This document shows, piece after piece, positions 1 through 64,000 of a stretch of DNA of 64,000 nucleotides. The stretch is from Rhodopseudomonas julia. GTDB taxonomy: Bacteria > Pseudomonadota > Alphaproteobacteria > Rhizobiales > Afifellaceae. The DNA is taken from assembly GCF_030813515.1 (NCBI RefSeq), contig NZ_JAUSUK010000001.1, positions 1,860,001-1,924,000 on the forward strand. Direction: 5' to 3'. Position numbers and translations under genes: made by a program. Positions within the stretch are counted from its first letter, which is position 1; the number at the start of each line of letters is the position of its first letter. Below the pieces are notes generated by a model. It searched no databases. It saw nothing but the letters and a program-made list of their open reading frames with translations, and was not told the DNA's origin.

Positions 1-552
1 GACGGCGTGATTTCGGAAAAGTTTGCGGCGCTTGGTGCCGTCCCCGACGCCGGCGCCGAGCTGTTCAGGCTGATCCGCAAAAACCGCATCGAATGGCAGG
101 CCGAGGTCTCCGGCAACGATCTCGAATCGATGGCAGTCGGGCAGAACGCAATCGTCGCCAACGGGCGCAGGATCGTCGGCGGAACGGTCCGGATCGTCCC
201 GCCCGCAGTCGATCGCGCCACTGGCCGTGCGACGCTTCAGGTCGATCTGCCGAAGGACAGCGGCTTGACACCCGGCACCTACGCCGAAGGAACGATCGAG
301 GTCGGCCAATCCGCGGTGCTGACGGTTCCGGTGCACGCGGTGACGACGCGCAACGGTTCGAGCCACCTCTATCGCCTTCGTCGGGATGATGTGGTCGAGG
401 AACTGAAGATTGACGCTGGGGAGCGGCGCAACGACCGTATCGAGATCGTGTCGCCGCTCGATACGAACATCGAGGTGGTCGAGAGCGGCGGCAGCTTTCT
501 GTTCGACGGAGCTCGTGTCGTCGTCGTCCCTGCGGAGACGGCAGAGAAATGA
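1..552 (+). CDS. RND efflux periplasmic adaptor (MFP/HlyD family), C-terminal part
   Basis: The gene runs in from the left edge; the reading frame is open from base 1, so only about the last 183 residues are visible. The part seen matches the beta-barrel and membrane-proximal domains of RND membrane-fusion proteins: a stretch with DRATGRATLQVDLP (about residues 70-83 of the visible part), a PGTYAEGTIEVG segment and a following VPVHAV motif. Such adaptors bridge an inner-membrane RND pump to an outer-membrane channel. The stop codon overlaps the start of the pump gene (ATGA), which indicates translational coupling. Substrate unknown. The N-terminal lipoyl and hairpin domains and any lipobox lie outside the window. 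Confidence 0.85.
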   Translation, partial: DGVISEKFAALGAVPDAGAELFRLIRKNRIEWQAEVSGNDLESMAVGQNAIVANGRRIVGGTVRIVPPAVDRATGRATLQVDLPKDSGLTPGTYAEGTIEVGQSAVLTVPVHAVTTRNGSSHLYRLRRDDVVEELKIDAGERRNDRIEIVSPLDTNIEVVESGGSFLFDGARVVVVPAETAEK

Positions 553-3500
553 ACGTCTCTGCCTGGGCCGTCAAAAATCCGGTTCCCGTCATCCTTCTGT
601 TTGTGCTCCTGGTGATCGGAGGATCGTTCGGGTTTTCCCGGCTCGGCATCCAGAGCTTTCCTGACCTCGACCTGCCGCTGATCCAGATCACGGCCCGTCT
701 CGAAGGCTCGGCGCCTGCGCAACTGGAGACCGAGGTGGCGCGCAAGATCGAGGACAGCATCGCCACTCTCGACAAGATCAATCACATCAGGACGACCATC
801 GTCGATGGTGCCGTCTCCATGACGGCCGAATTCACGATCGACAAGAACCCGCAGCAGGCGCTTGACGACGTCCGCAGCGCCGTCGACGGCATCCGTGCGG
901 ACCTGCCGGCGGATATGAGGGATCCCGATGTCCGCAAGCTGTCGATCCAGAGCACGGCGCTGCTGACCTATGCCGTGTCGTCGCGGACGCTCGATGAGGC
1001 CGCACTCTCCTGGTTCGTCGACAACGACATGGCCAAAGCATTGCGCTCCGTGCCGGGAGTGGGCGACGTCGTTCGTGTCGGTGGGATCGACCGCGAAATC
1101 GTGGTGAGCGTCGATCGTCGTCGGCTTTCTGCGCTTGGACTGGCGATCACCGATATTGCCGATCGCTTACGCTCGGTTCAAATCGACCAGTCGGGCGGCC
1201 GCGTCGAAACCGTCTCCTCGCGTCAGTCGATCCGCGTACTCGGCAAGGCACCGACCGTGAGCCGGCTGAACTCGCTTTCGATTCCGCGCGCCGGCGGCAC
1301 GCCCGTGCGGCTCGGTGATATCGCCGAGATCGAAGACTCCCACGCCGACCGTACTTCGCTCGCCTATCTCAGTGGAAAACCGGTGGTCGGTGTTCAGATC
1401 AAGCGCACCAACGGTTTCTCCGACGTGGCCGTTGCCGAGGGTATCCGCGCCGCCGTGGCGGATCTGGCCGCCACGCGGCCGACTGTCGAGATTGTCGAGG
1501 CCACCAACACCGTCGCGGCGACCCAGGCAGACTACGACGCCTCGATGCGCATGCTTTACGAGGGCATCGTCATCGCCGTCCTGGTCGTCTGGATATTCCT
1601 CAGGAGTTGGCGGGCCACCTTCATCTCGGCGGCGGCTCTGCCGCTGGCGATGATCCCGACCTTCATCGTCATGGCTTGGTTTGGCTTCACGCTGAATGAG
1701 GTCTCGCTGCTCGCATTGTCTCTCGTGATCGGCATTCTCGTCGACGACGCCATTGTCGAGGTCGAAAACATCGAGCGGCATCTCTCGTTCTGTGGCGCAG
1801 CGAAGGCCGCGACCATCGAGGCAACCCAAGAGATCGGCACTGCAGTCATCGCCACCACGATGACGCTGGTTGCCGTCTTTCTGCCCACCGCCTTCATGGG
1901 CGACGTACCAGGTCTGGTCTTCCGCCAGTTCGGGATTACTGCGGCCGCCGCCGTCTTGGCGTCTTTGCTGGTGGCGCGCTTGCTCACGCCGATGATGGCC
2001 GTATCGCTGTTGCGGCCCCACACGAAGGCCGCACGCAGCCACCGCGAAGGGTGGCTCATGCGCAGCTATATGAGGCTTGTCCGGTGTTGCCTCGCCCAGC
2101 GCAAGCGGGTGGTCCTGGCGACGATACTCTTCGTTGCCGCTTCCATTTCGTTGGTTCCGCTGCTGGAAACCACGTTTGTGCCCCCCGCCGATGTCGCACG
2201 GACCACGGTTGCGCTCAGCGTTCAACCGGGCAGTAGCCTGCAAGAAACCGATCGGGTCGCGCGGCAGGCAGCGTCGATCATCGCGCAAGTTCCCAGCGTT
2301 CGGTCGGTTTTCACGATCGTCGGCGCGGCGGCCCGAAGCGGCGACGGCGCGGCCCCTGTCATCGATACGAACATGACCAGCGCTTCGCTGATCGTCGATC
2401 TGACGCCTCTCGATGAGCGCAATCAGCCACAGATTGCGGTGGAGCAACGCATCCGGGAGGCACTCGCCGTCCTGCCGGGCGCACGCGTTCAGGTAGGAGT
2501 TGGCGAGGACGGAAGCAGCCTCGACATCGTGCTGGCAGGCGATGACTATGAGGCGCTTCTGAAGTCCGCCGCCGATCTCGAAGCGCAGATGCGCACATTG
2601 CCGGGCCTCGGCGCAGTCACATCGGCGGCGGCACTTGAAGCGCCTGAAGTGCGGATCGTTCCAAACGGGTCGCACGCCAGCGCGGTGGGCGTCACTCCAG
2701 CGGCGATTGCGGACGTCGTCCGTGTCGCTACCTATGGCGACTATGCCTCCTCTCGACCCAAGCTCGACCTTGGCGAGCGCCAATTGCCGATTCGCCTCAG
2801 GCTCGCAGCCGATCACGCTCCCGATGACGATCTCGATGCTCTGCGCCAGCTTCGGATCGATGGCAGCAAGGGCAGCGTAACGCTCGGTTCGGTCGCGGAC
2901 GTCTTTCTTGGCACCGGGCCGACAGCCATCTCCCGGATCGACCGTCAACGAAACATCACCGTCGGGGTGGAACTCAACGGGCACAGCGCTGGCACCATCC
3001 TGGAGAAGGTTCAGACCTTGCCGGCGCTCAGGCATCTCCCGTCATCGGTCAGGACCGTCAACCAGGGCGAGGTCGAGCGCATGGGATCGATGTTCGCGGG
3101 ATTCCTCGTGGCGATGATGATCGGGATGATCTGCATCTATGGTGTCTTGTCATTGCTCTTCCACGATTTTCTGCAACCGTTCACAATCCTCATGGCCGTG
3201 CCGCTTTCGCTTGGCGGGGCGCTGGCGCCGCTGATTGTCACCGGCGCCAGTTTTTCCATCGCTGGCGCCATCGGCCTGTTGATGCTCGTCGGCATCGTCA
3301 CGAAGAACTCGATCCTCATCGTCGAATATGCGGCCACCGCACAACAGAAAGGTCGACAGCAAGTCGAAGCCTTGCTCGACGCCTGTCACAAGCGGGCGCG
3401 CCCCGTCATCATGACGACCATGGCGATGATCGGCGGCATGTGTCCGGTGGTTCTTGGACTGTCCGGCGGGGACCCGAGCTTCCGGCGACCGATGGGCCTC

Positions 3501-3644
3501 GTTTTGATCGGCGGTCTTCTCGTCTCCACCGTCCTCAGTCTCGTGGTGATCCCCGTCATCTACTCGTTCGTCGATGACTTCTCCCGCTGGATCCACATGC
3601 GCGTCACCCGTGAAGCAGCGCACTCGATTGAGGGGGGCCGTTAG
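549..3644 (+). CDS. RND family efflux pump, inner-membrane transporter
   Basis: A full-length RND protein of 1,031 residues, the usual size for the AcrB/MexB/CzcA superfamily. It opens with a cytoplasmic stub and a first membrane helix (NPVPVILLFVLLVIGG), then a periplasmic porter domain beginning FPDLDLPLIQITARLEGSAP. Two blocks of clustered hydrophobic helices follow, at about residues 335-490 and 850-1010. The sequence LVDDAIVEVENIERH around residue 400 is the TM4 motif carrying the proton-relay aspartates of drug and lipid RND pumps, so this is more like the HAE/AcrB group than the metal-exporting CzcA group. It forms an operon with the adaptor upstream; no outer-membrane TolC partner is visible. 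Substrate cannot be told from sequence. Confidence 0.93.
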   Translation: MNVSAWAVKNPVPVILLFVLLVIGGSFGFSRLGIQSFPDLDLPLIQITARLEGSAPAQLETEVARKIEDSIATLDKINHIRTTIVDGAVSMTAEFTIDKNPQQALDDVRSAVDGIRADLPADMRDPDVRKLSIQSTALLTYAVSSRTLDEAALSWFVDNDMAKALRSVPGVGDVVRVGGIDREIVVSVDRRRLSALGLAITDIADRLRSVQIDQSGGRVETVSSRQSIRVLGKAPTVSRLNSLSIPRAGGTPVRLGDIAEIEDSHADRTSLAYLSGKPVVGVQIKRTNGFSDVAVAEGIRAAVADLAATRPTVEIVEATNTVAATQADYDASMRMLYEGIVIAVLVVWIFLRSWRATFISAAALPLAMIPTFIVMAWFGFTLNEVSLLALSLVIGILVDDAIVEVENIERHLSFCGAAKAATIEATQEIGTAVIATTMTLVAVFLPTAFMGDVPGLVFRQFGITAAAAVLASLLVARLLTPMMAVSLLRPHTKAARSHREGWLMRSYMRLVRCCLAQRKRVVLATILFVAASISLVPLLETTFVPPADVARTTVALSVQPGSSLQETDRVARQAASIIAQVPSVRSVFTIVGAAARSGDGAAPVIDTNMTSASLIVDLTPLDERNQPQIAVEQRIREALAVLPGARVQVGVGEDGSSLDIVLAGDDYEALLKSAADLEAQMRTLPGLGAVTSAAALEAPEVRIVPNGSHASAVGVTPAAIADVVRVATYGDYASSRPKLDLGERQLPIRLRLAADHAPDDDLDALRQLRIDGSKGSVTLGSVADVFLGTGPTAISRIDRQRNITVGVELNGHSAGTILEKVQTLPALRHLPSSVRTVNQGEVERMGSMFAGFLVAMMIGMICIYGVLSLLFHDFLQPFTILMAVPLSLGGALAPLIVTGASFSIAGAIGLLMLVGIVTKNSILIVEYAATAQQKGRQQVEALLDACHKRARPVIMTTMAMIGGMCPVVLGLSGGDPSFRRPMGLVLIGGLLVSTVLSLVVIPVIYSFVDDFSRWIHMRVTREAAHSIEGGR

Positions 3645-3791
3645 GCCTTCCCCAGTTCCTAAATCGCCATGCCGTCCGTGATCCCAAGCCGGACTATGGC
3701 TCGCGATTTGCTGAGGCTCTTTATTTCCTCGCCGCGGCGGTTCAGCCCACACTCGCCAAGGTGATCCATTCTGCCCCCTGTTGCGGTGCGA

Positions 3792-4102
3792 AAGCCTCTG
3801 TCACATCGTGGCGACGGCACGATCGCGATCGGCCACAACACTGTCGAACGTTACTGTCGAACGTTCGATCCAGCCGCTGGCGCTGACTTGCAATAACGCG
3901 TTATCCGTAGGCTCCAACAGCGGCACCAGGATGGGCCGTCGTCGCTTCGCTCATCTGGATATGCAAGCAGAACGGCGTCGACTCGTATCGCTAGCTTAGC
4001 AACACCATCACGCGCACAATCGACGGCCACGCTGATAGCCAGATCGTCGACCTCGTGCCTCGGGCCTTCATATTGGCCGCCGAACTCGTCGACGTGGCCT
4101 GA
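3792..4102 (+). pseudogene. IS66-family transposase, C-terminal remnant with frameshifts
   Basis: Translation in shifting frames gives the ordered C-terminal landmarks of the IS66 large transposase. DGTIAIGHNTVER (from 3813) matches the usual DG-I--DNNTVER. Then come TVERSIQPLAL and NNALSVGSNSG, followed after a frame change by WAVVASLIWICKQNGVD, and finally TRTIDGHADSQIVDLVPRAF up to a TGA at 4100-4102. That is the normal end of IS66 OrfC. The first frameshift is explained by a 13-bp tandem duplication at 3840-3852 and 3853-3865. An in-frame stop and a second frame change confirm decay. No IS66 terminal inverted repeats or upstream OrfA/OrfB were seen, so only a fragment remains. Confidence 0.7.
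3840..3865. repeat. 13-bp perfect tandem duplication inside the IS66 remnant
   Basis: The 13-mer ACTGTCGAACGTT occurs twice head to tail (3840-3852 and 3853-3865). Since 13 is not a multiple of three, the duplication shifts the transposase frame exactly at the conserved NTVER motif, which is encoded in both copies. Confidence 0.85.
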
Positions 4103-4363
4103 TGACGGCCCCGCGTAGCGGGTTCGTGCATGGACCAAACGGCCAGTTGATGAATAACCCTCCCCATTCATCTCGCAATTTCAATGGCATACGTGTTCGC
4201 AGCTTTATTCTGACTGGTGCACCAACTTCCGCCGGGACCTCTCCGAAGCACGCTATCGCCGCAGATCAGCGCCGATTTGCGTGCCGTGAGCACGACGCAT
4301 CAAAACAACTGCCGATATCCGGCTGCGGGACGACCTTGTCGGCTCGCATCATCACGGCAATGC
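4103..4363. other. intergenic, no gene seen
   Basis: Between the IS66 remnant and the end of arsH. Short open frames exist but show no recognisable protein motif and no good ribosome-binding site. No terminator hairpin with a T-run was found. The sequence may be residual flank of the lost insertion element. Confidence 0.4.
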
Positions 4364-5080
4364 TCATGTCGCGGCCGTCAGGTTTACCCGCTCTGCCAAA
4401 GCTTCGGCGCTTTCCTTTCGCTCGGAATAACGATCCGTCAGGTACGGCGAGACGTCGCGTGTCAGCAGCGTGAACTTGACCAGCTCCTCCATCACATCGA
4501 CGACGCGCGCATAGAAGGGTGACGGTTTCATCCGGCCGGCTTCGTCGAATTCCTGCCAAGCTTTGGCGACCGATGACTGGTTGGGGATCGTGATCATCCG
4601 CATCCAGCGGCCAAGAACGCGCATCTGGTTGAGCGCATTGAAGCTCTGCGATCCGCCCGATACCTGCATCACCGCGAGCGTGCGCCCCTGCGTCGGGCGG
4701 ATCGAGCCGACCGAGAGCGGAATCCAGTCGATCTGCGCCTTCAGAACGGCACTCATCGCGCCATGCCGTTCGGGACTGGTCCAGACCTGCCCCTCGGACC
4801 AAAGCGAGAGTTCGCGCAATTCCTGCACCTTGGGATGGTTGACGTCATCCCCATCTGGCAGCGGCAGGCCGTGAGGATCGAAGACGCGTGTTTCCGCCCC
4901 GAAGTGTTTCAGCAGACGTTCCGCCTCGAACGTCAGAAAACGGCTGTAGGAGCGTTCTCTGAGCGAGCCGTAAAGCAGCAGGATCCGTGGTGGATGGGTC
5001 GAGGGTTTTGTCGCGTGCAGTCGCTCACGGCTGGGAAACTCGACGCAGCTGTCATCGAGATTGGGAAACTCATCCGGCAT
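4364..5080 (-). CDS. arsH: ArsH, NADPH-dependent FMN reductase / organoarsenical oxidase family
   Basis: A 238-residue protein matching ArsH throughout, including the long N-terminal lead before the flavodoxin-like core. The phosphate-binding loop for FMN is GSLRERSYS at residues 38-46. The segments [21 protein letters not shown] and [16 protein letters not shown] are hallmark ArsH sequences. Family members are tetrameric flavoproteins that reduce oxygen or metals with NADPH and, in characterised cases, oxidise trivalent organoarsenicals to less toxic pentavalent forms. It lies about 110 bases downstream of an ArsR-type repressor on the same strand. No arsenite efflux gene or arsenate reductase is visible, so this is an incomplete ars cluster lying next to insertion-sequence debris. 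Confidence 0.92.
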
Positions 5081-5193
5081 CCGTGTGGAGCCTCCGTCCG
5101 TTTGAATATTCTGCCGTCGTGTTCATGTCAGCCTTTCGAAGAGGATCGAGCGTTGAGAGACAGAGAAGGTCGAAGACGCGGTCAGCACGTCCA

Positions 5194-5556
5194 TCAGACA
5201 TGGGACGTCACCTTTGTGGGGTTGCTGCATGTGGAAAGCCCGGCGATGGCGGGGTCGCACACTTCCGGATGTCCCTGGCAGCAATCGCGCATGAGGAATT
5301 CGACAAGGTCGGAAAGCGTGGCCAGCGTCGCGCTGTAGACGATCGAGCGCCCCTCGCGCCGGGATGTGACGAGGCCCGCCTGTTCGAGATGGCTGAGATG
5401 GAACGACATGCGAGACGACGAGGCCCCACCCATCGCTTCGCCAATCGCTCCGGCCGCCATCCCGCCGGGACCCGCCGACACCAGCAGCCGGACGATGCGA
5501 AGCCGCGTTTCCTGGGAGAGCGCTGCAAAGGCGTTCAGGGCGTCTTCTTCGCGCAT
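5194..5556 (-). CDS. arsR: ArsR/SmtB-family metalloregulator (arsenic-type)
   Basis: A 120-residue winged-helix protein. The helix-turn-helix spans about residues 33-62 (GMAAGAIGEAMGG...SFHLSHLEQAGLV) and the wing is SRREGRSIVYS. The classical ELCVCDL arsenic site in the recognition region is absent. Instead cysteines cluster at the C-terminus: Cys92, Cys93, Cys100 and Cys110 in DCCQGHPEVC and beyond. This resembles the arrangement in the Acidithiobacillus ferrooxidans ArsR type, whose As(III) site uses a vicinal pair plus a third C-terminal cysteine. It is expected to repress itself and arsH until arsenite binds. A 6-bp inverted repeat just upstream is a plausible operator. Confidence 0.9.
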   Translation of the reverse strand: MREEDALNAFAALSQETRLRIVRLLVSAGPGGMAAGAIGEAMGGASSSRMSFHLSHLEQAGLVTSRREGRSIVYSATLATLSDLVEFLMRDCCQGHPEVCDPAIAGLSTCSNPTKVTSHV

Positions 5557-5562
5557 CGTTAT

Positions 5563-5586
5563 CTCAATAACTCAACAATCATTGAG
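5563..5586. promoter_or_regulatory. candidate ArsR operator
   Basis: Inverted repeat CTCAAT (5563-5568) and ATTGAG (5581-5586) separated by 12 bases, located 7 bases upstream of the arsR start codon (5556, minus strand). Arm length and spacing resemble ArsR/SmtB operators; assignment is by position only. Confidence 0.45.
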
Positions 5587-5647
5587 GTGATAGATAAGCG
5601 CCGTTGCGCAGAACGCCAGCCAAATCTCGTGTGTCCGTCCTCCCCGG

Positions 5648-5761
5648 CGCATCCCGCTCGGTATCGATTTCGATCAGGTGCCTTCCGGCGTCGAACTCGT
5701 GGAAGATATGACCGCGACCGTCGAGTTTATCCGCGACGACGTCGAGGCAAGCTCTGCTTAG
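5648..5761 (+). pseudogene. C-terminal remnant of an HlyD/EmrA-type membrane-fusion protein
   Basis: An open frame ending in TAG at 5759-5761 encodes RIPLGIDFDQVPSGVELVED followed by MTATVEFIRDD. This has the shape of the last 35 residues of HlyD/EmrA-type adaptors (RVPVRI-LD-VPEG--L--GMTATVEI). The frame cannot be followed upstream into the rest of such a protein and has no start codon of its own. It is therefore read as the tail of a lost gene cut off at about 5640, just upstream of arsR. The match rests on about 30 residues, so confidence is moderate. Confidence 0.5.
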
Positions 5762-5858
5762 CGGTCACGAATGGTTTGCGCCCCGGCGCGCCCGCCGCAT
5801 GAGTTCTCGGTCCAGGGCTCGGCCCTCTCCGGACCGCCCGCCCGCAGAGCGACCCACG

Positions 5859-6359
5859 CTAATTGCGAGCATCCTTGTCAGGCGCCGCTCCCAATCGCTG
5901 CATGTACCATTCCGGGTGCTTCAAGGCATGGAAGCCGGCCTTTTCGTAAACCCCGTGGGCGTCTTCCGTGGCGAGCATCCAGCTCGGCACCGTTTGAAGG
6001 CGCGGATGTGCCAATGCCGTCTCTGTGATCCACAAGCCGAGGCCCCGGCCGCGATGCGCATCGTCGACAAAGACATCCCGCAGATAGGCAAAGAGGGCGT
6101 AGTCCGTGATAATCCGCGCAAATCCAACCTGCTTGTCGGACGCATCGAAAAGACCCAGCACCAGGGAGTTCTTCAGAGCTTCGATGATCAGTGCAGGATC
6201 CATCCCGCGCGACCAATAAGCTTCTGTCGTGAGAAATGTCAGGACATATTCAAGGTCAATCTTCTGCGGATCCGAACTGATGAGGTAGCCGTTGCGGTGC
6301 ACTTCCAGAAATTCGGGTTCAAAAGAACGGTCGTGCACGTCAATTTCTCCATATCTCAT
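5859..6359 (-). CDS. GNAT-family N-acetyltransferase
   Basis: A 166-residue GNAT protein. The acetyl-CoA pyrophosphate-binding motif A is visible as VDDAHRGRGLG (residues 98-108), preceded by the beta strand GFARIITDYALFAYLRDVFV. The C-terminal part YEKAGFHAL matches the motif B region. Length and the N-terminal HRNGYLISSDPQKIDLEYV segment match small single-domain GNAT enzymes of the YhhY/PhnO kind. Acceptor substrate unknown. It is transcribed on its own, back to back with the LysR gene at 6642. Confidence 0.88.
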   Translation of the reverse strand: MRYGEIDVHDRSFEPEFLEVHRNGYLISSDPQKIDLEYVLTFLTTEAYWSRGMDPALIIEALKNSLVLGLFDASDKQVGFARIITDYALFAYLRDVFVDDAHRGRGLGLWITETALAHPRLQTVPSWMLATEDAHGVYEKAGFHALKHPEWYMQRLGAAPDKDARN

Positions 6360-6641
6360 GAATATCGGGCTCCAGCCGGCCGGAATTCATCGCCGCGCCT
6401 GCGCAAAACGCCAAAACGTAAGGCCGCGATCTCTCAGCACAATGCGCCTCGCGGTGGCAACGTGATCGAACATCGAGCCATCTCTTCACGCATTGACGGG
6501 CGTGCATGGGCGCACGGCAATCGGATGTGCACACAAGACGGCGAAGCCGCAATCGACGCACGAAGATCGTCGTTGACTCTAGGCAGGTCTTATTCTTTTG
6601 AATAACGAATATTTTCTAAGTCTGACTTTTGGAATTGAGAA

Positions 6642-7514
6642 GTGAACCCAGCTTTTGACATCGATGCGTTGCGTGCTGTGGTGGCTGGCATCGATCTGCG
6701 CAGTTTTGCACGGGCGGCGGTTGAACTCGGAAGATCGCAATCGGCCATCAGCATGCAGCTCAAAAAGCTTGAACAGCAGGCCGGCGTGCAATTGTTCGTG
6801 CGCAAGGGCAGGGGCCTGGTGCCGACCGAAGCCGGTGAGGCCCTGGCCGCGTATGCCCGCCGGATCGTCGCTCTCAACGATGAAGCCGCACGCGCATTGG
6901 GCGCGGCCGTGACGTCTGAGACCGTGCGTCTCGGCCTGCCGCAGGATTTCTTCGACGACGTGATGCCCGCCACGTTGTCGGCATTCGCCGGCGCCCATCC
7001 GGACGTGCATGTCGAGGTGCGTGCCGGCCCAAACCATACCTTAGGGGACGAAATTCGAGCGGGACGTCTCGATGGCGCAATCGTTTTCTTCCCGCAGGGC
7101 GCTGGCGGCGAGGGGGAGTTTCTTTGTGAGCTGCCGATGCATTGGCTTGCCCACAATGCCTTTGAGGGCCTGGCGGCGCAGGAGCGGGTGCCGCTCGTTC
7201 TTTTCGATCATCCCTGTTTGTTCCGGCAGGCAACACTTGCGACGCTCGACCAGGCGAACAGGCGCTGGCGGGTGGCGGTGACGACGCCAAGTCTGCCGGG
7301 CATATGGGGGGCGCTGCGTTCCAAGCTGGGGATCGCGGTGCGAACGGGACATGGGCTGCCCGACGACATCGTTTGTGCCGGCGATCACCTGGGGCTGCCG
7401 AGCCTGCCGGCGATCGAACTCAGGATGCTCAGATCACAAAATGCGACACCCGCGGCGCATGCCCTTTGCGAAGCGCTGCATCGAGAAACGATCGGTCGCG
7501 TCGCCCCGCGCTGA
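6642..7514 (+). CDS. LysR-family transcriptional regulator
   Basis: A 290-residue LysR regulator. The N-terminal winged helix-turn-helix (about residues 1-60) contains DLRSFARAAVELGRSQSAIS followed by MQLKKLEQQAGVQLF, the standard LysR pattern. The remainder is the periplasmic-binding-protein-like effector domain. The start taken is GTG at 6642, giving the usual NPAFDIDALRAVV opening. It lies 240 bases upstream of a LysE-type exporter on the same strand, an arrangement seen where a LysR protein controls a small-molecule exporter. The effector is not predictable. Confidence 0.9.
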   Translation: MNPAFDIDALRAVVAGIDLRSFARAAVELGRSQSAISMQLKKLEQQAGVQLFVRKGRGLVPTEAGEALAAYARRIVALNDEAARALGAAVTSETVRLGLPQDFFDDVMPATLSAFAGAHPDVHVEVRAGPNHTLGDEIRAGRLDGAIVFFPQGAGGEGEFLCELPMHWLAHNAFEGLAAQERVPLVLFDHPCLFRQATLATLDQANRRWRVAVTTPSLPGIWGALRSKLGIAVRTGHGLPDDIVCAGDHLGLPSLPAIELRMLRSQNATPAAHALCEALHRETIGRVAPR

Positions 7515-7756
7515 GATCCGTGGCCCTTGGGGCGTGGTCCTGGGGGGGCTGAGGAGCTCGTCTCCCCTCCGTCGGCGAACGGCGTATTTCGGCCGAGCGG
7601 GCGCAGGCGGCCTGCCGCCTCGACCTTGCCAAACGCTCGGCCGAGGATTGGCAACATACCCGTATTGCTGAACTCAGAATCCAAAAACATTCGTTTATCC
7701 GGAGGCCCGACGGTGCGTAGTCTTGATGAAGAGACATGTCTGTTGGCGCCTGCCTC

Positions 7757-8404
7757 ATGATCGATGACGCGCTTTGGCAGTACCTTCCGAACCTGCTGGT
7801 TATCCTGTCGATATTCACGGTGGGCGTCGCCAGCCCCGGCCCCGCTACGCTGATGATCCTCGGAACCGCCATGGCAAGCGGGCGGGCTTCGGCCGTTGCG
7901 CTCTCCTGCGGTGTGGTTCTCGGATCGATGTTCTGGGCCTCGATCGCGGCGTTGGGATTTGCCGCCGCGTTCAAGGCATCGGCGACGCTCTTCATGGCAT
8001 TGAAGCTCGCCGGCGGCTTTTATCTGATCTTCCTTGCCGCCAAGTCGTTGCGCTCGGCGCTGACCCAGAAGACGTGTGCCGCGCCAATGTCGGCCGGAAC
8101 GCGCAGCCTGGGGCGCTGCTTTTCGCAGGGCCTGTTGCTGCATCTGACAAACCCCAAGGCGCCGCTGGTTTGGCTGGCGACCTTGTCGGTGGGCGTTGGT
8201 GAAGACGCCCCCGCCGCCTTCCTGGTGATCGCGGTCCTGCTTTGCGCCTTCGTCGCGATGGCAGTCTTCGTCGGTTACGCCTTTCTCTTCTCCACGCGCA
8301 CCGCCTCGCGGATCTATGTCTCGATCCGGCGCCCCATGGATGGTCTGCTTGGCATCCTGTTCGGTGCCGCTGCGCTCAAAATCCTGACCTATCGGCTGAA
8401 CTGA
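7757..8404 (+). CDS. LysE/RhtB-family exporter
   Basis: About 215 residues from the ATG at 7757; an upstream in-frame start at 7736 is possible. The signature VGVASPGPATLMILGTAMASG near the N-terminus and the later LLLHLTNPKAPLVWLA are the two diagnostic LysE/RhtB motifs (SPGP and NPKA). Six hydrophobic segments are expected and visible. These inner-membrane proteins export amino acids, homoserine lactone or related compounds by proton exchange. The position downstream of the LysR gene suggests co-regulation. Confidence 0.88.
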   Translation: MIDDALWQYLPNLLVILSIFTVGVASPGPATLMILGTAMASGRASAVALSCGVVLGSMFWASIAALGFAAAFKASATLFMALKLAGGFYLIFLAAKSLRSALTQKTCAAPMSAGTRSLGRCFSQGLLLHLTNPKAPLVWLATLSVGVGEDAPAAFLVIAVLLCAFVAMAVFVGYAFLFSTRTASRIYVSIRRPMDGLLGILFGAAALKILTYRLN

Positions 8405-8488
8405 CGGGCAAGGGCCCCGGTTGCCGCAGGCGATCTAGCTGCAGATCGCGGCGTTGCCGCCTCCCAGACATATGATCCGGGGCGTCGC

Positions 8489-8794
8489 CTAAGGCGTGAC
8501 GACCGGGCCGGGGATCGCCTGATCGAAGGCCGTGCAGACGGCCGCGACCTCCTGCGGGTCATGCGGCACCGTCAATTCCGATAGGGCCTGAAAGAAGCTC
8601 TCGTGGCGAGCAGGCGTGGAGACGAGCGTCATCCTCGCCGGGCCTTCGCCAAGGGCGGAGAAGCCATGCGGGGCGCCTTTGGCGACATAGTCGCCACCCA
8701 GCAGGATATCCGCGTCGATACCGGAAAAGCGCGCCTTGTTGACGGGGGCGAGCGCTCCGCTGGGCGGTTGCCGGGATCCAACGTCTGAGGTCAT
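8489..8794 (-). pseudogene. Truncated cupin-domain protein
   Basis: The 101-residue product keeps the second cupin motif (GGDYVAKGAPHGFSALGEGPA) and the C-terminal tail of a quercetinase-like single-domain cupin (VSTPARHESFF). The first metal-binding cupin motif (the HxH...E strand) is missing. The start chosen, at 8794, follows a near-perfect Shine-Dalgarno AAGGAG with a 7-base spacer, so the 5' end of the gene is intact. The likeliest reading is an internal deletion that removed the first half of the cupin barrel while keeping the frame. A short product may still be made but should not bind metal normally. Confidence 0.55.
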
Positions 8795-9053
8795 GGGCAA
8801 TCTCCTTGTTTTCCGTCTCGAGGCGCGGTCGGGTACTGACGGGGGAAGCTCAGCAAAGGTGCGAGATTTGCCTTCCATGGCGCGCGAGGCCGATTTCGAA
8901 GATCAACAAGTCTTCATGAAATCAAAATCCAGACTTCATCAATATTCGATATTAAAAAGTGTAGGGCGCTGCTAGCTTCGACGTCAATCCCAATGTGCGG
9001 GTAAGCCCGCACGCACGGTTCGGTGTGATGCGACGTGAAAGGGCTGATGCTGG

Positions 9054-10310
9054 ATGAGGGCCGATGTGACGACAATCCGTCGTGACGATCGCGGCAGCTT
9101 GATCATCGTGGTCGCCGGCAGCGTCGTGCTCGCATTGGCCTTCGGCGTGCGTGCGGTTTTCGGCGGCATCGTCGAGCCCCTGTCGAGCGACCTGTTCGGT
9201 GGTCGAATCGAGGTCTTCTCGCTTTCGATCGCCATTCAGAACCTTGTCTGGGGCCTGGCGCAGCCGGGCTTCGGCATCATTGCCGACAAGTTCGGCGACC
9301 GGCGCGCATTGTGGCCCGGATTCCTCTGCTATGTCGCCGGCATGCTGATCTGCGTTGCCGGGACCTCGCCGCTCGCGCAGCATGTCGGCGCCGGCGTCCT
9401 TGTCGGCATGGGAATTTCAGGTACGGCGTTCGGTGTTGTCCTCGCCGTGGTCGGGCGGGCGGCGCCGGAGGAAAAACGCGCTCGTTATCTCGGCATCACC
9501 TCCGCCATGGGGTCGACGGGACAGGTCGTCCTGCCGCTTCTGGTCTCCTGGTTGATCGAATGGCTCGACTGGCGGATGACGCTCGTCGTCGTCACGTTTG
9601 CGCTCGCCCCGATGGCCCTGTGCATCCCTTTTCTCCGTGCGCAAGTCAGTCCGAGGATGGGCGGCGGGGACGACGCTTCTCTCACCCAGACAGTCAGAAA
9701 GGCATTCGGCCATTCGAGCTACACCCTGCTCAGCGCCGGGTTCTTCGTCTGCGGCTTCCATCTTGCCTTCATCACGGCGCATCTTCCGAACTACGTCCAG
9801 AATTTCTGCGTCTCGACAGCCTCTGCGGCGGAGCTACGGGCGCTGGGCCTGCAGGCGCTCGCACTCGCCGGCTTTGCCAATATCTTCGGCACTCTCTTCG
9901 CGTCGCATCTGGGAAGCCGATTTCCGAAACCCTACGTGCTTGCCGCGATTTACGCGCTGCGGGCGCTCGCGATCCTTGTCTTCATCTCCCTGCCGGTGAC
10001 GCCCACTTCGGTCATGGTCTTCGCGCTCGTCATGGGCGGGCTCTGGCTGTCGACCGTTCCGCTCACGAGCGCTCTGGTTTTGACCATGTTCGGCCCGCGC
10101 GCGATGGGAACCCTGTTCGGCTTCGTGTTCCTGAGCCATCAGCTCGGCGGGTTTGCCGGGGTGTGGCTCGGTGGAGTGTTCTTCGATCGCTACGGAAGTT
10201 ACGATCAGGTCTGGTATCTGGCGATCGGCCTTGGCGTCCTCTCGGCCTTCGCGCATCTTCTCGTTCAGGAGCGTGCGGCTCCCCGCATGGGCCTGGCCTA
10301 TGGCGAATGA
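9054..10310 (+). CDS. Major facilitator superfamily transporter
   Basis: A 418-residue MFS protein with twelve predicted membrane helices. The loop between helices 2 and 3 carries GIIADKFGDRRALWPG, the conserved MFS G-x3-D-x2-G-x-R-R motif. The N-terminus (LAFGVRAVFGGIVEPLSSDLFG) resembles monocarboxylate/oxalate-formate type transporters that start with a similar first helix. Its stop codon overlaps the start of a LysE-family gene, so the two are translated together and may act on related compounds. Substrate and direction are unknown. Confidence 0.9.
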   Translation: MRADVTTIRRDDRGSLIIVVAGSVVLALAFGVRAVFGGIVEPLSSDLFGGRIEVFSLSIAIQNLVWGLAQPGFGIIADKFGDRRALWPGFLCYVAGMLICVAGTSPLAQHVGAGVLVGMGISGTAFGVVLAVVGRAAPEEKRARYLGITSAMGSTGQVVLPLLVSWLIEWLDWRMTLVVVTFALAPMALCIPFLRAQVSPRMGGGDDASLTQTVRKAFGHSSYTLLSAGFFVCGFHLAFITAHLPNYVQNFCVSTASAAELRALGLQALALAGFANIFGTLFASHLGSRFPKPYVLAAIYALRALAILVFISLPVTPTSVMVFALVMGGLWLSTVPLTSALVLTMFGPRAMGTLFGFVFLSHQLGGFAGVWLGGVFFDRYGSYDQVWYLAIGLGVLSAFAHLLVQERAAPRMGLAYGE

Positions 10311-10902
10311 ACTCCTTCTGCTCTGGCTTGCGGCGTTCCCGCTGATGGGAAGCCCGGGGCCGGCCACAATGAGCCTTGCCGGCCTTGGCATGGCCTTCGG
10401 TTTCCGCTCGAGCCTCAGCTACCTTGTCGGCATCATCGCGGGAACGACCGGCGTCCTGCTTATGATCGCGACGGGCGTGACCACGCTTATCCTGGCTCAG
10501 CCGGTGTTTCTCACGGCGCTGACGATCCTCGCCGGGATCTACATCCTCTATCTCGCCTGGAAAATTGCCACGGCGCCGGTCGGGCCGCTGGCTCCGCGCT
10601 CGGAGCAAGCGCCGGCCTTCGTGCCAGGCTTCAGTTTGGCGATTGCAAATCCGAAGGCCTTTGCCGCGATCGGGGCCGTCTATGCGGGGCACACCGTCGT
10701 CGCGGACGATCTCACGGCCGATGCCGTCTACAAGCTGGCCGCACTCGCGCTCGTCATTGTCATCGTCAACACGGCATGGCTCGCCTTTGGCGCGATCTTC
10801 TCGAGAATACTGACGAACCCGGCAATCGGACGGGCAGTGAATGTGCTTTTCGCTGTCATGCTGGTGACCTCCGTCGCTTTCGCCCTCCTTGCTGCCGAGT
10901 GA
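10300..10902 (+). CDS. LysE-family exporter, coupled to MFS gene
   Basis: A 200-residue LysE/RhtB-type membrane protein. The start is the ATG at 10300, inside the last codons of the MFS gene, because the LysE fold begins there (MANELLLLWLAAFPLMGSPG). The frame stays open upstream but that part is only the MFS gene read out of frame. Diagnostic motifs are MGSPGPATM at the N-terminus and LAIANPKAFAA in the middle. It is the second LysE-type exporter in 3 kb; the two paralogues differ clearly in sequence. Confidence 0.87.
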   Translation: MANELLLLWLAAFPLMGSPGPATMSLAGLGMAFGFRSSLSYLVGIIAGTTGVLLMIATGVTTLILAQPVFLTALTILAGIYILYLAWKIATAPVGPLAPRSEQAPAFVPGFSLAIANPKAFAAIGAVYAGHTVVADDLTADAVYKLAALALVIVIVNTAWLAFGAIFSRILTNPAIGRAVNVLFAVMLVTSVAFALLAAE

Positions 10903-11046
10903 TGGCTCGGCCGAGACTTCTTCAAAGTGTCGAAGACCTGCAGCAATCCGCGTATGTCGCTCGTCGGGCATGCTGAAACCGTCAGAATTTGGCGAGGCTT
11001 GCGGCTCGCCGGCTCTCGGGCTAGGCAGCCGCAAAAGGAGGCGGTC

Positions 11047-11229
11047 GTGTCTTTTTCTGTGTGGCATCTGATCGTGCTTGCGGTCGCGTTTTTCTCGCTG
11101 TTTGGCGCCTATCAGGCTGCGGCGGCACGAAATCCCTGGCTTTTCGTTGCATGCGTTCTCTTCTGGCCGTTCGGCTGCGTTTACGGCATCTATCGCTGTT
11201 TCAAGCCGCTCCCGGCCCCCGCGGCGTGA
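11047..11229 (+). CDS. Small membrane protein of unknown function
   Basis: A 60-residue protein starting at GTG 11047, chosen because a strong ribosome-binding site (AAAAGGAGG, 11033-11041) sits five bases upstream. The product has two hydrophobic segments, LIVLAVAFFSLFGAYQA and PWLFVACVLFWPFGCVYGIY, joined by a short AAARN turn, with a positive, proline-rich C-terminus. It looks like a two-helix inner-membrane protein with both ends on the same side. No family recognised. It stands alone between the exporter genes and a regulator. Confidence 0.6.
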   Translation: MSFSVWHLIVLAVAFFSLFGAYQAAAARNPWLFVACVLFWPFGCVYGIYRCFKPLPAPAA

Positions 11230-11387
11230 GCTCGGCGCCGGCGAGGCCGGATGCCTTGTGACGGCGCTCCTCGCCAGTGATCGCGGCCCGCCCGACGGCA
11301 AGCATTGGTCGCGTTGCGGCGGAGCACGAAGCCGCGCGGGATGATGTGGATTGACGCGGCGGCGACGCCGCTTGGAGAGACGCGACC

Positions 11388-11795
11388 ATGGAGAGATATG
11401 ACTGTGTCTGGGAGGCGCTCTGCGCCACCCCCGAAGAGGCACGGGAGATGCGTGCCCGCTCCAATCTGATGGTGCATCTCGATCGGTTTCTCAGCCCGCT
11501 CTCTGATGCGCGCGTGCAGCAGCTGCTCGATGTCTCAGAGGATCGCGTCCAAGCGCTGCGTTGCGGCAAGCTCCAACAGTTCTCGCTTGCGGAGCTGACA
11601 GTTCTGGCGGCGCGGACCGGCGTCTCGCTCATCGAGATCGATGGGGAGCCGGCCGCAATCCAACGCCATCCCGAAGACGGCATGTATCATGGCGTGTTCA
11701 TCGCGCTCGCCGGTCGCCCCGATTTCTATGCGATTGAGCGTGACGACATTGAGCGCGGAGGCAGGCTCTCGCTCAGAGCCTATGGTGTGGCTTAA
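11388..11795 (+). CDS. XRE-type helix-turn-helix protein
   Basis: A 135-residue protein with a central helix-turn-helix (LSDARVQQLLDVSEDRVQAL...FSLAELTVLAARTG, about residues 42-82). This resembles the antitoxin-like XRE proteins (HigA2 type), which bind DNA through this domain. The C-terminal 50 residues are not recognised. No toxin-like gene adjoins it, so a toxin-antitoxin role is not supported; it could be a solitary regulator, perhaps of the RTX gene downstream. Confidence 0.6.
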   Translation: MERYDCVWEALCATPEEAREMRARSNLMVHLDRFLSPLSDARVQQLLDVSEDRVQALRCGKLQQFSLAELTVLAARTGVSLIEIDGEPAAIQRHPEDGMYHGVFIALAGRPDFYAIERDDIERGGRLSLRAYGVA

Positions 11796-12286
11796 GCCGA
11801 AGCGGGGCTGAACGGTCCCTGGTGCGACCCTGATCATCGCGACGGCTTCACCCGCAGCTTCACCACCCACAGCTTCACCGAGAAACCCCGGCGAACGCCC
11901 GAATAGGCGGCATTCGGTGGTCGCTCGCGTCGCCCTTTCTGGCTGTCTGCGGCGCCTTTTCGGCTTTTCGGAGTCTCTTCATATCAGTTAAATTTGTACG
12001 ACAAAGCTACATGTAGATTTAAAAATAATATGTATTTTTATATATTTTTGCATGTATTCCTACATGAAAGTAGTTGCGTAAGCGTTTTCTCTTACAAATT
12101 GGGGTATATCAGCCACAGATTTTATAGCGCCGGCTAAAAGTTGCGGGCCGTTCAAAAATGTTCTACTTGTGGCGGCAATTCGAGTGATAATGCGGCCATT
12201 AATCCTCTCGCAATATTTGTTGTCTAGCGCTGAGGACGACGTGCGGCAATTTGCTCGCCTCCCACCAGACAAGGAAGACGAAAGCC
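11796..12286. promoter_or_regulatory. AT-rich upstream region of the RTX gene
   Basis: About 490 bases without a gene. A block at about 11978-12062 is far richer in A and T than its surroundings and contains the perfect 10-bp palindrome CTACATGTAG at 12007-12016. A partial copy (CTACATG) follows at 12060-12066. Such AT-rich islands ahead of surface and secreted-protein genes are typical binding regions for MucR/Ros-type or H-NS-like silencers in alphaproteobacteria; that role is inference. A clear promoter could not be fixed. Confidence 0.45.
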
Positions 12287-15200
12287 ATGCCAACTTATAA
12301 CGGCGATGCTGGAAACAACACGCTCGAAGGATCGGAGTTTGCCGATACAATCTTCGGGGGTGCGGGCGCCGATTCCATCTCCGCCCTCGGTGGCGGCGAT
12401 GACATTCGGCTGGTCGCCGATACGGTTGACGGGGGTGGTGGCGACACCATCGATGGTGGCGAGGGGACGGATCGGGTCCTCCTTGATGCGGACACTCTCG
12501 ACGCAGCCGTAGAGTTTGTCTGGGGCGGCGCGAGCGACAGCATCAGCACGATGACGTCCGGCGGCAGTACGCTTGCAAGCGTCGTCAACGTCGAGAACTT
12601 CGAGATCACCACGTCTGGCGATTTCGATGATTCGATCGCGACCGGCGACGGGGCCGATACGATTTCGACCGGCGATGGCGCCGATTCGATCGATGCCGGA
12701 GATGGCAATGATCGTATCAGTGTCATTGCCGATGTCAGCGGCGGTGACAGCATCGACGGCGGTGCCGGCACGGATACCCTGACCCTTGATGCTAGCGCCA
12801 TCACAGGCGGTGTGACATTCGATCTGAATTCGTCGGGTATCACCGACATGGATGACGGATCTTCTACGCTGGCGAGCGTCGAAAATGTTGAAGTGTTCAA
12901 TATCAATACCGGCAGCGGCAACGATACGATCGCTACGGGGAACGGAAACGATACGATTTCGACCGGCGCAGGCGCAGATTCGATCCTCTCCGGCAGTGGC
13001 AACGACACCATCTCCGCCGGCGCTGGCGCTGATTCAATCGATGCGGGGACTGGAAGTGACTACATCAGTGTCTTGGCGGACAGCGGCAATAGCGACAGCA
13101 TCAATGGCGGTGTCGGCGACACCGATACCCTGGCGCTTGATGCGAGCGCCATCGCAGGCGATGTGACATTCGATCTGAATTCGTCGGGTATCACCGACAT
13201 GGATGACGGATCTTCTACGCTGGCGAGCGTCGAAGATGTTGAAGTGTTCAATATCACTACCGGCACCGGTAACGACACGATCGCCACCGGCGACGGAAAC
13301 GACACCATCTCTACCGACGCTGGCGCGGATTCGATCGTGGCAGGTGCTGGCAATGATTCCATCACTGTGTCTGCTGGCGGCGGCGACAGTATTGACGGGG
13401 GCACCGGCACTGACACGCTCATCCTGACTGCGAGTGGTCAGGACGGCCCGGTCATCTTCACCGGAGACGCTACCGATGGCGGCGTCATGACCAGCGATAA
13501 CCCCAGTGATACGCTTGCTGCGGCGGTTGATATTGAAGCCTTCAATGTGACGGGCTCGGAATACGACGACACTCTCAGTGGCAACATTGATAACGACACG
13601 CTGAATGGCGGGGGCGGTGCCGATTCTATCCTCGGCGCCGCGGGCGCTGACCGAATTACCACAGGAGCGGGAGCCGATACGGTCGACGGCGGTGCCGACA
13701 ATGACACCATCACTGTGCAAGCTGGTGGCGGCGACAGCATCGACGGCGGGGACGGCGAGGACCGTGCTTACATTAGTGCGGAGTTGGATTCAGCGTTCGC
13801 AATGACCGTCAACGCTTCCAATGTTGCCACCTTGAGCGACGGCGGCTCCGGCACGTTGGCGACGGTTGAGAATGTCGAAACGTTTTACGTCACAGGAAGT
13901 AGTGCGGCCGATACGATCAGCGGTGGTGGCGGTGCCGATAGTCTGAGAGGTGGCTCTGGCAACGACACGATTTCCGGCGGTGATGGAAACGACACCGTTA
14001 ACGGCGAAGGCGGTGCCGACAGCGTGAGCGGCGGTGCGGGCAATGACACGCTTTATGGCGGCACCGAAAATGACACGATCCTTGGTGGCGATGGAGCGGA
14101 CAGACTTTACGGTGAGGACGGAGCCGACTCGATCGCCACGGGCGCCGGGACCGATACCGTCGACGGTGGGGCAGGCGACGACTTTATCTCCGTGACAGCG
14201 GATGGCGGTGACAGCATCAACGGTGGAACCGAAAACGACACCGTCTCCCTGACGGCTGCTTCTTCCGTTAGTGGAGCGCTCACCTTTAGCGTCGATGTGC
14301 AGGATCGTGGTGTATTTAGCCAGGGCCTAGATACTCTGGCGACGGCCACGAATGCGGAAAACTTTGTCGTTTATGGTGGCTCTGAGGATGACAGTCTGAG
14401 CGGCGGCAGCGGGACGGACACCTTGAATGGCAATGCCGGTGCGGACAGTCTCGTCGGAAATGACGGTGCGGACGTGATCTCGGGCGGCGCGGGCGCTGAT
14501 TCGATCTTTGGTGGCGCAGGTGCCGATACGCTGAGTGGCGGAGCCGGTAACGACACGTTCTCAGGTCTGGCCTCGGAGCTCAACGGTGAAACCATCACGG
14601 ACTTCTCGGCGGGGGACATCATCTCGGTTGACCTGGGGAGCGGCCAGAGCATCAGTTCGTTCGCCTACAGCAACGGCGAGATTACATTCGATGTCGGTGG
14701 GAGTTCCGTCACTATCGACGTGGCTGATAACCTGAACGCCAGCTATTTTTCTGTCACCGACGGGCTGATCTCCTACAGGGTTTCGGGTGGCCCGTCTGGC
14801 CCGACGCCGCCGGTCGGTACGGACGAAGACGATGATCTCCAAGGGTCGGACAATTCGGAATCGATCGCCGGCGGTCTCGGGGCCGATACGATCGAAGGCG
14901 GCGGCGGTGCCGATACGCTTTTCTCCGGTGACGGCGACGATCTGTCCTTCGGCGGCGACGGCGACGATCTGATGTTCGGCGGCAACGGCAACGACACGGC
15001 GGCTGGCGGCGAAGGCAACGACCAGATGTATGGTGGTGCCGGCGACGATGAGCAGGCCGGCGGTGCGGGCAACGACTTCATCGGTGGCGGGACCGGCAAC
15101 GATCTCGGCTTCGGTGCGGCCGGCCAGGACGTGCTCTTCGGTGCCGACGGGGCCGATACGACCTATGGCGGCGACGATGACGACACGAGCTATGGCGGCA

Positions 15201-15637
15201 ACGAAGACGATGTACTTCTCTCCGGCAACGGCAACGACGTCTCGGGCGGTGGCCTCGGTGACGATCAGCTGGGCGCCGGCGCCGGCGACGACACCATCTA
15301 TGGTGGTGCCGGCAACGATACGATCTTCGCCTCCGACGGTGCCGATGTCGCCTATGGCGGCGCGGGCGATGACGTCATCTATCTCGGGGCCGATGACGGG
15401 GCGCAGGACATCTACGTCTCCGTTGCCGACAACGGCTCGGACATGGTCTACGGCTTCGAGGACGGCACCGATCTCATCAACCTGACGGGATCGGGCTTTG
15501 GAAGCTTCGCCGACGTGCAAGGGTCGATCGGCAGCGATGCCGAGGGGAATGCCACGATCGATCTCGGCGACGGCGACATTCTGACCCTCGTTGGGATCAA
15601 TGCCAGCGATCTCGATCAGAGCGATTTCCAGTTCTGA
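12287..15637 (+). CDS. Large RTX (hemolysin-type calcium-binding) repeat protein
   Basis: A 1,116-residue acidic protein built almost wholly of glycine/aspartate nonapeptides of the GGxGxDxUx type, which bind calcium in parallel beta-rolls. Blocks of two to five nonapeptides alternate with beta-strand-rich linkers (GDSIDGG-TDTL...LASVENVEVFNI) in a super-repeat of about 117 residues. A denser nonapeptide array fills about residues 845-1035. The C-terminus ends GINASDLDQSDFQF, as in many type I-secreted proteins whose signal is C-terminal and uncleaved. There is no N-terminal signal peptide and no catalytic domain. The start ATG 12287 follows AAGGAAG. A likely role is surface layer, adhesin or biofilm matrix protein. 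No type I secretion genes are visible nearby. Confidence 0.9.
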   Translation: MPTYNGDAGNNTLEGSEFADTIFGGAGADSISALGGGDDIRLVADTVDGGGGDTIDGGEGTDRVLLDADTLDAAVEFVWGGASDSISTMTSGGSTLASVVNVENFEITTSGDFDDSIATGDGADTISTGDGADSIDAGDGNDRISVIADVSGGDSIDGGAGTDTLTLDASAITGGVTFDLNSSGITDMDDGSSTLASVENVEVFNINTGSGNDTIATGNGNDTISTGAGADSILSGSGNDTISAGAGADSIDAGTGSDYISVLADSGNSDSINGGVGDTDTLALDASAIAGDVTFDLNSSGITDMDDGSSTLASVEDVEVFNITTGTGNDTIATGDGNDTISTDAGADSIVAGAGNDSITVSAGGGDSIDGGTGTDTLILTASGQDGPVIFTGDATDGGVMTSDNPSDTLAAAVDIEAFNVTGSEYDDTLSGNIDNDTLNGGGGADSILGAAGADRITTGAGADTVDGGADNDTITVQAGGGDSIDGGDGEDRAYISAELDSAFAMTVNASNVATLSDGGSGTLATVENVETFYVTGSSAADTISGGGGADSLRGGSGNDTISGGDGNDTVNGEGGADSVSGGAGNDTLYGGTENDTILGGDGADRLYGEDGADSIATGAGTDTVDGGAGDDFISVTADGGDSINGGTENDTVSLTAASSVSGALTFSVDVQDRGVFSQGLDTLATATNAENFVVYGGSEDDSLSGGSGTDTLNGNAGADSLVGNDGADVISGGAGADSIFGGAGADTLSGGAGNDTFSGLASELNGETITDFSAGDIISVDLGSGQSISSFAYSNGEITFDVGGSSVTIDVADNLNASYFSVTDGLISYRVSGGPSGPTPPVGTDEDDDLQGSDNSESIAGGLGADTIEGGGGADTLFSGDGDDLSFGGDGDDLMFGGNGNDTAAGGEGNDQMYGGAGDDEQAGGAGNDFIGGGTGNDLGFGAAGQDVLFGADGADTTYGGDDDDTSYGGNEDDVLLSGNGNDVSGGGLGDDQLGAGAGDDTIYGGAGNDTIFASDGADVAYGGAGDDVIYLGADDGAQDIYVSVADNGSDMVYGFEDGTDLINLTGSGFGSFADVQGSIGSDAEGNATIDLGDGDILTLVGINASDLDQSDFQF
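12812..13256 (+). repeat. 94-bp near-identical direct repeat inside the RTX gene
   Basis: The segments 12812-12905 and 13163-13256 are identical except for one base (GAAAATG versus GAAGATG). They are 351 bases apart, exactly 117 codons. Sequence between and beyond them is clearly more diverged, so a recent duplication or gene conversion of one super-repeat unit is likely. Confidence 0.9.
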
Positions 15638-15668
15638 TCGGCTGATACCAATATCAACGCCTAAAGAG

Positions 15669-15710
15669 CGGCCCGGGGATGAGATCCATCCCCGGGCCGT
15701 TCGCTTTTCT
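15669..15710 (+). terminator. Rho-independent-type terminator after the RTX gene
   Basis: A perfect 13-bp stem (arms 15669-15681 and 15687-15699) with a 5-base loop, followed by TTCGCTTTTCT. It lies 32 bases after the RTX stop and between convergent genes, so it may also serve the frlD-like gene on the other strand. Confidence 0.8.
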
Positions 15711-15751
15711 GAGGCGGGTGTTTTTCGGGCGCGCGAGCTATTCGCTCGCGC

Positions 15752-16588
15752 CTATTCGCTTCGCTGGGGAAAGCCGCCTTCGTGGAGGCAGGTGGCGCTG
15801 GCGCGGCGGATGCCGGCCTTCGCCGCCTCCGCGTCATCGGCGCCTTGAAGGCGCGCCACCAGGAAGCCCGCAATGAAACTGTCGCCTGCTCCCGTCGTGT
15901 CGACGGGGCTGATCGGCTCCGCCGGCAGATGCAGGCTGCGGCTTGGGGAAATGACGGAAGCGCCCTCTGCGCCGCGTGTGACGACGACGAGGTCTGCGCC
16001 CTTTTCGAGCAGGCCTTTGCCGAGCGCTTCGGCGGCTTGCGGTGAGCCCGGCTGCGAGCAGAAGGCGATGTCGAGCGCGTCGGGCGTCAGGTGCTCCGGC
16101 GCATTGTTCACCGAGAGATCCTGGGAGAGCGAGCAGCCGGCCGCCTTAAGGCGCCGCTTCAGCGCACCGCCATCGTCGAGCCAGCCGATATGGATATGCG
16201 CGGCTTCAAGAAGACGCTCGAAGGATGCCTCGCTCGGCCGGTAGCCGGCGCAGGCGCCAAAATCCTCAAGCGCGATGATGCGCTCGCCTTTGTCCGTCAC
16301 ATGCACCTGGGTGACGGAGGTCGGTTTCGACCGGCGAACGAGAAAGCTCGTATCGACGCCGTTGCGGTGAAGCTCGCGGGCGATGATGTCGCCATTGTCG
16401 TCGCGCCCGACGGCGCCGAAATAGGTGGAGGGCAGGCCCAAAATCTGGGCCTGCACCGCGACATTCACGGCATTGCCGCCGGCAAGGCGCACCGAGGGGT
16501 GGAAGCGGGCGCCTTCGTCCGGCTTCGCCCCGATTTCGTCGATGCAATTGTCACCGACGGCTGCAAGCCATGGCTCAGTATTCGACAC
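15752..16588 (-). CDS. frlD: FrlD-like fructosamine 6-kinase (PfkB family)
   Basis: A 278-residue ribokinase/PfkB-family sugar kinase. The substrate-side glycine motif is AGGNAVNVA (residues 36-44). The ATP-site motif DTTGAGDSFIAGF (about 230-242) contains the catalytic base Asp236. Close resemblance to fructoselysine 6-kinase, and overlap by 14 bases with an FrlB-like deglycase gene upstream, support the function: phosphorylation of a fructosyl-amino acid at C6, followed by cleavage to glucose 6-phosphate and free amino acid. A general sugar kinase is the alternative. The true substrate (fructose-lysine, -asparagine, -glutamine or another) is not determinable here. Confidence 0.82.
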   Translation of the reverse strand: MSNTEPWLAAVGDNCIDEIGAKPDEGARFHPSVRLAGGNAVNVAVQAQILGLPSTYFGAVGRDDNGDIIARELHRNGVDTSFLVRRSKPTSVTQVHVTDKGERIIALEDFGACAGYRPSEASFERLLEAAHIHIGWLDDGGALKRRLKAAGCSLSQDLSVNNAPEHLTPDALDIAFCSQPGSPQAAEALGKGLLEKGADLVVVTRGAEGASVISPSRSLHLPAEPISPVDTTGAGDSFIAGFLVARLQGADDAEAAKAGIRRASATCLHEGGFPQRSE

Positions 16589-17588
16589 GGCGATAATAGC
16601 GGCGCGTCGTGAGCGGATGGTCGCGCATCACCTCAAGATGCGCACTGATGCGCTCCAGCATGGTGGCGAGGAAGGCCGGGGCCAGCAGCTCTCGCGCTTC
16701 CGCGGAAAGGCCCTCCGTCGGGTAATCCTTGGTGTCGAGGATGGTGAGCGAGCCGCCGACCTTCGGCACGAAGGCTTCGACGCGTTCGGCCAGCGCCCGG
16801 TTCGGGCCTTCGCCCTTCATCAGGATGACGCTGACGCCTTCTTCCACGAGTTCCAGCGTGCCGTGGAAAAAATCGGCCGCATGGATCGGGCGGGTTCGGA
16901 TCCACTGCATTTCTTCAAGAATGCACATGCCGTAATAGAATGCCTCGTACCAGACATTGCCGGCGCCGGAGACGATGTGCCAGTCGGAGCCCGCGATCAC
17001 CTTGGCGTAGTCTTCGGCTTTCGGCTCGACCGCCTTTTTCATGCGGAGAAGCTCGCGCGGCAAGTGCTGAATTTCGGCGATGAGGGCATCGTAATTGTCG
17101 ATCTCGCCGCGGTGCTTCATCACCGAAAGCGCGGCGAAGAGCGACTGGACGTAAAAACTCTCCGATGAGGTATCGTCGGCGGCGAAATTGACGATCGCGT
17201 GGTCCGCCTTACGGCCAAGCGGCGTATCGGCGTGGCCGACGAGAGAGACGACCTTGGCGCCACGTTCCTTGGCAAGCTCGAGAAAGGCGACGCTCTCCTT
17301 CGTCGTGCCGGACAAAGACGGCATGATGACGAGCGTGCCTTCTTTGAGATTGGCGGAACCGGCGGCGAGAAGCTCCGCCGTGTGGCCGCCAAAAACGGGG
17401 AAGGACGAGCGGGCACGCAGAAGCTCCACGGCGGGCTGCATCAAGATTGCCGCGCCGCCCGTGCCGAGGAAGAAAATATTGGGCGCGCCGGCTTTGAGAG
17501 CCGCACCCACGATGGCGTCGAGCTCGCCGGCCGTTGCGACCGCGCCCGATTGGATCGCGAGAAAACGCTTTTCGTCGAAATTGAGCAT
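16575..17588 (-). CDS. frlB: FrlB-like fructosamine 6-phosphate deglycase (SIS domain)
   Basis: A 337-residue protein with two SIS (sugar isomerase) domains. The first has FFLGTGGAAILMQPAVELL (about 39-57) and the phosphate-binding SLSGTTKESV (about 91-100). The C-terminal part contains EEMQWIRTRPIHAADFFHGTLELVE, characteristic of the FrlB/FraB group, where a glutamate and histidine serve in catalysis. The enzyme would split a fructosyl-amino acid 6-phosphate into glucose 6-phosphate and amino acid. It is first in a two-gene unit with the kinase. Its promoter region (17643-17683) holds a TTGACA box and a perfect palindrome. GlmS-type isomerase is unlikely because the glutaminase domain is absent. 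Confidence 0.85.
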   Translation of the reverse strand: MLNFDEKRFLAIQSGAVATAGELDAIVGAALKAGAPNIFFLGTGGAAILMQPAVELLRARSSFPVFGGHTAELLAAGSANLKEGTLVIMPSLSGTTKESVAFLELAKERGAKVVSLVGHADTPLGRKADHAIVNFAADDTSSESFYVQSLFAALSVMKHRGEIDNYDALIAEIQHLPRELLRMKKAVEPKAEDYAKVIAGSDWHIVSGAGNVWYEAFYYGMCILEEMQWIRTRPIHAADFFHGTLELVEEGVSVILMKGEGPNRALAERVEAFVPKVGGSLTILDTKDYPTEGLSAEARELLAPAFLATMLERISAHLEVMRDHPLTTRRYYRRVEY

Positions 17589-17642
17589 CAGCGGATGATC
17601 CTTCTAGCCTTCCAGACAGGTCGCCGATCGCCAGCGGCCATG

Positions 17643-17683
17643 TTGTCTGACAAGTTGATGGCCCGACAGCAGGCACTTGTCAA
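17643..17683. promoter_or_regulatory. Promoter/operator of the frlB-frlD unit
   Basis: On the minus strand a TTGACA -35 box lies at 17683-17678. A perfect 11-bp palindrome TTGTCTGACAA occupies 17643-17653, at the expected start of transcription. The 8-mers TGACAAGT (17648-17655) and ACTTGTCA (17676-17683) also form a perfect inverted repeat. The GntR-family gene is divergent, so this is a probable binding site for its product. Confidence 0.6.
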
Positions 17684-17798
17684 CTCGCTACGTTCCGCCT
17701 TAGGCGGGTAAGGTGTTGATGCGGGCGCCGTGAGCCCGCGCATGGCAGGGTTTCGGCCTCACCGACGACCCGATGCCGCAAAGGGCGAGGATGAAGAC

Positions 17799-18530
17799 AT
17801 GGCTGGCGCTGGTGGAGGAGGGCAGACGACTGTCATGCGGTTCCGCGACGGCATTCTCAATCTCGTGGCGGAACGGGGCCTGAAGGCTGGCGAGAAGATT
17901 CCCACGGAGGCAGAGCTCAAGGCGCATCTCGGCGGTTCGCGCCCGACCATCCGTGAGGCGCTCAAGCTTTTGGAGCAGGCGGGAATTCTCTCCGTCGAAC
18001 ACGGGCGCGGCCGGTTTCTGACCGCGGCGGGGACGCTGCACGTCGCCCGTTCGATCACGCATTTCGAGAGCATCACCGAGATGGCCGGCCATTTCGGTTA
18101 CAGCTATGAAAACCGGGTGTTGGGGTTTTCCGAGGAGACGCCTGACAAGGCGGTGCGGGCCGCGCTGAAGCTGGCGCCCGGCGAAACCATCATCCGGCTG
18201 GAGCGGCTGCGGCTGCATGAGCGCAAGCCGCTCATCTACTGCCTCGCCATGATCCGTCGCAGTTTGATTTCCGATCCGATCTACGAGGTCGATTGGAGCG
18301 GCTCGCTCAACGCCGTGCTGGAACGCTACGGCTACCCGCCGCGCATGTCGACGGCCGAGGCGCGCGCGGAAATGCTGCCGGAAAGTGCCGTTTCCCGTCA
18401 CGGGCTCTCCGATTTCGGGCCTGCCTTTCTGATCGACGAAACGGTTTTCACACGCTCCGGCGAGCCGATCATGTTTGCAAGCGATTGGTACAAGGGCAGC
18501 CATTTCGCGTTCAATTTCGCGCGCAAATAA
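17799..18530 (+). CDS. GntR-family (UTRA domain) regulator of the fructosamine genes
   Basis: A 243-residue regulator with an N-terminal GntR winged helix (GLKAGEKIPTEAELKAHLGGSRPTIREALK within about residues 25-60) and a C-terminal UTRA ligand-binding domain (LKLAPGETIIRLERLRL... and PLIYCLAMIRRSL). UTRA regulators commonly sense a phosphorylated sugar, and FrlR of Escherichia coli is of this type. The start at 17799 is preferred because GAGG stands eight bases upstream; in-frame starts exist at 17730 and 17835. It is divergent from frlB-frlD and followed by the epimerase-like gene. Confidence 0.85.
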   Translation: MAGAGGGGQTTVMRFRDGILNLVAERGLKAGEKIPTEAELKAHLGGSRPTIREALKLLEQAGILSVEHGRGRFLTAAGTLHVARSITHFESITEMAGHFGYSYENRVLGFSEETPDKAVRAALKLAPGETIIRLERLRLHERKPLIYCLAMIRRSLISDPIYEVDWSGSLNAVLERYGYPPRMSTAEARAEMLPESAVSRHGLSDFGPAFLIDETVFTRSGEPIMFASDWYKGSHFAFNFARK

Positions 18531-18599
18531 GGGGGGTGGCGGCAGCGATCGCACCTCGTGTCGACCTGAATGGGGCTTGCCGCGGCACGTCTCTCTGAA

Positions 18600-18614
18600 T
18601 TGTCAGATGTCTGA
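18600..18614. promoter_or_regulatory. Candidate GntR operator upstream of the epimerase gene
   Basis: TTGTCAGATGTCTGA contains the inverted repeat TCAGA-TG-TCTGA (18603-18614). It shares TTGTCAGA with the palindrome ahead of frlB read on the other strand. It lies 60 bases upstream of the start at 18674. Confidence 0.45.
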
Positions 18615-18673
18615 TCTGCTGGTATCGATCGGTCACGAAACGGGTGGCGGTAATCAAAGCCGGGCAGAAACAC

Positions 18674-19516
18674 ATGTCGACGCTTGCGGAAAATCAGCTT
18701 TGCGGAATGAACTTCCATTATTTCCGCCATTCATTCTCGCGGTTCCTGGACGATGTGGCGGAGGCCGGTCTGTCGCGCGTCGAACTCTGGGGTGCGCAGC
18801 CGCATTTTCATCTTGGGGATCCGTGGCTCCAGCAGGCCCGCAAAATCCGCGACGACATTCGGGCCCGCGGACTCGAGCTCGTTTGTTTCACGCCGGAGCA
18901 ATGCGTCTATCCCATCAATATCGCGGCCGAAGAGGCCGTGATCCGCGAGCGCAGCTTGAGGTATTTTCTCGACAGCCTGTCGGCCTGCGTCGAGCTCGAG
19001 AGCCCCTATCTCCTCGTCACGCCTGGCTGGGGTTATGCCGATCAGGATGCGGGCGAGGCCTGGAAGCGGTCTGCGGAGGGGCTTTCCCTCCTATGCAGGC
19101 ACGCCGAAAGGCTTGGAATCGTGCTTCTGCTGGAGCCGCTGACACGGGCGGAATCGAACGTCATCAACACGAGTGGCGATCTCGCTCGGATGATGGAGGA
19201 GCTTCGCTCTCCGGCCGTGAAGGCCATTCTCGATACGGCCGCGATGGTGGCTGCCGGCGAGACGATCGGCGATTATCTCGGGCGCTTCGGCCCCGATCTG
19301 GCGCATGTACATTTCATCGACGGCGATGATGCGGGCGCCCACCTCGCCTGGGGCGACGGGTCCTATCCGCTGCACACATTCCTCGCCGAACTTCAGGGCG
19401 GGGGCTATGCGGGAAGTCTCTCGTTTGAGTTCACCTCCTCCAAGTACTGGCTCGATCCTCTGCCGCCGATGCGCGACAGCGCCATCCTGATCCGCCGCGA
19501 GCTTCAAGCGCTGTAA
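18674..19516 (+). CDS. frlC: FrlC-like sugar epimerase/isomerase (AP-endonuclease-2 TIM barrel)
   Basis: A 280-residue member of the xylose-isomerase-like TIM-barrel family, which includes fructoselysine 3-epimerase FrlC, hydroxypyruvate isomerase and tagatose 3-epimerase. Metal-binding residues are visible in the usual order: a glutamate in LLLEPLTRAESN, an aspartate in ILDTAAM, a histidine in AHVHFIDGDD and a glutamate in LSFEFTSS. In the frl context it could convert psicosyl-amino acids into fructosyl-amino acids so that the kinase can use them. The start at 18674 (MSTLAENQ) is preferred over an upstream in-frame ATG at 18644 because the fold begins here. Confidence 0.72.
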   Translation: MSTLAENQLCGMNFHYFRHSFSRFLDDVAEAGLSRVELWGAQPHFHLGDPWLQQARKIRDDIRARGLELVCFTPEQCVYPINIAAEEAVIRERSLRYFLDSLSACVELESPYLLVTPGWGYADQDAGEAWKRSAEGLSLLCRHAERLGIVLLLEPLTRAESNVINTSGDLARMMEELRSPAVKAILDTAAMVAAGETIGDYLGRFGPDLAHVHFIDGDDAGAHLAWGDGSYPLHTFLAELQGGGYAGSLSFEFTSSKYWLDPLPPMRDSAILIRRELQAL

Positions 19517-20354
19517 GGCGCGGAGTGCGGCAGAGGTGGGGGTCGTGGTGCCATTCCTCGGCGGCGCCGAGCTTCCAGCGTACTGTTCTTCGTCTCTTGA
19601 AAAGCACAATTTGTTGCGGCCCGGACCGGATCCGATTCATCCTGGCCGGCGACATTTCTTAGAACGCTACTGTCCTGCTTTTGGCTGGAAAGCCAAATAT
19701 GGCGGATATCCGAACGGGTGAATGCTGCATTGCAGCAATAATGAGCATGGCGAAATTTCCGCCTTGACACTCTGCTGACGGCAATGTTGTCTGACGTCTA
19801 ATGGAAAGGGTCACCTCTTTTCAGCGACTTTGACACCATGCCAAAGGGGTTGGCGCGATGGGCTCAGGCGAGATCAGTGTTGCTGCGGCAACTCCTGTCG
19901 ATGCCGGGCGCTATCTCGGCGCAGAGACGCGCGCAACGCCCCGTCCTCTTGTTCCTGCACAAATCGCCAGCGGCCTGAAGGCTCGCAATTCCGGCCGTGT
20001 CGCCCGTTTTCGGGCATCTGCGCAGAGCTTTGTTGGCCCTTCAGAGACGGTCTGGTTCCGGCGCGAGGGCGCTCGGTGCACGCGTGAAACATCGGCGCTG
20101 CCGGCTGTTCGCCGCGCGGTCGATTCCCGGTCCAACTTTGCGTGCAGAGGCAATCGCTCCGATCTTGCCGCCGCCTCTCGGCCACAAGATGTCAGACTAG
20201 TTCTGCCGCAAACCCATTTGCCTTGCGGATGTACGCCCCTTGGGCGCCGGCCGCTCGATGCGCCGATGGCTGGCCCTGATTGCGGTCGCTTCGGCAGAAA
20301 CCTCGCCCGCGGGGCGATGCGAACAATGGGTTCAACCGCACTGAAGGAGAAGCA
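19517..20354. promoter_or_regulatory. Long leader of the fructosamine ABC operon
   Basis: About 840 bases with no convincing gene; open frames here lack recognisable motifs. It contains a 7-bp hairpin (TTTGGCT 19680-19686 with AGCCAAA 19691-19697). A TTGACA box at 19764-19769 is followed 17 bases later by TTGTCT, and TGTTGTCTGAC at 19785-19795 repeats the 11-mer found ahead of frlB. TGTCAGAC occurs again at 20190-20197. If transcription begins near 19800 the messenger has a leader of roughly 550 bases, which is unusually long and may hold further control elements. Confidence 0.5.
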
Positions 20355-21689
20355 ATGAAGCATCCACTGAAGGCCGCGGTGATGGCAGGCGTCGCCGTCT
20401 CCGCACTGATCCTTTCGACGGCCGCGGGTCCGGCTGCACCGCTGAAAGAGGTCGTGGTGGCCGATCCCGACGCCCCTGTGAAATATGAGGGGACGGTCTC
20501 CGTCCTCACGAAATTCGGTCTGGAGCAGCTTTCGCCGTTCTTTGAGGAGCTGGCGAAGAAATATGAAGAGCTGCATCCGGGCGTGACGGTCGAGCTCGAC
20601 CAGGAGAGTGACGACAGCGTCAAAGGCAAGACCAAGACCCTTGTGGCCTCCAACTCTCTGCCCGACATCTATTTCACCTGGACCGGCAATTGGGGCCACA
20701 ATTTCGTCCGCGGCAACCGCGCCGTCGATCTGACGAAGGTGATCGGTCCGGGCACGGAATGGGGCGAGACATTCGCTCCGGCTGCCGTCAAGTCATTCAT
20801 CTACAATGACAAATATTTCGGCATTCCGCTTTATCTCGACGCCAAGTTCATGGGCTACAACAAGGCCATGTTCGAGAAGGCCGGTATCGACAAGCCGGAA
20901 ACCTTCGACGAGCTGATCGCCGCCTGCGACGCCCTTAAAGAGACGGGTGTCACGCCGATCTCGCTCGGCAACAAGGAAGCCTGGCCTGTCGTCCATTATG
21001 TCGGTCAGCTGCTTGCCTACAACGTGCCGCAGGAGACGCTCGAGAAGGATTTCGATCCGGAACAGGCGGAATACTCCCATCCGGGCTACGTGAAGGCTCT
21101 GAAAGAGTTCAAACAGATCGAGGAGCATTGCACAGACGGCGCCTCGATGAACGGCACGTCCTATGCGTCGGCGCTGCAGGCGTTCAGCAACGCTCAATCG
21201 GCGATGTACTATCAGGAAATCCTGGAGTTCGATCAAAGCGCGACGACGGACACGCCTCTGAAGGTCGAGGATTTCGGCTTCTTCCAGCTGCCGGCGCCGG
21301 CCGATGCGGAGGGCGATCCGAAAGCCATCGAGGGCGCGCCGGAGGGCTACATGATCAATGCCCGCTCCTCCAACATCCCGCTCGCGATCGACTTCATGAA
21401 ATTCGTGACCTCGCCTGAGAATGCCAAGACCCTGTCGGCACCGCCCTATGGCCAGCCGACCTCGGTCAAGGGTGTCGTCAACGAAGAGGTGTCCAGCCCG
21501 ACCGTGGTCGAGGGGATGCAGGATATTGCCGAGGCGTCCTATCTCATGCCCTGGCTCGATACGGCCAACACACCGCATGTGGCCGCGGCGTGGCTGACCA
21601 GCCTGCAGGCTCTCGCCGGAGACACCATGACCCCGGAAGAGGTCGTGGATAAGGTCCGGGAGGCGGCCAAGGCGGAGGCCCGTCGGTGA
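20355..21689 (+). CDS. ABC transporter substrate-binding protein (sugar type)
   Basis: A 444-residue periplasmic binding protein of the carbohydrate uptake (CUT1) class. The N-terminus has a signal peptide (MKHPLKAAVMAGVAVSALIL, cleavage probably near residue 28). The body shows VSVLTKF, FEELAKKYEELHPGVTVEL, PDIYFTWTG and MGYNKAMFEKAGI, all typical of family 1 sugar-binding proteins. GGAG seven bases upstream fixes the ATG at 20355. It heads an operon with two permeases, a flavoenzyme and an ATPase. Position suggests that it captures Amadori compounds such as fructosyl-amino acids. A plain oligosaccharide is the alternative. Confidence 0.9.
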   Translation: MKHPLKAAVMAGVAVSALILSTAAGPAAPLKEVVVADPDAPVKYEGTVSVLTKFGLEQLSPFFEELAKKYEELHPGVTVELDQESDDSVKGKTKTLVASNSLPDIYFTWTGNWGHNFVRGNRAVDLTKVIGPGTEWGETFAPAAVKSFIYNDKYFGIPLYLDAKFMGYNKAMFEKAGIDKPETFDELIAACDALKETGVTPISLGNKEAWPVVHYVGQLLAYNVPQETLEKDFDPEQAEYSHPGYVKALKEFKQIEEHCTDGASMNGTSYASALQAFSNAQSAMYYQEILEFDQSATTDTPLKVEDFGFFQLPAPADAEGDPKAIEGAPEGYMINARSSNIPLAIDFMKFVTSPENAKTLSAPPYGQPTSVKGVVNEEVSSPTVVEGMQDIAEASYLMPWLDTANTPHVAAAWLTSLQALAGDTMTPEEVVDKVREAAKAEARR

Positions 21690-22657
21690 AAACGACAGGT
21701 TCGGATCTGGGGCGGCTTTCGGTCAGCACCAGAAACGAAGACGCGCTTGAAACGGTGGCAGGTGGGCGCTGGCGCGCCCACCTGCGCAACGTCGCATCGC
21801 TTCGCTGGGTGGCGATCTCGCTGATCGTCCTGTGTTGGTTCGTCTATTATCCGATCGTCGACAATTTTCTGATCAGCACGACCGAGGAAGACATCTTCAC
21901 CGGTGAAGTCCTGCATGTGGGCCTCGCCAATTACGACCGGCTGATCCACGATCCCGTCGTCTGGCGCGCGCTCTGGAACAACTTTGCCTATGCCGGGCTC
22001 TCGATCGTCTTTCAGGTCTTCGGCGCTTTCGTGCTGGCGGCGACCATCGAGGGGCTGGCCAGCGACCGCTGGCGACGTTTCTGGCGCGCGGTCTATTTCA
22101 TCCCCTCCGCCATCTCGATCACCGTCAGCGGCCTTCTCTTCTATTTCATCTACCAGCCCAAGATCGGTCTGCTGAACGCAGCCCTTGATAACATCGGGCT
22201 CGGCTTTCTCATTCAGCCCTGGCTCGGCAGCGAACACACGGCGATCTACGCCATCATCGCGATGAGCCAGTGGCAGGGTTTCGGCTATTCGACGCTCTTG
22301 TTTGCGGTCGCCATCCAGAAGATCCCGCGCGAATTGTTCGATGCGGCGATCATGGACGGGGCGGGCCCGATCCGGCGGCTGTGGAGCCTGACCTTCCCGC
22401 TCACCCGCGAGATGACCGGTCTCATGGTCATCGTCACCATCACCGGCGCCTTTCAGGTGTTCAACGAGGTCATGGTGATGACGGGCGGCGGGCCGAACAA
22501 CAGCAGTCAGGTCCTCGGTACCTGGCTTTATCAGCAGGGCTTCATCGAGAACAATTTCGGCTATGGCGCGGCGATCGCGGCGGTGGTCTTCGTCGTCACG
22601 CTCCTCACCGGCATCGCGCAGCTCTGGTACACGAAGCGGCGGAGGGTGCAATGGTGA
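21686..22657 (+). CDS. ABC sugar transporter permease (MalF type)
   Basis: A 323-residue inner-membrane permease with about six helices. The EAA loop that contacts the ATPase is ELFDAAIMDGAGPIRRLWSLTFPL (about residues 215-240). It overlaps the binding-protein gene by four bases (ATGA) and the next permease by seven, showing translational coupling. MalF-type subunits pair with a MalG-type partner, here the next gene, to form the channel. The extended periplasmic segment after the first helix (TTEEDIFTGEVLHVGLANYDRL) fits this class. Confidence 0.92.
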   Translation: MKTTGSDLGRLSVSTRNEDALETVAGGRWRAHLRNVASLRWVAISLIVLCWFVYYPIVDNFLISTTEEDIFTGEVLHVGLANYDRLIHDPVVWRALWNNFAYAGLSIVFQVFGAFVLAATIEGLASDRWRRFWRAVYFIPSAISITVSGLLFYFIYQPKIGLLNAALDNIGLGFLIQPWLGSEHTAIYAIIAMSQWQGFGYSTLLFAVAIQKIPRELFDAAIMDGAGPIRRLWSLTFPLTREMTGLMVIVTITGAFQVFNEVMVMTGGGPNNSSQVLGTWLYQQGFIENNFGYGAAIAAVVFVVTLLTGIAQLWYTKRRRVQW

Positions 22658-23511
22658 GCACGGAAACCGCGGCCCCCGTCAAGGAAACCAGCATCTGGAC
22701 GGGGCTCTCCAAGGCGTTCCTTTGGTCGTTCCTCATCTGCCTCGGCATCGTTGTCGTCTACCCGCTTTTGTGGATGGCGATGAACGGCTTCAAGAACAAC
22801 GTCCAGATCTTCGGCGATCCGTTCGCATTGCCGACGCAATGGTCCTGGCAGAATTATGTGCGCGCCTGGAACCAGGGCGTGCGCGATTATGTGGCGGTGA
22901 GCGTTCTCGTCACGGTCGCGTCGGCGATCTGCACCGTCATGATCAGTGCCTGGACGGCATTCGGGCTGACGCGCAGCAAGCTGCCGGGCAAGCCGATCGT
23001 GCTGATCGTGGTCCTGGGGGGTCTGATGCTCAGCCCGACCGTGGCGCTCATTCCGCTCGTCAAGATGTTCCAGGCGCTCGGCCTCTACAACACTTTCTGG
23101 GCGCTCATCATCCTCTACACGGCGTTTCGCGTGCCGTTCACCACCTTCCTCATTCGCGCCTACATGCTCGATCTGCCGAGCGAACTCGACGAGGCGGCGA
23201 CGATGGACGGTGCGAGCGAAGGTCAGCGATTCTGGCGGATCATCCTGCCGATGTGTCGGCCGATCATCGCCTCGTGCATCATCCTGCACGTCTTGTTCGC
23301 CTGGAACGAATACATCTTCGCAATGGTGTTCACGAGCGGCACGGACATGACGACTTTGCCGGTCGGTCTGACCGCGATCATGGCCAAGCACGGCACCGAC
23401 TATTCGGTCGTCTTCGCCGCGATGACCATTTCGGCTTTGCCGATCGTGATCATCTTCTTTGCAACCCAGCGCTACTTCATCCGCGGTCTTGCCGAGGGCA
23501 TCGGCAAATAA
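22651..23511 (+). CDS. ABC sugar transporter permease (MalG type)
   Basis: A 286-residue permease starting at the ATG 22651 inside the end of the preceding gene. The EAA motif is ELDEAATMDGASEGQRFWRIILPM, followed by the conserved C-terminal helices and the ending FIRGLAEGIGK, which is close to the canonical MalG C-terminus. It forms the second half of the transmembrane channel with the MalF-type subunit. An intergenic stretch of 149 bases separates it from the flavoenzyme gene. Confidence 0.92.
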   Translation: MVSTETAAPVKETSIWTGLSKAFLWSFLICLGIVVVYPLLWMAMNGFKNNVQIFGDPFALPTQWSWQNYVRAWNQGVRDYVAVSVLVTVASAICTVMISAWTAFGLTRSKLPGKPIVLIVVLGGLMLSPTVALIPLVKMFQALGLYNTFWALIILYTAFRVPFTTFLIRAYMLDLPSELDEAATMDGASEGQRFWRIILPMCRPIIASCIILHVLFAWNEYIFAMVFTSGTDMTTLPVGLTAIMAKHGTDYSVVFAAMTISALPIVIIFFATQRYFIRGLAEGIGK

Positions 23512-23660
23512 GTGATGGGCGCGAGGCATCTTCGATATCTCGGGGGCCGGCAGGGGTCTGTCGTTGCGGACGGACTTGCGCCGGCCTCGACCGAAAAGAC
23601 CGATCGCCTGACCGCGTCGTCCGGGATCCCGCAATTCGTCGTTACGGCTAGGAAAGACTG

Positions 23661-25079
23661 ATGGCCACAATCACTTTGAGGCAGCCGAGTGCCGCGCAAC
23701 CGAGCGACCGGGCGTTCTGGCTCCAGGATATCGGAGCTGATGCGGCAACGCCGCCGGTGGCGGGGAACGTGCGCGCCGATGTCGCCATCGTCGGGGGCGG
23801 GTATACCGGCCTGTGGACGGCTTTGCGGATCAAGGAAGCCGCGCCGGACACCCGTGTCGTCCTGCTCGAAGCCGATTTCTGCGGCTCCGGCGCGTCGGGC
23901 CGAAACGGCGGTCAGGTGCATTCCTGGTTTGCAGAGATCGACCAGCTGAGTGCGGTCGTCGGTGACGAGGAGGCCCGAAGCCTTTGCCTTGCCTCCGTCG
24001 ATTCGATCGCCGAGCTCGAAGAGCTGCAGCGTTCCGGTCTCGTCGATATGGATCTGAGGCTCGACGGCTGGCTGTGGACGGCAAGTTCGATCGCGCAAGA
24101 AGGCGCCTGGGCGAAAGCCGTCGCCATGACCGAGGCGGCGGGGGCCGACCGTTTCGAGCTGCTCAGCGCAGAAGATATCGAACGGCGGACGGGCTCGAGC
24201 GCATCCTATCTCGGTGTCATCGAAAAGAATGCCGGCACGGTGCAGCCGGCAAAGCTTGCGTGCGGTCTTCGCGATCTTGCGATCTCACGCGGTGTGACGA
24301 TCCACGAGCGCAGTCCCGTGCAGGAGATCGTTCCCGGCGCGACCGTAAGGTTGCGCACGTCGAACGGCGTGGTCGAGGCCGATAAGGTCGTGCTTGCAGC
24401 CAACGCCTGGCTGTCGGCCCTGCCGGAACTCAGGCATCATATGTATGTGGTCGACAGCCGGGTCATCGCCACGGGCAAGGCGCCTGGCATTCTCGACCGT
24501 CTCGGGTGGCGAGACGGGGCGTCCATCTGCGATTCCCAGGATCAGGTGCTTTATTATCAACGGACGGACGAGGGCCGCGTTGTTCTCGGGCGCGGCACCG
24601 GTGGCGTCGCGTTCCGCGGCGATTTCGGTCCGAGTTTCAACCGCAACCCGCAGGGCGTACGAGACAATCTGCGCGAGCTTCATCGGCTCTATCCCAAACT
24701 GCGTGGCGTGCCGGTCGAATTCGACTGGGCAGGGCCGATCGACTGCGTCCCTGAGCACGTGCCGGTGTTCGATCATCTCAAGGACCAGCCCAACATCTTC
24801 TTCGGCATGGGCTACAACGGCACGGGCATTGCGCAGGCGCCGATTGGCGGACACATTCTCGCAAGCCTGGCGCTCGGTCGTAAAGATCGCTGGAGCCAAT
24901 GCGGGCTCGTGGGGCTCGCCGGACGCGCAAGCCTGCCGCCGGAGCCGTTCCGCTATATCGGCGCGAAGCTTGTCGGGGCCGCAATCAACCGCAAGAACGA
25001 GGCAGAGATCCGCAACCGCATTCCGGACCCCGTGACGCGTCTCCTGATCAAGCTGATGCCGGGGGCTTCAGAGCATTGA
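23661..25079 (+). CDS. FAD-dependent amine/amino-acid oxidoreductase (DAO family)
   Basis: A 472-residue flavoprotein. The dinucleotide-binding motif is VAIVGGGYTGLWTA (residues 41-54), followed by VVLLEADFCGSGASGRNGGQ with the SGRNGG loop typical of gamma-glutamylputrescine oxidase and related DAO enzymes. Near the C-terminus GMGYNGTGIAQAPIGG is the usual second FAD contact. It lies between the permeases and the ATPase of the fructosamine importer, so its substrate is probably the imported compound or its amine product. An oxidative (amadoriase-like) route parallel to kinase and deglycase is possible but unproven; amadoriases belong to the same fold. Confidence 0.85.
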   Translation: MATITLRQPSAAQPSDRAFWLQDIGADAATPPVAGNVRADVAIVGGGYTGLWTALRIKEAAPDTRVVLLEADFCGSGASGRNGGQVHSWFAEIDQLSAVVGDEEARSLCLASVDSIAELEELQRSGLVDMDLRLDGWLWTASSIAQEGAWAKAVAMTEAAGADRFELLSAEDIERRTGSSASYLGVIEKNAGTVQPAKLACGLRDLAISRGVTIHERSPVQEIVPGATVRLRTSNGVVEADKVVLAANAWLSALPELRHHMYVVDSRVIATGKAPGILDRLGWRDGASICDSQDQVLYYQRTDEGRVVLGRGTGGVAFRGDFGPSFNRNPQGVRDNLRELHRLYPKLRGVPVEFDWAGPIDCVPEHVPVFDHLKDQPNIFFGMGYNGTGIAQAPIGGHILASLALGRKDRWSQCGLVGLAGRASLPPEPFRYIGAKLVGAAINRKNEAEIRNRIPDPVTRLLIKLMPGASEH

Positions 25080-25204
25080 GCGGCGTCACAACCGCCGGGC
25101 GGGCCACGCCTTCAGTTCGGCAGGCTCGTCAGAGAAGAACATTTTGGATCGCCGGGTGCCGCGCGGGACAGCGCGACCGGAACGAAGCAACGAGGAAGTA
25201 AGCC

Positions 25205-26347
25205 ATGGTGGGTGTTGCGCTCAAGCAGGTGAAGAAATCCTACGGCAATCACGAGGTTCTTCACGGCATAGATCTCAATATCGATCCTGGTGAATTCATC
25301 GTCTTCGTGGGCCCGTCGGGGTGCGGAAAGTCGACCCTATTGCGCGTCATCGCCGGGCTTGAGGAGATGACCTCCGGAGAATTGCGCATCGGCGGCAGGC
25401 TTATGAACGACGTGCCGCCCGCCAAGCGCGGCATCGCCATGGTGTTCCAGTCCTACGCGCTCTATCCGCATATGACGGTCTACGACAACATGGCCTTCAG
25501 CATGAAGATCGCGCGCGAAAAGAAGGCAAAGATCGACGCGCGCGTGCGTCAGGCGGCCGAGATCTTGCAGCTCACGCCCTATCTCAACCGGCTTCCCAAA
25601 GCTCTGTCCGGCGGGCAGCGGCAACGCGTTGCCATCGGTCGCGCGATCGTGCGCAATTCGGAAGTCTTCCTGTTCGACGAGCCGTTGTCGAACCTCGACG
25701 CGGCCCTGCGCGTGGCGACCCGCATCGAAGTGGCGAAGCTGAAGGAATCTCTGCCCGACACGACGATGATCTACGTGACCCACGATCAGGTGGAGGCGAT
25801 GACATTGGCCGACCGTATCGTCGTGTTGAAGGACGGCTGCATCGAGCAGGTGGGGACGCCGGAAGAGCTGTACCGGGAGCCCACGAACTTGTTCGTCGCC
25901 CAGTTTATCGGCTCGCCGGCCATGAACCTTCTACCGGCGAGGGTCGAGGAGACCGGTCCGAAAACCGTTATCGCCTATGCCAACGGAACAAGGATGCAGG
26001 TGCCGGTCCCCACGCCAGGTTCTGCCAAGGGCTCTGCCGTCGATATCGGCGTGCGGCCGGAGGAGCTCCGAATCACCGAGGGTGAGCACATTTTCGAGGG
26101 CGTTGTCGATTACGCGGAATATCTCGGCGAAGTGCAGCTCGTCTATTTCAAGACCGAGGATGAAGAGCATCCCTTCATCGCCAAACTTCCCGGCAACGTG
26201 AATGTCGAACGTGGCGCGCGTCTCAAACTGGGCGCAGACGCCGGAAGCCTGCATGTGTTCGATGCCGAGGGCCGGGCGTTTCGTGGCTTGGACGGGTCGG
26301 CAGACGAGAAGGCTGTGCGCCCCTCGCTGGCAGCAACGCACTCCTAG
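25205..26347 (+). CDS. ABC sugar transporter ATP-binding protein (MalK/UgpC type)
   Basis: A 380-residue ATPase. Walker A is GPSGCGKST (about residues 38-46), the signature is LSGGQRQRVA, Walker B is VFLFDEPLSNLDA, and the switch histidine is in VTHDQ. The C-terminal 140 residues form the OB-fold TOBE domain (VDIGVRPEELRI) used by MalK-type ATPases for regulation. It serves the two permeases upstream and probably closes the operon; a GC-rich hairpin without a T-run (26362-26386) follows. Confidence 0.93.
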   Translation: MVGVALKQVKKSYGNHEVLHGIDLNIDPGEFIVFVGPSGCGKSTLLRVIAGLEEMTSGELRIGGRLMNDVPPAKRGIAMVFQSYALYPHMTVYDNMAFSMKIAREKKAKIDARVRQAAEILQLTPYLNRLPKALSGGQRQRVAIGRAIVRNSEVFLFDEPLSNLDAALRVATRIEVAKLKESLPDTTMIYVTHDQVEAMTLADRIVVLKDGCIEQVGTPEELYREPTNLFVAQFIGSPAMNLLPARVEETGPKTVIAYANGTRMQVPVPTPGSAKGSAVDIGVRPEELRITEGEHIFEGVVDYAEYLGEVQLVYFKTEDEEHPFIAKLPGNVNVERGARLKLGADAGSLHVFDAEGRAFRGLDGSADEKAVRPSLAATHS

Positions 26348-26772
26348 AACAGAAACGCATGGCGCGGCGGATGGCGTTCGCCGCGCGTAGCCGATCTCAC
26401 GTCAGCCTCTTGCGTCTGCGTTCTCGCTCTCCTTGAGCGTTGGCGCCTGCATGAGCGGGCCGCGCGTGCCTGTCTCCGCCGGCCGGCTTCTCTTGCGGAT
26501 CGCCGCCACTCGACGCCTGTCCTGATCCGGCAAGGCGCGCTCTGGCGCAGCGCCCGCCCACACACCATTCTTCCCGAGTGTGCAGCTATGTGCCCGAGCG
26601 TGCAGCGATGTGCGCTCCTTGCGCCAGAGGCTGCATTAGGCTTTCTAACTCGTAAAGACCGGTGAGAGCTAATTTTATCAAATAAATTCTATAAGTTTTT
26701 TGCTATTATCTTATAGTGAAGTAGAGTAATCTCTATGATCTAAAGTTAACCAGAACATAACTTATCCCAAAG
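26348..26772. promoter_or_regulatory. Intergenic region with AT-rich promoter of the glycosidase gene
   Basis: No gene seen in 425 bases. The first third is GC-rich; the last 110 bases (about 26660-26770) are strikingly AT-rich. They contain the perfect inverted repeat CTATAAG (26689-26695) and CTTATAG (26710-26716), spaced by 14 bases, which may be a regulator site or part of the promoter. It marks the border between the fructosamine island and the exopolysaccharide locus. Confidence 0.45.
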
Positions 26773-28461
26773 ATGGTCGTTTCTTATCTCATTTCTAACA
26801 ATCTGCGTGCCCTTGGTGGCCCCGAGTTGTTGCGGGCGGTCGGGCTGCTTTTCGGTCTCTTCGGCGCAGGCTTCGCCCAGGCATCAACTCCAACGGTCAA
26901 CAACGGTTGGATTGATATGGCCTCCACGACACGCACGGGCGCGGTCGATTTCAAGAGTGCGATGAGCGCCGATGCGTTCGTCGATACGATCGGCGTCAAC
27001 ACGCATCTGAACTGGACGGATACTGCCTATGCGCGGGCCGGGCTCGTCGAGAGCGAACTCGTCTATCTCGGTATCGACAATCTGCGGGACGTCATCCCGT
27101 TGAATTTCCAGGCAAAGGTCTATGAGGATTTCGCGGCCAAGGGCTACGACTTCAACTTTCTCGTTCAGGTGGTCGACGGGGCGCCTCTGATCGATCAAGG
27201 GGTGAAGACGGCCGCCGACTTTTTGAAAACCCATCCCGGCAGCATTGACGCGATCGAGGCTCCCAACGAAATCAATCTCTGGCCGGCGAGCCTTGCCGGC
27301 AAATCGGGGCTTGCCGCCGGCGGCTCGATCCAGGCGCATCTTTATCAGGCGGTGAACGCCAATGCTGTCCTTGGCGATGTCCCCGTGATCGGTCTCTCGG
27401 TGGCGTATGCCAACGAGAAGCTCATGGCCTCTCTCGGGGATCTCTCGAAATGGGCCGATTACGGCAACGCCCACATCTATTATCCGAACTCTCTGAAACC
27501 TCAGGAGCAATGGGACACCATTCTCGAGGCGAGCCGGATGCCGACCGGCGACAAGCCCGTCGTCGTGACGGAAACCGGCTTCTACACCTTGCCCGACGCC
27601 ACGATGGGTGTGAGCGAAGAGGTGCAGGCCAAGCAGATCCTCAATGTGCTGATGGACGCAGCCGAAGACGGCGTCGAGAAAACCTACATTTATCAGCTGA
27701 TGGACCCCTATCACGATCGCGACCTCGATCCGGAGAACAATTGGGGGCTCTTCAATGCCGATGGCTCCCCCAAGATGGCGGCGACGGCTTTGCACAATCT
27801 GACGACGATCCTCGCCGACAATTCGGATGTTTCAGCGACGGCGCATGGGACGCTGCAATACGGGATCGAAAACCTTCCCGAAACGGCCAAGCATATGGTC
27901 CTGACGGAGGCCGACGGGACGGTCGATCTCGTTATCTGGAACGAGGAATTGATCTGGGACAGTGCGACGGCGAGCGAGAAGCCCGCCTCCGCCTATGTGT
28001 CGACCCTGACGGTTGGAAGCACCGCCGACCTTTCCGTCTATGATCCCCTGATCAGTGGCACCGACGCGATTGCCCACACTGAAGACGGCAAGCGGATTTC
28101 CTTCGAGCTCTCCGACCATCCGATCGTCATCGAGATCAGCGACTACGACGACGCGGCGGTGTTGCCGGGCGGCGGTGTGGTTCCCGTCACGCCAAAAGGC
28201 CCGCCGACCGCGCCCGCCGGACACGATTCCTCAACGGGGCCGCGGAGCCTGTTCGGAGCTTTTGCAGCTCGCGTCGAGCAGCGTGGCGCGGCTGCGAGCG
28301 ATGAAGATCATGGGCCCGGCAGTGGTTTTCTCTCCCACGGTGCCGTGCGGTCTGTCGCCAGCGCCGATCCCGGATTCGGCATCGAGGCGTTTGAGCACGC
28401 CGCGCACGGTGTCGCCGATATCTTCGATGATGTCCTGCAATCGGACTGGCTGGCCTTTTGA
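26773..28461 (+). CDS. Secreted clan GH-A-like glycoside hydrolase
   Basis: A 562-residue protein. Residues 1-38 form a long signal-like segment (LLRAVGLLFGLFGAGFAQA). The body opens with IGVNTHLNWTDTAYA and looks like a (beta/alpha)8 glycosidase. The acid/base is probably Glu166 in IEAPNEINLW (NE motif) and the nucleophile Glu267 in VVVTETGFYT, an arrangement typical of clan GH-A (for example GH5 and GH39). A beta-sandwich-like region follows (about 350-465), then a Pro/Gly/Ser-rich tail of unknown role. Standing at the edge of the polysaccharide locus, it may trim or release the polymer. The exact family could not be fixed. Confidence 0.7.
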   Translation: MVVSYLISNNLRALGGPELLRAVGLLFGLFGAGFAQASTPTVNNGWIDMASTTRTGAVDFKSAMSADAFVDTIGVNTHLNWTDTAYARAGLVESELVYLGIDNLRDVIPLNFQAKVYEDFAAKGYDFNFLVQVVDGAPLIDQGVKTAADFLKTHPGSIDAIEAPNEINLWPASLAGKSGLAAGGSIQAHLYQAVNANAVLGDVPVIGLSVAYANEKLMASLGDLSKWADYGNAHIYYPNSLKPQEQWDTILEASRMPTGDKPVVVTETGFYTLPDATMGVSEEVQAKQILNVLMDAAEDGVEKTYIYQLMDPYHDRDLDPENNWGLFNADGSPKMAATALHNLTTILADNSDVSATAHGTLQYGIENLPETAKHMVLTEADGTVDLVIWNEELIWDSATASEKPASAYVSTLTVGSTADLSVYDPLISGTDAIAHTEDGKRISFELSDHPIVIEISDYDDAAVLPGGGVVPVTPKGPPTAPAGHDSSTGPRSLFGAFAARVEQRGAAASDEDHGPGSGFLSHGAVRSVASADPGFGIEAFEHAAHGVADIFDDVLQSDWLAF

Positions 28462-28512
28462 CCGACCCCGATCGGAGGGCTGAATCCTGCTGCTTGTGTC
28501 GGCTCAGATGAT

Positions 28513-29715
28513 CTACGGCCTGGGCGATGAACAACCCGGCTCGCGCGAGTGCGTTCTCCAAACCTCCCGGGACGCGTCGTCGGTGAGGTGATTGTACCGG
28601 GCGAGGGCCTTATCGAGGGCCTGAGCCATTTGGTCGAGGCCGGTCCCGCTCCAGATTTCGGTGTGGGAGCCAACCACCCGCGCGTGGCTGAGTTTGCCGT
28701 GAATCAGGCTTGTCCAGCCAAAGGCCTGGTCGATGAAGCGGCTTCTCGGCTGATCGTCGCTCCAGATCGCCAGGACGTCGCCCTGATAATCCTGCACGCG
28801 GTGCCTTTCGCCGGCGGCGTCGATCGCCCTGAAGAGCGCGAGGTCATCCGGGTCGAGCGCCTGTTCCGGCTCATTCATCATGCGTCGAACGAGATTGCGT
28901 GTGGAGATCAGGCGCCGCCGCACGGTGTCGCTCCGCCGGTGAAGGTCGCGGAGGCCGGAGAAACCGTTCGGTAGCGCCGCTCTCAGATGAGCTGAGGCGC
29001 GATGCAGGAAGAAGGCCGTTCGCCCAAGCATCGTCCCTCCGCCGGCGCGGTATCCTGGCGCCCAGCCATCGACGACGACGACGAGAGGAATGTTCTCTCC
29101 CGTCTCTTTCATCTGACGTGCGATTTCGAGGGCAAGTCGTCCCGCAAAGCAGAAGCCGATGAGGATATAGGGGCCCCGGGGGCGCGCATCGCGGATCGCC
29201 GTGACGACATGCGCCGCGATCTCCGAATAAGACTGGCAAAGAAGATCGACCTCTTCCGGCATCGGCACCGCGAGAAAGGGCTGGTCGCTGCCGAGCCTTG
29301 CGGCAAGCTCGCGGTAGATAACCGTATCGTGGACGGCGATGATCGGGATGCGGGAGCCTGCGGGTTGGAGGGCAATGGCGCGCGATTGCGGCTGGCTCTT
29401 TGCGGCGATGATTTCGGCAAGCGCGGTGACGGTCGGAGCGCGATAGAAGGTCTCCAGCGGAATGTTGCAGCCATAGAGCCTGCGGATTTGGGCGAGGCAG
29501 CGGTAGGCGGTGAGGGACGAGCCGCCGAGAGCGAAGAAATCGTCGTTCGGGCCGATGTGCGTGACTTGCAGGAGATCTTCCCAGGCCGTCAAAAGAGCCG
29601 AGACGATGGGCGCGTTCCCGCAGGCAGGATCGGACGATCGCGCCGGAGCGTCATCGCTCTGATAAGGCTCTTCCGGTTCAACGAAAGCGCCCTCCGGGAA
29701 GACGTTCTCAGTCAA
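28513..29715 (-). CDS. Stand-alone PCP-thioesterase protein (NRPS-like)
   Basis: A 400-residue protein with two NRPS parts. Residues about 38-105 are a peptidyl carrier domain with FFALGGSSLTAYR, the phosphopantetheine serine being Ser67. Residues about 115-375 are an alpha/beta-hydrolase thioesterase. Its nucleophile elbow is GFCFAG, so the expected serine is Cys189; the probable acid and base are Asp320/Asp321 (SDDQPR) and His351 (GSHTEIW). No condensation domain is present. It lies 42 bases downstream of an adenylation protein, which should load the carrier. The thioesterase would release or transfer the acyl group to water or to an acceptor, possibly a polysaccharide precursor. It needs a PPTase; one is encoded at 42941. 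Confidence 0.85.
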   Translation of the reverse strand: MTENVFPEGAFVEPEEPYQSDDAPARSSDPACGNAPIVSALLTAWEDLLQVTHIGPNDDFFALGGSSLTAYRCLAQIRRLYGCNIPLETFYRAPTVTALAEIIAAKSQPQSRAIALQPAGSRIPIIAVHDTVIYRELAARLGSDQPFLAVPMPEEVDLLCQSYSEIAAHVVTAIRDARPRGPYILIGFCFAGRLALEIARQMKETGENIPLVVVVDGWAPGYRAGGGTMLGRTAFFLHRASAHLRAALPNGFSGLRDLHRRSDTVRRRLISTRNLVRRMMNEPEQALDPDDLALFRAIDAAGERHRVQDYQGDVLAIWSDDQPRSRFIDQAFGWTSLIHGKLSHARVVGSHTEIWSGTGLDQMAQALDKALARYNHLTDDASREVWRTHSREPGCSSPRP

Positions 29716-29757
29716 GGTCGGGCTCCCTGCGATGGTGCCTGGTCGCGCTGTCCTCTC

Positions 29758-31503
29758 TCATGCGGCTTCTTCCCTCGCTGCCCTGTGCTGGGCCGGCGCC
29801 ATGACGGGCTCTCCGCCGTTCTCGCCGCCCGGGTTTCGGGGAGGCTCAAAAAGCGTCGCGAGGAGCGCGGTCCGGTCGAGTTTGCCGTTCCGGTTCACCG
29901 GAAAACGCTCCATCACGTTCAGTCTTGCCGGGACGGCCTCTGGCGACAGGATCTGGCGCAGCCTCGCCATGATCGCCGCCTCGTCGGGCCAAGCCTGCGC
30001 AGGCCGCAGGAAGGCGACGACCTGTTTTTCGCCGGGGCGGATTTCGCGCACCGTCGCGACGGCGTCGGCGACGTTCGGCATTTCCTCCAGGATGGCTTCG
30101 ATCTCGGACAGCTCGACGCGTTTGCCGTTGATCTTCACCTGCAGGTCCGCACGACCGATGAATTCGATGTCTCCGTCGGGATTTCTGAGGACGAGATCCC
30201 CCGTGCGGTAGAGTTTTGCTTCGCTCTCTTCTGCAAAGGGATCGTCGAGGAACGACCTTTCCGTCCGCTCCGGCTCGCCGAAATAGCCGAGCGCCACGCC
30301 GAGACCTCCGGTGTAGAGCTCGCCGATCTCTCCATCCGGGACCGGCTGCATGTTGCTATCCAGAATATGCGTCGTGGTGCCGGGGATCGCCTTGCCGATT
30401 GGCGCCGGAGACGGCATCGGGCCCGTCGGCGGCAAGGCGTAAGCGGTGGTGAAGGTGGTGTTTTCCGTCGGTCCGTAGCAGTTCACGAGATGCGCATGCG
30501 GGAGCAGGCGGCGCGCTTTTTCGGCATGTGCGACGGAGAGAACGTCGCCGCCGGTCAAAATCTGCCGGAGGGGCATCAGATCCTCCGGCACCTCCTCGAT
30601 CAGCAGGTTGAAGAGGCCGGAGGTCAGCCACAGTGTCGTGACGCCATGGCGGCGAACCGCCTCGCCGATATCGAGCGGTGAAGGTCTCGGATTGTCGATG
30701 AAAGCGAGGGCGCCGCCATTGAGAAGGGGCGCCCAGATCTCGAGAGTGGAGGCGTCGAAGGCGAGGGGAGCGAATTGAAGAAAGATCTCGCTCTCGTCCA
30801 TGCGGGCGTACTGGGCGCCTTTCACCAGTCGCACGATGCCTCGATGCGGGACCATCACACCCTTCGGTGCCCCCGTCGAGCCAGAGGTGAACATGATGTA
30901 GGCGAGGTCCTCAGCGCCCGGAGGTGGGCTTTCGAGGCGAGGGTCTGCGGCGGCGATCCGCTCAGCCTCATGCTGCAGGCAGAAGATGTCGCCACTCCAT
31001 TCAGGGATTGCAGGAAGGCGGGCGAGGAGCTCTTCATCGACCAGTGCGAGAGGGGCGTCCAAACGCGCGAAGAGCGCGCCGATCTGTCCGTCGGGCAGGC
31101 TGGGATCGATCGGCACATAGGCGGCGCCGAGCTTCAGAATGGCAAGATAGGCCGCGACGCTGAGCGGCCTCTGGAGAGTGAGCGTCGGGACGAGATCGCC
31201 GCGCCCAACGCGGTGCTGCCGCAGAACCTGGGATATGCGGTTCGACCATTGGTCGAGAGCGAGATAGGTGATCGGACCGGTGTCTGCGAGGAGCGCCGCG
31301 GCGGAGGGGCGCCGGGTAACCTGCTCGGCAAAGCAATTGATAACGGAGTGGGCATTCGCGGGTCCGTCTACCACCCCGTCCGCCGGTCCACCGCGCTCCG
31401 CCGGCTGCCCCACGGGCCGCCCGGCCGCACGCCCCGTCGACGCTCGATTGCTTCCGCCGAACAGAGCTGCAAGCCTGCCGGCACCTCGTCCCGTGAAAGC
31501 CAT
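29758..31503 (-). CDS. Stand-alone NRPS adenylation protein
   Basis: A 581-residue amino-acid-activating enzyme. Core motifs appear in order: FTSGSTGAPKG (205-215), the FDASTLEIW specificity loop (249-257), NCYGPTEN (341-348), YRTGD (432-436), and the C-terminal lysine in NRNGKLDR (Lys541). Asp250 would hold the alpha-amino group of an alpha-amino acid. Hand alignment with the phenylalanine-activating domain of GrsA gives a pocket read of D-A-L-G-L-G-C-T-F-K, which I cannot assign to a substrate. The first 50 residues are Gly/Arg-rich and outside the fold, so the start is uncertain. It stands between an ExoF-like export gene (75 bases upstream) and the PCP-thioesterase gene, apparently in one operon. 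Confidence 0.88.
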   Translation of the reverse strand: MAFTGRGAGRLAALFGGSNRASTGRAAGRPVGQPAERGGPADGVVDGPANAHSVINCFAEQVTRRPSAAALLADTGPITYLALDQWSNRISQVLRQHRVGRGDLVPTLTLQRPLSVAAYLAILKLGAAYVPIDPSLPDGQIGALFARLDAPLALVDEELLARLPAIPEWSGDIFCLQHEAERIAAADPRLESPPPGAEDLAYIMFTSGSTGAPKGVMVPHRGIVRLVKGAQYARMDESEIFLQFAPLAFDASTLEIWAPLLNGGALAFIDNPRPSPLDIGEAVRRHGVTTLWLTSGLFNLLIEEVPEDLMPLRQILTGGDVLSVAHAEKARRLLPHAHLVNCYGPTENTTFTTAYALPPTGPMPSPAPIGKAIPGTTTHILDSNMQPVPDGEIGELYTGGLGVALGYFGEPERTERSFLDDPFAEESEAKLYRTGDLVLRNPDGDIEFIGRADLQVKINGKRVELSEIEAILEEMPNVADAVATVREIRPGEKQVVAFLRPAQAWPDEAAIMARLRQILSPEAVPARLNVMERFPVNRNGKLDRTALLATLFEPPRNPGGENGGEPVMAPAQHRAAREEAA

Positions 31504-31578
31504 TTTGCGGTCCTGTCGTTTAGTCGTGAATGACGCCGATCCGTGGTTGGAAATTCCTGCCGCCGTGCGATGATGCGA

Positions 31579-32817
31579 TCAATTGAGTCGCGTCGTGAAG
31601 AGCTCTCTCGGCAGCTCCAGTTTCACCTCGACGACATCGCCCGGCATCAGCGGTGCGTCTTCGGAGGCGGGCAGGCTCTGTGGCTCACCCTCCGGATCGC
31701 TGCGGTGGATGATGATGTCCGCGGGGGCGTGGCGGCGCACAAGGTCGGACTGCAACAGGCCGGCATAGAGGAGTTTCTGACCTGCCGAGCGCAGTCCCGT
31801 CCGGGTTGTCTCCAGTTCTAGCCGGGCATCTTTCAGAGCTTTGAGCAGGGCGACCTCGCGCTCGGCGTCGAGGGTGTCGTAACGACGGGCGAGAGCGTCG
31901 CGTTCGACGGTTGCCCGCAGCTTTTCGACGGTGGTTTCGAGCTGCTGGCTGCTCGTCAACAAGATGGCACGGCGTGCGTCGCTGATGCGTGTCGATTGGG
32001 CGAGGCCCTTCTTGTCCAGAACCTTCAGATTGTCGAGCTCCGCCCGGGCCGCCGCCAGCTCCGCAGTCTGCATGTCGTCCCGCTCTTCCAAAGTGTCGAT
32101 CTGGCGTTCGGTCTCTTTGAGGGTCTTGGCGAGTTGCTGCCGGTCCAAGGCGTGATCGGAAAGGTCGAGGGAGAGCTGCTTTTTCTCCGTCCGCAGGATC
32201 TGGGAGACGAGCTCAGGGTCGATCGGAACGGCGGGAATGTCATCGTGGCCGATGTCGTCGCGCCCCTGCAGCTCTGCTTCCAGACGCCATACGGTCGCCT
32301 GCTGATGCGCAAAGGCAATCCACAAAGCCGCGTAATCGGTGCGGGCATTCTCCATCTCGATGAAGGGATCGGCCTGGCGCAGCCGTGCCACGTCGTAGCC
32401 GCCGGCAAGCGTCACCGCCTGGCGGACCGACAGGTCGGGTCGATACGTGACTTCGCCCGGCTCACCCACATCGCCATGGACGTAAACGGGGCGGCTCGCG
32501 ACGAGATCGAAAAACACGTCGTCTGCCGTGATCGACACGACCTGCCCATTAGGATTTTGTAGTTTTGGCCGGTAGATTTTTCCAGGTGCAGCGCGCTTCA
32601 GTCGCGCGCGCACCTGCGAAGGCGAAAGCCCCACAACTTTGATATCTCCGAATATTGGAAGTGAAATGACGCCGTCTGCCGCAACCGTGGTGCGGCGTGT
32701 CAGGTCCGGCACCCCGGTGACGGTCATTTCTACCGTATCACCGGTTTGCAGTGGGAGTTCGTCGGCCGCCGATACGCCACTCAGGGAAAGAAAAAGAATG
32801 AGAACAATTAGTTTCAT
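31579..32817 (-). CDS. ExoF/Wza-like polysaccharide export protein
   Basis: About 412 residues from the ATG at 32817, chosen because it gives a clean signal peptide (MKLIVLILFLSLSGVSA); an upstream start at 32871 is possible. The polysaccharide-export domain follows (LQTGDTVEMTVTGVPDLTRRTTVAADGVISLPIFGDIKV), then a SLBB-like segment (VYVHGDVGEPGEVTYRPDLSVRQAVTLAGGY). A long, charged alpha-helical coiled-coil region covers about residues 190-350, and a second export-type motif (PLMPGDVVEVKLELP) is at the end. This is the layout of rhizobial ExoF, which forms the periplasmic/outer-membrane part of the export path. It is divergent from the ExoY-like gene. Confidence 0.88.
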   Translation of the reverse strand: MKLIVLILFLSLSGVSAADELPLQTGDTVEMTVTGVPDLTRRTTVAADGVISLPIFGDIKVVGLSPSQVRARLKRAAPGKIYRPKLQNPNGQVVSITADDVFFDLVASRPVYVHGDVGEPGEVTYRPDLSVRQAVTLAGGYDVARLRQADPFIEMENARTDYAALWIAFAHQQATVWRLEAELQGRDDIGHDDIPAVPIDPELVSQILRTEKKQLSLDLSDHALDRQQLAKTLKETERQIDTLEERDDMQTAELAAARAELDNLKVLDKKGLAQSTRISDARRAILLTSSQQLETTVEKLRATVERDALARRYDTLDAEREVALLKALKDARLELETTRTGLRSAGQKLLYAGLLQSDLVRRHAPADIIIHRSDPEGEPQSLPASEDAPLMPGDVVEVKLELPRELFTTRLN

Positions 32818-32974
32818 TAGCTTTCTCGACGCATTTAAACTTGTGGAGAAAGTGCGGTTCGGCTGACCCATCTCCGTTCCACTCGCTTTTGACTTAACGA
32901 GGATGTTGACAGGAATTCTAACAAATGTCTAACTGAAATTAGGATAATTTTAAACTTTGAGGCTGGTGCTGTCG
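32818..32974. promoter_or_regulatory. Divergent AT-rich promoter region between ExoF- and ExoY-like genes
   Basis: About 157 bases, AT-rich from 32880 to 32955. For the plus strand a TTGACA box at 32906-32911 is followed 17 bases later by CTAACT (32929-32934). The hexamer TCTAAC is repeated at 32917-32922 and 32928-32933, 11 bases apart, so the same face of the helix is presented twice, inside the promoter spacer. Confidence 0.5.
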
Positions 32975-33718
32975 ATGAGCGAGCTTTCGGACTTCGAGTT
33001 TGCCTCGCGTCCCGGCAATGCGTCGGCCAGTCCTGGTGCCATGCAGGATGCCGCAATCCTACCGCGGGGGCGGCCTGCCCTTGTCAGAGTGGAGGCCTGC
33101 GAGATCGATAGCGGCGGGGGCAATGCCCATCTGCTCGCACCCTCCAAGCGGGCGACAGATATCGCTCTGGCGCTCGCGCTGATCGCGCTGTTTTTGCCCC
33201 TCATGGCTCTCATCTATGTCCTCGTCAGGATCACGAGCCGCGGTCCCGTCATCTTTCGTCAGGAGCGAAGCGGCCTCCGGGGGCGGCCCTTTCAGATCTA
33301 CAAGTTCCGCTCGATGTATTTCTCGACCGGGGAGGATTTTCGCCAGGCCGGGCGCAGCGACCGGCGCGTGACTCCGGTCGGGCGGGTCCTGCGCATGACG
33401 AGCGCTGACGAGCTGCCACAGTTTTTCAACGTGCTCTTCGGCGACATGTCGATCGTAGGGCCACGGCCCCATGTCGCGTCACTGGACACGGCGTACGCCT
33501 CGCTCGTTCCAGGCTACCTCGGCCGGTTGCAGGCGCGACCCGGCATTACCGGTCTCGCCCAGATCCGTGGGCAGCGGGGGGAGACGCCAACGGCGGAGGC
33601 GATGCAGGCGCGCGTCAATTCCGACCTCGAATATGTGCGCGACGCCTCGCTCTTCCTCGATGCCCGCATCCTCGTCGTCACCGTCAAACACGTGTTGTTC
33701 AGCAAAGATGCGTATTGA
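32975..33718 (+). CDS. ExoY-like undecaprenyl-phosphate sugar-1-phosphate transferase
   Basis: About 247 residues from the ATG at 32975. One N-terminal membrane helix (IALALALIALFLPLMALIYVLV) precedes the bacterial sugar transferase domain: GPVIFRQERSGLRGRPFQIYKFRSM, then RVTPVGRVLRMTSADELPQF, and the conserved GDMSIVGPRPH. This monotopic enzyme starts repeat-unit assembly by moving hexose-1-phosphate from a UDP-sugar to undecaprenyl phosphate. Lacking the WbaP-type multi-helix N-terminus, it is of the short ExoY kind. The unconserved first 60 residues are typical. It overlaps the ExoP-like gene. Confidence 0.93.
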   Translation: MSELSDFEFASRPGNASASPGAMQDAAILPRGRPALVRVEACEIDSGGGNAHLLAPSKRATDIALALALIALFLPLMALIYVLVRITSRGPVIFRQERSGLRGRPFQIYKFRSMYFSTGEDFRQAGRSDRRVTPVGRVLRMTSADELPQFFNVLFGDMSIVGPRPHVASLDTAYASLVPGYLGRLQARPGITGLAQIRGQRGETPTAEAMQARVNSDLEYVRDASLFLDARILVVTVKHVLFSKDAY

Positions 33719-35648
33719 TCCTCTCTCCATATCGGGGGCCCAGGAGATGCCCGCTCAATCCGTCGAAACCGGTGCCGGCAGCCTTCTGTGGATGCTCGGC
33801 CTTCTCCTCCGGCGCAAATGGGTGGTGGTGCTCGTCGCCGCCGTCGCCTTTGCAGGCATGGCGGCGGTGATCGCGAACCTCACGCCGTCCTACCGCGCCA
33901 CGGCTCTCGTTCTGCTTCCTTCGGTGCCGGTCGATGATCCGCGTACGGCGGAGGAAAAGACCGTCTCGCCCATGCTGCCCTCCTTCATCATTGCGTCGGA
34001 AGCGGCCGTGCTGGGCAGCGAGGAGGTCGCCCGCAGGGTCATTGATACGCTTGATCTTCAGGACGAGCCGAGTTTCACCGAGAATCCTTCCTGGCGCACA
34101 AGGCTGCGGAGCTGGATCCAGCCCTTCTCGGGGAAAAACGAGGTGCGAGCCTCGCCCTGGAGTGTCGACGAGCTTGAGCGTGATCGGCTTTTGCAAATCT
34201 ACATGAAGAAGCTCGCGACCTATAATGACGGGCTGTCGACGGCCGCAATCGTCAGCTTCACCTGGAGCGATCCGCATCTCGCCGCCAAAATCGTCAACGC
34301 CCACGCAGCCACCTATATCGGCATGCAGGTCGAGCGGCGGACGCTCGCGCTTCGGCATGTCGTCGACCTTCTGGCTGCTCAGATGGAGGAGCGGCGATCG
34401 GAGGTCGAAGAAGCAACCCGTGCGCTGTCATCGGCTCAAGCCGCGTCGGGAGGGCTCCCGCCGCTGGCCGATTCGGAGGCAGGTTCGCTGCCGGATCTTC
34501 AAAGCGACCTCGACAATGCCCGGGGTGCCTTGTCGCAGACACAGACGCGGCTGATCGAAGCCACATCGAGATTGCGCGACGGTCAGCTGCAGAGCGCCGA
34601 TTTCGTCGCCGATGATGCCAAGGTCGTGTCGCGGGCCTCTGTGCCGACGCGCCAGATCTTCCCCAAGGTGGCGCTCTTCCTCCTCCTTGCCGCAATCGTT
34701 TCGCTGGCGGCCGGCCTTGCTGGCGCGATGGTGGTCGATCATCTCGCGAGCCGGTGGCGGCGCAATGCCGCTCATATCGAAGGGATCGGTCTTCCGATCT
34801 TGGGTGCGATCTCCCTCAACGTCTCAAGCCGTCTGCCGTCGAACCGGGCGAGCCGTGTCAGGTTCTGGGAAGAGATCCGTTTCGTACGCAACCGCCTGCT
34901 TCATGAGGGAGGCAAACCGACGCGGGTGGTGCTCGTCGTCTCGGCGATGCCGCGGGAAGGAAAGTCCCTTGCCGCGGTCGCTCTCGCACAGAGCTTTGCG
35001 GCGACGGGACGGAGGGTCCTGTTGCTGGATGCCGATCTCCGTCATGCGGCGGGCGAACACGCCGCCTCGCCGTCGGCCGTCAAAATCGGGCTCAGCGATC
35101 TTCTCGGCGCGCCTGGCGGCAAGGGAGGAGCCGGGCTGCGCGATGCGATCATGGCCGTTGAAGATACGTCGCTTCACGTTCTTGCTGCCGGGAGCGCTGC
35201 TGCTGGAAGTGATGGAAAGGCCATCGACGCTCTCGCATCGCCGGTCCTGCCGAAGCTCATCGAGACCCTGCGGCGTGATTATGATGTGATCGTCATCGAC
35301 AGTCCGCCTCTCAATGTCGTCTCGGACGCCACGTCTCTTGCCACCCTTGCCGATCAAACGCTGCTTCTCTGCCATATCGGGCGTTTTTCGCCGGGTGCCC
35401 TTGAGCAGACGATCACGATCTTGCACGCCTGCCGTGCGGAGATCGCCGGCGTCGTGCTGACCGGGAACAGCGTTTTCGCGAAAGAAGGCATTTTGCGCCG
35501 CGGCGCGCCGGTCCCGTGGCGCGCCCAAAAGGGACTTACGAAACTGCGCCCGACGCTCACGGGCGCGTCTCTGGTGAAAGCCTATCCTTCGCCGCAGCCA
35601 GTCGGAGGTGCATCCCTGCCGGAAGCTGCGGCCGCGTCTCCGTCCTAG
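33708..35648 (+). CDS. ExoP/Wzc-like polysaccharide co-polymerase and BY-kinase
   Basis: About 646 residues from the ATG at 33708, overlapping the ExoY-like gene; a start at 33747 is also possible. The Wzz chain-length domain has a first helix at about residues 38-58 and a second after the periplasmic coiled coil (FPKVALFLLLAAIVSLAAGLAGAMVV). The cytoplasmic BY-kinase domain shows SAMPREGKS (412-420, Walker A), RVLLLDADLR (Walker A') and DVIVIDSPPL (Walker B). The tail has no tyrosine cluster, only a single Tyr near the end, so autophosphorylation control may differ from Wzc. It sets polymer length together with the Wzy-like protein downstream. Confidence 0.9.
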   Translation: MRIDPLSISGAQEMPAQSVETGAGSLLWMLGLLLRRKWVVVLVAAVAFAGMAAVIANLTPSYRATALVLLPSVPVDDPRTAEEKTVSPMLPSFIIASEAAVLGSEEVARRVIDTLDLQDEPSFTENPSWRTRLRSWIQPFSGKNEVRASPWSVDELERDRLLQIYMKKLATYNDGLSTAAIVSFTWSDPHLAAKIVNAHAATYIGMQVERRTLALRHVVDLLAAQMEERRSEVEEATRALSSAQAASGGLPPLADSEAGSLPDLQSDLDNARGALSQTQTRLIEATSRLRDGQLQSADFVADDAKVVSRASVPTRQIFPKVALFLLLAAIVSLAAGLAGAMVVDHLASRWRRNAAHIEGIGLPILGAISLNVSSRLPSNRASRVRFWEEIRFVRNRLLHEGGKPTRVVLVVSAMPREGKSLAAVALAQSFAATGRRVLLLDADLRHAAGEHAASPSAVKIGLSDLLGAPGGKGGAGLRDAIMAVEDTSLHVLAAGSAAAGSDGKAIDALASPVLPKLIETLRRDYDVIVIDSPPLNVVSDATSLATLADQTLLLCHIGRFSPGALEQTITILHACRAEIAGVVLTGNSVFAKEGILRRGAPVPWRAQKGLTKLRPTLTGASLVKAYPSPQPVGGASLPEAAAASPS

Positions 35649-35649
35649 A

Positions 35650-37230
35650 ATGAGCGCCGGGGGTCCGGCCGTTCCGCGGCCTGAGAGCCAAGCTGGGCGA
35701 GATTGGGCCTCCAACCGAGGTTCGCCCATCCGACCTGGGCCGGGCCGCGTCGGTCCTGACTCTGACGGGCTTTTCGGCCGAGTGCTGCTGCAGTTCCAGG
35801 TTCTGGCGCTGGTCGGGATCATGGCCGCGCCGGCCTTGACGAGTGCGGCCGGCCATCTCCGGCTTGTTCTTCCTGCCGGTGCCCTGGTCGTTGCCTCTTT
35901 CTTTCTGCTGAGAGGCGATATGAGGCGGTATATCGCCTTCTGCCTCTGGCTCTTCGTTCTCACTCCTTTCATTCGGCGGATGGTCGATTTTCACGCCGGC
36001 TTTCTCGATTACAGCCCGCTTCTTCTCGCCCCTTACGCGGCGCTTGCTCCGGCCTCCGGCGCACTTGTCTTTGCTGTGGCAAATCTCCGTCATCCGATGT
36101 CCGCCGGGCTTCTCCTCGTCGTTGCGGCCGCGGTCTATGGACTCATGCTGTCCGCTCTCAACGGTCAGTTCCTGCCCGGTGCCTACGATTTCCTTCTCTG
36201 GGTCTTGCCGGCGGCATTCGGCATGTTCGTCGCCAGCAACCCATCCTGGGTCCGTCACCTGCGCGGTGATCTTGCCGTCTTCTCGGTTTTCACCGGCATC
36301 CTTCTCGGGCTCTACGCTCTCTATCAGTTCCGCTACATGCCCGGCTGGGATGCCCTTTGGATGAAAAAGACGCTCATGCCGACGATCGGCGAGCCCTATC
36401 CCTATAAGGTTCGCGTCTTCGCCACGATGAACTCGCCAGCCTCCTTGGCCTTGTTCCTGCTGTTGCCACTGTCGATGCTCATCGTCTCAAAAGGCGCCTT
36501 GCGCTGGCTCGCTTTGGCGCTCGGCTTCGTGGCGCTTGGCCTCACGGTGGTGCGGACCGCTTGGGTCGGCATCTTCATCATCGGCGCCTATTGTTTCTTC
36601 CTCGGGTCCGGCCGCGTCAGAACCTCGATGCTTGTGCTCGCCCTCGTGCTCGTGGTGGTGGCACCCATGGCGCTGTTGAGCGACCAAGGGGCGCGGATCG
36701 TCAGCCAGCGGATCGAATCCATGCTCGATGCCCGCGCGGACGTGAGCGCCAACGAGCGGCTCCATGTCTATGCGGCGGCGTTCGAGGAAATGGAGCGGCA
36801 TGTTTTCGGCTCCGGTCTCGGAGGGTCGCGGGCCGATCCCGCCACCAAGAGCGGCGTTCAGGCGATGCAGATCGACAGCGGCCCGATCGCCGCGATGCTG
36901 GCGGTGGGGGTCGTCGGCGCTCTCGTCTATTATGCCGGGATCGGTTTCATCGTAGCTTTTCTCTTCCTCCAGGGAGCCGCGCTGAGGGCGGAGGAGAGGG
37001 CGCTCGTTCTCGCGGCGCAAGCGATCGCCGTGTCCTATCTTGTGATGAGCCTGCTGATCCCTTCCACGGTCGGGGAGCACGGGGTCGTCTTTTGGTTCAT
37101 GCTCGGCATGGGGGTGGCGCAGATCACGGCTTCGCGGGCGCAAATGCGCCTGCCTTCACAGGATCGCGGCTTGCTGGGTGCCGGCGTCGTGGCTGGACCG
37201 GCGGCCGCATCCCTCCCAACTCATCTCTGA
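35650..37230 (+). CDS. ExoQ/Wzy-like polysaccharide polymerase (O-antigen ligase family)
   Basis: A 526-residue polytopic membrane protein with about 12 hydrophobic segments. A large periplasmic loop carries the Wzy_C (O-antigen ligase/polymerase) signature, here around RLHVYAAAFEEMERHVFGSGLGG (about residues 375-397). The gene begins two bases after the stop of the ExoP-like gene, so the ExoY-ExoP-ExoQ genes form one operon. The likely role is joining lipid-linked repeat units into polymer; a ligase role is the alternative. The first 45 residues are polar and unconserved. Confidence 0.85.
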   Translation: MSAGGPAVPRPESQAGRDWASNRGSPIRPGPGRVGPDSDGLFGRVLLQFQVLALVGIMAAPALTSAAGHLRLVLPAGALVVASFFLLRGDMRRYIAFCLWLFVLTPFIRRMVDFHAGFLDYSPLLLAPYAALAPASGALVFAVANLRHPMSAGLLLVVAAAVYGLMLSALNGQFLPGAYDFLLWVLPAAFGMFVASNPSWVRHLRGDLAVFSVFTGILLGLYALYQFRYMPGWDALWMKKTLMPTIGEPYPYKVRVFATMNSPASLALFLLLPLSMLIVSKGALRWLALALGFVALGLTVVRTAWVGIFIIGAYCFFLGSGRVRTSMLVLALVLVVVAPMALLSDQGARIVSQRIESMLDARADVSANERLHVYAAAFEEMERHVFGSGLGGSRADPATKSGVQAMQIDSGPIAAMLAVGVVGALVYYAGIGFIVAFLFLQGAALRAEERALVLAAQAIAVSYLVMSLLIPSTVGEHGVVFWFMLGMGVAQITASRAQMRLPSQDRGLLGAGVVAGPAAASLPTHL

Positions 37231-37281
37231 TTGCCGCTTCGAGGTCTTGGGCGGGGCGTTAGCCTGGATTCTGGCCGACCC

Positions 37282-38733
37282 TCACAGATGAACGAGCCGA
37301 TCGCGGAGATAGCGGAGGTCCCCCAGGGTCAGATAAGGACGCGGCAGCGGCAGCTTCAGGGAGATTTTGATGCCGATGAGAATGAGGGTGAGCCGCAGGA
37401 GCGTGACCGCGAGGATCGCCCAGGCTGCACCAATTGCCCCGTCGCGGGAGGCCATGACGTAGACCGATACCAGCATGGCCCCGAAGCATGTCGCTTCCAC
37501 GGCAGAGACGTAGCCGGGGCGGTTCAGGGCCTGAAAGAGCTGTGCGCTGATATTGGCGAGGCCGAAGACGATCGCCTCCGCAAGAAGCACGTGGAAGATC
37601 GGAACCACGGGCGTGAATTCCTGACCGTAGAGCAGCACCAGCAGCGGAGGTCCCCACCACATGCCTGCGAGCCAGGTGATGAGAAGAAGGGCAAGGGCAA
37701 AGCGAAAGGTATGATCGTAATGCCGTTTCGCAACGTTCGCTTCTGCTCTCGCCATCTTGGAGAGGAGCACGCTGTTGATCGGCATGATCCATGCCATGGC
37801 GATGCGTGAAAAGCTGAAGGCGATCACATAAAAGCCGAGCTCGGCGGGCGCGACGAGACCGATCAGGATCAGGCGGTCGGTATATTCTGCGCATGTCGTG
37901 ACGATGTCGGCGGGGCCGGCGCGCAGGCTGTAGGAGAGCATCGCGCGTGCGTGGCGTCGAAAATCGCCTCGTGGGACGCCCATGCGGCTCAAGAAGAAAG
38001 GAATCTGCGTGACGAGCGCAAGGCTGATCCCCGCAATCGACGCCAAGACGGCGCTTTGCCAATTCAGGTCGGCGAGGGCCAGCACCCCCATCAGCGCGAT
38101 GAAATAGAGAAGATTGGGGGCGAGACGGCCGTAATTGTTGAAGGTGAAGGCGCCCAATCCGATGAGAACGCAGCAAAGGAGGGCCTGCGAGCCGCCGAAA
38201 ATGGAGGCTAGCGCTGCGATGCGCGCGTAGAGGATCGCCTGCGGGTCATACTGCGTCATCAAGTGGGGGATCGCGACGAGCGCGATCGTGAGAACGAAGC
38301 TGCCCCAACCGGCCGCCAGCACGAAAGCGATTTGGGCGATTCTTGCCCGGTCCTCACGGTTTTTGGCTACATGATAGGTGGCCGCAGCGCCAATGCCCGC
38401 CGTTGCGATCAGAGCGAGGAACTGCGTCCACAGCACGACCGCGGAATAGATGCCGCGACCGTCCGGACCGAGCAGCCGTGCGGTGATGACGCCGGTGACG
38501 ATATTGACGATGAGGATGGCTGCAAAGGTCGCCATCGACTGCATGACGGCATAGATGGCGGTCGGCGCCCACAGAATGCGGCCCGGCAGGTGCAGGAGGC
38601 TCGCTAAGAGAATGCTCCGCATGGATGGCGCGGCCGGGGCGGCACTGACCTCGACGGCCGCGACATTGACCGCCGCGACATCGGCTTTCACCTGATCGGC
38701 TCTTACAACCACAGGGCCGGCTTCCGGGTGCAT
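37282..38733 (-). CDS. Wzx-like polysaccharide flippase (MOP/MVF superfamily)
   Basis: A 483-residue membrane protein with 12-14 helices, resembling oligosaccharide flippases of the polysaccharide_synt family (for example VNIVTGVITARLLGPDGRGIYSAVVLWTQFLAL near residue 95). It would turn lipid-linked repeat units across the inner membrane for the Wzy-like polymerase. The N-terminal 65 residues are an Ala/Val-rich cytoplasmic lead. Its start region overlaps the end of the upstream glycosyltransferase gene by 31 bases, and it converges on the polymerase gene. Confidence 0.88.
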   Translation of the reverse strand: MHPEAGPVVVRADQVKADVAAVNVAAVEVSAAPAAPSMRSILLASLLHLPGRILWAPTAIYAVMQSMATFAAILIVNIVTGVITARLLGPDGRGIYSAVVLWTQFLALIATAGIGAAATYHVAKNREDRARIAQIAFVLAAGWGSFVLTIALVAIPHLMTQYDPQAILYARIAALASIFGGSQALLCCVLIGLGAFTFNNYGRLAPNLLYFIALMGVLALADLNWQSAVLASIAGISLALVTQIPFFLSRMGVPRGDFRRHARAMLSYSLRAGPADIVTTCAEYTDRLILIGLVAPAELGFYVIAFSFSRIAMAWIMPINSVLLSKMARAEANVAKRHYDHTFRFALALLLITWLAGMWWGPPLLVLLYGQEFTPVVPIFHVLLAEAIVFGLANISAQLFQALNRPGYVSAVEATCFGAMLVSVYVMASRDGAIGAAWAILAVTLLRLTLILIGIKISLKLPLPRPYLTLGDLRYLRDRLVHL

Positions 38734-40034
38734 TCACGCCCATCTCGATTTGCGGTGCCGGGACTGCCTTCAGCCAATGCCGGGTTCGCGTGCGGGGACG
38801 CCGGGCGAGGGCGAGAGACCCCCTCAGGGTGCCAGCGTCGTCCCTGAACCATCTCTTCGCATGCGAGCCTCATCCTCTGGTCGCCGAGCACGCCCTCGTA
38901 AATCCCGGCAATCCGTGCCCGGAAGACGTCCGGCGAGAACTTTTTCCGGGCGGCGCGAATGAGAAACGATGCCGGCAGACGCTCTTGCTGTCTGATGGTC
39001 GTAAGCACGGCCGCGGCCACGGCGTCCGCATCGTTCCTCGGAACAAGGATGCCTCCAGTCTCCGTGCAGACGGCTTCACGGACGCCCCCGATATCGGTGG
39101 CGACCACAGGCCTGCCCACGATCTGCGCTTCCGCAAGGACCATGCCGAAGGATTCATTGCTCGATGAGGTCAACGCCACGACGTCCATCCCGGCCATCCA
39201 AGATGGCATGTCGGTCTGGAAGCCGGTGAAGCTCACGCGGCCACGCAACGCGGGGGTCTCGGCCATATCACGGAGGCGCCTCGCGTAGTCTTCCTTGTCT
39301 TTGAGCGCGAGCGGGCCGACGATCCAGAAATGCGTGCCGGGCTCTTCTGCGGCGATCCTCTCGGCCGCCTGCAGGAAAATATGTTGGGCCTTCCGCGGCT
39401 CGATGACGCCAAAGATGCCGATATTGTAGGGCGCGCCTTTTGCGACGATCGGCGCGGCCGGGCGCGCTTTGGCTGCCTTTTCGATGAATTCCGGATCGAC
39501 GCCGTTCGGGACGATCTCGACCCTTTCGCGGGAAACGCCGATCGTATCGAGGAGTTCGCGGCTTGCGCCGGAGACACAGATGAAGCGGTCCACATGACGA
39601 GCGGTCCAGCGGAGGGCGAGCCGGTGCTGGGGTTTGATCGGCAGCACTTCGTGCACATGCATGACCACCGGAATGCCGAGGCGACGAGCGGACGGGAGCG
39701 CATAGAGCGCGCCGACCGGGTGGTGAACGTGAACGAGCTTGATCTCACCCGAGGTGAGGAGCCTGCCGATCTGGGCGCTGCCGGCGCGCCAGGCCTGAAA
39801 GTAGTGCACAAGCGCAAGAGGATCTGACGTGGCGCGCATCCGCTCGAAGCCGCAATCCGTCACCGGGATGGAAAGCGAATGGGCTGCCGCCGAAAGATCA
39901 CCTCCTCCGGGGCAGGCGAGGATAGGGGAATAGCCGTAATCCTCCATGCCGCGCGCGAGCGTCAGGATCACCCGCTCGGCACCGCCGAGGAAGCCGACGC
40001 GGCTCACATGGAGAACGGCGCGCTCTGCGGACAT
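38703..40034 (-). CDS. GT4-family glycosyltransferase
   Basis: A 443-residue GT-B glycosyltransferase. The N-terminus has VSRVGFLGGAERVILTLARGM, the middle IKLVHVHHPVGA and VEIVPNGVDPEF. The C-terminal donor-site motif is SNESFGMVLAEAQIVGRPVVAT (E-x7-E), typical of GT4 retaining enzymes. The start at 40034 (MSAERAVLHVSRV) is preferred over 40097 because the fold begins there. The last 45 residues are Pro/Arg-rich and unconserved. It probably adds one sugar of the repeat unit, and is coupled to the flippase gene. Confidence 0.88.
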   Translation of the reverse strand: MSAERAVLHVSRVGFLGGAERVILTLARGMEDYGYSPILACPGGGDLSAAAHSLSIPVTDCGFERMRATSDPLALVHYFQAWRAGSAQIGRLLTSGEIKLVHVHHPVGALYALPSARRLGIPVVMHVHEVLPIKPQHRLALRWTARHVDRFICVSGASRELLDTIGVSRERVEIVPNGVDPEFIEKAAKARPAAPIVAKGAPYNIGIFGVIEPRKAQHIFLQAAERIAAEEPGTHFWIVGPLALKDKEDYARRLRDMAETPALRGRVSFTGFQTDMPSWMAGMDVVALTSSSNESFGMVLAEAQIVGRPVVATDIGGVREAVCTETGGILVPRNDADAVAAAVLTTIRQQERLPASFLIRAARKKFSPDVFRARIAGIYEGVLGDQRMRLACEEMVQGRRWHPEGVSRPRPASPHANPALAEGSPGTANRDGRECTRKPALWL

Positions 40035-40124
40035 GCTGTCACCCCCGTCTTCAAGCTTTGCCACGCTGGCGCGAGCCCGCGTCGAGCCTCTGCTCAAAAC
40101 GGCGCGCCATTGGCTAAGTTTTTA

Positions 40125-40346
40125 GATGAAGAGGGAATATTGTTGGCGCAGTCAATATATAATGCTAATTAATTTATAATTATGCTAATTCACGGCTGCC
40201 TCGACTGCTGCTTCGAGGAAAGCCATCGCCCTGAGAGCGGAGGCGCCTCGAGAGCTGAGGCTGAGGCGTACCGGCGATGGTGACCGGCCATCGGACCCCT
40301 TCAACGACGGGGGCCAGGATACGCGACTTTCGAGTCTGGAGGGGGA
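40125..40346. promoter_or_regulatory. Divergent AT-rich region between two glycosyltransferase genes
   Basis: About 220 bases. The block 40128-40195 is very AT-rich and holds the direct repeat ATGCTAATT at 40163-40171 and 40183-40191, exactly 20 bases (two helical turns) apart. This suggests cooperative binding of a regulator between the divergent genes. The remainder is GC-rich and shows no gene. Confidence 0.5.
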
Positions 40347-41546
40347 ATGAAGGTTGCTCTGATCCACGAAGCGCTGACCGTCTATGGTGGTGCCGAGAAG
40401 GTGCTCGAGGAGCTGATGCGGATGTTCCCGGAGGCTCCGGTCTTCGTTCCGCTTTACGAACCGTCAGCGTTTCCCGAGGCGTTCCAACGCGCCGATATTC
40501 GCGCGACCTGGATCAACCGGCTCCCTCTGGTGCGCTCCCATCACCGCGCGCTCTTTCCTCTCTACCCACTCCTGATGAGCTCGATCGACCTTTCCGGCTA
40601 CGACCTTGTCATCAGCAGCTCCTTCAACTTCGCACACAATGTGGTCACGCCGCCGGAGAGCTGTCATGTGTGCTATTGCCATTCTCCGCCCCGCTTTCTC
40701 TGGGATTACAACGCTTATGCCCGGCGAGAGGGCTTTGGCGTGGGGAAAAGGCGGGTGGTGGAATCCATGCTGCCGCGGCTTCGCTCCATGGACCGCGCTG
40801 CGGCGCAGGGCGTCGATTTCTGGGTCAGCACGAGCACGCTGGTGGAGCAGCGAATCCGGAAGACCTACCGCCGTCGCAGTACGATCATCCCCCCGCCCGT
40901 CGACGTGAACGAGTTTAAGCCGGGAAGTGGCCGCGGCGAGTATTTTCTCCTGCTGATGCGTCTCGTCGGCTGGAAGCGACCCGATATTGCGGTCAGAGCC
41001 TGCAGCGAACTCGGGTTGAGACTCGTCGTGGCCGGCGAGGGCCGGGAGATGCGACACCTCAAAGCCCTCGCGGGGCCGAGCGTTGAATTCGTCGGGCGCG
41101 TGGATGGGGAGGCAAAGGCCGAGCTCTACCGCAATTGCAAAGCCCTGATCCTGACGTCGGTCGAGGATTTCGGCATTACACCGCTTGAGGCGATGGCTTC
41201 TGGGCGCCCTGTTATCGCTTTGGGTGAGGGAGGCGCTCTCGACACGGTGGTTCCCGGGGAGACTGGCGAGCTGTTTGAAGAACAGACGTGTGAGAGCCTC
41301 AAACGCGCACTCCTGCACTTCAATCCGGATCTCTACGATTTTGCGGCCATTCGTCGGCGCGCAGAACATTTCGACAGCGGTCAGTTTCGGGCAAGGCTGA
41401 ACAGTTTTCTCACGCGCTCTGTCAGGCTCTACTCGCGGAGGATGAGCGAAACTGCTTCCGATGAGCTAGACCTTGGGGGAGCGGCCGACGCGAGTGCTCC
41501 GGAACGGCAAGCGGAGCCTCGGTTTCCAGCGCATATGCACTCTTAA
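40347..41546 (+). CDS. GT4-family glycosyltransferase
   Basis: A 399-residue GT-B glycosyltransferase. It starts MKVALIHEALTVYGGAEKVLEEL, with an acceptor-site loop YCHSPPRFLWDYN that is common in mannosyl- or GlcNAc-transferase-like GT4 proteins of polysaccharide loci. STIIPPPVDVNEF precedes the C-terminal donor domain, with EDFGITPLEAMASGRPVIALG carrying the E-x7-E motif. The start at 40347 has GAGGGGGA ahead of it. It is transcribed alone, divergent from the first glycosyltransferase. Sugar specificity is unknown. Confidence 0.9.
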   Translation: MKVALIHEALTVYGGAEKVLEELMRMFPEAPVFVPLYEPSAFPEAFQRADIRATWINRLPLVRSHHRALFPLYPLLMSSIDLSGYDLVISSSFNFAHNVVTPPESCHVCYCHSPPRFLWDYNAYARREGFGVGKRRVVESMLPRLRSMDRAAAQGVDFWVSTSTLVEQRIRKTYRRRSTIIPPPVDVNEFKPGSGRGEYFLLLMRLVGWKRPDIAVRACSELGLRLVVAGEGREMRHLKALAGPSVEFVGRVDGEAKAELYRNCKALILTSVEDFGITPLEAMASGRPVIALGEGGALDTVVPGETGELFEEQTCESLKRALLHFNPDLYDFAAIRRRAEHFDSGQFRARLNSFLTRSVRLYSRRMSETASDELDLGGAADASAPERQAEPRFPAHMHS

Positions 41547-41716
41547 AATTTGTATACCGTCAGGTGTTCGATAGTCGTAATTTTCGGCTGCACAAGGAAA
41601 CCGGAAAGTTCCCTTAGCAAATAGGTCGTATTTTAATCCATTTTGCAATCCATCTTGTTATGTCTATAAATTCTCCATATAATTTTGGAAGGTCATTGCT
41701 TGTAGGTGAGGGGTTT

Positions 41717-41935
41717 ATGCCGTGTCGCAACATTTCCAATGGCGAAAGCTGCGAGCAATGCCGGTTCTGGGCGCGTCAAGGCAACAAATTTGCCGGTGAG
41801 TGCCGGCGTTATCCGCCGCATTATGCCGAAGGGGCGCATGGGCGTCCGCTGGAATTGAAACGGGTCTACCCCATGGTGCCTCCGACGGATTGGTGCGGAG
41901 AATTCAGGCCGAGGGTGGCGGAACTGCTTGACTGA
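41717..41935 (+). CDS. Small cysteine-rich protein, possible metal-binding domain
   Basis: A 72-residue protein starting at ATG 41717 behind GTGAGGGG. Its cysteines fall in a fixed pattern: MPC (Cys3), ESCEQCRFW (Cys12 and Cys15), GECRRYPP (Cys28) and DWCGEF (Cys57). The combination of a CxxCRFW pair, CRRYPP and a final DWCGEFRP recalls a short family of uncharacterised bacterial proteins, and the spacing suggests a single metal or iron-sulfur site. No partner gene is obvious. An AT-rich leader (41545-41716) precedes it. Confidence 0.65.
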   Translation: MPCRNISNGESCEQCRFWARQGNKFAGECRRYPPHYAEGAHGRPLELKRVYPMVPPTDWCGEFRPRVAELLD

Positions 41936-42035
41936 CGTGCCGCGTGTAGTCCGGACTTCGGCGACGACACGTCAAGGCAGGCTCGCTGGTCCCGCTGTGG
42001 GCGGCGGAGCGCTTAGAGGATGGCGCGGAGGGGAG

Positions 42036-42380
42036 TTAAGGGCGCCGATCGTTTTCCCAGATCGTGTGGATGCGATGCGCACTTGGTGTTGATATCTGAA
42101 ACAGCCTCGCCACTTCGATCTGTTTCATGCCTCGATCGAAGGCGGCATATACCGCAGTTTTGCCGAGGCGCGTCAGCCGGTCCCCCTTTTTCCAGGCGGG
42201 GTTGAACGCGCTGAGGTCGACAGGATGAGCCTGCTCGCCCGGGCGAAGCTTCGCGATGACTTCGTCGAGCGCGGCGGCAGCGGCGAGACAATAATCGCGC
42301 TGCGCTTGCAGGTATCTGATTTTCGCCTCCGGCGAGAGGTCCTCGTATTCAGGCCTCTCCAGGAACGGCCGCATCATCAT
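42036..42380 (-). CDS. Small protein with C-terminal helix-turn-helix, unknown function
   Basis: A 114-residue basic protein. The N-terminal half is helical (LSPEAKIRYLQAQRDYCLAAAAALDEVIAKL). The C-terminal part, GMKQIEVARLFQISTPSAHRIHTIW, reads as a helix-turn-helix like those of resolvase/homeodomain-type DNA-binding segments. It may be a small regulator within the polysaccharide locus. The start MMMRPFLERPEYEDL is chosen for the best open frame; there are three adjacent Met codons. No family recognised. Confidence 0.55.
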   Translation of the reverse strand: MMMRPFLERPEYEDLSPEAKIRYLQAQRDYCLAAAAALDEVIAKLRPGEQAHPVDLSAFNPAWKKGDRLTRLGKTAVYAAFDRGMKQIEVARLFQISTPSAHRIHTIWENDRRP

Positions 42381-42599
42381 GTTCGAAAATCTCCCTCCGG
42401 AGTTGTGATCGGATACGCCAGGTGGCCTGCCGGTCGTCCCGAATCGTCGAGCTGCAGCCTAAATCTTGTTCATGGGCGAGTGAATTTCTAGGGCGATAGG
42501 ATAAAATTGAGACCTCTACTGATACATTTTGTTGACTTTTTCTATTTTCTCGATGTGATGCAACCTTAAGGAATCCGCGACCCCTAACGTCTCGGACCG

Positions 42600-42941
42600 A
42601 TGCCGCGGCAGATTGAGGGTGTCGAGGACATGTTGGCGTATAGGGGCCTCTTCCTTGTCTGTGCCGCCGTTGGGTGCTGGTTGGCCTTGTATTGGGTCGC
42701 CGCCTGTGCGTCATCAGCCGAAAGCGGCACCTGTCGAGCTCCGGATTCGAGGTGGATGGCGGCTCCGTCCGAGTTCGCTCAGCCGCTCCTTTCTTTTCTC
42801 TATCCGGGTTGCGTGCGGCATGCCGGCGTCATCGTGCTGCAGAGTGCGGTCGATCGGATTGCTCTCATGCGGGGCGAGGCAGAGATCCTTCTCGCCAGGG
42901 ATGCAGGTGTGCGTGGAGTTCTGCAGCGCCGAAGTGGGTGA
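42600..42941 (+). CDS. Possible small hypothetical protein preceding the PPTase gene
   Basis: A 113-codon open frame from ATG 42600 whose TGA overlaps the PPTase start by one base (TGATG), as in translationally coupled pairs. The product has one hydrophobic N-terminal segment (GLFLVCAAVGCWLALYWVAA) ending in a cysteine that could be a lipobox (WVAAC). The rest resembles no known protein and has poor composition. It may be only a leader frame. An AT-rich stretch (42480-42560) lies upstream and probably holds the promoter for this unit. Confidence 0.3.
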   Translation: MPRQIEGVEDMLAYRGLFLVCAAVGCWLALYWVAACASSAESGTCRAPDSRWMAAPSEFAQPLLSFLYPGCVRHAGVIVLQSAVDRIALMRGEAEILLARDAGVRGVLQRRSG

Positions 42942-43663
42942 TGTCGGTGTGCCCTCCGCTGGCCGCAGACGAGATCCACATCTGGACCTGGCGCCTCGAC
43001 GACGATCTGCTCAAGGCGTGCGATGCCGACTGGCTCACCCACGAGGAGAGATCCCGCTGGGCGGGGCTGCGCACGCCTTCCGCGCAGATCCGGTTTGCGG
43101 CCGCCCGCAATGGTCTCCGGTTTCTGCTTGCCCAATATCTTGGCAGGGAGCCTTCAGAGATCGTTCTGACGGAGGGGCGGTTCGGGAAGCCCTGTCTTGG
43201 CGCTGAAGCTGACCTCGCGTTCAATCTCTCTCATGCCCGGGACGTGGCTGCGTTTGCAATCTGTCGTGGGGGTGCGGTCGGGATTGATATCGAGGCGGAG
43301 GCGGCAGGGCATATCGATCTCTATGGAATCCTCTCTGCGGAAGAGGAGCGGCGCCTCCACCAGCTCGGCGTGGCGGTCGACCGTTCCACGCTGCTGCAAA
43401 TTTGGATTTGGAAGGAGGCGGTGTTGAAAGCCTGCGGCCTCGGCCTGTCGCGCAATCCGAGCACGCTCATTCTTGATTTCGAGCGACCTGACGGGCGGCT
43501 CGTGGCGCGAAGCGGCGCTGTGCCGGGCCTCGGCTCCTATGCACTTCAGGGGTTTCAGCCCGCGCCGGGTTTTGTTGGGGCGGTCGCATCACTGCGGGAA
43601 GGTTGGCGAATGCTCTCTTTTTCGCTTTGTCCCGAACACTTGAACAGGGCTCGCCGGATGTGA
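42941..43663 (+). CDS. Sfp-type 4'-phosphopantetheinyl transferase
   Basis: A 240-residue PPTase. The conserved parts are FGKPCL (81-86), the LAFNLSHARDVAAFAI segment, the magnesium site GIDIE (114-118) and WIWKEAVLKACGLGL (155-169). Length and two-lobed layout fit the Sfp/EntD group, which activates carrier domains of secondary metabolism by moving phosphopantetheine from CoA to a serine. The only visible client in the window is the carrier domain of the PCP-thioesterase protein 13 kb away, which makes this gene part of the same functional set. The start ATG 42941 is chosen because the fold begins within ten residues. Confidence 0.9.
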   Translation: MSVCPPLAADEIHIWTWRLDDDLLKACDADWLTHEERSRWAGLRTPSAQIRFAAARNGLRFLLAQYLGREPSEIVLTEGRFGKPCLGAEADLAFNLSHARDVAAFAICRGGAVGIDIEAEAAGHIDLYGILSAEEERRLHQLGVAVDRSTLLQIWIWKEAVLKACGLGLSRNPSTLILDFERPDGRLVARSGAVPGLGSYALQGFQPAPGFVGAVASLREGWRMLSFSLCPEHLNRARRM

Positions 43664-43676
43664 CCGCGCGGCCGGA

Positions 43677-44519
43677 TCAGAGCTTCACAAACTTGCCGGC
43701 GCCGCCCTCCGTATAGCCCATCTCCAGAGAAATTCGTGCTGCGGCGGCGCAGACCTGCCTTACCAGCTCGTCCTGGCGGGCTTCATCGAAGCGGTACATG
43801 GGCAAAGTGATGGTGACGGCGCCGACGGGGCGGCGCTGCAGGTCGCGCACGATCGCGGAAATTCCACCCGCATCGTCGGAGAGCTCGCCGCGATTGACGG
43901 CAAAGCCGCGCATGCGGATGTCGTCGATCTGGCGGCGGAGTGCCTGCGGGTCGGTGATCGTGCGCCCTGTATGGCGCGGCAGGTTTTCGGAAAGGATCGC
44001 TTCGATCTCCGCCTCGGGCGCGAAGGCCAGAAGCAGCTTTCCCGAGGCGGTGCAGTGGGGCGCGTTGCTCTGACCTGGCCCTGCATAATGCGTGATCGCA
44101 TTGGTGCCGATGACCTGGTCGAGGCTGATCGCTTCCAGCCCGTTCCAGACGCTGAAGCTCGCGGTCTCGCCTGTGTCGTGTGCAAGGCGCTCCATGTGTT
44201 TGTGGGCGATCGTGGAGATGCCGCGGCTCGTGAGGATCGGCGCTGCGATCGCGATCAGGCCGATGCCCAGAATAATGCGTTCGCTCGCAGGCTCGCGCTC
44301 GAGAAGACCCTCATCCTCGAGTGTGGCGACGACGCGTGAAATCGAGCTTTTGTGGAGCCCGATGCGGCGCGCGATCTCGTTGATGCCGATGCTTCCGCCT
44401 GCCTGCGACACGCAGCGCAGAACCTCCACGGCGTGCCTTGCGGCGGCAACTCCGGGGCGGCGGGCGGTCGGCTCTGCTGAATTCTTGGGCATAGCTGCAT
44501 TCTGACCTTTTTGAGGCAT
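43677..44519 (-). CDS. IclR-family transcriptional regulator
   Basis: A 280-residue IclR protein. The N-terminal winged helix (about residues 25-85) contains VEVLRCVSQAGGSIGINEIARRIGLHKSSISRVVATLEDEG. The C-terminal effector-binding domain has HCTASGKLLLAF and FAVNRGE, the usual IclR landmarks. It is divergent from the UbiD operon with an 85-base gap containing two overlapping palindromes, so it is very probably the regulator of that operon. The effector would be the imported acid or a product of its breakdown. Confidence 0.92.
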   Translation of the reverse strand: MPQKGQNAAMPKNSAEPTARRPGVAAARHAVEVLRCVSQAGGSIGINEIARRIGLHKSSISRVVATLEDEGLLEREPASERIILGIGLIAIAAPILTSRGISTIAHKHMERLAHDTGETASFSVWNGLEAISLDQVIGTNAITHYAGPGQSNAPHCTASGKLLLAFAPEAEIEAILSENLPRHTGRTITDPQALRRQIDDIRMRGFAVNRGELSDDAGGISAIVRDLQRRPVGAVTITLPMYRFDEARQDELVRQVCAAAARISLEMGYTEGGAGKFVKL

Positions 44520-44562
44520 CTAGTGCTTGACCTCTGTCAGATGAAAGTCAATCATAGCTAAA

Positions 44563-44588
44563 CGCAACAGCGTTGCGCAATGCGCAAC
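44563..44588. promoter_or_regulatory. Overlapping palindromes: probable IclR operator
   Basis: Two perfect inverted repeats share an arm: CGCAAC-AGC-GTTGCG (44563-44577) and GTTGCGCA-A-TGCGCAAC (44572-44588). They lie between the divergent iclR-type gene and the UbiD gene, 17 bases from the ubiD start and downstream of a TTGACC box (44527-44532). The size and dyad form fit IclR-family operators, which often bind two dimers side by side. Confidence 0.75.
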
Positions 44589-44604
44589 AACAGGAAACGG
44601 TTTA

Positions 44605-45957
44605 ATGAAGGCCAAAACGGCATTCCGCGAGGTGGTGCGTGAACTGGAGGCGCGAGGCGCCCTTGCAACAGTCTCGCGCCAAGTTGATCCCAAGCACGAG
44701 CTGACGGCTGTCATGCGGCAAATGCAGAAGGGCGAGAACAAAGCGCTTCTGTTTCGTTCCGTTGCCGGTTCCGACCAGCAGGTCGTGACCAATGTCTTCG
44801 GTTTCCGCAGCCATGTCGCGTCAGCCCTCGGTCTCGACGAGGCCGATCTTCTTTCCTCGCTCGTTCAGTTGGAGAACCAGCGCCTGCCGACGGAAAGAGT
44901 AGACCAGGCTCCCGTTCAGGAAGTTGTCGTGACCGGCGCCGATGTGGACGTCGCGCGCGATATTCCGCAGGTGGTGTTTTCGGAGCTCGACGCCGGAGCC
45001 TATTTGACGGCGGGCGTCCTGATTGCGCCGCATCCGGAGACTGGCGTCTACAATGCCTCATGGAACCGCTGCCAGCTCGTTGGCGGCGACCGGATGCGGG
45101 TGCGGATGATGCCGCCTCAGCATCTCGGCCGCTACCACCAGGTGGCGGAGGAAAAGGGGCAGAACCTCCCCTGCGCCATCGTCATCGGAGCGCCTCCAGG
45201 GGTCATGTTTTCAGCTGCCTCGAAAGTGCCGTTCGAAGTCGATGAGCTGGAGGTGGCCGGCGCCTGGCAGGGCAGCCCCTTGCGCGTCACGCGATGCAAG
45301 ACGATCCCGGTCGATGTGCCGGCCGATGCAGAGATGGTGATCGAAGGGGAAGTCATCGCCGGCGTGCGCGAGGACGAAGGTCCCTTCGGTGAGTTCACCG
45401 ATGGTTATGTGCCGGTGATGAAGAACCATGTCTTCCGTGTCACCGCGATCACGCGGCGGCGCGATGCGATCTATCATGCGATCCTGGCGGGTGGCACCGA
45501 AGATCTCAATCTCGTGGGCGTTCCAATCCAGACCGAGATCTACAAAAAGGTCTCTTCCTTCGTGCCGCGCATCCGTGACATTGCCACGCCTGGTTATGTC
45601 TTCGGCTGCGTGATCTCCATCGAAAAGAAGAGCGAGGATCAGTCTAAGAATGCCGTGCTTGCGGCTCTTGCCGCGTATTCATGGACGAAAGTCGTCGTTG
45701 TCGTCGACGAGGACGTCAATCCTTTCGATGCGGCCGATGTTTTATGGGCAATTCAGACGCGTGCGACGCCCGATACCGGCGTTTACGTTTTCCCGCATGT
45801 GCCGAGCTATACACGCGAGGACGTGCGAGAGGTGCATCGCGGCAAGATCGGCATCGATGCGACCGTGCCGATGCATATGAAGAAATTGTTCGAGCGACGA
45901 CGCTTTCCGGGGGAATCTGAGGTGCGTCTGGAGGAGTATATCGATGGCGGGTGTTAG
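44605..45957 (+). CDS. UbiD-family prenylated-FMN decarboxylase
   Basis: A 450-residue UbiD enzyme. NASWNR carries Arg155, matching the arginine near prFMN in Fdc1, and EGPFGEFTDGY supplies Glu258 and Glu263, the conserved Glu-x4-Glu pair. Together they form the expected catalytic E-R-E set. UbiD enzymes reversibly remove or add CO2 on aromatic, heteroaromatic or alpha,beta-unsaturated acids using prenylated FMN made by UbiX, encoded later in this operon. Length and lone position exclude the three-subunit phenol-carboxylase type. Presence of an importer suggests decarboxylation of an imported acid, not ubiquinone synthesis. AGGAA lies upstream of the ATG. Confidence 0.9.
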   Translation: MKAKTAFREVVRELEARGALATVSRQVDPKHELTAVMRQMQKGENKALLFRSVAGSDQQVVTNVFGFRSHVASALGLDEADLLSSLVQLENQRLPTERVDQAPVQEVVVTGADVDVARDIPQVVFSELDAGAYLTAGVLIAPHPETGVYNASWNRCQLVGGDRMRVRMMPPQHLGRYHQVAEEKGQNLPCAIVIGAPPGVMFSAASKVPFEVDELEVAGAWQGSPLRVTRCKTIPVDVPADAEMVIEGEVIAGVREDEGPFGEFTDGYVPVMKNHVFRVTAITRRRDAIYHAILAGGTEDLNLVGVPIQTEIYKKVSSFVPRIRDIATPGYVFGCVISIEKKSEDQSKNAVLAALAAYSWTKVVVVVDEDVNPFDAADVLWAIQTRATPDTGVYVFPHVPSYTREDVREVHRGKIGIDATVPMHMKKLFERRRFPGESEVRLEEYIDGGC

Positions 45958-46975
45958 CCTCGAAAATATCGGCGAGGCGATCGACCATCTGGTCACAGCG
46001 CCCATGTCGAATTGGACCATCCTGAAAGGTATTCCGCTTCTGAAGCTTTATGCGCGTGCAAGGGAGAAAGCCGGCGGCGAGGCGGTGACGCTCGCGGCCA
46101 CGCGGCTTCTGGAGAGCCGCGTGGCGCCAGGTGACCGTGTTCTCGTCTTGAGCGGTTTCATCATGCGAGATTATGGCTTGCCGGAAACGGATGGGCCGAT
46201 CGGCGCGGCCGTGCTGGCGCGAGCCCTTGCAATCGGCCTTGGCGCCGTGCCTGTCGGCATCTCCGAGGCCTCGGTGGTGCCCTGCATGGAGGCGTGTTTT
46301 TCGGCTGCGGGTCTGATCCCGGCCACGCCCGATGCCCTCGGCTCCGGACGCAACCGCTGCGCACTCCTCGACTTTCCTGTCGATGCGGCAGACGCCGAGA
46401 GAGCCGCTGCCGAAATCCTCGATCGTTATCAGCCGAAGGCCGTCATTGCGGTCGAGCGGCCGGGCGCCGGCGCGGACGGGCATTATCACGGCGGCGGCGG
46501 TTTTGAGATCTCTGGCTTCACCGCCAAAACCGACGTTCTCTACCGGATGGCACGCGAGCGTGGCATCGCCACGATCGGTATCGGCGATCTCGGCAACGAG
46601 CTCGGTATGGGCACGGTTGCCGACGAGGTGCGTGAATATGTGCCGCTCGGCGAGACGATCGCCGCCGAACAGCCGGCCGACGTGACGGTTGTCGCCAATA
46701 TCTCCAACTGGGGCGCTTACGGGATTGCCGCCTGTCTCGCCGCCTCGACGGGAAGGGAAGCCGCCTTCCACGATGGGCGGGAGGAAGAGCGGCTGATCGA
46801 GGCCTGCGTGCGCGCCGGCGCGATCGACCCCGTGGGCGGCCAGTTCCGGCTCTATGTCGACGGGACCGATGCCCGCACCAACGCGGCCATGGTCGATCTG
46901 TTGCGCTCGCTGGTCGTCTTGAGCCGCGAGGGTGCCAACGTCACGGATTATCAGACGTCATGGCAGAAGCGGTGA
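45944..46975 (+). CDS. DUF4392 protein, D-glutamate cyclase-like
   Basis: A 343-residue protein overlapping the UbiD gene by 14 bases. The C-terminal half has VIAVERPGAGADGHYHGGGGFEISG, and IATIGIGDLGNELGMG (about 208-223) is the signature of DUF4392, the domain of mammalian D-glutamate cyclase (DGLUCY), which converts D-glutamate to 5-oxo-D-proline. The acid-rich site and phosphate-like glycine loops are preserved here. In this operon it may cyclise, or open, a glutamate-like intermediate; that is inference. Nothing in the sequence fixes the substrate. Confidence 0.8.
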   Translation: MAGVSLENIGEAIDHLVTAPMSNWTILKGIPLLKLYARAREKAGGEAVTLAATRLLESRVAPGDRVLVLSGFIMRDYGLPETDGPIGAAVLARALAIGLGAVPVGISEASVVPCMEACFSAAGLIPATPDALGSGRNRCALLDFPVDAADAERAAAEILDRYQPKAVIAVERPGAGADGHYHGGGGFEISGFTAKTDVLYRMARERGIATIGIGDLGNELGMGTVADEVREYVPLGETIAAEQPADVTVVANISNWGAYGIAACLAASTGREAAFHDGREEERLIEACVRAGAIDPVGGQFRLYVDGTDARTNAAMVDLLRSLVVLSREGANVTDYQTSWQKR

Positions 46976-47688
46976 CATCGGACGTCGCCGCTTCTCGCCG
47001 CCGTATCGGCCTCATCGTGCCGTCCGTCAATGCGGTGATCGAGCCCGATTGTGCACGAATTGCCTGGCCCAACGTCACCTTCCATGCGACGCGGGTCATG
47101 CTGCGCGAGACGACGCCCGAGGGGCTTCGTCAGATGAACGAAGGCGTTGCTGCCGCGGCCGACCTCATCGCCTCCGTCACGCCCGATGTCGTGGCCTTCG
47201 CCTGTACCAGCGGCTCCTTCATCGACGGCGAGGAAGGGCTCGCCCGTCAGATCTCCGCGATCGAGGCGCGGGTTGGCTGTCCCGTCGTTTCAACTTCGCG
47301 CTGCATCGTCGCAGCGATGACGCACCTCAACGCGACTAAGGTCGCCCTTGCGACGCCTTATCTCGACGAGGTGAATGCGGCCGAACTCGCCTTTCTTGAG
47401 AGCCACGGTCTGACGGTGACCAATCTGCGTGGGCTCGGGCTTTCCGGAAAGGCGATCCGCGAAGTGCCGCCGGAACGTGTGAAGGAGCTGGTGCGCGATG
47501 CCGATACGCCGGACAGCGAGGCGATTTTCGTCAGTTGCACCGATCTGCGCGCCCTTGAGGTCGCCGAGGAGCTCGAACATGAACGCGGCAAGCCCGTCTT
47601 GACGAGCAATCAGGTCACGTTGTGGGGTATCCGCAATGCTCTCGGCGGAATTCCCGCGGTCACAGGTTACGGGAAACTGCTCGCATGA
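46960..47688 (+). CDS. Asp/Glu racemase superfamily enzyme (maleate isomerase / arylmalonate decarboxylase-like)
   Basis: A 242-residue protein overlapping the previous gene by 16 bases. It starts RRIGLIVPSVNAVIEPD; PSVN (21-24) is the substrate-anchoring motif of the maleate isomerase/arylmalonate decarboxylase branch. The two catalytic cysteines expected in the superfamily are Cys82 in FACTSGSF and Cys193 in VSCTDLRALE, so an isomerase or racemase mode (two Cys) is more likely than decarboxylase (one Cys). It probably acts on a dicarboxylate or amino-dicarboxylate made from the imported substrate. Confidence 0.85.
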   Translation: MAEAVTSDVAASRRRIGLIVPSVNAVIEPDCARIAWPNVTFHATRVMLRETTPEGLRQMNEGVAAAADLIASVTPDVVAFACTSGSFIDGEEGLARQISAIEARVGCPVVSTSRCIVAAMTHLNATKVALATPYLDEVNAAELAFLESHGLTVTNLRGLGLSGKAIREVPPERVKELVRDADTPDSEAIFVSCTDLRALEVAEELEHERGKPVLTSNQVTLWGIRNALGGIPAVTGYGKLLA

Positions 47689-48785
47689 CGCTCAACCCGC
47701 AAAGCGCTGAGATGGCTTCAACGCGCCTTTACGAAGCCGAGACCTCGCCGGACCTGATCGCTGCGCGCTACGGACTTTCCCGCGAGGCGGTCATCGACTT
47801 CTCCCTCAACGTCAATCCTTTCGGCCCGCCGCCCTCCGCCGTCGAGGCTGCCCGCAGCGCCTGCGGCACCATTCATCTCTATCCCGACCTCAATTATTCA
47901 GAATTGCGGCGGGCGCTTGCCGCGCGCCATCAAGTCGATGAGGCGATGTTCTTCTTCGGCGCCGGGCTCGATGACGTCATCAAGCTCATTTTGCAGGCCT
48001 GGACGAGCGCGGGCGACGACGTCCTCGTGCATCTGCCGACGTTTCCGCGTTACGAGCTCGAAGCCTCCCTGCGCGGCTGTCGGATCGTGGCGGTCGAAAA
48101 CACCGAGCCGGAGCTGATCGATGCGGGGCGGATTGAAACCACGCTCGTGGCGCACCGGCCGGCGCTTGCCTTCATCTGTTCGCCGAACAACCCGACCGGG
48201 GCCCGCCTCACCCGGGGCGAGATCGCAGGGCTCGCAGAGGCGGCGCCGGAGACCATTCTGGTTGTCGACGAAGCCTTGATCAATCCGGCGGAGGAGGGGG
48301 CAGTCGGCCTCGTCTCAAGCCACCGCAACGTGGTCATCCTGCGGACCTTCTCCAAATATTTCGGCATCGCCGGCATGCGCGTCGGTTATGCAATCGCGCG
48401 CCCCGATCTGGTTGCCGTCGCCGAGGTCGGGCGACCGCCGTTCAACCTCGCTTTGCCGTCGCTCGACGCGGCGATTGCGGCCCTTTCAGATCGCGAGTTC
48501 CTGGCTCGTTGCAAGGCGATATTCGCCGAAGAGTTCGCGCATTTCCTGACGGAGATCGCGACCGACCCGCGCCTTAAGGTGCGGGGGCATAACGCCAATA
48601 TGATCCTCCTCGATCTCGGCGGCCGCCATCCAGGCGAAGCGGCCGAAAACCTCGCGCGCCGCGGCCTTATCGTCGCCGACGCAACTTCCTTTCACGGGCT
48701 TGAAAACGATCATGTCCTGCGCATCTCGCTGCGCTCACGGGCGGATAACGACAAGCTCATCAAGGCCTTGAAGGAGCTCTCATGA
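47685..48785 (+). CDS. PLP-dependent aminotransferase, HisC/CobD-like
   Basis: A 366-residue fold-type I PLP enzyme. The start at 47685 overlaps the racemase gene (ATGA). Motifs are DFSLNVNPFGPP at the N-terminus, YPDLNYSELRRAL, SPNNPTG (166-172), the Asp195 that holds the pyridine nitrogen, and Lys224 in TFSKYFGIAGMRVGY, which forms the Schiff base. It resembles histidinol-phosphate aminotransferase and the CobD decarboxylase group. No cobalamin or histidine genes are near, so a substrate linked to this operon is more likely. The choice between transamination and decarboxylation is open. Confidence 0.85.
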   Translation: MTLNPQSAEMASTRLYEAETSPDLIAARYGLSREAVIDFSLNVNPFGPPPSAVEAARSACGTIHLYPDLNYSELRRALAARHQVDEAMFFFGAGLDDVIKLILQAWTSAGDDVLVHLPTFPRYELEASLRGCRIVAVENTEPELIDAGRIETTLVAHRPALAFICSPNNPTGARLTRGEIAGLAEAAPETILVVDEALINPAEEGAVGLVSSHRNVVILRTFSKYFGIAGMRVGYAIARPDLVAVAEVGRPPFNLALPSLDAAIAALSDREFLARCKAIFAEEFAHFLTEIATDPRLKVRGHNANMILLDLGGRHPGEAAENLARRGLIVADATSFHGLENDHVLRISLRSRADNDKLIKALKELS

Positions 48786-49576
48786 CCGCCTCGTCGGGAC
48801 AGGCCGAGAAAAAGGGGCGGGGCAAGGCACGCCTGCCCTTCGACAGCCTCATTTTGTGCCTCGCCGTCGTCCTCGCCTGGCAGGCCGTGACGTATTTCGG
48901 CGATGTTCCCGCCTATCTCCTGCCGCCGCCTTCGGCGATCGCGGAGCGGATCTACTCCGATTTCGGATTGCTTTTCAGCCATTCGCTGGTCACCGCCAAA
49001 GAAGTCTTGATCGGCTTCCTGCTGTCGATCGTGATCAGCGTGCCGCTTGCCGCGATCCTGGCGCAGTTCCCTCTGGTCGAGCGGATGCTCTATCCGCTTC
49101 TGGTCGCCTCGCAGACTGTGCCGAAAGTGGCGATCGCGCCGCTGCTCGTCGTCTGGTTCGGCTTCGGGCTGTTTCCCAAGATCCTGATTGCCTTCCTCAT
49201 CTGTTTTTTCCCGATCCTGGTCGATTCTCTCGTCGGCTTTCGCTCCATGCCCAAGGAAATCGCCTGGCTCGCCCGTTCCACCGGAGCGTCGCGCTGGAAG
49301 GTCTTCATGCATTTCCAGGTGCCGGCAGCCCTGCCGAACATCTTCGCTGGCGTGAAGGTCGCTTCGACACTCGCCATCGTCGGGGCCATCGTCGGAGAGT
49401 TCGTCGCCGCCGACAGCGGGCTCGGCTATCAGCTGATCGTGGCAAACGGCTCTCTCGACGTGACGCTCTCCTTCAGCATCCTGATTGTCCTGAGCGTCAT
49501 GGGGATGCTGTTGTTTGCCCTCGTCGATCTCGCCGAGCGCCTGGCGCTCCCCTGGCATGTCTCGCAGCGCGCGTGA
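48782..49576 (+). CDS. ABC transporter permease (NitT/TauT type)
   Basis: A 264-residue permease of the nitrate/sulfonate/taurine/thiamine-precursor class (SsuC/TauC-like), with six helices. The cytoplasmic coupling loop is STGASRWKVFMHFQVPAALPNIFAG. It overlaps the aminotransferase gene by four bases. The pair with the next ATPase and the NMT1-type binding protein makes a complete importer for a small, probably anionic, organic compound. Confidence 0.92.
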   Translation: MTASSGQAEKKGRGKARLPFDSLILCLAVVLAWQAVTYFGDVPAYLLPPPSAIAERIYSDFGLLFSHSLVTAKEVLIGFLLSIVISVPLAAILAQFPLVERMLYPLLVASQTVPKVAIAPLLVVWFGFGLFPKILIAFLICFFPILVDSLVGFRSMPKEIAWLARSTGASRWKVFMHFQVPAALPNIFAGVKVASTLAIVGAIVGEFVAADSGLGYQLIVANGSLDVTLSFSILIVLSVMGMLLFALVDLAERLALPWHVSQRA

Positions 49577-49589
49577 GGAGACGGTAGCG

Positions 49590-50366
49590 ATGGAACCCGC
49601 CCTCGATTTCGCCGGCGTCAAAAAGACTTTCACGACGTCGAGCGGCCCGGTGACGGCTCTCGACGATGTCAGCTTCTCAATCGCCGATGGCGAGTTTTTC
49701 GCCGTCCTTGGGCCGAGCGGATGTGGCAAGAGTACACTCCTGTCTCTCGCCGCGGGATTGGAGCGACCGAGCTCAGGGACCGTCAAGACGGCGGGCCGCG
49801 TGATCGATCGGGCCGTCACCGACATCGGGATCGTCTTCCAGACCGATGCGTTGCTCGATTGGCGGAGCGTCCTTCAGAATGTGATGATCCAGCCGCAGAT
49901 GCGCGGCCTCAAGACAAGCGAGTATGAGGGCAAGGCACGCGAGCTCCTGGAGCTTGTCGGGCTTGCGGGCTTTGAAGAGAAATATCCCTACGAGCTCTCA
50001 GGCGGTATGCGCCAGCGCGTCTCGATCTGCCGAGCGCTCGTGCACAATCCTTCGCTTCTTCTGATGGACGAGCCTTTCGGGGCGCTCGACGCATTGACCC
50101 GCGAACAGATGGTGATGGAGCTACATCACATCTGGCTTCGCACCCACAAAAGCGTGATGTTTGTGACGCACGACATTCAGGAGGCGGTCCTTTTGGCACA
50201 GCGTGTGCTGGTCATGACGCCGCGACCTGGCAAAATTGCCGAGATCATCGAGGTGGATCTCCCTCTCCAACGGACACCAGATATCATGGAGAGCGAGAAG
50301 TTCACGCAGAAAGTCGCCCATATCCGCCACCTCTTCGAGGCACATGGTGTGCTGAAGAAGTACTGA
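49590..50366 (+). CDS. ABC transporter ATP-binding protein (SsuB/TauB type)
   Basis: A 258-residue ATPase from the ATG at 49590, which follows GAGGAGACGG. Walker A is GPSGCGKST, the signature is LSGGMRQRVS, Walker B is LLLMDEPFGALDA and the switch histidine is in VTHDIQEA. It has no C-terminal TOBE extension, as normal for the NitT/TauT class. It powers the importer formed with the permease upstream and the binding protein downstream. Confidence 0.93.
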   Translation: MEPALDFAGVKKTFTTSSGPVTALDDVSFSIADGEFFAVLGPSGCGKSTLLSLAAGLERPSSGTVKTAGRVIDRAVTDIGIVFQTDALLDWRSVLQNVMIQPQMRGLKTSEYEGKARELLELVGLAGFEEKYPYELSGGMRQRVSICRALVHNPSLLLMDEPFGALDALTREQMVMELHHIWLRTHKSVMFVTHDIQEAVLLAQRVLVMTPRPGKIAEIIEVDLPLQRTPDIMESEKFTQKVAHIRHLFEAHGVLKKY

Positions 50367-50384
50367 TATTTGGAGAAGGATCGA

Positions 50385-51395
50385 ATGAAACTCACGCGAC
50401 GCACTCTTCTTGTCTGCGCGACAGCGCTCGGATTGACCCTTCCCGCCGGGATGACAGAGGCCCTGGCGCAGGACAAAGACCTTAAGAAGGTCACCGTCCG
50501 TCTCGCCTTCAACTACAACGGCCACCGTTCGCCCTACCTTCTGGGAGTCGATAAGGGCTTCTACGAGGAAGAAGGCCTCGATGTCGAAGTCCTCGAAGGC
50601 AAGGGCGTGACGTCGTCCATGCAGCTTGTGGCCAACAAGCAGGACACTTTTGCCATCATCGATCCGCCCTCGCTGATGCTCGGTGCGGCGCAGGGCATGC
50701 CGCTGCGCATCGTGGCGCAGCTCTACCAGGTGAGCCCCAATGCGGTGATCAGCTGGAAGGAAGAGAACATCAAGAAGCCTGCCGATCTCGTCGGCAAGAC
50801 CGTCGCCACATTGCAGGGCGACACGACCACGACCATGCTCTATGCGCTTCTCGCCCGTAACGATGTCGAGCGGAACGACGTCAAGATCGTGGCGACCGAT
50901 GGCGGCACCCGCAACCAGACCTTCCTGGCGAAGCGCGCCGCGGCGCTCACCGGGTTTTCCAACGATTCCTATCTCGGCATGAAGGCGACCACCGAAGGTG
51001 ACGTCGATTACTTCATGTATTCCGATTTCGGTATCGACACGATGGGTGATGCCCTTGCCGCCAATACCGATACGATCGAAGAGGACCCGGAGATGATCGC
51101 CGCCTTCGTCAAGGCGACCTTGCGTTCCTACGCCTACGCGCTGGAGCATCCGGAAGAGGCGATCGATTCCCTGATCAAGCGTTCTCCGACCCGCGACAAG
51201 GATGTGGCGGTGGAGAAGCTCAAGGCAACGGCTGAGCTGATGACTTCCGATGTGACCGACGAACACGGCATCGGCTACTCCGATAAGGCACGCTTCGAAC
51301 AGACGCAGGAGCTGATGGCGGAATTCGGTGGGCTGACCAAGACGGTGGACGATGTCTCGGTCTATTACACCAATGATTTCCTCCCCAAGAACTGA
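50385..51395 (+). CDS. ABC transporter substrate-binding protein (NMT1/THI5-like)
   Basis: A 336-residue periplasmic protein from ATG 50385 with GGAGAAGG upstream. Signal peptide: MKLTRRTLLVCATALGLTLP, with cleavage near the ALAQ at about residue 29; the RR pair could allow Tat export. The body shows the NMT1 fold: VRLAFNYNGHRSPYLLGVDKGFYEEEGLDVEV, then GMPLRIVAQLY and TVATLQGDTTTT. Relatives bind pyrimidine precursors, sulfonates, nitrate or aromatic acids. The compound is unknown, but it is presumably the UbiD substrate or its precursor. Confidence 0.9.
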   Translation: MKLTRRTLLVCATALGLTLPAGMTEALAQDKDLKKVTVRLAFNYNGHRSPYLLGVDKGFYEEEGLDVEVLEGKGVTSSMQLVANKQDTFAIIDPPSLMLGAAQGMPLRIVAQLYQVSPNAVISWKEENIKKPADLVGKTVATLQGDTTTTMLYALLARNDVERNDVKIVATDGGTRNQTFLAKRAAALTGFSNDSYLGMKATTEGDVDYFMYSDFGIDTMGDALAANTDTIEEDPEMIAAFVKATLRSYAYALEHPEEAIDSLIKRSPTRDKDVAVEKLKATAELMTSDVTDEHGIGYSDKARFEQTQELMAEFGGLTKTVDDVSVYYTNDFLPKN

Positions 51396-51414
51396 AAGAG
51401 GTAGGTAAGTTCTC

Positions 51415-51996
51415 GTGCGCAAGCGTCTCGTCGTCGGTATCAGTGGTGCGTCAGGTGTCATTTACGGGGTTCGGGCTCTCGACCTGCTTCGGGAGCTCGA
51501 CGTCGAGGTGCACCTGGTGATGACCAAATCGGCCCAGATCACGCTCGCGCACGAAACCGACCTGAAAGTGGCCGATGTCCACGCCCGCGCCGATGTCGTC
51601 TACAAGCCTGAAGACATCGGCGCGGCCATCGCCAGCGGTTCATTTCGCACGGAGGGCATGCTCGTGGCGCCGTGTTCCATCCGCAGCCTCTCCGAAATTG
51701 CCTGGGGTGTCACGGCGGGGCTTTTGAGCCGGGCGGCCGATGTCGTCTTGAAGGATCGCAGACGGCTCGTCCTCATGGTCCGCGAGACGCCTTTGCATCT
51801 GGGGCATCTGCGCGCCATGATCCAGGCGACGGAAGCCGGTGCCATCATTATGCCTCCGGTGCCGGCCTTCTATGCCAAGCCGCGATCGCTCGACGATATG
51901 GTCGAACAAAGTGTGGCGCGCGCTCTCGATCTCCTCGGCATCGACAGCGACAGGGTTCGCCGCTGGGGCGAGCCGACCGCGACGGCCGAGGCCTGA
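51415..51996 (+). CDS. ubiX: UbiX-family flavin prenyltransferase
   Basis: A 193-residue protein starting at GTG 51415 with AGAGGTAGG upstream. The N-terminal flavin site is LVVGISGASGVIYGVRALDLL; later VAPCSIRSLSEIAWGV and LMVRETPLHLGHLRAM are the standard UbiX/Pad1 motifs. UbiX joins dimethylallyl phosphate to reduced FMN, giving the prenylated-FMN cofactor required by UbiD. Its presence in the same operon argues that the operon's UbiD is served by its own cofactor supply. A second housekeeping ubiX may exist elsewhere. Confidence 0.93.
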   Translation: MRKRLVVGISGASGVIYGVRALDLLRELDVEVHLVMTKSAQITLAHETDLKVADVHARADVVYKPEDIGAAIASGSFRTEGMLVAPCSIRSLSEIAWGVTAGLLSRAADVVLKDRRRLVLMVRETPLHLGHLRAMIQATEAGAIIMPPVPAFYAKPRSLDDMVEQSVARALDLLGIDSDRVRRWGEPTATAEA

Positions 51997-52482
51997 ATGG
52001 CGGATGTCGGCGGTGAACGAGGAAATGCCGAGCCCCGCCTGTTGGCACAGACGGCTCTCCCCGACCAGCGCATCAACGAATTTCTCGTGTCGCATCACGT
52101 CCTCGCGCTTGCCTGTGCTGACGGACAGGATGTTTGGGCGGCGAACTGCTTCTATCTATGGCTGCCGCAGTCAGCCTCTTTCGTGATTCTGACAGATGGC
52201 TCGACCCGTCATGCGGAGATGATGCTCGCACGACGCCAGGTGGCGGGCTGCGTCGCGGGGCAGCCGGAGAAGGTCGAGGACATCAAGGGCGTCCAGTTCT
52301 CGGCGAGGACGACGCGCCTCCCCGACGCGGCCGCCCCTTCTGTGCGGACGCTCTATGAGGAGCGGTTCCCGGTTGCGAGCAAGATGCCGGCGCCGGTCTG
52401 GCTCCTGGAGGCGGATTTCCTCAAATACACCGACAACAGTCTTGGCTTTGGCACGAAAATCCTCTGGAGCCGTCAAGACTGA
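51997..52482 (+). CDS. PNPOx-like flavin-binding protein (YhbP family)
   Basis: A 161-residue protein with the split-barrel fold of pyridoxamine-phosphate-oxidase-like flavoproteins. The segments INEFLVSHHVLALACADGQDVWAANCFYLW, FVILTDGSTRHAEMML and VAGCVAGQPEKVEDIKGVQF match the YhbP group. It starts directly after the UbiX stop and is the last gene of the operon. It may reduce or carry flavin for UbiX/prFMN or detoxify a by-product; neither is shown by the sequence. Confidence 0.8.
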   Translation: MADVGGERGNAEPRLLAQTALPDQRINEFLVSHHVLALACADGQDVWAANCFYLWLPQSASFVILTDGSTRHAEMMLARRQVAGCVAGQPEKVEDIKGVQFSARTTRLPDAAAPSVRTLYEERFPVASKMPAPVWLLEADFLKYTDNSLGFGTKILWSRQD

Positions 52483-53016
52483 GCGGCTCGACGGAGACGA
52501 GATGTCCGTCCAGAGCTTTTCCCAGAGCAAACGCCTCCGGTGCGACGCTTGAAAGTGGCACATTCGTGCTGGCGTCTCCGGCTTCTCTTGTGAGCGCCAT
52601 AAAACAGGCCTGTCGGACAGGTTCGTGTTGATCTCCGCCTGCACCGAATGGTTGTGCATCGGGCCGAGCTGCGCCACCGGTGCGATGCGATGGTGCCGGC
52701 TCGTCGCGCTCAGGTTTCTGCTATCGTCTTTATTTTTAATAGAAATGACGGGCGAAACACCTCGCAGGGCCGGCTCTCTGCGACAATAGACTCATAGTCG
52801 GCCTGCGACCCTGGGTTTATATATTTCCGCCAGTTGCAGCAGGCAGTGCCCATGCGGCCGCGAGAAATCGCCGTGGCGTTGATGCCTCATGTTTGTTTTG
52901 TCTCTTCGGCGATGCATTTTAAAATATAGAACGTGGCGTGTGCTGCCTGCATAATGAAACAAAAATCACTTATCTTGTTGTCTGAGAGAATTGATTAGCC
53001 GAGGGGTCATCTGTGT
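52483..53016. other. Intergenic, no gene seen
   Basis: About 530 bases between the UbiD operon and the aldo/keto reductase gene. Two short AT-rich patches (about 52725-52745 and 52910-52985) are the only distinctive parts, the second probably containing the promoter of the next gene. No hairpin with a T-run and no convincing reading frame were found. Confidence 0.4.
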
Positions 53017-54027
53017 ATGCAGCAGAGAAAGCTTGGGCGCTATTCCGTATCGGCTGTTGGTCTTGGCTGTATGAGCATCTCGCATGCCTACGGTACGCCA
53101 TTGGCGCGTGCGGAGGCTGAATGTCTCCTCAATCAAGCTCTGGAGTGTGGATATAGTCTCCTGGACACTGCGGTGATCTACGGATACGGAGCGAATGAAT
53201 CTCTGATCGGCGAGGCCCTCAATGGCCGTCGGGACGAGTTTGTGCTCGCCAGCAAATGTGGCATCTTCCGTGCCGATGATGGGAGCCGTGTGATCGACAA
53301 TCGCCCGGAGCGGTTGAAGCGCGCTTGCGAAGATAGTCTGAAGCGCCTCAAGACGGATGTCATCGACCTCTATTATCTGCACCGCTGGGACAAGGTGGTG
53401 CCGATTGAGGAGAGCGTGGGGGCGCTATCGGAGCTTGTCCAGGAAGGCAAGATCAAGGCGATCGGCCTGTCGGAAGTCTCGGTGCCCACTCTGGTCAGAG
53501 CGCATGCGACCCATCCGATTTCTGCCGTCCAAAGCGAGTACTCGCTTTTCACACGCAACCCGGAAATCGCGATGCTGGCGGCCTGCCGGCAGCTCGACAT
53601 CACCTTCGTTGCCTTTTCACCCCTGGCGCGTGGCCTGTTGAGCGGCCAGCTGCGCGACCCCTCGAAACTCAAGCCGGGGGATCTGCGCCGCAATATGCCG
53701 AGATTCCAAGGCAGCAATTTCGTCGCGAATATGCAGCTCGTCGATGGGCTCAAGGAAATTGCCAGTGATGCCGGCTGCACGATGGCGCAGGTCGCTCTGG
53801 CGTGGCTTCTTGCCAAGGGGGACGATATCATCCCGATCCCGGGCACAACCTCTGGAGCGCACCTTCGCGAGAATGCCGAGGCGGCGGATATCGTCCTGCC
53901 TGCCGGAGCGCTTCCACGCCTTGATGCCCTGATCAACGAGAAGACAGTAAGCGGCGCGCGTTACAGCCCCGCCATCCAAAGTGAGATCGATACCGAGGAA
54001 TTTGGCGCCTCATGCGGGGCGGTCTAG
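53017..54027 (+). CDS. Aldo/keto reductase
   Basis: A 336-residue TIM-barrel oxidoreductase of the AKR superfamily. The catalytic tetrad is visible: Asp (LLDTAVIYGYGANE), Tyr in the same segment, Lys (FVLASKCGIF) and His (YYLHRWD). NADPH-binding residues follow in IPIPGTTSGAHLRENAEA. It is most like the AKR11/AKR13 (YajO, IolS-like) groups. It lies 240 bases before the MetV-MetF pair on the same strand, but no functional link is evident. Confidence 0.92.
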   Translation: MQQRKLGRYSVSAVGLGCMSISHAYGTPLARAEAECLLNQALECGYSLLDTAVIYGYGANESLIGEALNGRRDEFVLASKCGIFRADDGSRVIDNRPERLKRACEDSLKRLKTDVIDLYYLHRWDKVVPIEESVGALSELVQEGKIKAIGLSEVSVPTLVRAHATHPISAVQSEYSLFTRNPEIAMLAACRQLDITFVAFSPLARGLLSGQLRDPSKLKPGDLRRNMPRFQGSNFVANMQLVDGLKEIASDAGCTMAQVALAWLLAKGDDIIPIPGTTSGAHLRENAEAADIVLPAGALPRLDALINEKTVSGARYSPAIQSEIDTEEFGASCGAV

Positions 54028-54268
54028 AGCCTCTGGCCTTCACTCGTTCGCATGCGGACGTTGGCGGGAGATGTCGGCGGCGCGGTTTTTGCTCGCCGCT
54101 GCCGTCGTCGTTGAATGCGGTCTGCTTTGCGATGTCATAAGCGGCGCAAACGAAACCTCTGTGTGACGCGCACGGCCAAGTCCAGCCCCCGCATTCCAGG
54201 CACAAAGAGGAAGCCGGAGCGGCTGCGCTCGCGGCCGTCATGCTTCGGGGGCAGGAGGGCAGGGCTCG

Positions 54269-54853
54269 ATGTACCGGCTGCGCTTATGGTCCGTGCGCCA
54301 TTCCAGAGGTCTGGAGCGGCTTTACAAATGGGTCGAGGGCACCATGGTCGCCTTCGATCCGGTGTTTTCTCGGCTCGGTTACGACCGTGTCGAGCGCCCG
54401 ATCGCGTTCGTCGAGCGCAACGTTAAGGGGCTGCTCTTCGATTGCGAGATGTGCGGCCAATGCGTGCTGTCGTCGACTGGCATGTCCTGTCCGATGAACT
54501 GCCCCAAACAGCTTCGCAATGGACCATGCGGAGGTGTCAGGCCGGGCGGCTTCTGCGAGGTGCGGCCATGGATGCGCTGCGTTTGGGTGGATGCCTGGAA
54601 CGGTGCACAGACGATGCGCAACGGCGCGTGGATCGAAGAGGTCCTGCCGCCCGTCGATCGCAGCCTTAAAGGCTCGTCCTCATGGCTCCGCGTTGCGCGC
54701 GAGAAAGCGGCAGCGCGTAGAGCGGTGCCGGTGCGAAGCCGGGCGCGGGCCATCGTCGCCCGAGCCTTTGCCGGCGCCCGACGCAACGAACCTGCCTCCG
54801 CACCTCTGGCCGAGGAGCCGAAGAGCGCAGTCAATCAGGAGGCGCAGCGGTGA
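54269..54853 (+). CDS. metV: MetV-like protein (methylene-tetrahydrofolate reductase C-terminal domain)
   Basis: A 194-residue protein centred on the cysteine-rich MTHFR_C domain: LLFDCEMCGQCVLSSTGMSC, PMNCPKQLRNGPCGGVRPGG and CEVRPWMRCVW. The eight or so conserved cysteines probably bind metal (zinc or an iron-sulfur cluster). In acetogens the homologous MetV forms a complex with the flavoprotein MetF and is needed for methylene-tetrahydrofolate reduction. The metF-like gene overlaps it by four bases. The last 55 residues are a basic, Ala-rich, unconserved tail. Confidence 0.85.
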   Translation: MYRLRLWSVRHSRGLERLYKWVEGTMVAFDPVFSRLGYDRVERPIAFVERNVKGLLFDCEMCGQCVLSSTGMSCPMNCPKQLRNGPCGGVRPGGFCEVRPWMRCVWVDAWNGAQTMRNGAWIEEVLPPVDRSLKGSSSWLRVAREKAAARRAVPVRSRARAIVARAFAGARRNEPASAPLAEEPKSAVNQEAQR

Positions 54854-55887
54854 GCGGATCGAGCGAGTTCACCCATCCGTTTCAGGCCTACGAGGCGCCG
54901 CCACCGGGGCATTCGTCCGGAAGTCGACTGGAGCGCGTCCTGCGGCAAGGCCGTTTTGCCGTGACTGCGGAACTGAACCCGCCAGATTCCGCCAATGCGG
55001 AGGATGTGTTCGAGGCGGCGCGCCCTCTTGCTGAAGTCGTCGATGCGATCAACGCGACCGACGCGTCCGGTGCCAATTGCCATATGTCGTCGATCGGTAT
55101 CTGCTCGCTTCTGACCCGGGCCGGCTATGGAACGATCTATCAGATCTCGTGCCGCGATCGGAATCGCATCGCCATCCAGGGCGATGTCCTCGGTGCCGCG
55201 GCGATGGGGGTCAAGAATGTTTTGTGTCTGACCGGCGACGGCGTCGGGGTTGGGGATCAGCCCGGGGCGAAGCCGGTTTTCGACCTCGATTCCATCTCAC
55301 TGTTGCGGGCGCTCAAGACGATGCGCGATGAGGGCGCGTTTTTGTCTGGCCGCAAGATCACCAGCCCTCCGCATCTGTTTCTCGGTGCGGCGGAAAACCC
55401 TTGCGTGCCGCCTCTCGAATGGCGGCCGGAACGACTGCGAAAAAAGATCGACGCCGGAGCGGAATATATCCAGACCAATTATATCTTCGACATGCCGGTC
55501 TTCGAGGCCTTCATGGCGCGAGTGCGTGATCTCGGTCTCGACAAGAAGGTATTCATTCTCGCCGGTGTGGGTCCGCTTGCCTCGGCGCGTGCGGCGCGAT
55601 GGATGCGCTCCAACGTCCCCGGTATCCATATCCCCGACCATGTAATCGAGCGCCTGGAGAAGGCCGAGAAGCCGGGCGAAGAGGGAAAGCGCTTGGCGAT
55701 CGAGCTCATTCAGCAGATCCGTGAGATCAAAGGTGTCGCCGGGGTGCATGTCATGGCCTATCGCCGCGAACATCAGGTTTCCGACATCATTCTGGAATCG
55801 GGCGTCCTGAAGGGACGCAGGCCGGAGGGGGCGCGGCGGGCACGGGGAGTGCCGGGCTCAAGACACGGTAGGGGCTCCGGGGAATGA
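54850..55887 (+). CDS. metF: Methylene-tetrahydrofolate reductase MetF-like protein
   Basis: A 345-residue FAD enzyme beginning at GTG 54850 behind AGGAGG. The core shows VTAELNPPDS, the ATDASGANCHMSS loop, YQISCRDRNRIAIQGDVLGA and the conserved NVLCLTGDG with the following DQPGAKPVFDLDS. It reduces 5,10-methylene- to 5-methyl-tetrahydrofolate, or runs the reaction backwards during breakdown of methyl donors. The presence of MetV suggests a MetVF complex that need not use NADH. The C-terminal 40 residues are Arg/Gly-rich and unconserved. The pathway served is not identified in the window. Confidence 0.88.
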   Translation: MSGSSEFTHPFQAYEAPPPGHSSGSRLERVLRQGRFAVTAELNPPDSANAEDVFEAARPLAEVVDAINATDASGANCHMSSIGICSLLTRAGYGTIYQISCRDRNRIAIQGDVLGAAAMGVKNVLCLTGDGVGVGDQPGAKPVFDLDSISLLRALKTMRDEGAFLSGRKITSPPHLFLGAAENPCVPPLEWRPERLRKKIDAGAEYIQTNYIFDMPVFEAFMARVRDLGLDKKVFILAGVGPLASARAARWMRSNVPGIHIPDHVIERLEKAEKPGEEGKRLAIELIQQIREIKGVAGVHVMAYRREHQVSDIILESGVLKGRRPEGARRARGVPGSRHGRGSGE

Positions 55888-56006
55888 GGGCGTCTCTCCA
55901 ACAATCGATGTGCGGCCGCCTTCTGGAGAGGCGCACTGATTGCCCGAGTCTCTACCTACCTCAAGGTGGGCGCTCCCGTCCGACACCATGTCGTCCCCAC
56001 AACAAG

Positions 56007-56040
56007 AAACGGGCGCAGCCTCGCGGCTGCGCCCGTCATA
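56007..56040. terminator. Bidirectional hairpin between metF and rpoH
   Basis: Perfect 12-bp stem (56009-56020 with 56025-56036) and a TCGC loop. On the minus strand it is followed by TTCTTGTTG, so it should mainly end rpoH transcription; it can also slow reading from metF. Confidence 0.75.
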
Positions 56041-56057
56041 CCGTCGCCGCGCGCCCT

Positions 56058-56918
56058 TCAGGCGAGGGTGATGCGGTTGTCTTCCGTCAGCGCCGTGCGC
56101 AGTTTCTCCAAAGCGCGGCTCTCGATCTGGCGTACACGCTCCTTGGAAATGCCAAGTTCCTGCCCCAGCGCTTCGAGCGTGGCGCCTTCCTCTTCGAGAC
56201 GGCGCCGGCGGACGATCTTCAATTCGCGTTCGTTGAGAACGCTCAAAGCTGAATAGAGCCAGCCCGACCAGCGCTCTGAATCGATATGATTGCCCACCGT
56301 CTCGTCCTGGAGAGGCGCGTCGGAGGCAATGAAATCCTGCCGATCGGCGCTGGAGCCGTCGGATTCGATGATCGGCGCATTGAGGGAGGTATCCGGGCCG
56401 GAAAGCCTGGAATCCATCAAGGCAACATCGTTGCTGGACACGCCGATCGCCTGCGCTATCTCGTTGTACATCTCCGGTGCATTGATCATCTCCGAGCCGC
56501 GGGAGAGGCGGGCTCTGAGACGACGGAGATTGAAGAAAAGCGATTTTTGCGCCGACGACGTTCCGCCGCGTACAATCGACCAGTTGCGCAGGATGTGGTC
56601 CTGGATTGAGGCGCGTATCCACCATGTCGCGTAGGTGGAAAAGCGCACTTCCCGTTCGGGCTCAAAGCGTGCCGCAGCTTCCAGGAGTCCGACATGGCCT
56701 TCCTGGATGAGATCGTTCATGGACAGCCCGAAATGCCGGAAGCGTGCTGCGATCGAAATGACCAATCGCATATGGGCCGAGGTCAGGCGATGCAGTGCCT
56801 GCTGGTCCCGTTTTTCCTTCCACGCGACCGCGAGTTCGCGCTCTTCGTCCCGTTCAAGATAGGGAGCCTTCATGGCTGCCCGGACTATCTGGCGTCGTGA
56901 GTTGCTGGAATCGTTCAT
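56058..56918 (-). CDS. rpoH: RNA polymerase sigma-32-type factor RpoH
   Basis: A 286-residue heat-shock-type sigma factor. Region 2 has LRLVISIA-like HMRLVISIAARFRHFGLSMNDLIQEGHVGLLEAAARFEP and FSTYATWWIRASIQDHILRNWSIVR. The RpoH box follows as AQKSLFFNLRRL (123-134), a mark of sigma-32. Region 4 carries LEALGQELGISKERVRQIESRALEKLR. Many alphaproteobacteria have two copies; this one, next to carD and fdxA, may be the RpoH2 type linked to oxidative stress, but that cannot be settled here. The start at 56918 (MNDSSNSRR) is preferred to an upstream in-frame ATG at 57041. Confidence 0.93.
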   Translation of the reverse strand: MNDSSNSRRQIVRAAMKAPYLERDEERELAVAWKEKRDQQALHRLTSAHMRLVISIAARFRHFGLSMNDLIQEGHVGLLEAAARFEPEREVRFSTYATWWIRASIQDHILRNWSIVRGGTSSAQKSLFFNLRRLRARLSRGSEMINAPEMYNEIAQAIGVSSNDVALMDSRLSGPDTSLNAPIIESDGSSADRQDFIASDAPLQDETVGNHIDSERWSGWLYSALSVLNERELKIVRRRRLEEEGATLEALGQELGISKERVRQIESRALEKLRTALTEDNRITLA

Positions 56919-57000
56919 GCCAACCTTCCCGCCTGTGTGAAACTTTGCCCGTTTACGTCCCTTCCCTGTAACACTTCTAAACACCGTTTTGTTTCCGCTG

Positions 57001-57030
57001 AAACAGAAAAACCCGACCTGCCGGTCGGGT
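57001..57030 (-). terminator. Rho-independent terminator of carD
   Basis: On the minus strand the stem ACCCGACC/GGTCGGGT (57030-57023 and 57018-57011, 4-base loop) is followed by TTTTCTGTTT. It lies about 50 bases after the carD stop, between carD and rpoH. Confidence 0.85.
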
Positions 57031-57078
57031 TCCCTGTTCACAAAAGCGTTTTTGGCCCTAGATGGGCCGCGCGCGGAT

Positions 57079-57642
57079 TTAAGCGGCTTCTTCGCGCGCC
57101 TCGTCCTCTTCCTGAGCGCGCTTGCGCTTGGGGCTCGCCTCGATCATTTTCTCGATCTTGCGTTGCGCTTCCGTCTCGGAGGTCTTCTCCACGGCGGCCA
57201 CTTCGCGCGCCATCCGATCGATCGCCGCTTCGTAAAGTTGGCGCTCGGAATAGGACGGCTCCGGCTGTGCCTCGGAGCGATAGAGATCGCGGACGACCTC
57301 CGAAATGGCGATAAGGTCGCCAGAATTGATCTTGGCTTCGTATTCCTGTGCGCGGCGGCTCCACATGGTGCGCTTGACGCGGGCGCGTCCGCAAACCGTC
57401 TCCAGGGCCTTGCCGACGGTCGGTTCGTCAGCAAGCTTGCGCATGCCGACAGAAGCCGCCTTGGCGACAGGGACGCGCAACGTCATCTTATCCTTGTCGA
57501 AGTCGATGACGAACAATTCGAGCTTCATTCCGGCGACTTCCTGCGTTTCCACATCGACGATGCGGCCAACGCCGTGGGCCGGATAAACAATGCTCTCGTT
57601 CGTACGAAAACCCTGACGCTTCAACGTCTTCTTTGTTGTCAT
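57079..57642 (-). CDS. carD: CarD-family transcriptional regulator
   Basis: A 187-residue protein. The N-terminal RNA-polymerase-interacting Tudor-like domain includes IVYPAHGVGRIVDVETQEVAGMKLELFVIDFDKDKMTLRVPV, and the helical DNA-binding part has WSRRAQEYEAKINSGDLIAISEVVRDLYR, both CarD landmarks. CarD stabilises open promoter complexes, mainly at growth-related promoters. A charged tail rich in Glu, Lys and Ala ends the protein. The start at 57642 (MTTKKTLKRQGF) is the conserved one. Between rpoH and fdxA, as in other Rhizobiales. Confidence 0.95.
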   Translation of the reverse strand: MTTKKTLKRQGFRTNESIVYPAHGVGRIVDVETQEVAGMKLELFVIDFDKDKMTLRVPVAKAASVGMRKLADEPTVGKALETVCGRARVKRTMWSRRAQEYEAKINSGDLIAISEVVRDLYRSEAQPEPSYSERQLYEAAIDRMAREVAAVEKTSETEAQRKIEKMIEASPKRKRAQEEDEAREEAA

Positions 57643-57952
57643 ACGCGTGCGACTCCTGAGTTCGGAAAAGGCAGCTTCGCCGGGGGCGTGGTGCCGAGGG
57701 CGCTTTAGTCTGCGCGGGGGACCTTTCTGACGACACAGGGCTGACGACACAAAGTTTACCGCTGCCTTGAGCAGCGGCTATCATCCTGTCGTTATTCCAT
57801 GCCGGAATTATGAGATCGGAACACGAGCACGTCCGATCTTCCGAACATAGTTCAAAAGGGCGTAGAAATCAAGGATTTGTTGCGCGCGCACGGCGAAGAC
57901 GCGCGGGGGCAGGGAGCCTCCGCGCTGTCAGGTACAGAATTGGGCTGCCAGC

Positions 57953-58291
57953 TTAGTCGCCTTCACCGGCTTCCGGCGAGAAGTACTTCTCGAGCTTGTT
58001 TTCCTCGCCATCGTGTTCCTTGGAGTCGGGCAAGGGATCACGTTTCATGGTGAGGTTCGGCCATTTCTCTGCGTATTCGGCGTTGAGCGTCAGCCACTTC
58101 TCCAGTCCCGGCTCGGTATCGGGGCGGATCGCATCGGCCGGGCACTCCGGCTCGCACACACCGCAATCGATGCATTCGTCAGGATGGATGACGAGCATCG
58201 TCTCGCCTTCGTAAAAACAGTCGACCGGGCACACCTCGACGCAATCGGTATATTTGCACCGGATGCAATTGTCGGTCACGACGTAGGTCAT
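57953..58291 (-). CDS. fdxA: Seven-iron ferredoxin FdxA
   Basis: A 112-residue ferredoxin. The cluster motifs are [17 protein letters not shown] (3Fe-4S region, with the middle ligand replaced as usual) and [12 protein letters not shown] (4Fe-4S). The C-terminal stretch [18 protein letters not shown] is the typical FdxA extension. An electron carrier for small redox enzymes. Located upstream of carD in the conserved block. Confidence 0.96.
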
Positions 58292-58425
58292 TCTCTACTC
58301 CGCGTCAGCGCTTGCGTTCGGGGCCTAATGGCTTTTCGGCGAGGGTGCAAGGGTGTGCAGCCAACCCAGACATGCAGCCGCAGGCGCTTTAAAATTGAGC
58401 GTGCCCGGAGAGTTAGCAGCCTCCG

Positions 58426-58839
58426 TCAGCTTCGCCGTTTCATCGCAATGAGCGCCCGCCGCTCGCGGGGGCTCGGACGGTGTTGGGGCGCAGGCGGGTG
58501 CGTGGCTTCGGGCGATACGCCACTCTCATCTCGGGAGGCCTCACCACTCGCGCCGATCTCCCGGTAAAGCGTCGCTGCGACCGAAAAGGAGCCTCGCCGC
58601 TCGGCGAAGCCTAGCGCTTCCACCACCTTCACGCCCGCGGGCAGGGCGAGGGTGAGAACATCACCGATGCGCACCAGACGGCTCGCCTGATCGGCTTTCT
58701 GCCGATTGATGCGCACATGCCCGTCACTGATAAATTTCTGCGCGGCGGAGCGTGTTCGCACGAAACGGGCATGCCAGAGCCAGCGGTCGAGCCGCTGCGC
58801 CTCTCTCGTGCCCGCTTCGTCCGCCGACGCTTTCGCCAA
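58426..58839 (-). CDS. S4-domain RNA-binding protein (HslR / Hsp15-like)
   Basis: A 137-residue protein with an S4 RNA-binding domain: QRLDRWLWHARFVRTRSAAQKFISDGHVRINRQKADQASRLVRIGDVLTL (about residues 15-64). This matches Hsp15 (HslR), which in Escherichia coli binds stalled 50S subunits that carry nascent chains. The tail is basic and Pro/Arg-rich. It begins about 30 bases after the stop of the helicase gene on the same strand, so the two are probably cotranscribed. Confidence 0.9.
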   Translation of the reverse strand: MAKASADEAGTREAQRLDRWLWHARFVRTRSAAQKFISDGHVRINRQKADQASRLVRIGDVLTLALPAGVKVVEALGFAERRGSFSVAATLYREIGASGEASRDESGVSPEATHPPAPQHRPSPRERRALIAMKRRS

Positions 58840-58869
58840 TCGCGCTCCCTTTCGGCTGGCCCTGAGCTC

Positions 58870-61800
58870 CTACTTGTCGGAGGAGCCGAGCTTCTCCTTC
58901 AGCGCCGCAAGGGCCGCGAACGGGCTATCCGGATCCGCCCGCTTTTCCCGCTCCTGTCGCTGGGGGCGCTGGGGCGGGCGCTTGGGAAGCCCTTGCTCAC
59001 CACGGTGGCGGAACTTGCCCTTTTTGTGCTGTGGTTTGGACGGGGCTGGGCCGTGCGGCGCCGCTGCCGCTTCCACACCCTCGGCTGCCGGCTTCTGGGT
59101 GCCGCCACGGCCTGTGGCACGGCGCGGAGAGCGCTTAGCTTTGCTGGGGCGACGTTCCTCGCGCCGCGGCATGCCGCCATAGCGCCAGATCTCCAAAAAG
59201 GCCGGCTCGGTCTTCGCTTCGGCTTCGGTTGCGGCTTGGGTCTCGCCGCCCACATCTGTTGAAGCGTCTGCAATCGTGGCTTCTGTGGATGCCGCGGTAT
59301 GATCGCCCGTAGTCTCCGGTGCGGGTGCTTGTTCTTCAGGCGCCAGCGGGGTCGCCGCGCCTTCGACGGTGGCCATTCCGGTTTCCGCACCAAGTCCCGG
59401 CCCGACACCGGTTGCGGCCTCGCTACCCTCCAGAGGTTTCTCTTCGCGGGGTGCTTCTTCGACGTCGGCGCTTTCAGAGCTCGTCGCAGCCAATGTATCG
59501 GAGGCTGCGATGGGCGCTTCGGCTTCAGCGGCTTCGGCGGTTGCCGCCACATCCTGGCCGTCCGCGGTTGCGGTCTCTTCCGCCATTTGCTCGGCCTCGG
59601 CAGCAACAGCTTCCTCGGCCGTTGCATCTGCCGTCTCAGGCGTCTCCGGTTGCGCGGCCGGTAGAGGTCGCCGCTCCACGCGGTAGCCGAGGCCGTTCAA
59701 GATCACGCCCATGTCTTCGCCCGAGGCTCCGAGAAGAGACGTCATCGCGGATGTGACGGTGAAACCGCCGCCTTCCTCTATGGCTCCTGCAGGCGGCTCG
59801 ACCTCACGGCCGGGGCGCCAGGTGAGGGCGGGACGGATGAGATCGGCCAGCCGCTCGAGAATATCGATACGCACGGCGCGTCGCCCGAAGATGCGGTAGC
59901 CGAACCGATGATAGATCGCAGGATCGATCTCTGGGTCGACGTTGACGGAGGTGCGCCCGGAGGCCGACACCGACGCCACTTCGGCGATGCTGTCGCGCTC
60001 GTCTCGGCCCTTGTGCAGGGCTTCAAGCTCCGCCAGCAGGGTCGCCGGGGCGGGCTTCAGCAGCATCGGCAGGTAAATGTGGTAGGCGCCAAAGCGCACG
60101 CCGTGGCGCCTCAGACCGGCGCGGGCGTCCTGGTCGAGTGAGCGCACTTCTTCCAGAACGTCGCGACGGTCCAGAATGCCGAGTTTTTCCTTCAGCTGAT
60201 AAGCGATGCCCCGCGCCAAGCCGGAGAGACTCTCGTCGGCGTCCAACTCGAGGAGGGGCTTCAGATGTGTCCCGATCTGATTGGACAACCAGACCGTCAG
60301 TCGTGCCTCGACTTTCTCGCGGCTCGGGCCGGTGAGCTGCTCGTCAGCAAGGAGCAGGATCCGCGGCTTCAACGGCTCGCTTTCGGCGAGCAACCGCGCC
60401 ACGGGCTCGCCATGCCAGCGGATGATCGCGCCGGACGTCAGCAGGAATCCGGCATCGTCTGAACGTGACAGACGCTCAGCCCGCTCGGCGACCGCCGTGC
60501 CCAGCGCCTTTGCTGCGGCTGTGCGAACCGTTTTTGCATCCGAACCCTCCGCCTTGGCGTCGGGTGTGAAGCGAAAGCCGATCAGCGTGCCGACATGCTC
60601 GCCCTCCACCAGCACGTCGCCCCCTGGGGTGATCTCGGCCTCAAGCATTGTATTCTCCTTCAACCGGCGCATCAGAACGCTAGTTCGCCGATCGACAAAG
60701 CGTTTTGTAAGCCTGTCGTGAAGTGCGTCAGATAGCCTATCCTCAACGCGCTTCGTCTCTTCGCGCCAATAGCTCGGATCGGCAAGCCAGTCCGGCTGGT
60801 TGGCCACAAAGGTCCACGTACGAATTTCTGCGATGCGCGCCGACAATGTGTCGATGTCGCCATCGGTGCGGTCGGCACGCTTCACCTGCGGCGCAAGCCA
60901 GTCAGGTGGAACGGAGCCTTTGTCCATAAGAAAAGTGAAGATCGAACCAATCAATCCGGCATGCTGAGCAGGCGCAATGCGTCGATAATCTGGCAGCCGG
61001 CAGATATCCCACAAACGCTCCACGGCCTTGGGATGCGTCAGTCGGTCGGTGATGTCGTCATCGCGCACCAAGAGTTCGAGCGCGACCTGGTCGGCCGCCG
61101 GTGGCGATTTCGTCAAAAAGGGATGCTTCGGGGGCTGCTCCAGCGAGGCGCGCAGGGCCTCGTGGGAGGAGAAATCGAGTCGATCATTGCGCCATTGCAA
61201 CACCCGAACCGCTTCGAAACGATGGCTTTCCAGCGCTTCCACCAGGGGTGGCTCGAAGGGAGAGACCGTTCCCGTCACGCCAAACGTCCCGTCGCGCATA
61301 TAACGGCCGGCGCGCCCAGCGATCTGGCCAAGCTCGGCGGCTGTCAGGGGGCGGTGCTGATACCCGTCGAATTTGCGCGCCGAGGCGAAGGCGACATGGT
61401 CGACATCGAGGTTGAGGCCCATGCCGATCGCATCGGTCGCTACAAGAAAATCGACATCGCCTGATTGATAAAGTTCCACCTGACGATTGCGCGTGCGCGG
61501 CGAAAGAGCGCCTAGGACGGCTGCCGCACCACCCCGCTGCCGTCGCATCAGCTCGCCGATTGCATAAACTTCGTCGGCCGAGAAGGCGACGATCGCGGAG
61601 CGCTCCGGCAGGCGCGTGAGCTTCTTTTGGCCGGCATAAGCGAGGACCGACATGCGCGGGCGTGTGACGATATGCGCCCCCGGCAGAAGGCCTTCGATGA
61701 CGCCGCGCATCGTCGATGCGCCAAGCAGCAGGGTTTCCTGGCTGCCGCGCAGCGAGAGGATTCGGTCGGTGAAGACGTGGCCACGTTCAAGATCTGCGGC

Positions 61801-62121
61801 AAGCTGAATCTCGTCGATCGCTGCAAAAGCGGCGTCCGTATTGCGCGGCATCGCCTCCACTGTGGAGACCCAATACCGCGGTTCCGGCGGGACGATCTTC
61901 TCCTCGCCGGTGACGAGCGCCACCTTGTCGGCGCCGGCGCGCTGGGCCACCCGGCTATAGACCTCGCGCGCCAGCAGCCTGAGCGGCAGGCCGATGATGC
62001 CGGTCTCATGGCCGAGCATGCGCTCGATGGCGAGATGCGTCTTGCCGGTGTTGGTGGGGCCGAGCACCGCGGTGACGTTGCGGGCGCTCCACTGCCGTGG
62101 ATTGTCGGAGGTCACATTCAT
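58870..62121 (-). CDS. SUV3-like DExH/DEIQ RNA helicase
   Basis: A 1,083-residue superfamily 2 helicase similar to the mitochondrial degradosome helicase SUV3. Motif I is LGPTNTGKTH (20-29), motif II is DEIQ (103-106), and motif VI is in QIAGRAGRYMRDG. The SUV3-type C-terminal regions follow to about residue 830. The last 250 residues are unlike SUV3: an Ala/Glu/Thr/Pro-rich, low-complexity acidic stretch (about 830-985), then a Lys/Arg-rich part with KKGKFRHRGEQG that may bind RNA. A role in RNA turnover or ribosome maintenance is plausible. It sits upstream of the S4 gene. Confidence 0.9.
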   Translation of the reverse strand: MNVTSDNPRQWSARNVTAVLGPTNTGKTHLAIERMLGHETGIIGLPLRLLAREVYSRVAQRAGADKVALVTGEEKIVPPEPRYWVSTVEAMPRNTDAAFAAIDEIQLAADLERGHVFTDRILSLRGSQETLLLGASTMRGVIEGLLPGAHIVTRPRMSVLAYAGQKKLTRLPERSAIVAFSADEVYAIGELMRRQRGGAAAVLGALSPRTRNRQVELYQSGDVDFLVATDAIGMGLNLDVDHVAFASARKFDGYQHRPLTAAELGQIAGRAGRYMRDGTFGVTGTVSPFEPPLVEALESHRFEAVRVLQWRNDRLDFSSHEALRASLEQPPKHPFLTKSPPAADQVALELLVRDDDITDRLTHPKAVERLWDICRLPDYRRIAPAQHAGLIGSIFTFLMDKGSVPPDWLAPQVKRADRTDGDIDTLSARIAEIRTWTFVANQPDWLADPSYWREETKRVEDRLSDALHDRLTKRFVDRRTSVLMRRLKENTMLEAEITPGGDVLVEGEHVGTLIGFRFTPDAKAEGSDAKTVRTAAAKALGTAVAERAERLSRSDDAGFLLTSGAIIRWHGEPVARLLAESEPLKPRILLLADEQLTGPSREKVEARLTVWLSNQIGTHLKPLLELDADESLSGLARGIAYQLKEKLGILDRRDVLEEVRSLDQDARAGLRRHGVRFGAYHIYLPMLLKPAPATLLAELEALHKGRDERDSIAEVASVSASGRTSVNVDPEIDPAIYHRFGYRIFGRRAVRIDILERLADLIRPALTWRPGREVEPPAGAIEEGGGFTVTSAMTSLLGASGEDMGVILNGLGYRVERRPLPAAQPETPETADATAEEAVAAEAEQMAEETATADGQDVAATAEAAEAEAPIAASDTLAATSSESADVEEAPREEKPLEGSEAATGVGPGLGAETGMATVEGAATPLAPEEQAPAPETTGDHTAASTEATIADASTDVGGETQAATEAEAKTEPAFLEIWRYGGMPRREERRPSKAKRSPRRATGRGGTQKPAAEGVEAAAAPHGPAPSKPQHKKGKFRHRGEQGLPKRPPQRPQRQEREKRADPDSPFAALAALKEKLGSSDK

Positions 62122-62569
62122 CAGGCGATGGCGAAAACCGTTGGGACGAGTTCGAATGCGCGAGCGCGGATTGACTTAATGGTTCCGGCCCGACTCGAAC
62201 GACTCTTGAACAAAAGCGGATCGAATCGACGACTCTTCTGGATTCAGGATTCGTTCCTCGGGCTCGACCGTGAAGCTCACAAGCGTGTTAGCGAGAGCAG
62301 ATGACATATGCGGTTGAGGCCTTGAAACAAGGTTAGCAAAAAGCGAACGCCTGTGCGCCGCAGGACGGCTGATGTCGAAAGCATAGGCCGTTTTGACGAA
62401 CGAATCGCCGACGAATCGGCAGGCTCAGCAAGTTCAACTTCCGTTCTCTCCACATATGGGGGATGGCGTCCGCATAGCGCAAGATCTGCATGCCACCGTG
62501 CGGCCATGCGCCCTTAATGATCAAGGGGTCAAAGGCGCTTCTTAACGATTTCGTCTCAAAACGGGACAT
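62122..62569. other. Intergenic, no gene seen
   Basis: About 450 bases between the helicase start and the end of the DUF3108 gene. Only short, out-of-context frames occur. No repeat, hairpin with T-run or promoter-like pair stands out. Confidence 0.4.
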
Positions 62570-63403
62570 TCACTGCACTTTGAGGCGGTCTGCCGTGGCT
62601 GTGAGAACACCCACTTCCGTTCTCACGCGTATCTTTACGGGGATCGCAAGCCCGATCGTTTCGATCGGCGCCAGCCAAACCTCCATATCTTTGTTTGCGG
62701 CCATGAACCGCTCGCTCTTCTTCTGAGCCCGATGGCCGGCAATGGGGACGTAGCGAACGGCACAGACGACGACCGGGCCGGAATAGCTCTTGCTGCCACC
62801 GTGGTAGCGCTCAGCACGCGCAAAACGCATTATGATATCGAAACGTTTGTTGTTCTCAAAAATCGGTGCCCGGTGTTTGCACAGGTCTTTGCCGTGGCGG
62901 CCGGCGATTGGCATGATGAGAGCACTCAGAGGATCGATGACCCCTATTTTGTGCTCCGGTTTCAGCGGCACACGGTCGGCATATTGCTTGCCGGGCTTGT
63001 CTGCTTTGAAACGAAAATCGCTCACCCGACCTTTTTCGAAGCTGAGTGACAAATCCTCAGCCTCTCCATCCTCGACCCAATGGCGATGATAGCTTTGCGC
63101 CTCTGCGGCATCTGTGAGTGTGCCTGTGGCTTCGACATTGACCCGAGCATCGGAAAAAAGCCGGCTGAAGCCGCTTGCCTTGGCGTATCCCTCCGCCTGG
63201 TAGCGGCGTTTCTCCACGCTCAGGCTGGCCTTTATCTTCCCGACCGGTACGCCCATAAGAGACGCGCCGTAGCGCACCGTCAGTGTGGCCGCCGCGACCC
63301 GTGGGGCGGAAAGTGCCGCACCCCCCGCCATGACGAGAGCAGCGAATATCGGCAGGAAAAAAACCGTTTGAGCATGCTGGTGCCGCATTGGCGGAAGCTC
63401 CAT
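62570..63403 (-). CDS. DUF3108-domain exported protein
   Basis: A 277-residue protein with an N-terminal signal peptide (FFLPIFAALVMAGGAALSAPRVAAA, cleavage near residue 38). The remainder is a DUF3108 beta-rich domain starting LTVRYGASLMGVPVGKIKASLSVEKRRYQAEG and containing YSGPVVVCAVRYVPIAGHR. Members sit beside rpmB in many Rhizobiales and are thought to act in the periplasm or envelope; the function is unknown. Here it is divergent from rpmB. Confidence 0.85.
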   Translation of the reverse strand: MELPPMRHQHAQTVFFLPIFAALVMAGGAALSAPRVAAATLTVRYGASLMGVPVGKIKASLSVEKRRYQAEGYAKASGFSRLFSDARVNVEATGTLTDAAEAQSYHRHWVEDGEAEDLSLSFEKGRVSDFRFKADKPGKQYADRVPLKPEHKIGVIDPLSALIMPIAGRHGKDLCKHRAPIFENNKRFDIIMRFARAERYHGGSKSYSGPVVVCAVRYVPIAGHRAQKKSERFMAANKDMEVWLAPIETIGLAIPVKIRVRTEVGVLTATADRLKVQ

Positions 63404-63621
63404 CTTGGTGGCGGCGCACCCCTATCTTTTGCCTAGGGGCGAAAGCCGGCCTTTTTCGGGCTCGTATTGTTGCTTCATGCGGGTCTCGCTGCGGCTGACG
63501 ACTTGACCCTTGCGGCCACACTCCTTATAGGAGCGCTTTCGAAAAACCGGGCTTGAAGTGCCGTCCCGGCTGCGTCATGCGCAGGACGGTCCGCCCTCCA
63601 GATCAGATTATGAGGTTCTCC

Positions 63622-63924
63622 ATGGCGCGCCGTTGCGAGCTGACCGGCAAGGCCGTCCTGACCGGCAACAATGTGAGCCACGCCAACAACAAGTCCCGGC
63701 GTCGGTTTCTTCCCAATCTGTGCAACGTGTCGCTGATGAGCGATGCGCTCGGGCGCGCGGTGCGGATGCGCATTTCCGCGGCTGCGCTGCGCAGCGTGGA
63801 GCATCGTGGCGGGCTCGACGCTTTCCTTCTCAAGGCGCAGGCTGACGAGCTGTCGCCGAAGGCGAAGCTTCTGAAGCGCGAGATCGCCAAGAAGGCGGCC
63901 AGCGCGGAAGCTGCTGCGGCCTGA
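63622..63924 (+). CDS. rpmB: 50S ribosomal protein L28
   Basis: A 100-residue L28. The start ATG 63622 gives [33 protein letters not shown], the normal bacterial opening ([18 protein letters not shown]). [17 protein letters not shown] is the usual alphaproteobacterial tail. A component of the large ribosomal subunit. Upstream frame extension is not needed. Confidence 0.97.
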
Positions 63925-63925
63925 A

Positions 63926-64000
63926 TTGACTGCGATCTTCCCAACGCACCGGAGACGCGGTTTTCTGACCGCGGTCGGCGCCATGGCTGCGGTCGTGGTG
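63926..64000 (+). CDS. Start of a probable Tat-exported protein (runs off the window)
   Basis: From TTG 63926, one base after the rpmB stop, an open frame continues to the window edge. It contains RRRGFLTAVGAMAAVVV, which has a twin-arginine motif (RRGFL) followed by a hydrophobic stretch, as in Tat signal peptides. The start codon is uncertain and only 25 codons are visible. Confidence 0.4.
   Translation, partial: MTAIFPTHRRRGFLTAVGAMAAVVV

Follow-up and report, generated by a model that had tools for sequence, protein, structure and literature searches.

A split one-module NRPS device in an Afifella exopolysaccharide locus that may transfer an amino acid to the polymer or its precursor

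Results

An adenylation protein, a PCP-thioesterase and a PPTase lie in a Wzx/Wzy-dependent locus

We analysed a 64,000-nucleotide stretch of the Rhodopseudomonas julia genome (contig NZ_JAUSUK010000001.1; this whole stretch is the window) and found the following features in and beside its exopolysaccharide (EPS) locus, referred to here as the Afifella EPS locus.

26773-28461, + strand: 562-aa protein, convergent with the ExoF-A-PCP-TE run; no family match
28513-29715, - strand: PCP-thioesterase (PCP-TE) protein, 400 aa, TTG start; PF00550 52.7 bits and PF00975 59.5 bits, both over cut-off
29758-31503, - strand: stand-alone NRPS adenylation (A) protein, 581 aa; PF00501 263 bits plus AMP-binding_C; TIGR01733
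31579-32871, - strand: ExoF/Wza-type outer-membrane export protein, first gene of the ExoF-A-PCP-TE run; PF02563 (Poly_export) 56.7 bits
32957-33718, + strand: ExoY/WcaJ-type undecaprenyl-phosphate sugar transferase, repeat-unit initiation; PF02397 203 bits; TIGR03023 288 bits, under cut-off
33471-35648, + strand: Wzc/ExoP-type co-polymerase and kinase; PF02706, PF13614
35608-37230, + strand: Wzy polymerase; PF04932 44.9 bits; homolog adjoins the NRPS of genome G231
37282-38733, - strand: Wzx flippase; PF13440, PF01943
38703-40097, - strand: GT4 glycosyltransferase; PF13692, PF13439
40347-41546, + strand: GT4 glycosyltransferase; PF00534
42941-43663, + strand: Sfp-type 4'-phosphopantetheinyl transferase (PPTase), 240 aa; PF01648 32.6 bits; ATG at 42941 within ORF 42674-43663

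Pfam searches identified an initiating sugar transferase, Wzx, Wzy, Wzc and an OPX protein, the full set that defines a Wzx/Wzy-dependent EPS locus. The ExoF/Wza, A and PCP-TE genes all lie on the minus strand with intergenic gaps of 75 and 42 bases (window ORFs), and the Sfp-type PPTase forms the end of the same locus, separated from the A/PCP-TE end by the ExoY-type sugar transferase, Wzc, Wzy, Wzx and the two GT4 glycosyltransferases. This layout agrees with the first-pass annotation, which had called both NRPS-like ORFs (domains now assigned with Pfam), gaps of these lengths on one strand behind an ExoF-like gene, and a PPTase at the far end of the polysaccharide locus (now with an ACPS superfamily match and its ATG placed). 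Because it is a separate plus-strand gene, the PPTase lies outside the ExoF-A-PCP-TE transcript. The SLBB match in the ExoF/Wza protein is under its cut-off, and comparison with L031 and L033 indicates that this protein probably starts at 32817, giving 412 aa as in its relatives. The scanned ORFs of the locus showed no gene for amino-sugar synthesis, so that any amide acceptor would need an outside source.

The adenylation code points to an amino acid and the thioesterase carries a cysteine nucleophile

The A protein scored 384.9 bits against the amino-acid-type model TIGR01733 (NCBIfam AA-adenyl-dom, cut-off 317.4), and both D250 (GrsA 235) and K541 are present. Its specificity code, computed from the GrsA positions, reads D-A-L-W-L-G-C-T-F-K, with L or F in third position across Afifella (DA[L/F]WLGCTFK). 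The code keeps the Asp of alpha-amino-acid enzymes (here D250), the holder of the alpha-amino group, and its nearest match is the Val code; the substrate is probably one alpha-amino acid, Val or a close aliphatic.

The PCP-TE protein has the carrier and the releasing domain of an NRPS module, with Ppant serine S67 and a TE triad of C189-D216-H351, i.e., a Cys nucleophile, and all four residues are invariant in an alignment of three Afifella proteins and five EPS-linked relatives. Its predicted model has a middling pLDDT of 67.7, and a fold search returned an NRPS-type TE. Among its best solved structural relatives are AB3403 (PDB 4zxh), which in the alignment also has a Cys in the nucleophile motif, and the SulM PCP-TE (8w2d), although these are portions of longer NRPS proteins and share 23% and 17% identity with the Afifella protein by structural alignment. 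Searched with the PCP-TE alignment, genome contigs yielded only Afifella marina plus a single short hit (33%) in Paenibacillus, too little for surveying gene order.

Whole-genome scans (genome 99.06% complete) found two PP-binding matches, the locus PCP and AcpP (TIGR00517 over cut-off), and two ACPS superfamily matches, the locus PPTase and AcpS (TIGR00516 over cut-off), leaving the locus PCP as the one non-housekeeping carrier, and the locus PPTase as the one Sfp-type enzyme, in these scans. Against the HetI model the PPTase scored 71 bits, under the cut-off. AMP-binding matches numbered 11 by count, the locus A protein and ten others. A missing condensation domain had already been remarked on at the locus, and the scan matched none (0) in the whole genome; with no match to this peptide-bond-forming part of an NRPS module, no peptide would be expected by the usual route.

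The gene pair is under purifying selection and co-occurs with its Wzy family and PPTase

Across three Afifella genomes, dN/dS was 0.18-0.25 for the A gene, whose motifs are intact, and 0.20-0.28 for the PCP-TE gene. The split between the two genes, with its 42-base gap and TTG start, is kept in all three (the gaps of the ExoF-A-PCP-TE run are 66 and 42 bases in the other two), on which ground we rejected a sequencing error as its origin. Of 11 genomes of the family, the same four carry the PCP-TE, Wzy family and PPTase of the locus. The fourth of these, G231, has a rearranged locus in which the PPTase, a C-A-PCP-TE and an A-PCP adjoin Wzy, GT4, Wzc, Wzx and ExoF. Two genomes within the genus lack both the genes and the flanking gene UbiD, leaving the phylogenetic profile inside the genus weak. 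Six further loci encode distantly related Wzy proteins, and in the stretch read none of them has a homolog of the A protein, the PCP-TE or the PPTase.

Longer NRPS and NRPS/PKS lines with related thioesterases adjoin EPS genes elsewhere

Related NRPS or NRPS/PKS lines adjoin EPS genes in several alphaproteobacterial families. Such neighbours were seen in genomes G671, G206, G121, G198, G150 and G1043, and on plasmids of Rhodobacter sp. CZR27, Loktanella salsilacus and Aliiroseovarius sp. M344. Nine plasmid neighbourhoods comprised three clear EPS loci with a line (H3, H6, H80), two with some polysaccharide genes (H15, H26), three that we count as having none (H25, H28, H41) and one unannotated (H30). 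As at the Afifella locus, EPS assembly genes lie near the EPS-linked lines, and often a PPTase does too. In contrast to the single split module of Afifella, the longer lines continue beyond the starter through KS-AT-aminotransferase-C-A-PCP and C-(A)-PCP-TE (domain scans covering G671, Rhodobacter and Aliiroseovarius); no such extension modules were found among the scanned Afifella window ORFs, and no C domain in the genome scan.

We then compared EPS linkage between TE types, using marker profiles built partly from loci under test (the window, G028, G231, G671, two plasmids and three others), which may favour detection there, and about 20 kb of flank for Cys and Ser classes alike, with flank lengths varying and some contigs short. 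Two or more of the five EPS markers were found beside 6 of 12 Cys-TEs (two of them from Afifella) versus 2 of 28 Ser-TEs (one-sided Fisher p=0.0048); over all fetched flanks this first set gives 8 of 12 for Cys-TE, the Ser-TE flanks not being equally extended. A phylum search listed 36 places (five already in the set, 24 fetched and seven left out); the TE residue was readable in 19 of the 24, and one of the remaining five, G1032, carries three EPS markers. Pooled with this sample, the counts were 10/18 for Cys-TE versus 4/41 for Ser-TE (p=0.00036), and a table compiled by hand with one row per genus gave 6/12 versus 3/24 (p=0.022). The pooled table includes rows from the G848/G1000/G976 locus (OPX/Wzc, sulfotransferase, PKS and a Cys TE), which we do not claim as the same system because no A protein was seen there.

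In a TE tree with rows sampled by similarity plus plasmid records of our choosing, Afifella falls in an 11-row all-Cys clade (96/91), 10 rows of which are EPS-linked while the remaining one lies on a cut contig. The A tree, sampled likewise and leaving out the A domains of G206, has an 8-row clade (99/99) with every row from an EPS locus: three Afifella, the G671, Loktanella and Rhodobacter starters, and both Aliiroseovarius A domains. The TEs of G671, Rhodobacter sp. CZR27, Loktanella salsilacus, G206 and G121 share the Cys clade with Afifella, whereas that of Aliiroseovarius sp. M344 does not; in the A tree, the G231 and G121 starters fall outside the 8-row clade. With its TE in the Cys clade and its A protein in the EPS-linked A clade, the Afifella pair looks like a longer line collapsed to the first (starter-type) A domain and the last PCP-TE, with the middle gone, and the module appears to be the smallest representative of a broader group of EPS-linked NRPS/PKS systems.

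TEs of the Ser type are found close to EPS genes as well (Aliiroseovarius, G196, G878, G253 and G117), indicating that Cys is not required, and we dropped a strict rule equating EPS linkage with Cys-TE. By pairwise alignment the TE acid and His columns of G206 read N and A, and the His column of Loktanella reads S, so the triad may be incomplete in both. G261 has two Cys-type split A plus PCP-TE pairs away from EPS markers, and Allorhizobium ampelinum S4 has an A homolog with a Val-like code in an NRPS, the stretch shown containing no EPS genes.

Discussion

These data suggest, with a probability that we put at roughly one half (0.52), that the Afifella genes form a one-amino-acid NRPS device serving EPS, in which an amino acid would pass from the PCP to the Cys-TE and on to a lipid-linked repeat or precursor sugar in the cytoplasm. 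First, the PPTase (42941-43663) would convert the PCP to its holo form, a pairing suggested by the single Sfp-type enzyme and single non-housekeeping carrier in the scans. The adenylation protein, given its intact motifs and code, would then activate one alpha-amino acid, probably Val-like, and load the PCP in trans. From there the amino acid would shift to Cys189 of the fused TE, where a cysteine thioester could keep the group activated for transfer. Finally, still on the cytoplasmic side, the TE would attach it through an amino or hydroxyl group to a sugar in the undecaprenyl-linked repeat or a nucleotide-sugar precursor, before flipping by Wzx and polymerisation by Wzy. Decoration of the polymer or of its lipid-linked precursor had been proposed in the first pass; the sole non-housekeeping carrier with its Sfp-type PPTase, the co-occurrence in 4 of 11 genomes and the related EPS-linked lines support that proposal, while the polymer as acceptor, which of its sugars is used, and transfer by the TE are what we infer.

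Likening the device to D-alanylation is reasonable, with Dlt and AlmEFG as precedents for amino-acid decoration by an A enzyme and a carrier (PMC3783018, PMC12930378). In Dlt (DltA-DltC-DltB-DltD, D-alanylation of teichoic acids), as in Afifella, an adenylation enzyme works with a carrier, and one amino acid goes onto a surface polymer. However, the Afifella A protein scored 210 bits against the DltA equivalog model (cut-off 559.85), and here the carrier is fused to a TE, has its own Sfp-type PPTase and lies in a Gram-negative EPS locus. AlmEFG places glycine on Vibrio cholerae lipid A by the logic proposed here, an A enzyme, a carrier and a transferase acting on a Gram-negative surface glycan. 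AlmG is an LPLAT-type acyltransferase, whereas in Afifella an NRPS TE that has Cys as nucleophile is the candidate for this role, and the acceptor would be another one; the 30 scanned window ORFs gave no LPLAT match. The best reading is that the Afifella device works like Dlt and Alm and belongs to neither. Against TIGR03098 (ligase_PEP_1), the XrtA/PEP-CTERM EPS-associated AMP-forming ligase tied by its model name to the exosortase A system, the A protein scored 208.9 bits, far from the cut-off of 592.35. A Cys is also carried by CmaE and SyrC. Together with LgnA, these thioesterase-like enzymes shuttle aminoacyl groups between carriers rather than hydrolyse them, as proposed for the Afifella TE; CmaE and SyrC are named and LgnA is shown in PMC8748450. 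All three are free-standing with another carrier protein as acceptor, and LgnA uses Ser where Afifella has Cys. As the first-pass annotation had supposed, no described system with this exact arrangement was found among the matches listed from the open-access literature, a scope outside which most subscription papers fall.

An unlikely but serious alternative is that a small diffusible product (an aminoacyl amide or ester, a dimer or an aminoacyl-adenylate-derived signal) regulates or accompanies EPS and stays outside the polymer. Release domains end the larger EPS-linked lines, which could yield free peptides, and one report states that adenylate-forming enzymes, including AlmE and DltA, can yield a quorum-sensing product from alanyl-AMP and that almE mutants have altered biofilm (PMC12930378). 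However, the Pfam matches at the Afifella EPS locus included no obvious exporter, receptor or resistance gene for a small product, the product range without a C domain is small, and co-regulation would have to account for the recurrent link to genes of EPS assembly and export. Less probable still, at long odds, the TE hands the amino acid to another carrier or membrane step and the polymer or lipid is reached in the periplasm. Such a route would match the Dlt model, whose last step is outside the cell (PMC3783018), and the carrier-to-carrier shuttles described in PMC8748450, but the genome scan found AcpP as the one further carrier, and the 30 window ORFs scanned with Pfam gave no match to DltD, to a DltB-type or other MBOAT, or to the AT3 family, so transfer by the TE itself ahead of Wzx flipping seems more likely. 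We consider it very improbable that the pair is a decaying, functionless remnant of a longer assembly line: it does resemble the first and last parts of such lines with the middle gone, but dN/dS of 0.18-0.28 for A and PCP-TE over three genomes indicates purifying selection, and the active-site residues, gap, start codon and PPTase are all kept. Scarcely credible is a route in which the A domain accepts an aryl or keto acid and the TE couples a pair of them, like the A-T-TE synthetases for furanones or quinones (atromentin or ralfuranone type): the domain list (A, T and TE without C) is the same, but atromentin-type keto-acid synthetases are defined by the absence of Asp at GrsA position 235, whereas D250 and the whole Afifella code fit an amino acid, on which ground we rejected keto-acid dimerisation.

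More broadly, and tentatively, at a little short of even odds, the Cys-nucleophile TE clade may have become a family of transferases that tailor glycans. NRPS or NRPS/PKS lines differing in length, set in alphaproteobacterial Wzx/Wzy loci and in several cases plasmid-borne, would then supply the lipid-linked repeat with a single amino acid, a peptide or an aminated peptide-polyketide, with Afifella as the minimal one-amino-acid form. If true, NRPS and PKS chemistry would serve to diversify bacterial surface polymers as well as to make free metabolites. Loci of this kind would then be wrongly labelled by genome-mining tools as clusters for unknown metabolites, and it would become possible to predict from sequence which polymers bear amino-acid or peptide side groups. 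Given its small size, the Afifella module could be reconstituted, offering a direct test bed for a thioesterase as aminoacyl-glycan transferase, and its minimal form makes the transferase principle testable with three purified proteins.

Beside the gene run, the convergent 562-aa protein (26773-28461) has zero Pfam matches even at E 5 and a predicted structure with pLDDT 32.6. It is 88-90% identical in two other Afifella, with dN/dS of 0.14-0.18, and by eye it looks like a secreted glycoside hydrolase.

An intact adenylation and PCP-thioesterase pair in an exopolysaccharide locus

Within an exopolysaccharide (EPS) locus of the 3.79-Mb Rhodopseudomonas julia genome (genus here called Afifella) sit a stand-alone adenylation (A) protein and a PCP-thioesterase (PCP-TE) protein, with an Sfp-type PPTase at the far end. 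Re-reading of the open reading frames upheld the coordinates and gaps that the first-pass annotation gave for module and PPTase, and the arrangement is genuine, with good support.

Features of the window
26773-43663: Wzx/Wzy-type EPS locus with ExoF/Wza, ExoY-type starter, Wzc, Wzy, Wzx and two GT4 glycosyltransferases
26773-28461, plus strand: 562-aa protein, 88-90% identity in two other Afifella
28513-29715, minus strand: PCP-TE protein
29758-31503, minus strand: A protein
31579-32871, minus strand: ExoF/Wza
42941-43663, plus strand: PPTase
43677-51996: apparent catabolic operon adjoining the EPS locus, with IclR regulator, UbiD, D-glutamate cyclase-like, arylmalonate decarboxylase-like and aminotransferase genes, ABC transporter parts with an NMT1-type binding protein, and a UbiX-type flavoprotein

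A whole-genome scan found no condensation domain, as had been read from the window, which closes the usual route to a peptide bond. The genome encodes 11 AMP-binding proteins including the A protein, two ACPS superfamily members (the locus PPTase and, by NCBIfam, AcpS) and two PP-binding proteins (the locus PCP and, by NCBIfam, AcpP); since AcpP is the housekeeping carrier, the PPTase is left with a single obvious client.

The Ppant serine S67 and thioesterase (TE) residues C189, D216 and H351 are unchanged in three Afifella and five aligned EPS-linked relatives. The 42-base gap and TTG start of PCP-TE are identical in all three Afifella genomes, indicating that the split is genuine. Across these genomes dN/dS was 0.18-0.25 for the A protein and 0.20-0.28 for PCP-TE, with 0.25-0.35 for the PPTase, compared to 0.03-0.04 for the neighboring UbiD gene and 0.08-0.10 for ExoF; selection is thus evident, yet looser than on UbiD and ExoF.

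The 562-aa protein returned no match in a Pfam search; judged by eye, its motifs suggest a candidate glycoside hydrolase that would be secreted and might cleave the polymer. It merits attention because a Sphingomonas Wzy-type EPS cluster is reported to hold glycosyl hydrolases alongside an acyltransferase required for polymer formation (PMC11340318). The 1.1-kb gap ahead of the PPTase holds small ORFs at 41660-41935 (plus) and 42036-42380 (minus), one Cys-rich and one helix-turn-helix-like by eye.

Substrate and predicted mechanism

Read at the ten GrsA-numbered code positions, which we take to apply to this protein, the A code is DALWLGCTFK, and its two orthologs carry DAFWLGCTFK, so that the third place (L or F) is the sole variation among the three Afifella. 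The Asp that binds the alpha-amino group is present. The first A domain of the G671 line (a relative's NRPS/PKS assembly line; 43% identity) and one Allorhizobium ampelinum A domain have DAFWLGGTFK, close to the Val code DAFWIGGTFK; two Aliiroseovarius A domains have DALWLGGTFK, and the Loktanella and Rhodobacter lines open with A domains whose codes differ from both. Because position 322 is Cys rather than Gly in Afifella, the code does not fix the exact amino acid.

The observations establish the parts of the Afifella module, their intactness, their near-exclusivity in the genome and their recurrence beside EPS genes; a function in aminoacylation of the polymer is likely but unproven. One amino acid would be loaded onto the PCP in trans, pass to Cys189 of the TE and be transferred in the cytoplasm to a lipid-linked repeat or nucleotide sugar, and the decorated repeat would then be flipped by Wzx and polymerized by Wzy. 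We prefer cytoplasmic-side transfer because MBOAT, AT3 and LPLAT had no match among 30 scanned window ORFs.

A Cys thioester on the TE would favor transfer over hydrolysis. Among 40 relatives from order and class searches, the nucleophile is Cys in 12 (two of them Afifella) and Ser in 28. Of the related enzymes that shuttle aminoacyl groups from one carrier to another, CmaE and SyrC use Cys. PMC8748450 names both and studies LgnA, whose nucleophile is Ser. Pairwise alignment places N and A at the acid and His columns of the G206 TE and S in the His column of the Loktanella TE, so a complete triad is not seen this way in every relative.

The proposed comparison with D-alanylation holds for working logic, which the pair shares with Dlt and AlmEFG as PMC3783018 and PMC12930378 present them, but not for the defining parts of either system (for Dlt, no MBOAT in the 30 ORFs). 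The aminoacylation logic is already known; its Afifella form is new. Among the literature matches listed, drawn mainly from open papers, none describes an EPS, capsule or Wzx/Wzy locus that contains NRPS components, which agrees with the first-pass annotation but is no proof of absence.

Distribution and descent

Of 11 family genomes, the same four, namely three Afifella and G231, contain PCP-TE, a Wzy of this family and the PPTase. Two genus genomes lacking the EPS locus also lack the flanking UbiD, the one operon gene tested, so the within-genus pattern amounts to one block. More telling is G231, whose EPS locus (ManC, PPTase, C-A-PCP-TE, A-PCP, Wzy, GT4, Wzc, Wzx, ExoF) differs in gene order and has a two-module NRPS. 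In six further genomes, whose Wzy homologs are more distant, the stretches examined contained no homolog of the A protein, PCP-TE or PPTase; two of these stretches stop at contig ends.

Trees of 49 TE and 28 A domains include hand-picked plasmid rows and so inform on kinship, not frequency. The Afifella TE groups with the G121 group (100/99), then within an 11-row all-Cys clade (96/91; 10 labelled EPS-linked), with G231 immediately outside (95/79). The Afifella A domain belongs to an 8-row clade (99/99) that also holds both Aliiroseovarius domains and the starting A domain of each of the G671, Loktanella and Rhodobacter lines; it stands apart from the Gly-type domains of EPS-linked lines. The lines of G231 and G121 have their first A domains outside this clade. 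These placements match the residue of a line that kept its first A and last PCP-TE; the two proteins would be remnant ends, a single source line not being required.

A wider group of EPS-linked assembly lines

Co-occurrence of related lines with polysaccharide loci extends beyond G231, and this wider NRPS/PKS group is of more interest than the Afifella pair itself. In G671, A-PCP, KS-AT-aminotransferase-C-A-PCP and C-A-PCP-TE proteins adjoin ExoY, Wzy, GT2, Wzz, OPX, Wzx and a WecG-type transferase. Similar lines lie beside a flippase and further polysaccharide genes on plasmids of Rhodobacter sp. CZR27, Loktanella salsilacus (first protein only scanned for domains) and Aliiroseovarius sp. M344, with a PPTase visible on two of the three. 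EPS-linked lines also occur in G206, G121 and G1043 and, by marker scan, in G198 and G150.

When a row was counted as EPS-linked if two or more of five EPS markers, detected by profiles derived partly from these same loci, lay within roughly 20 kb of it, linkage was 6/12 for Cys-type versus 2/28 for Ser-type TEs in the first set (one-sided Fisher p=0.0048), 4/6 versus 2/13 in a phylum sample, 10/18 versus 4/41 pooled (p=0.00036) and 6/12 versus 3/24 with one row per genus (p=0.022); the rows behind these counts are mutually dependent. Within the first set, four Cys-type rows had no EPS markers even across the full sequence retrieved: G128 and G403 (cut contigs) and two split A and PCP-TE pairs of G261 (L039:8166-10658 and L040:7947-10429), which have unusual A codes.

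The KS-AT-aminotransferase-C-A-PCP protein recurs in EPS loci (L089:351-10346, L156:12309-22598, L082:5959-13806 and, by similarity, L099:2328-11006), and its A code is Gly-like in L082 and L089; its predicted product is an amino acid joined to a malonate unit, aminated and then coupled to another amino acid. In roughly 2-Mb, 40% GC genomes of another class, L184:3328-19891 (G1000) carries OPX, Wzc, a PP-binding-sulfotransferase fusion, a Cys-type thioesterase, an Sfp-type PPTase and a second sulfotransferase; G848 and G976 have similar loci, and PKS proteins lie on the opposite strand in G1000 and G976.
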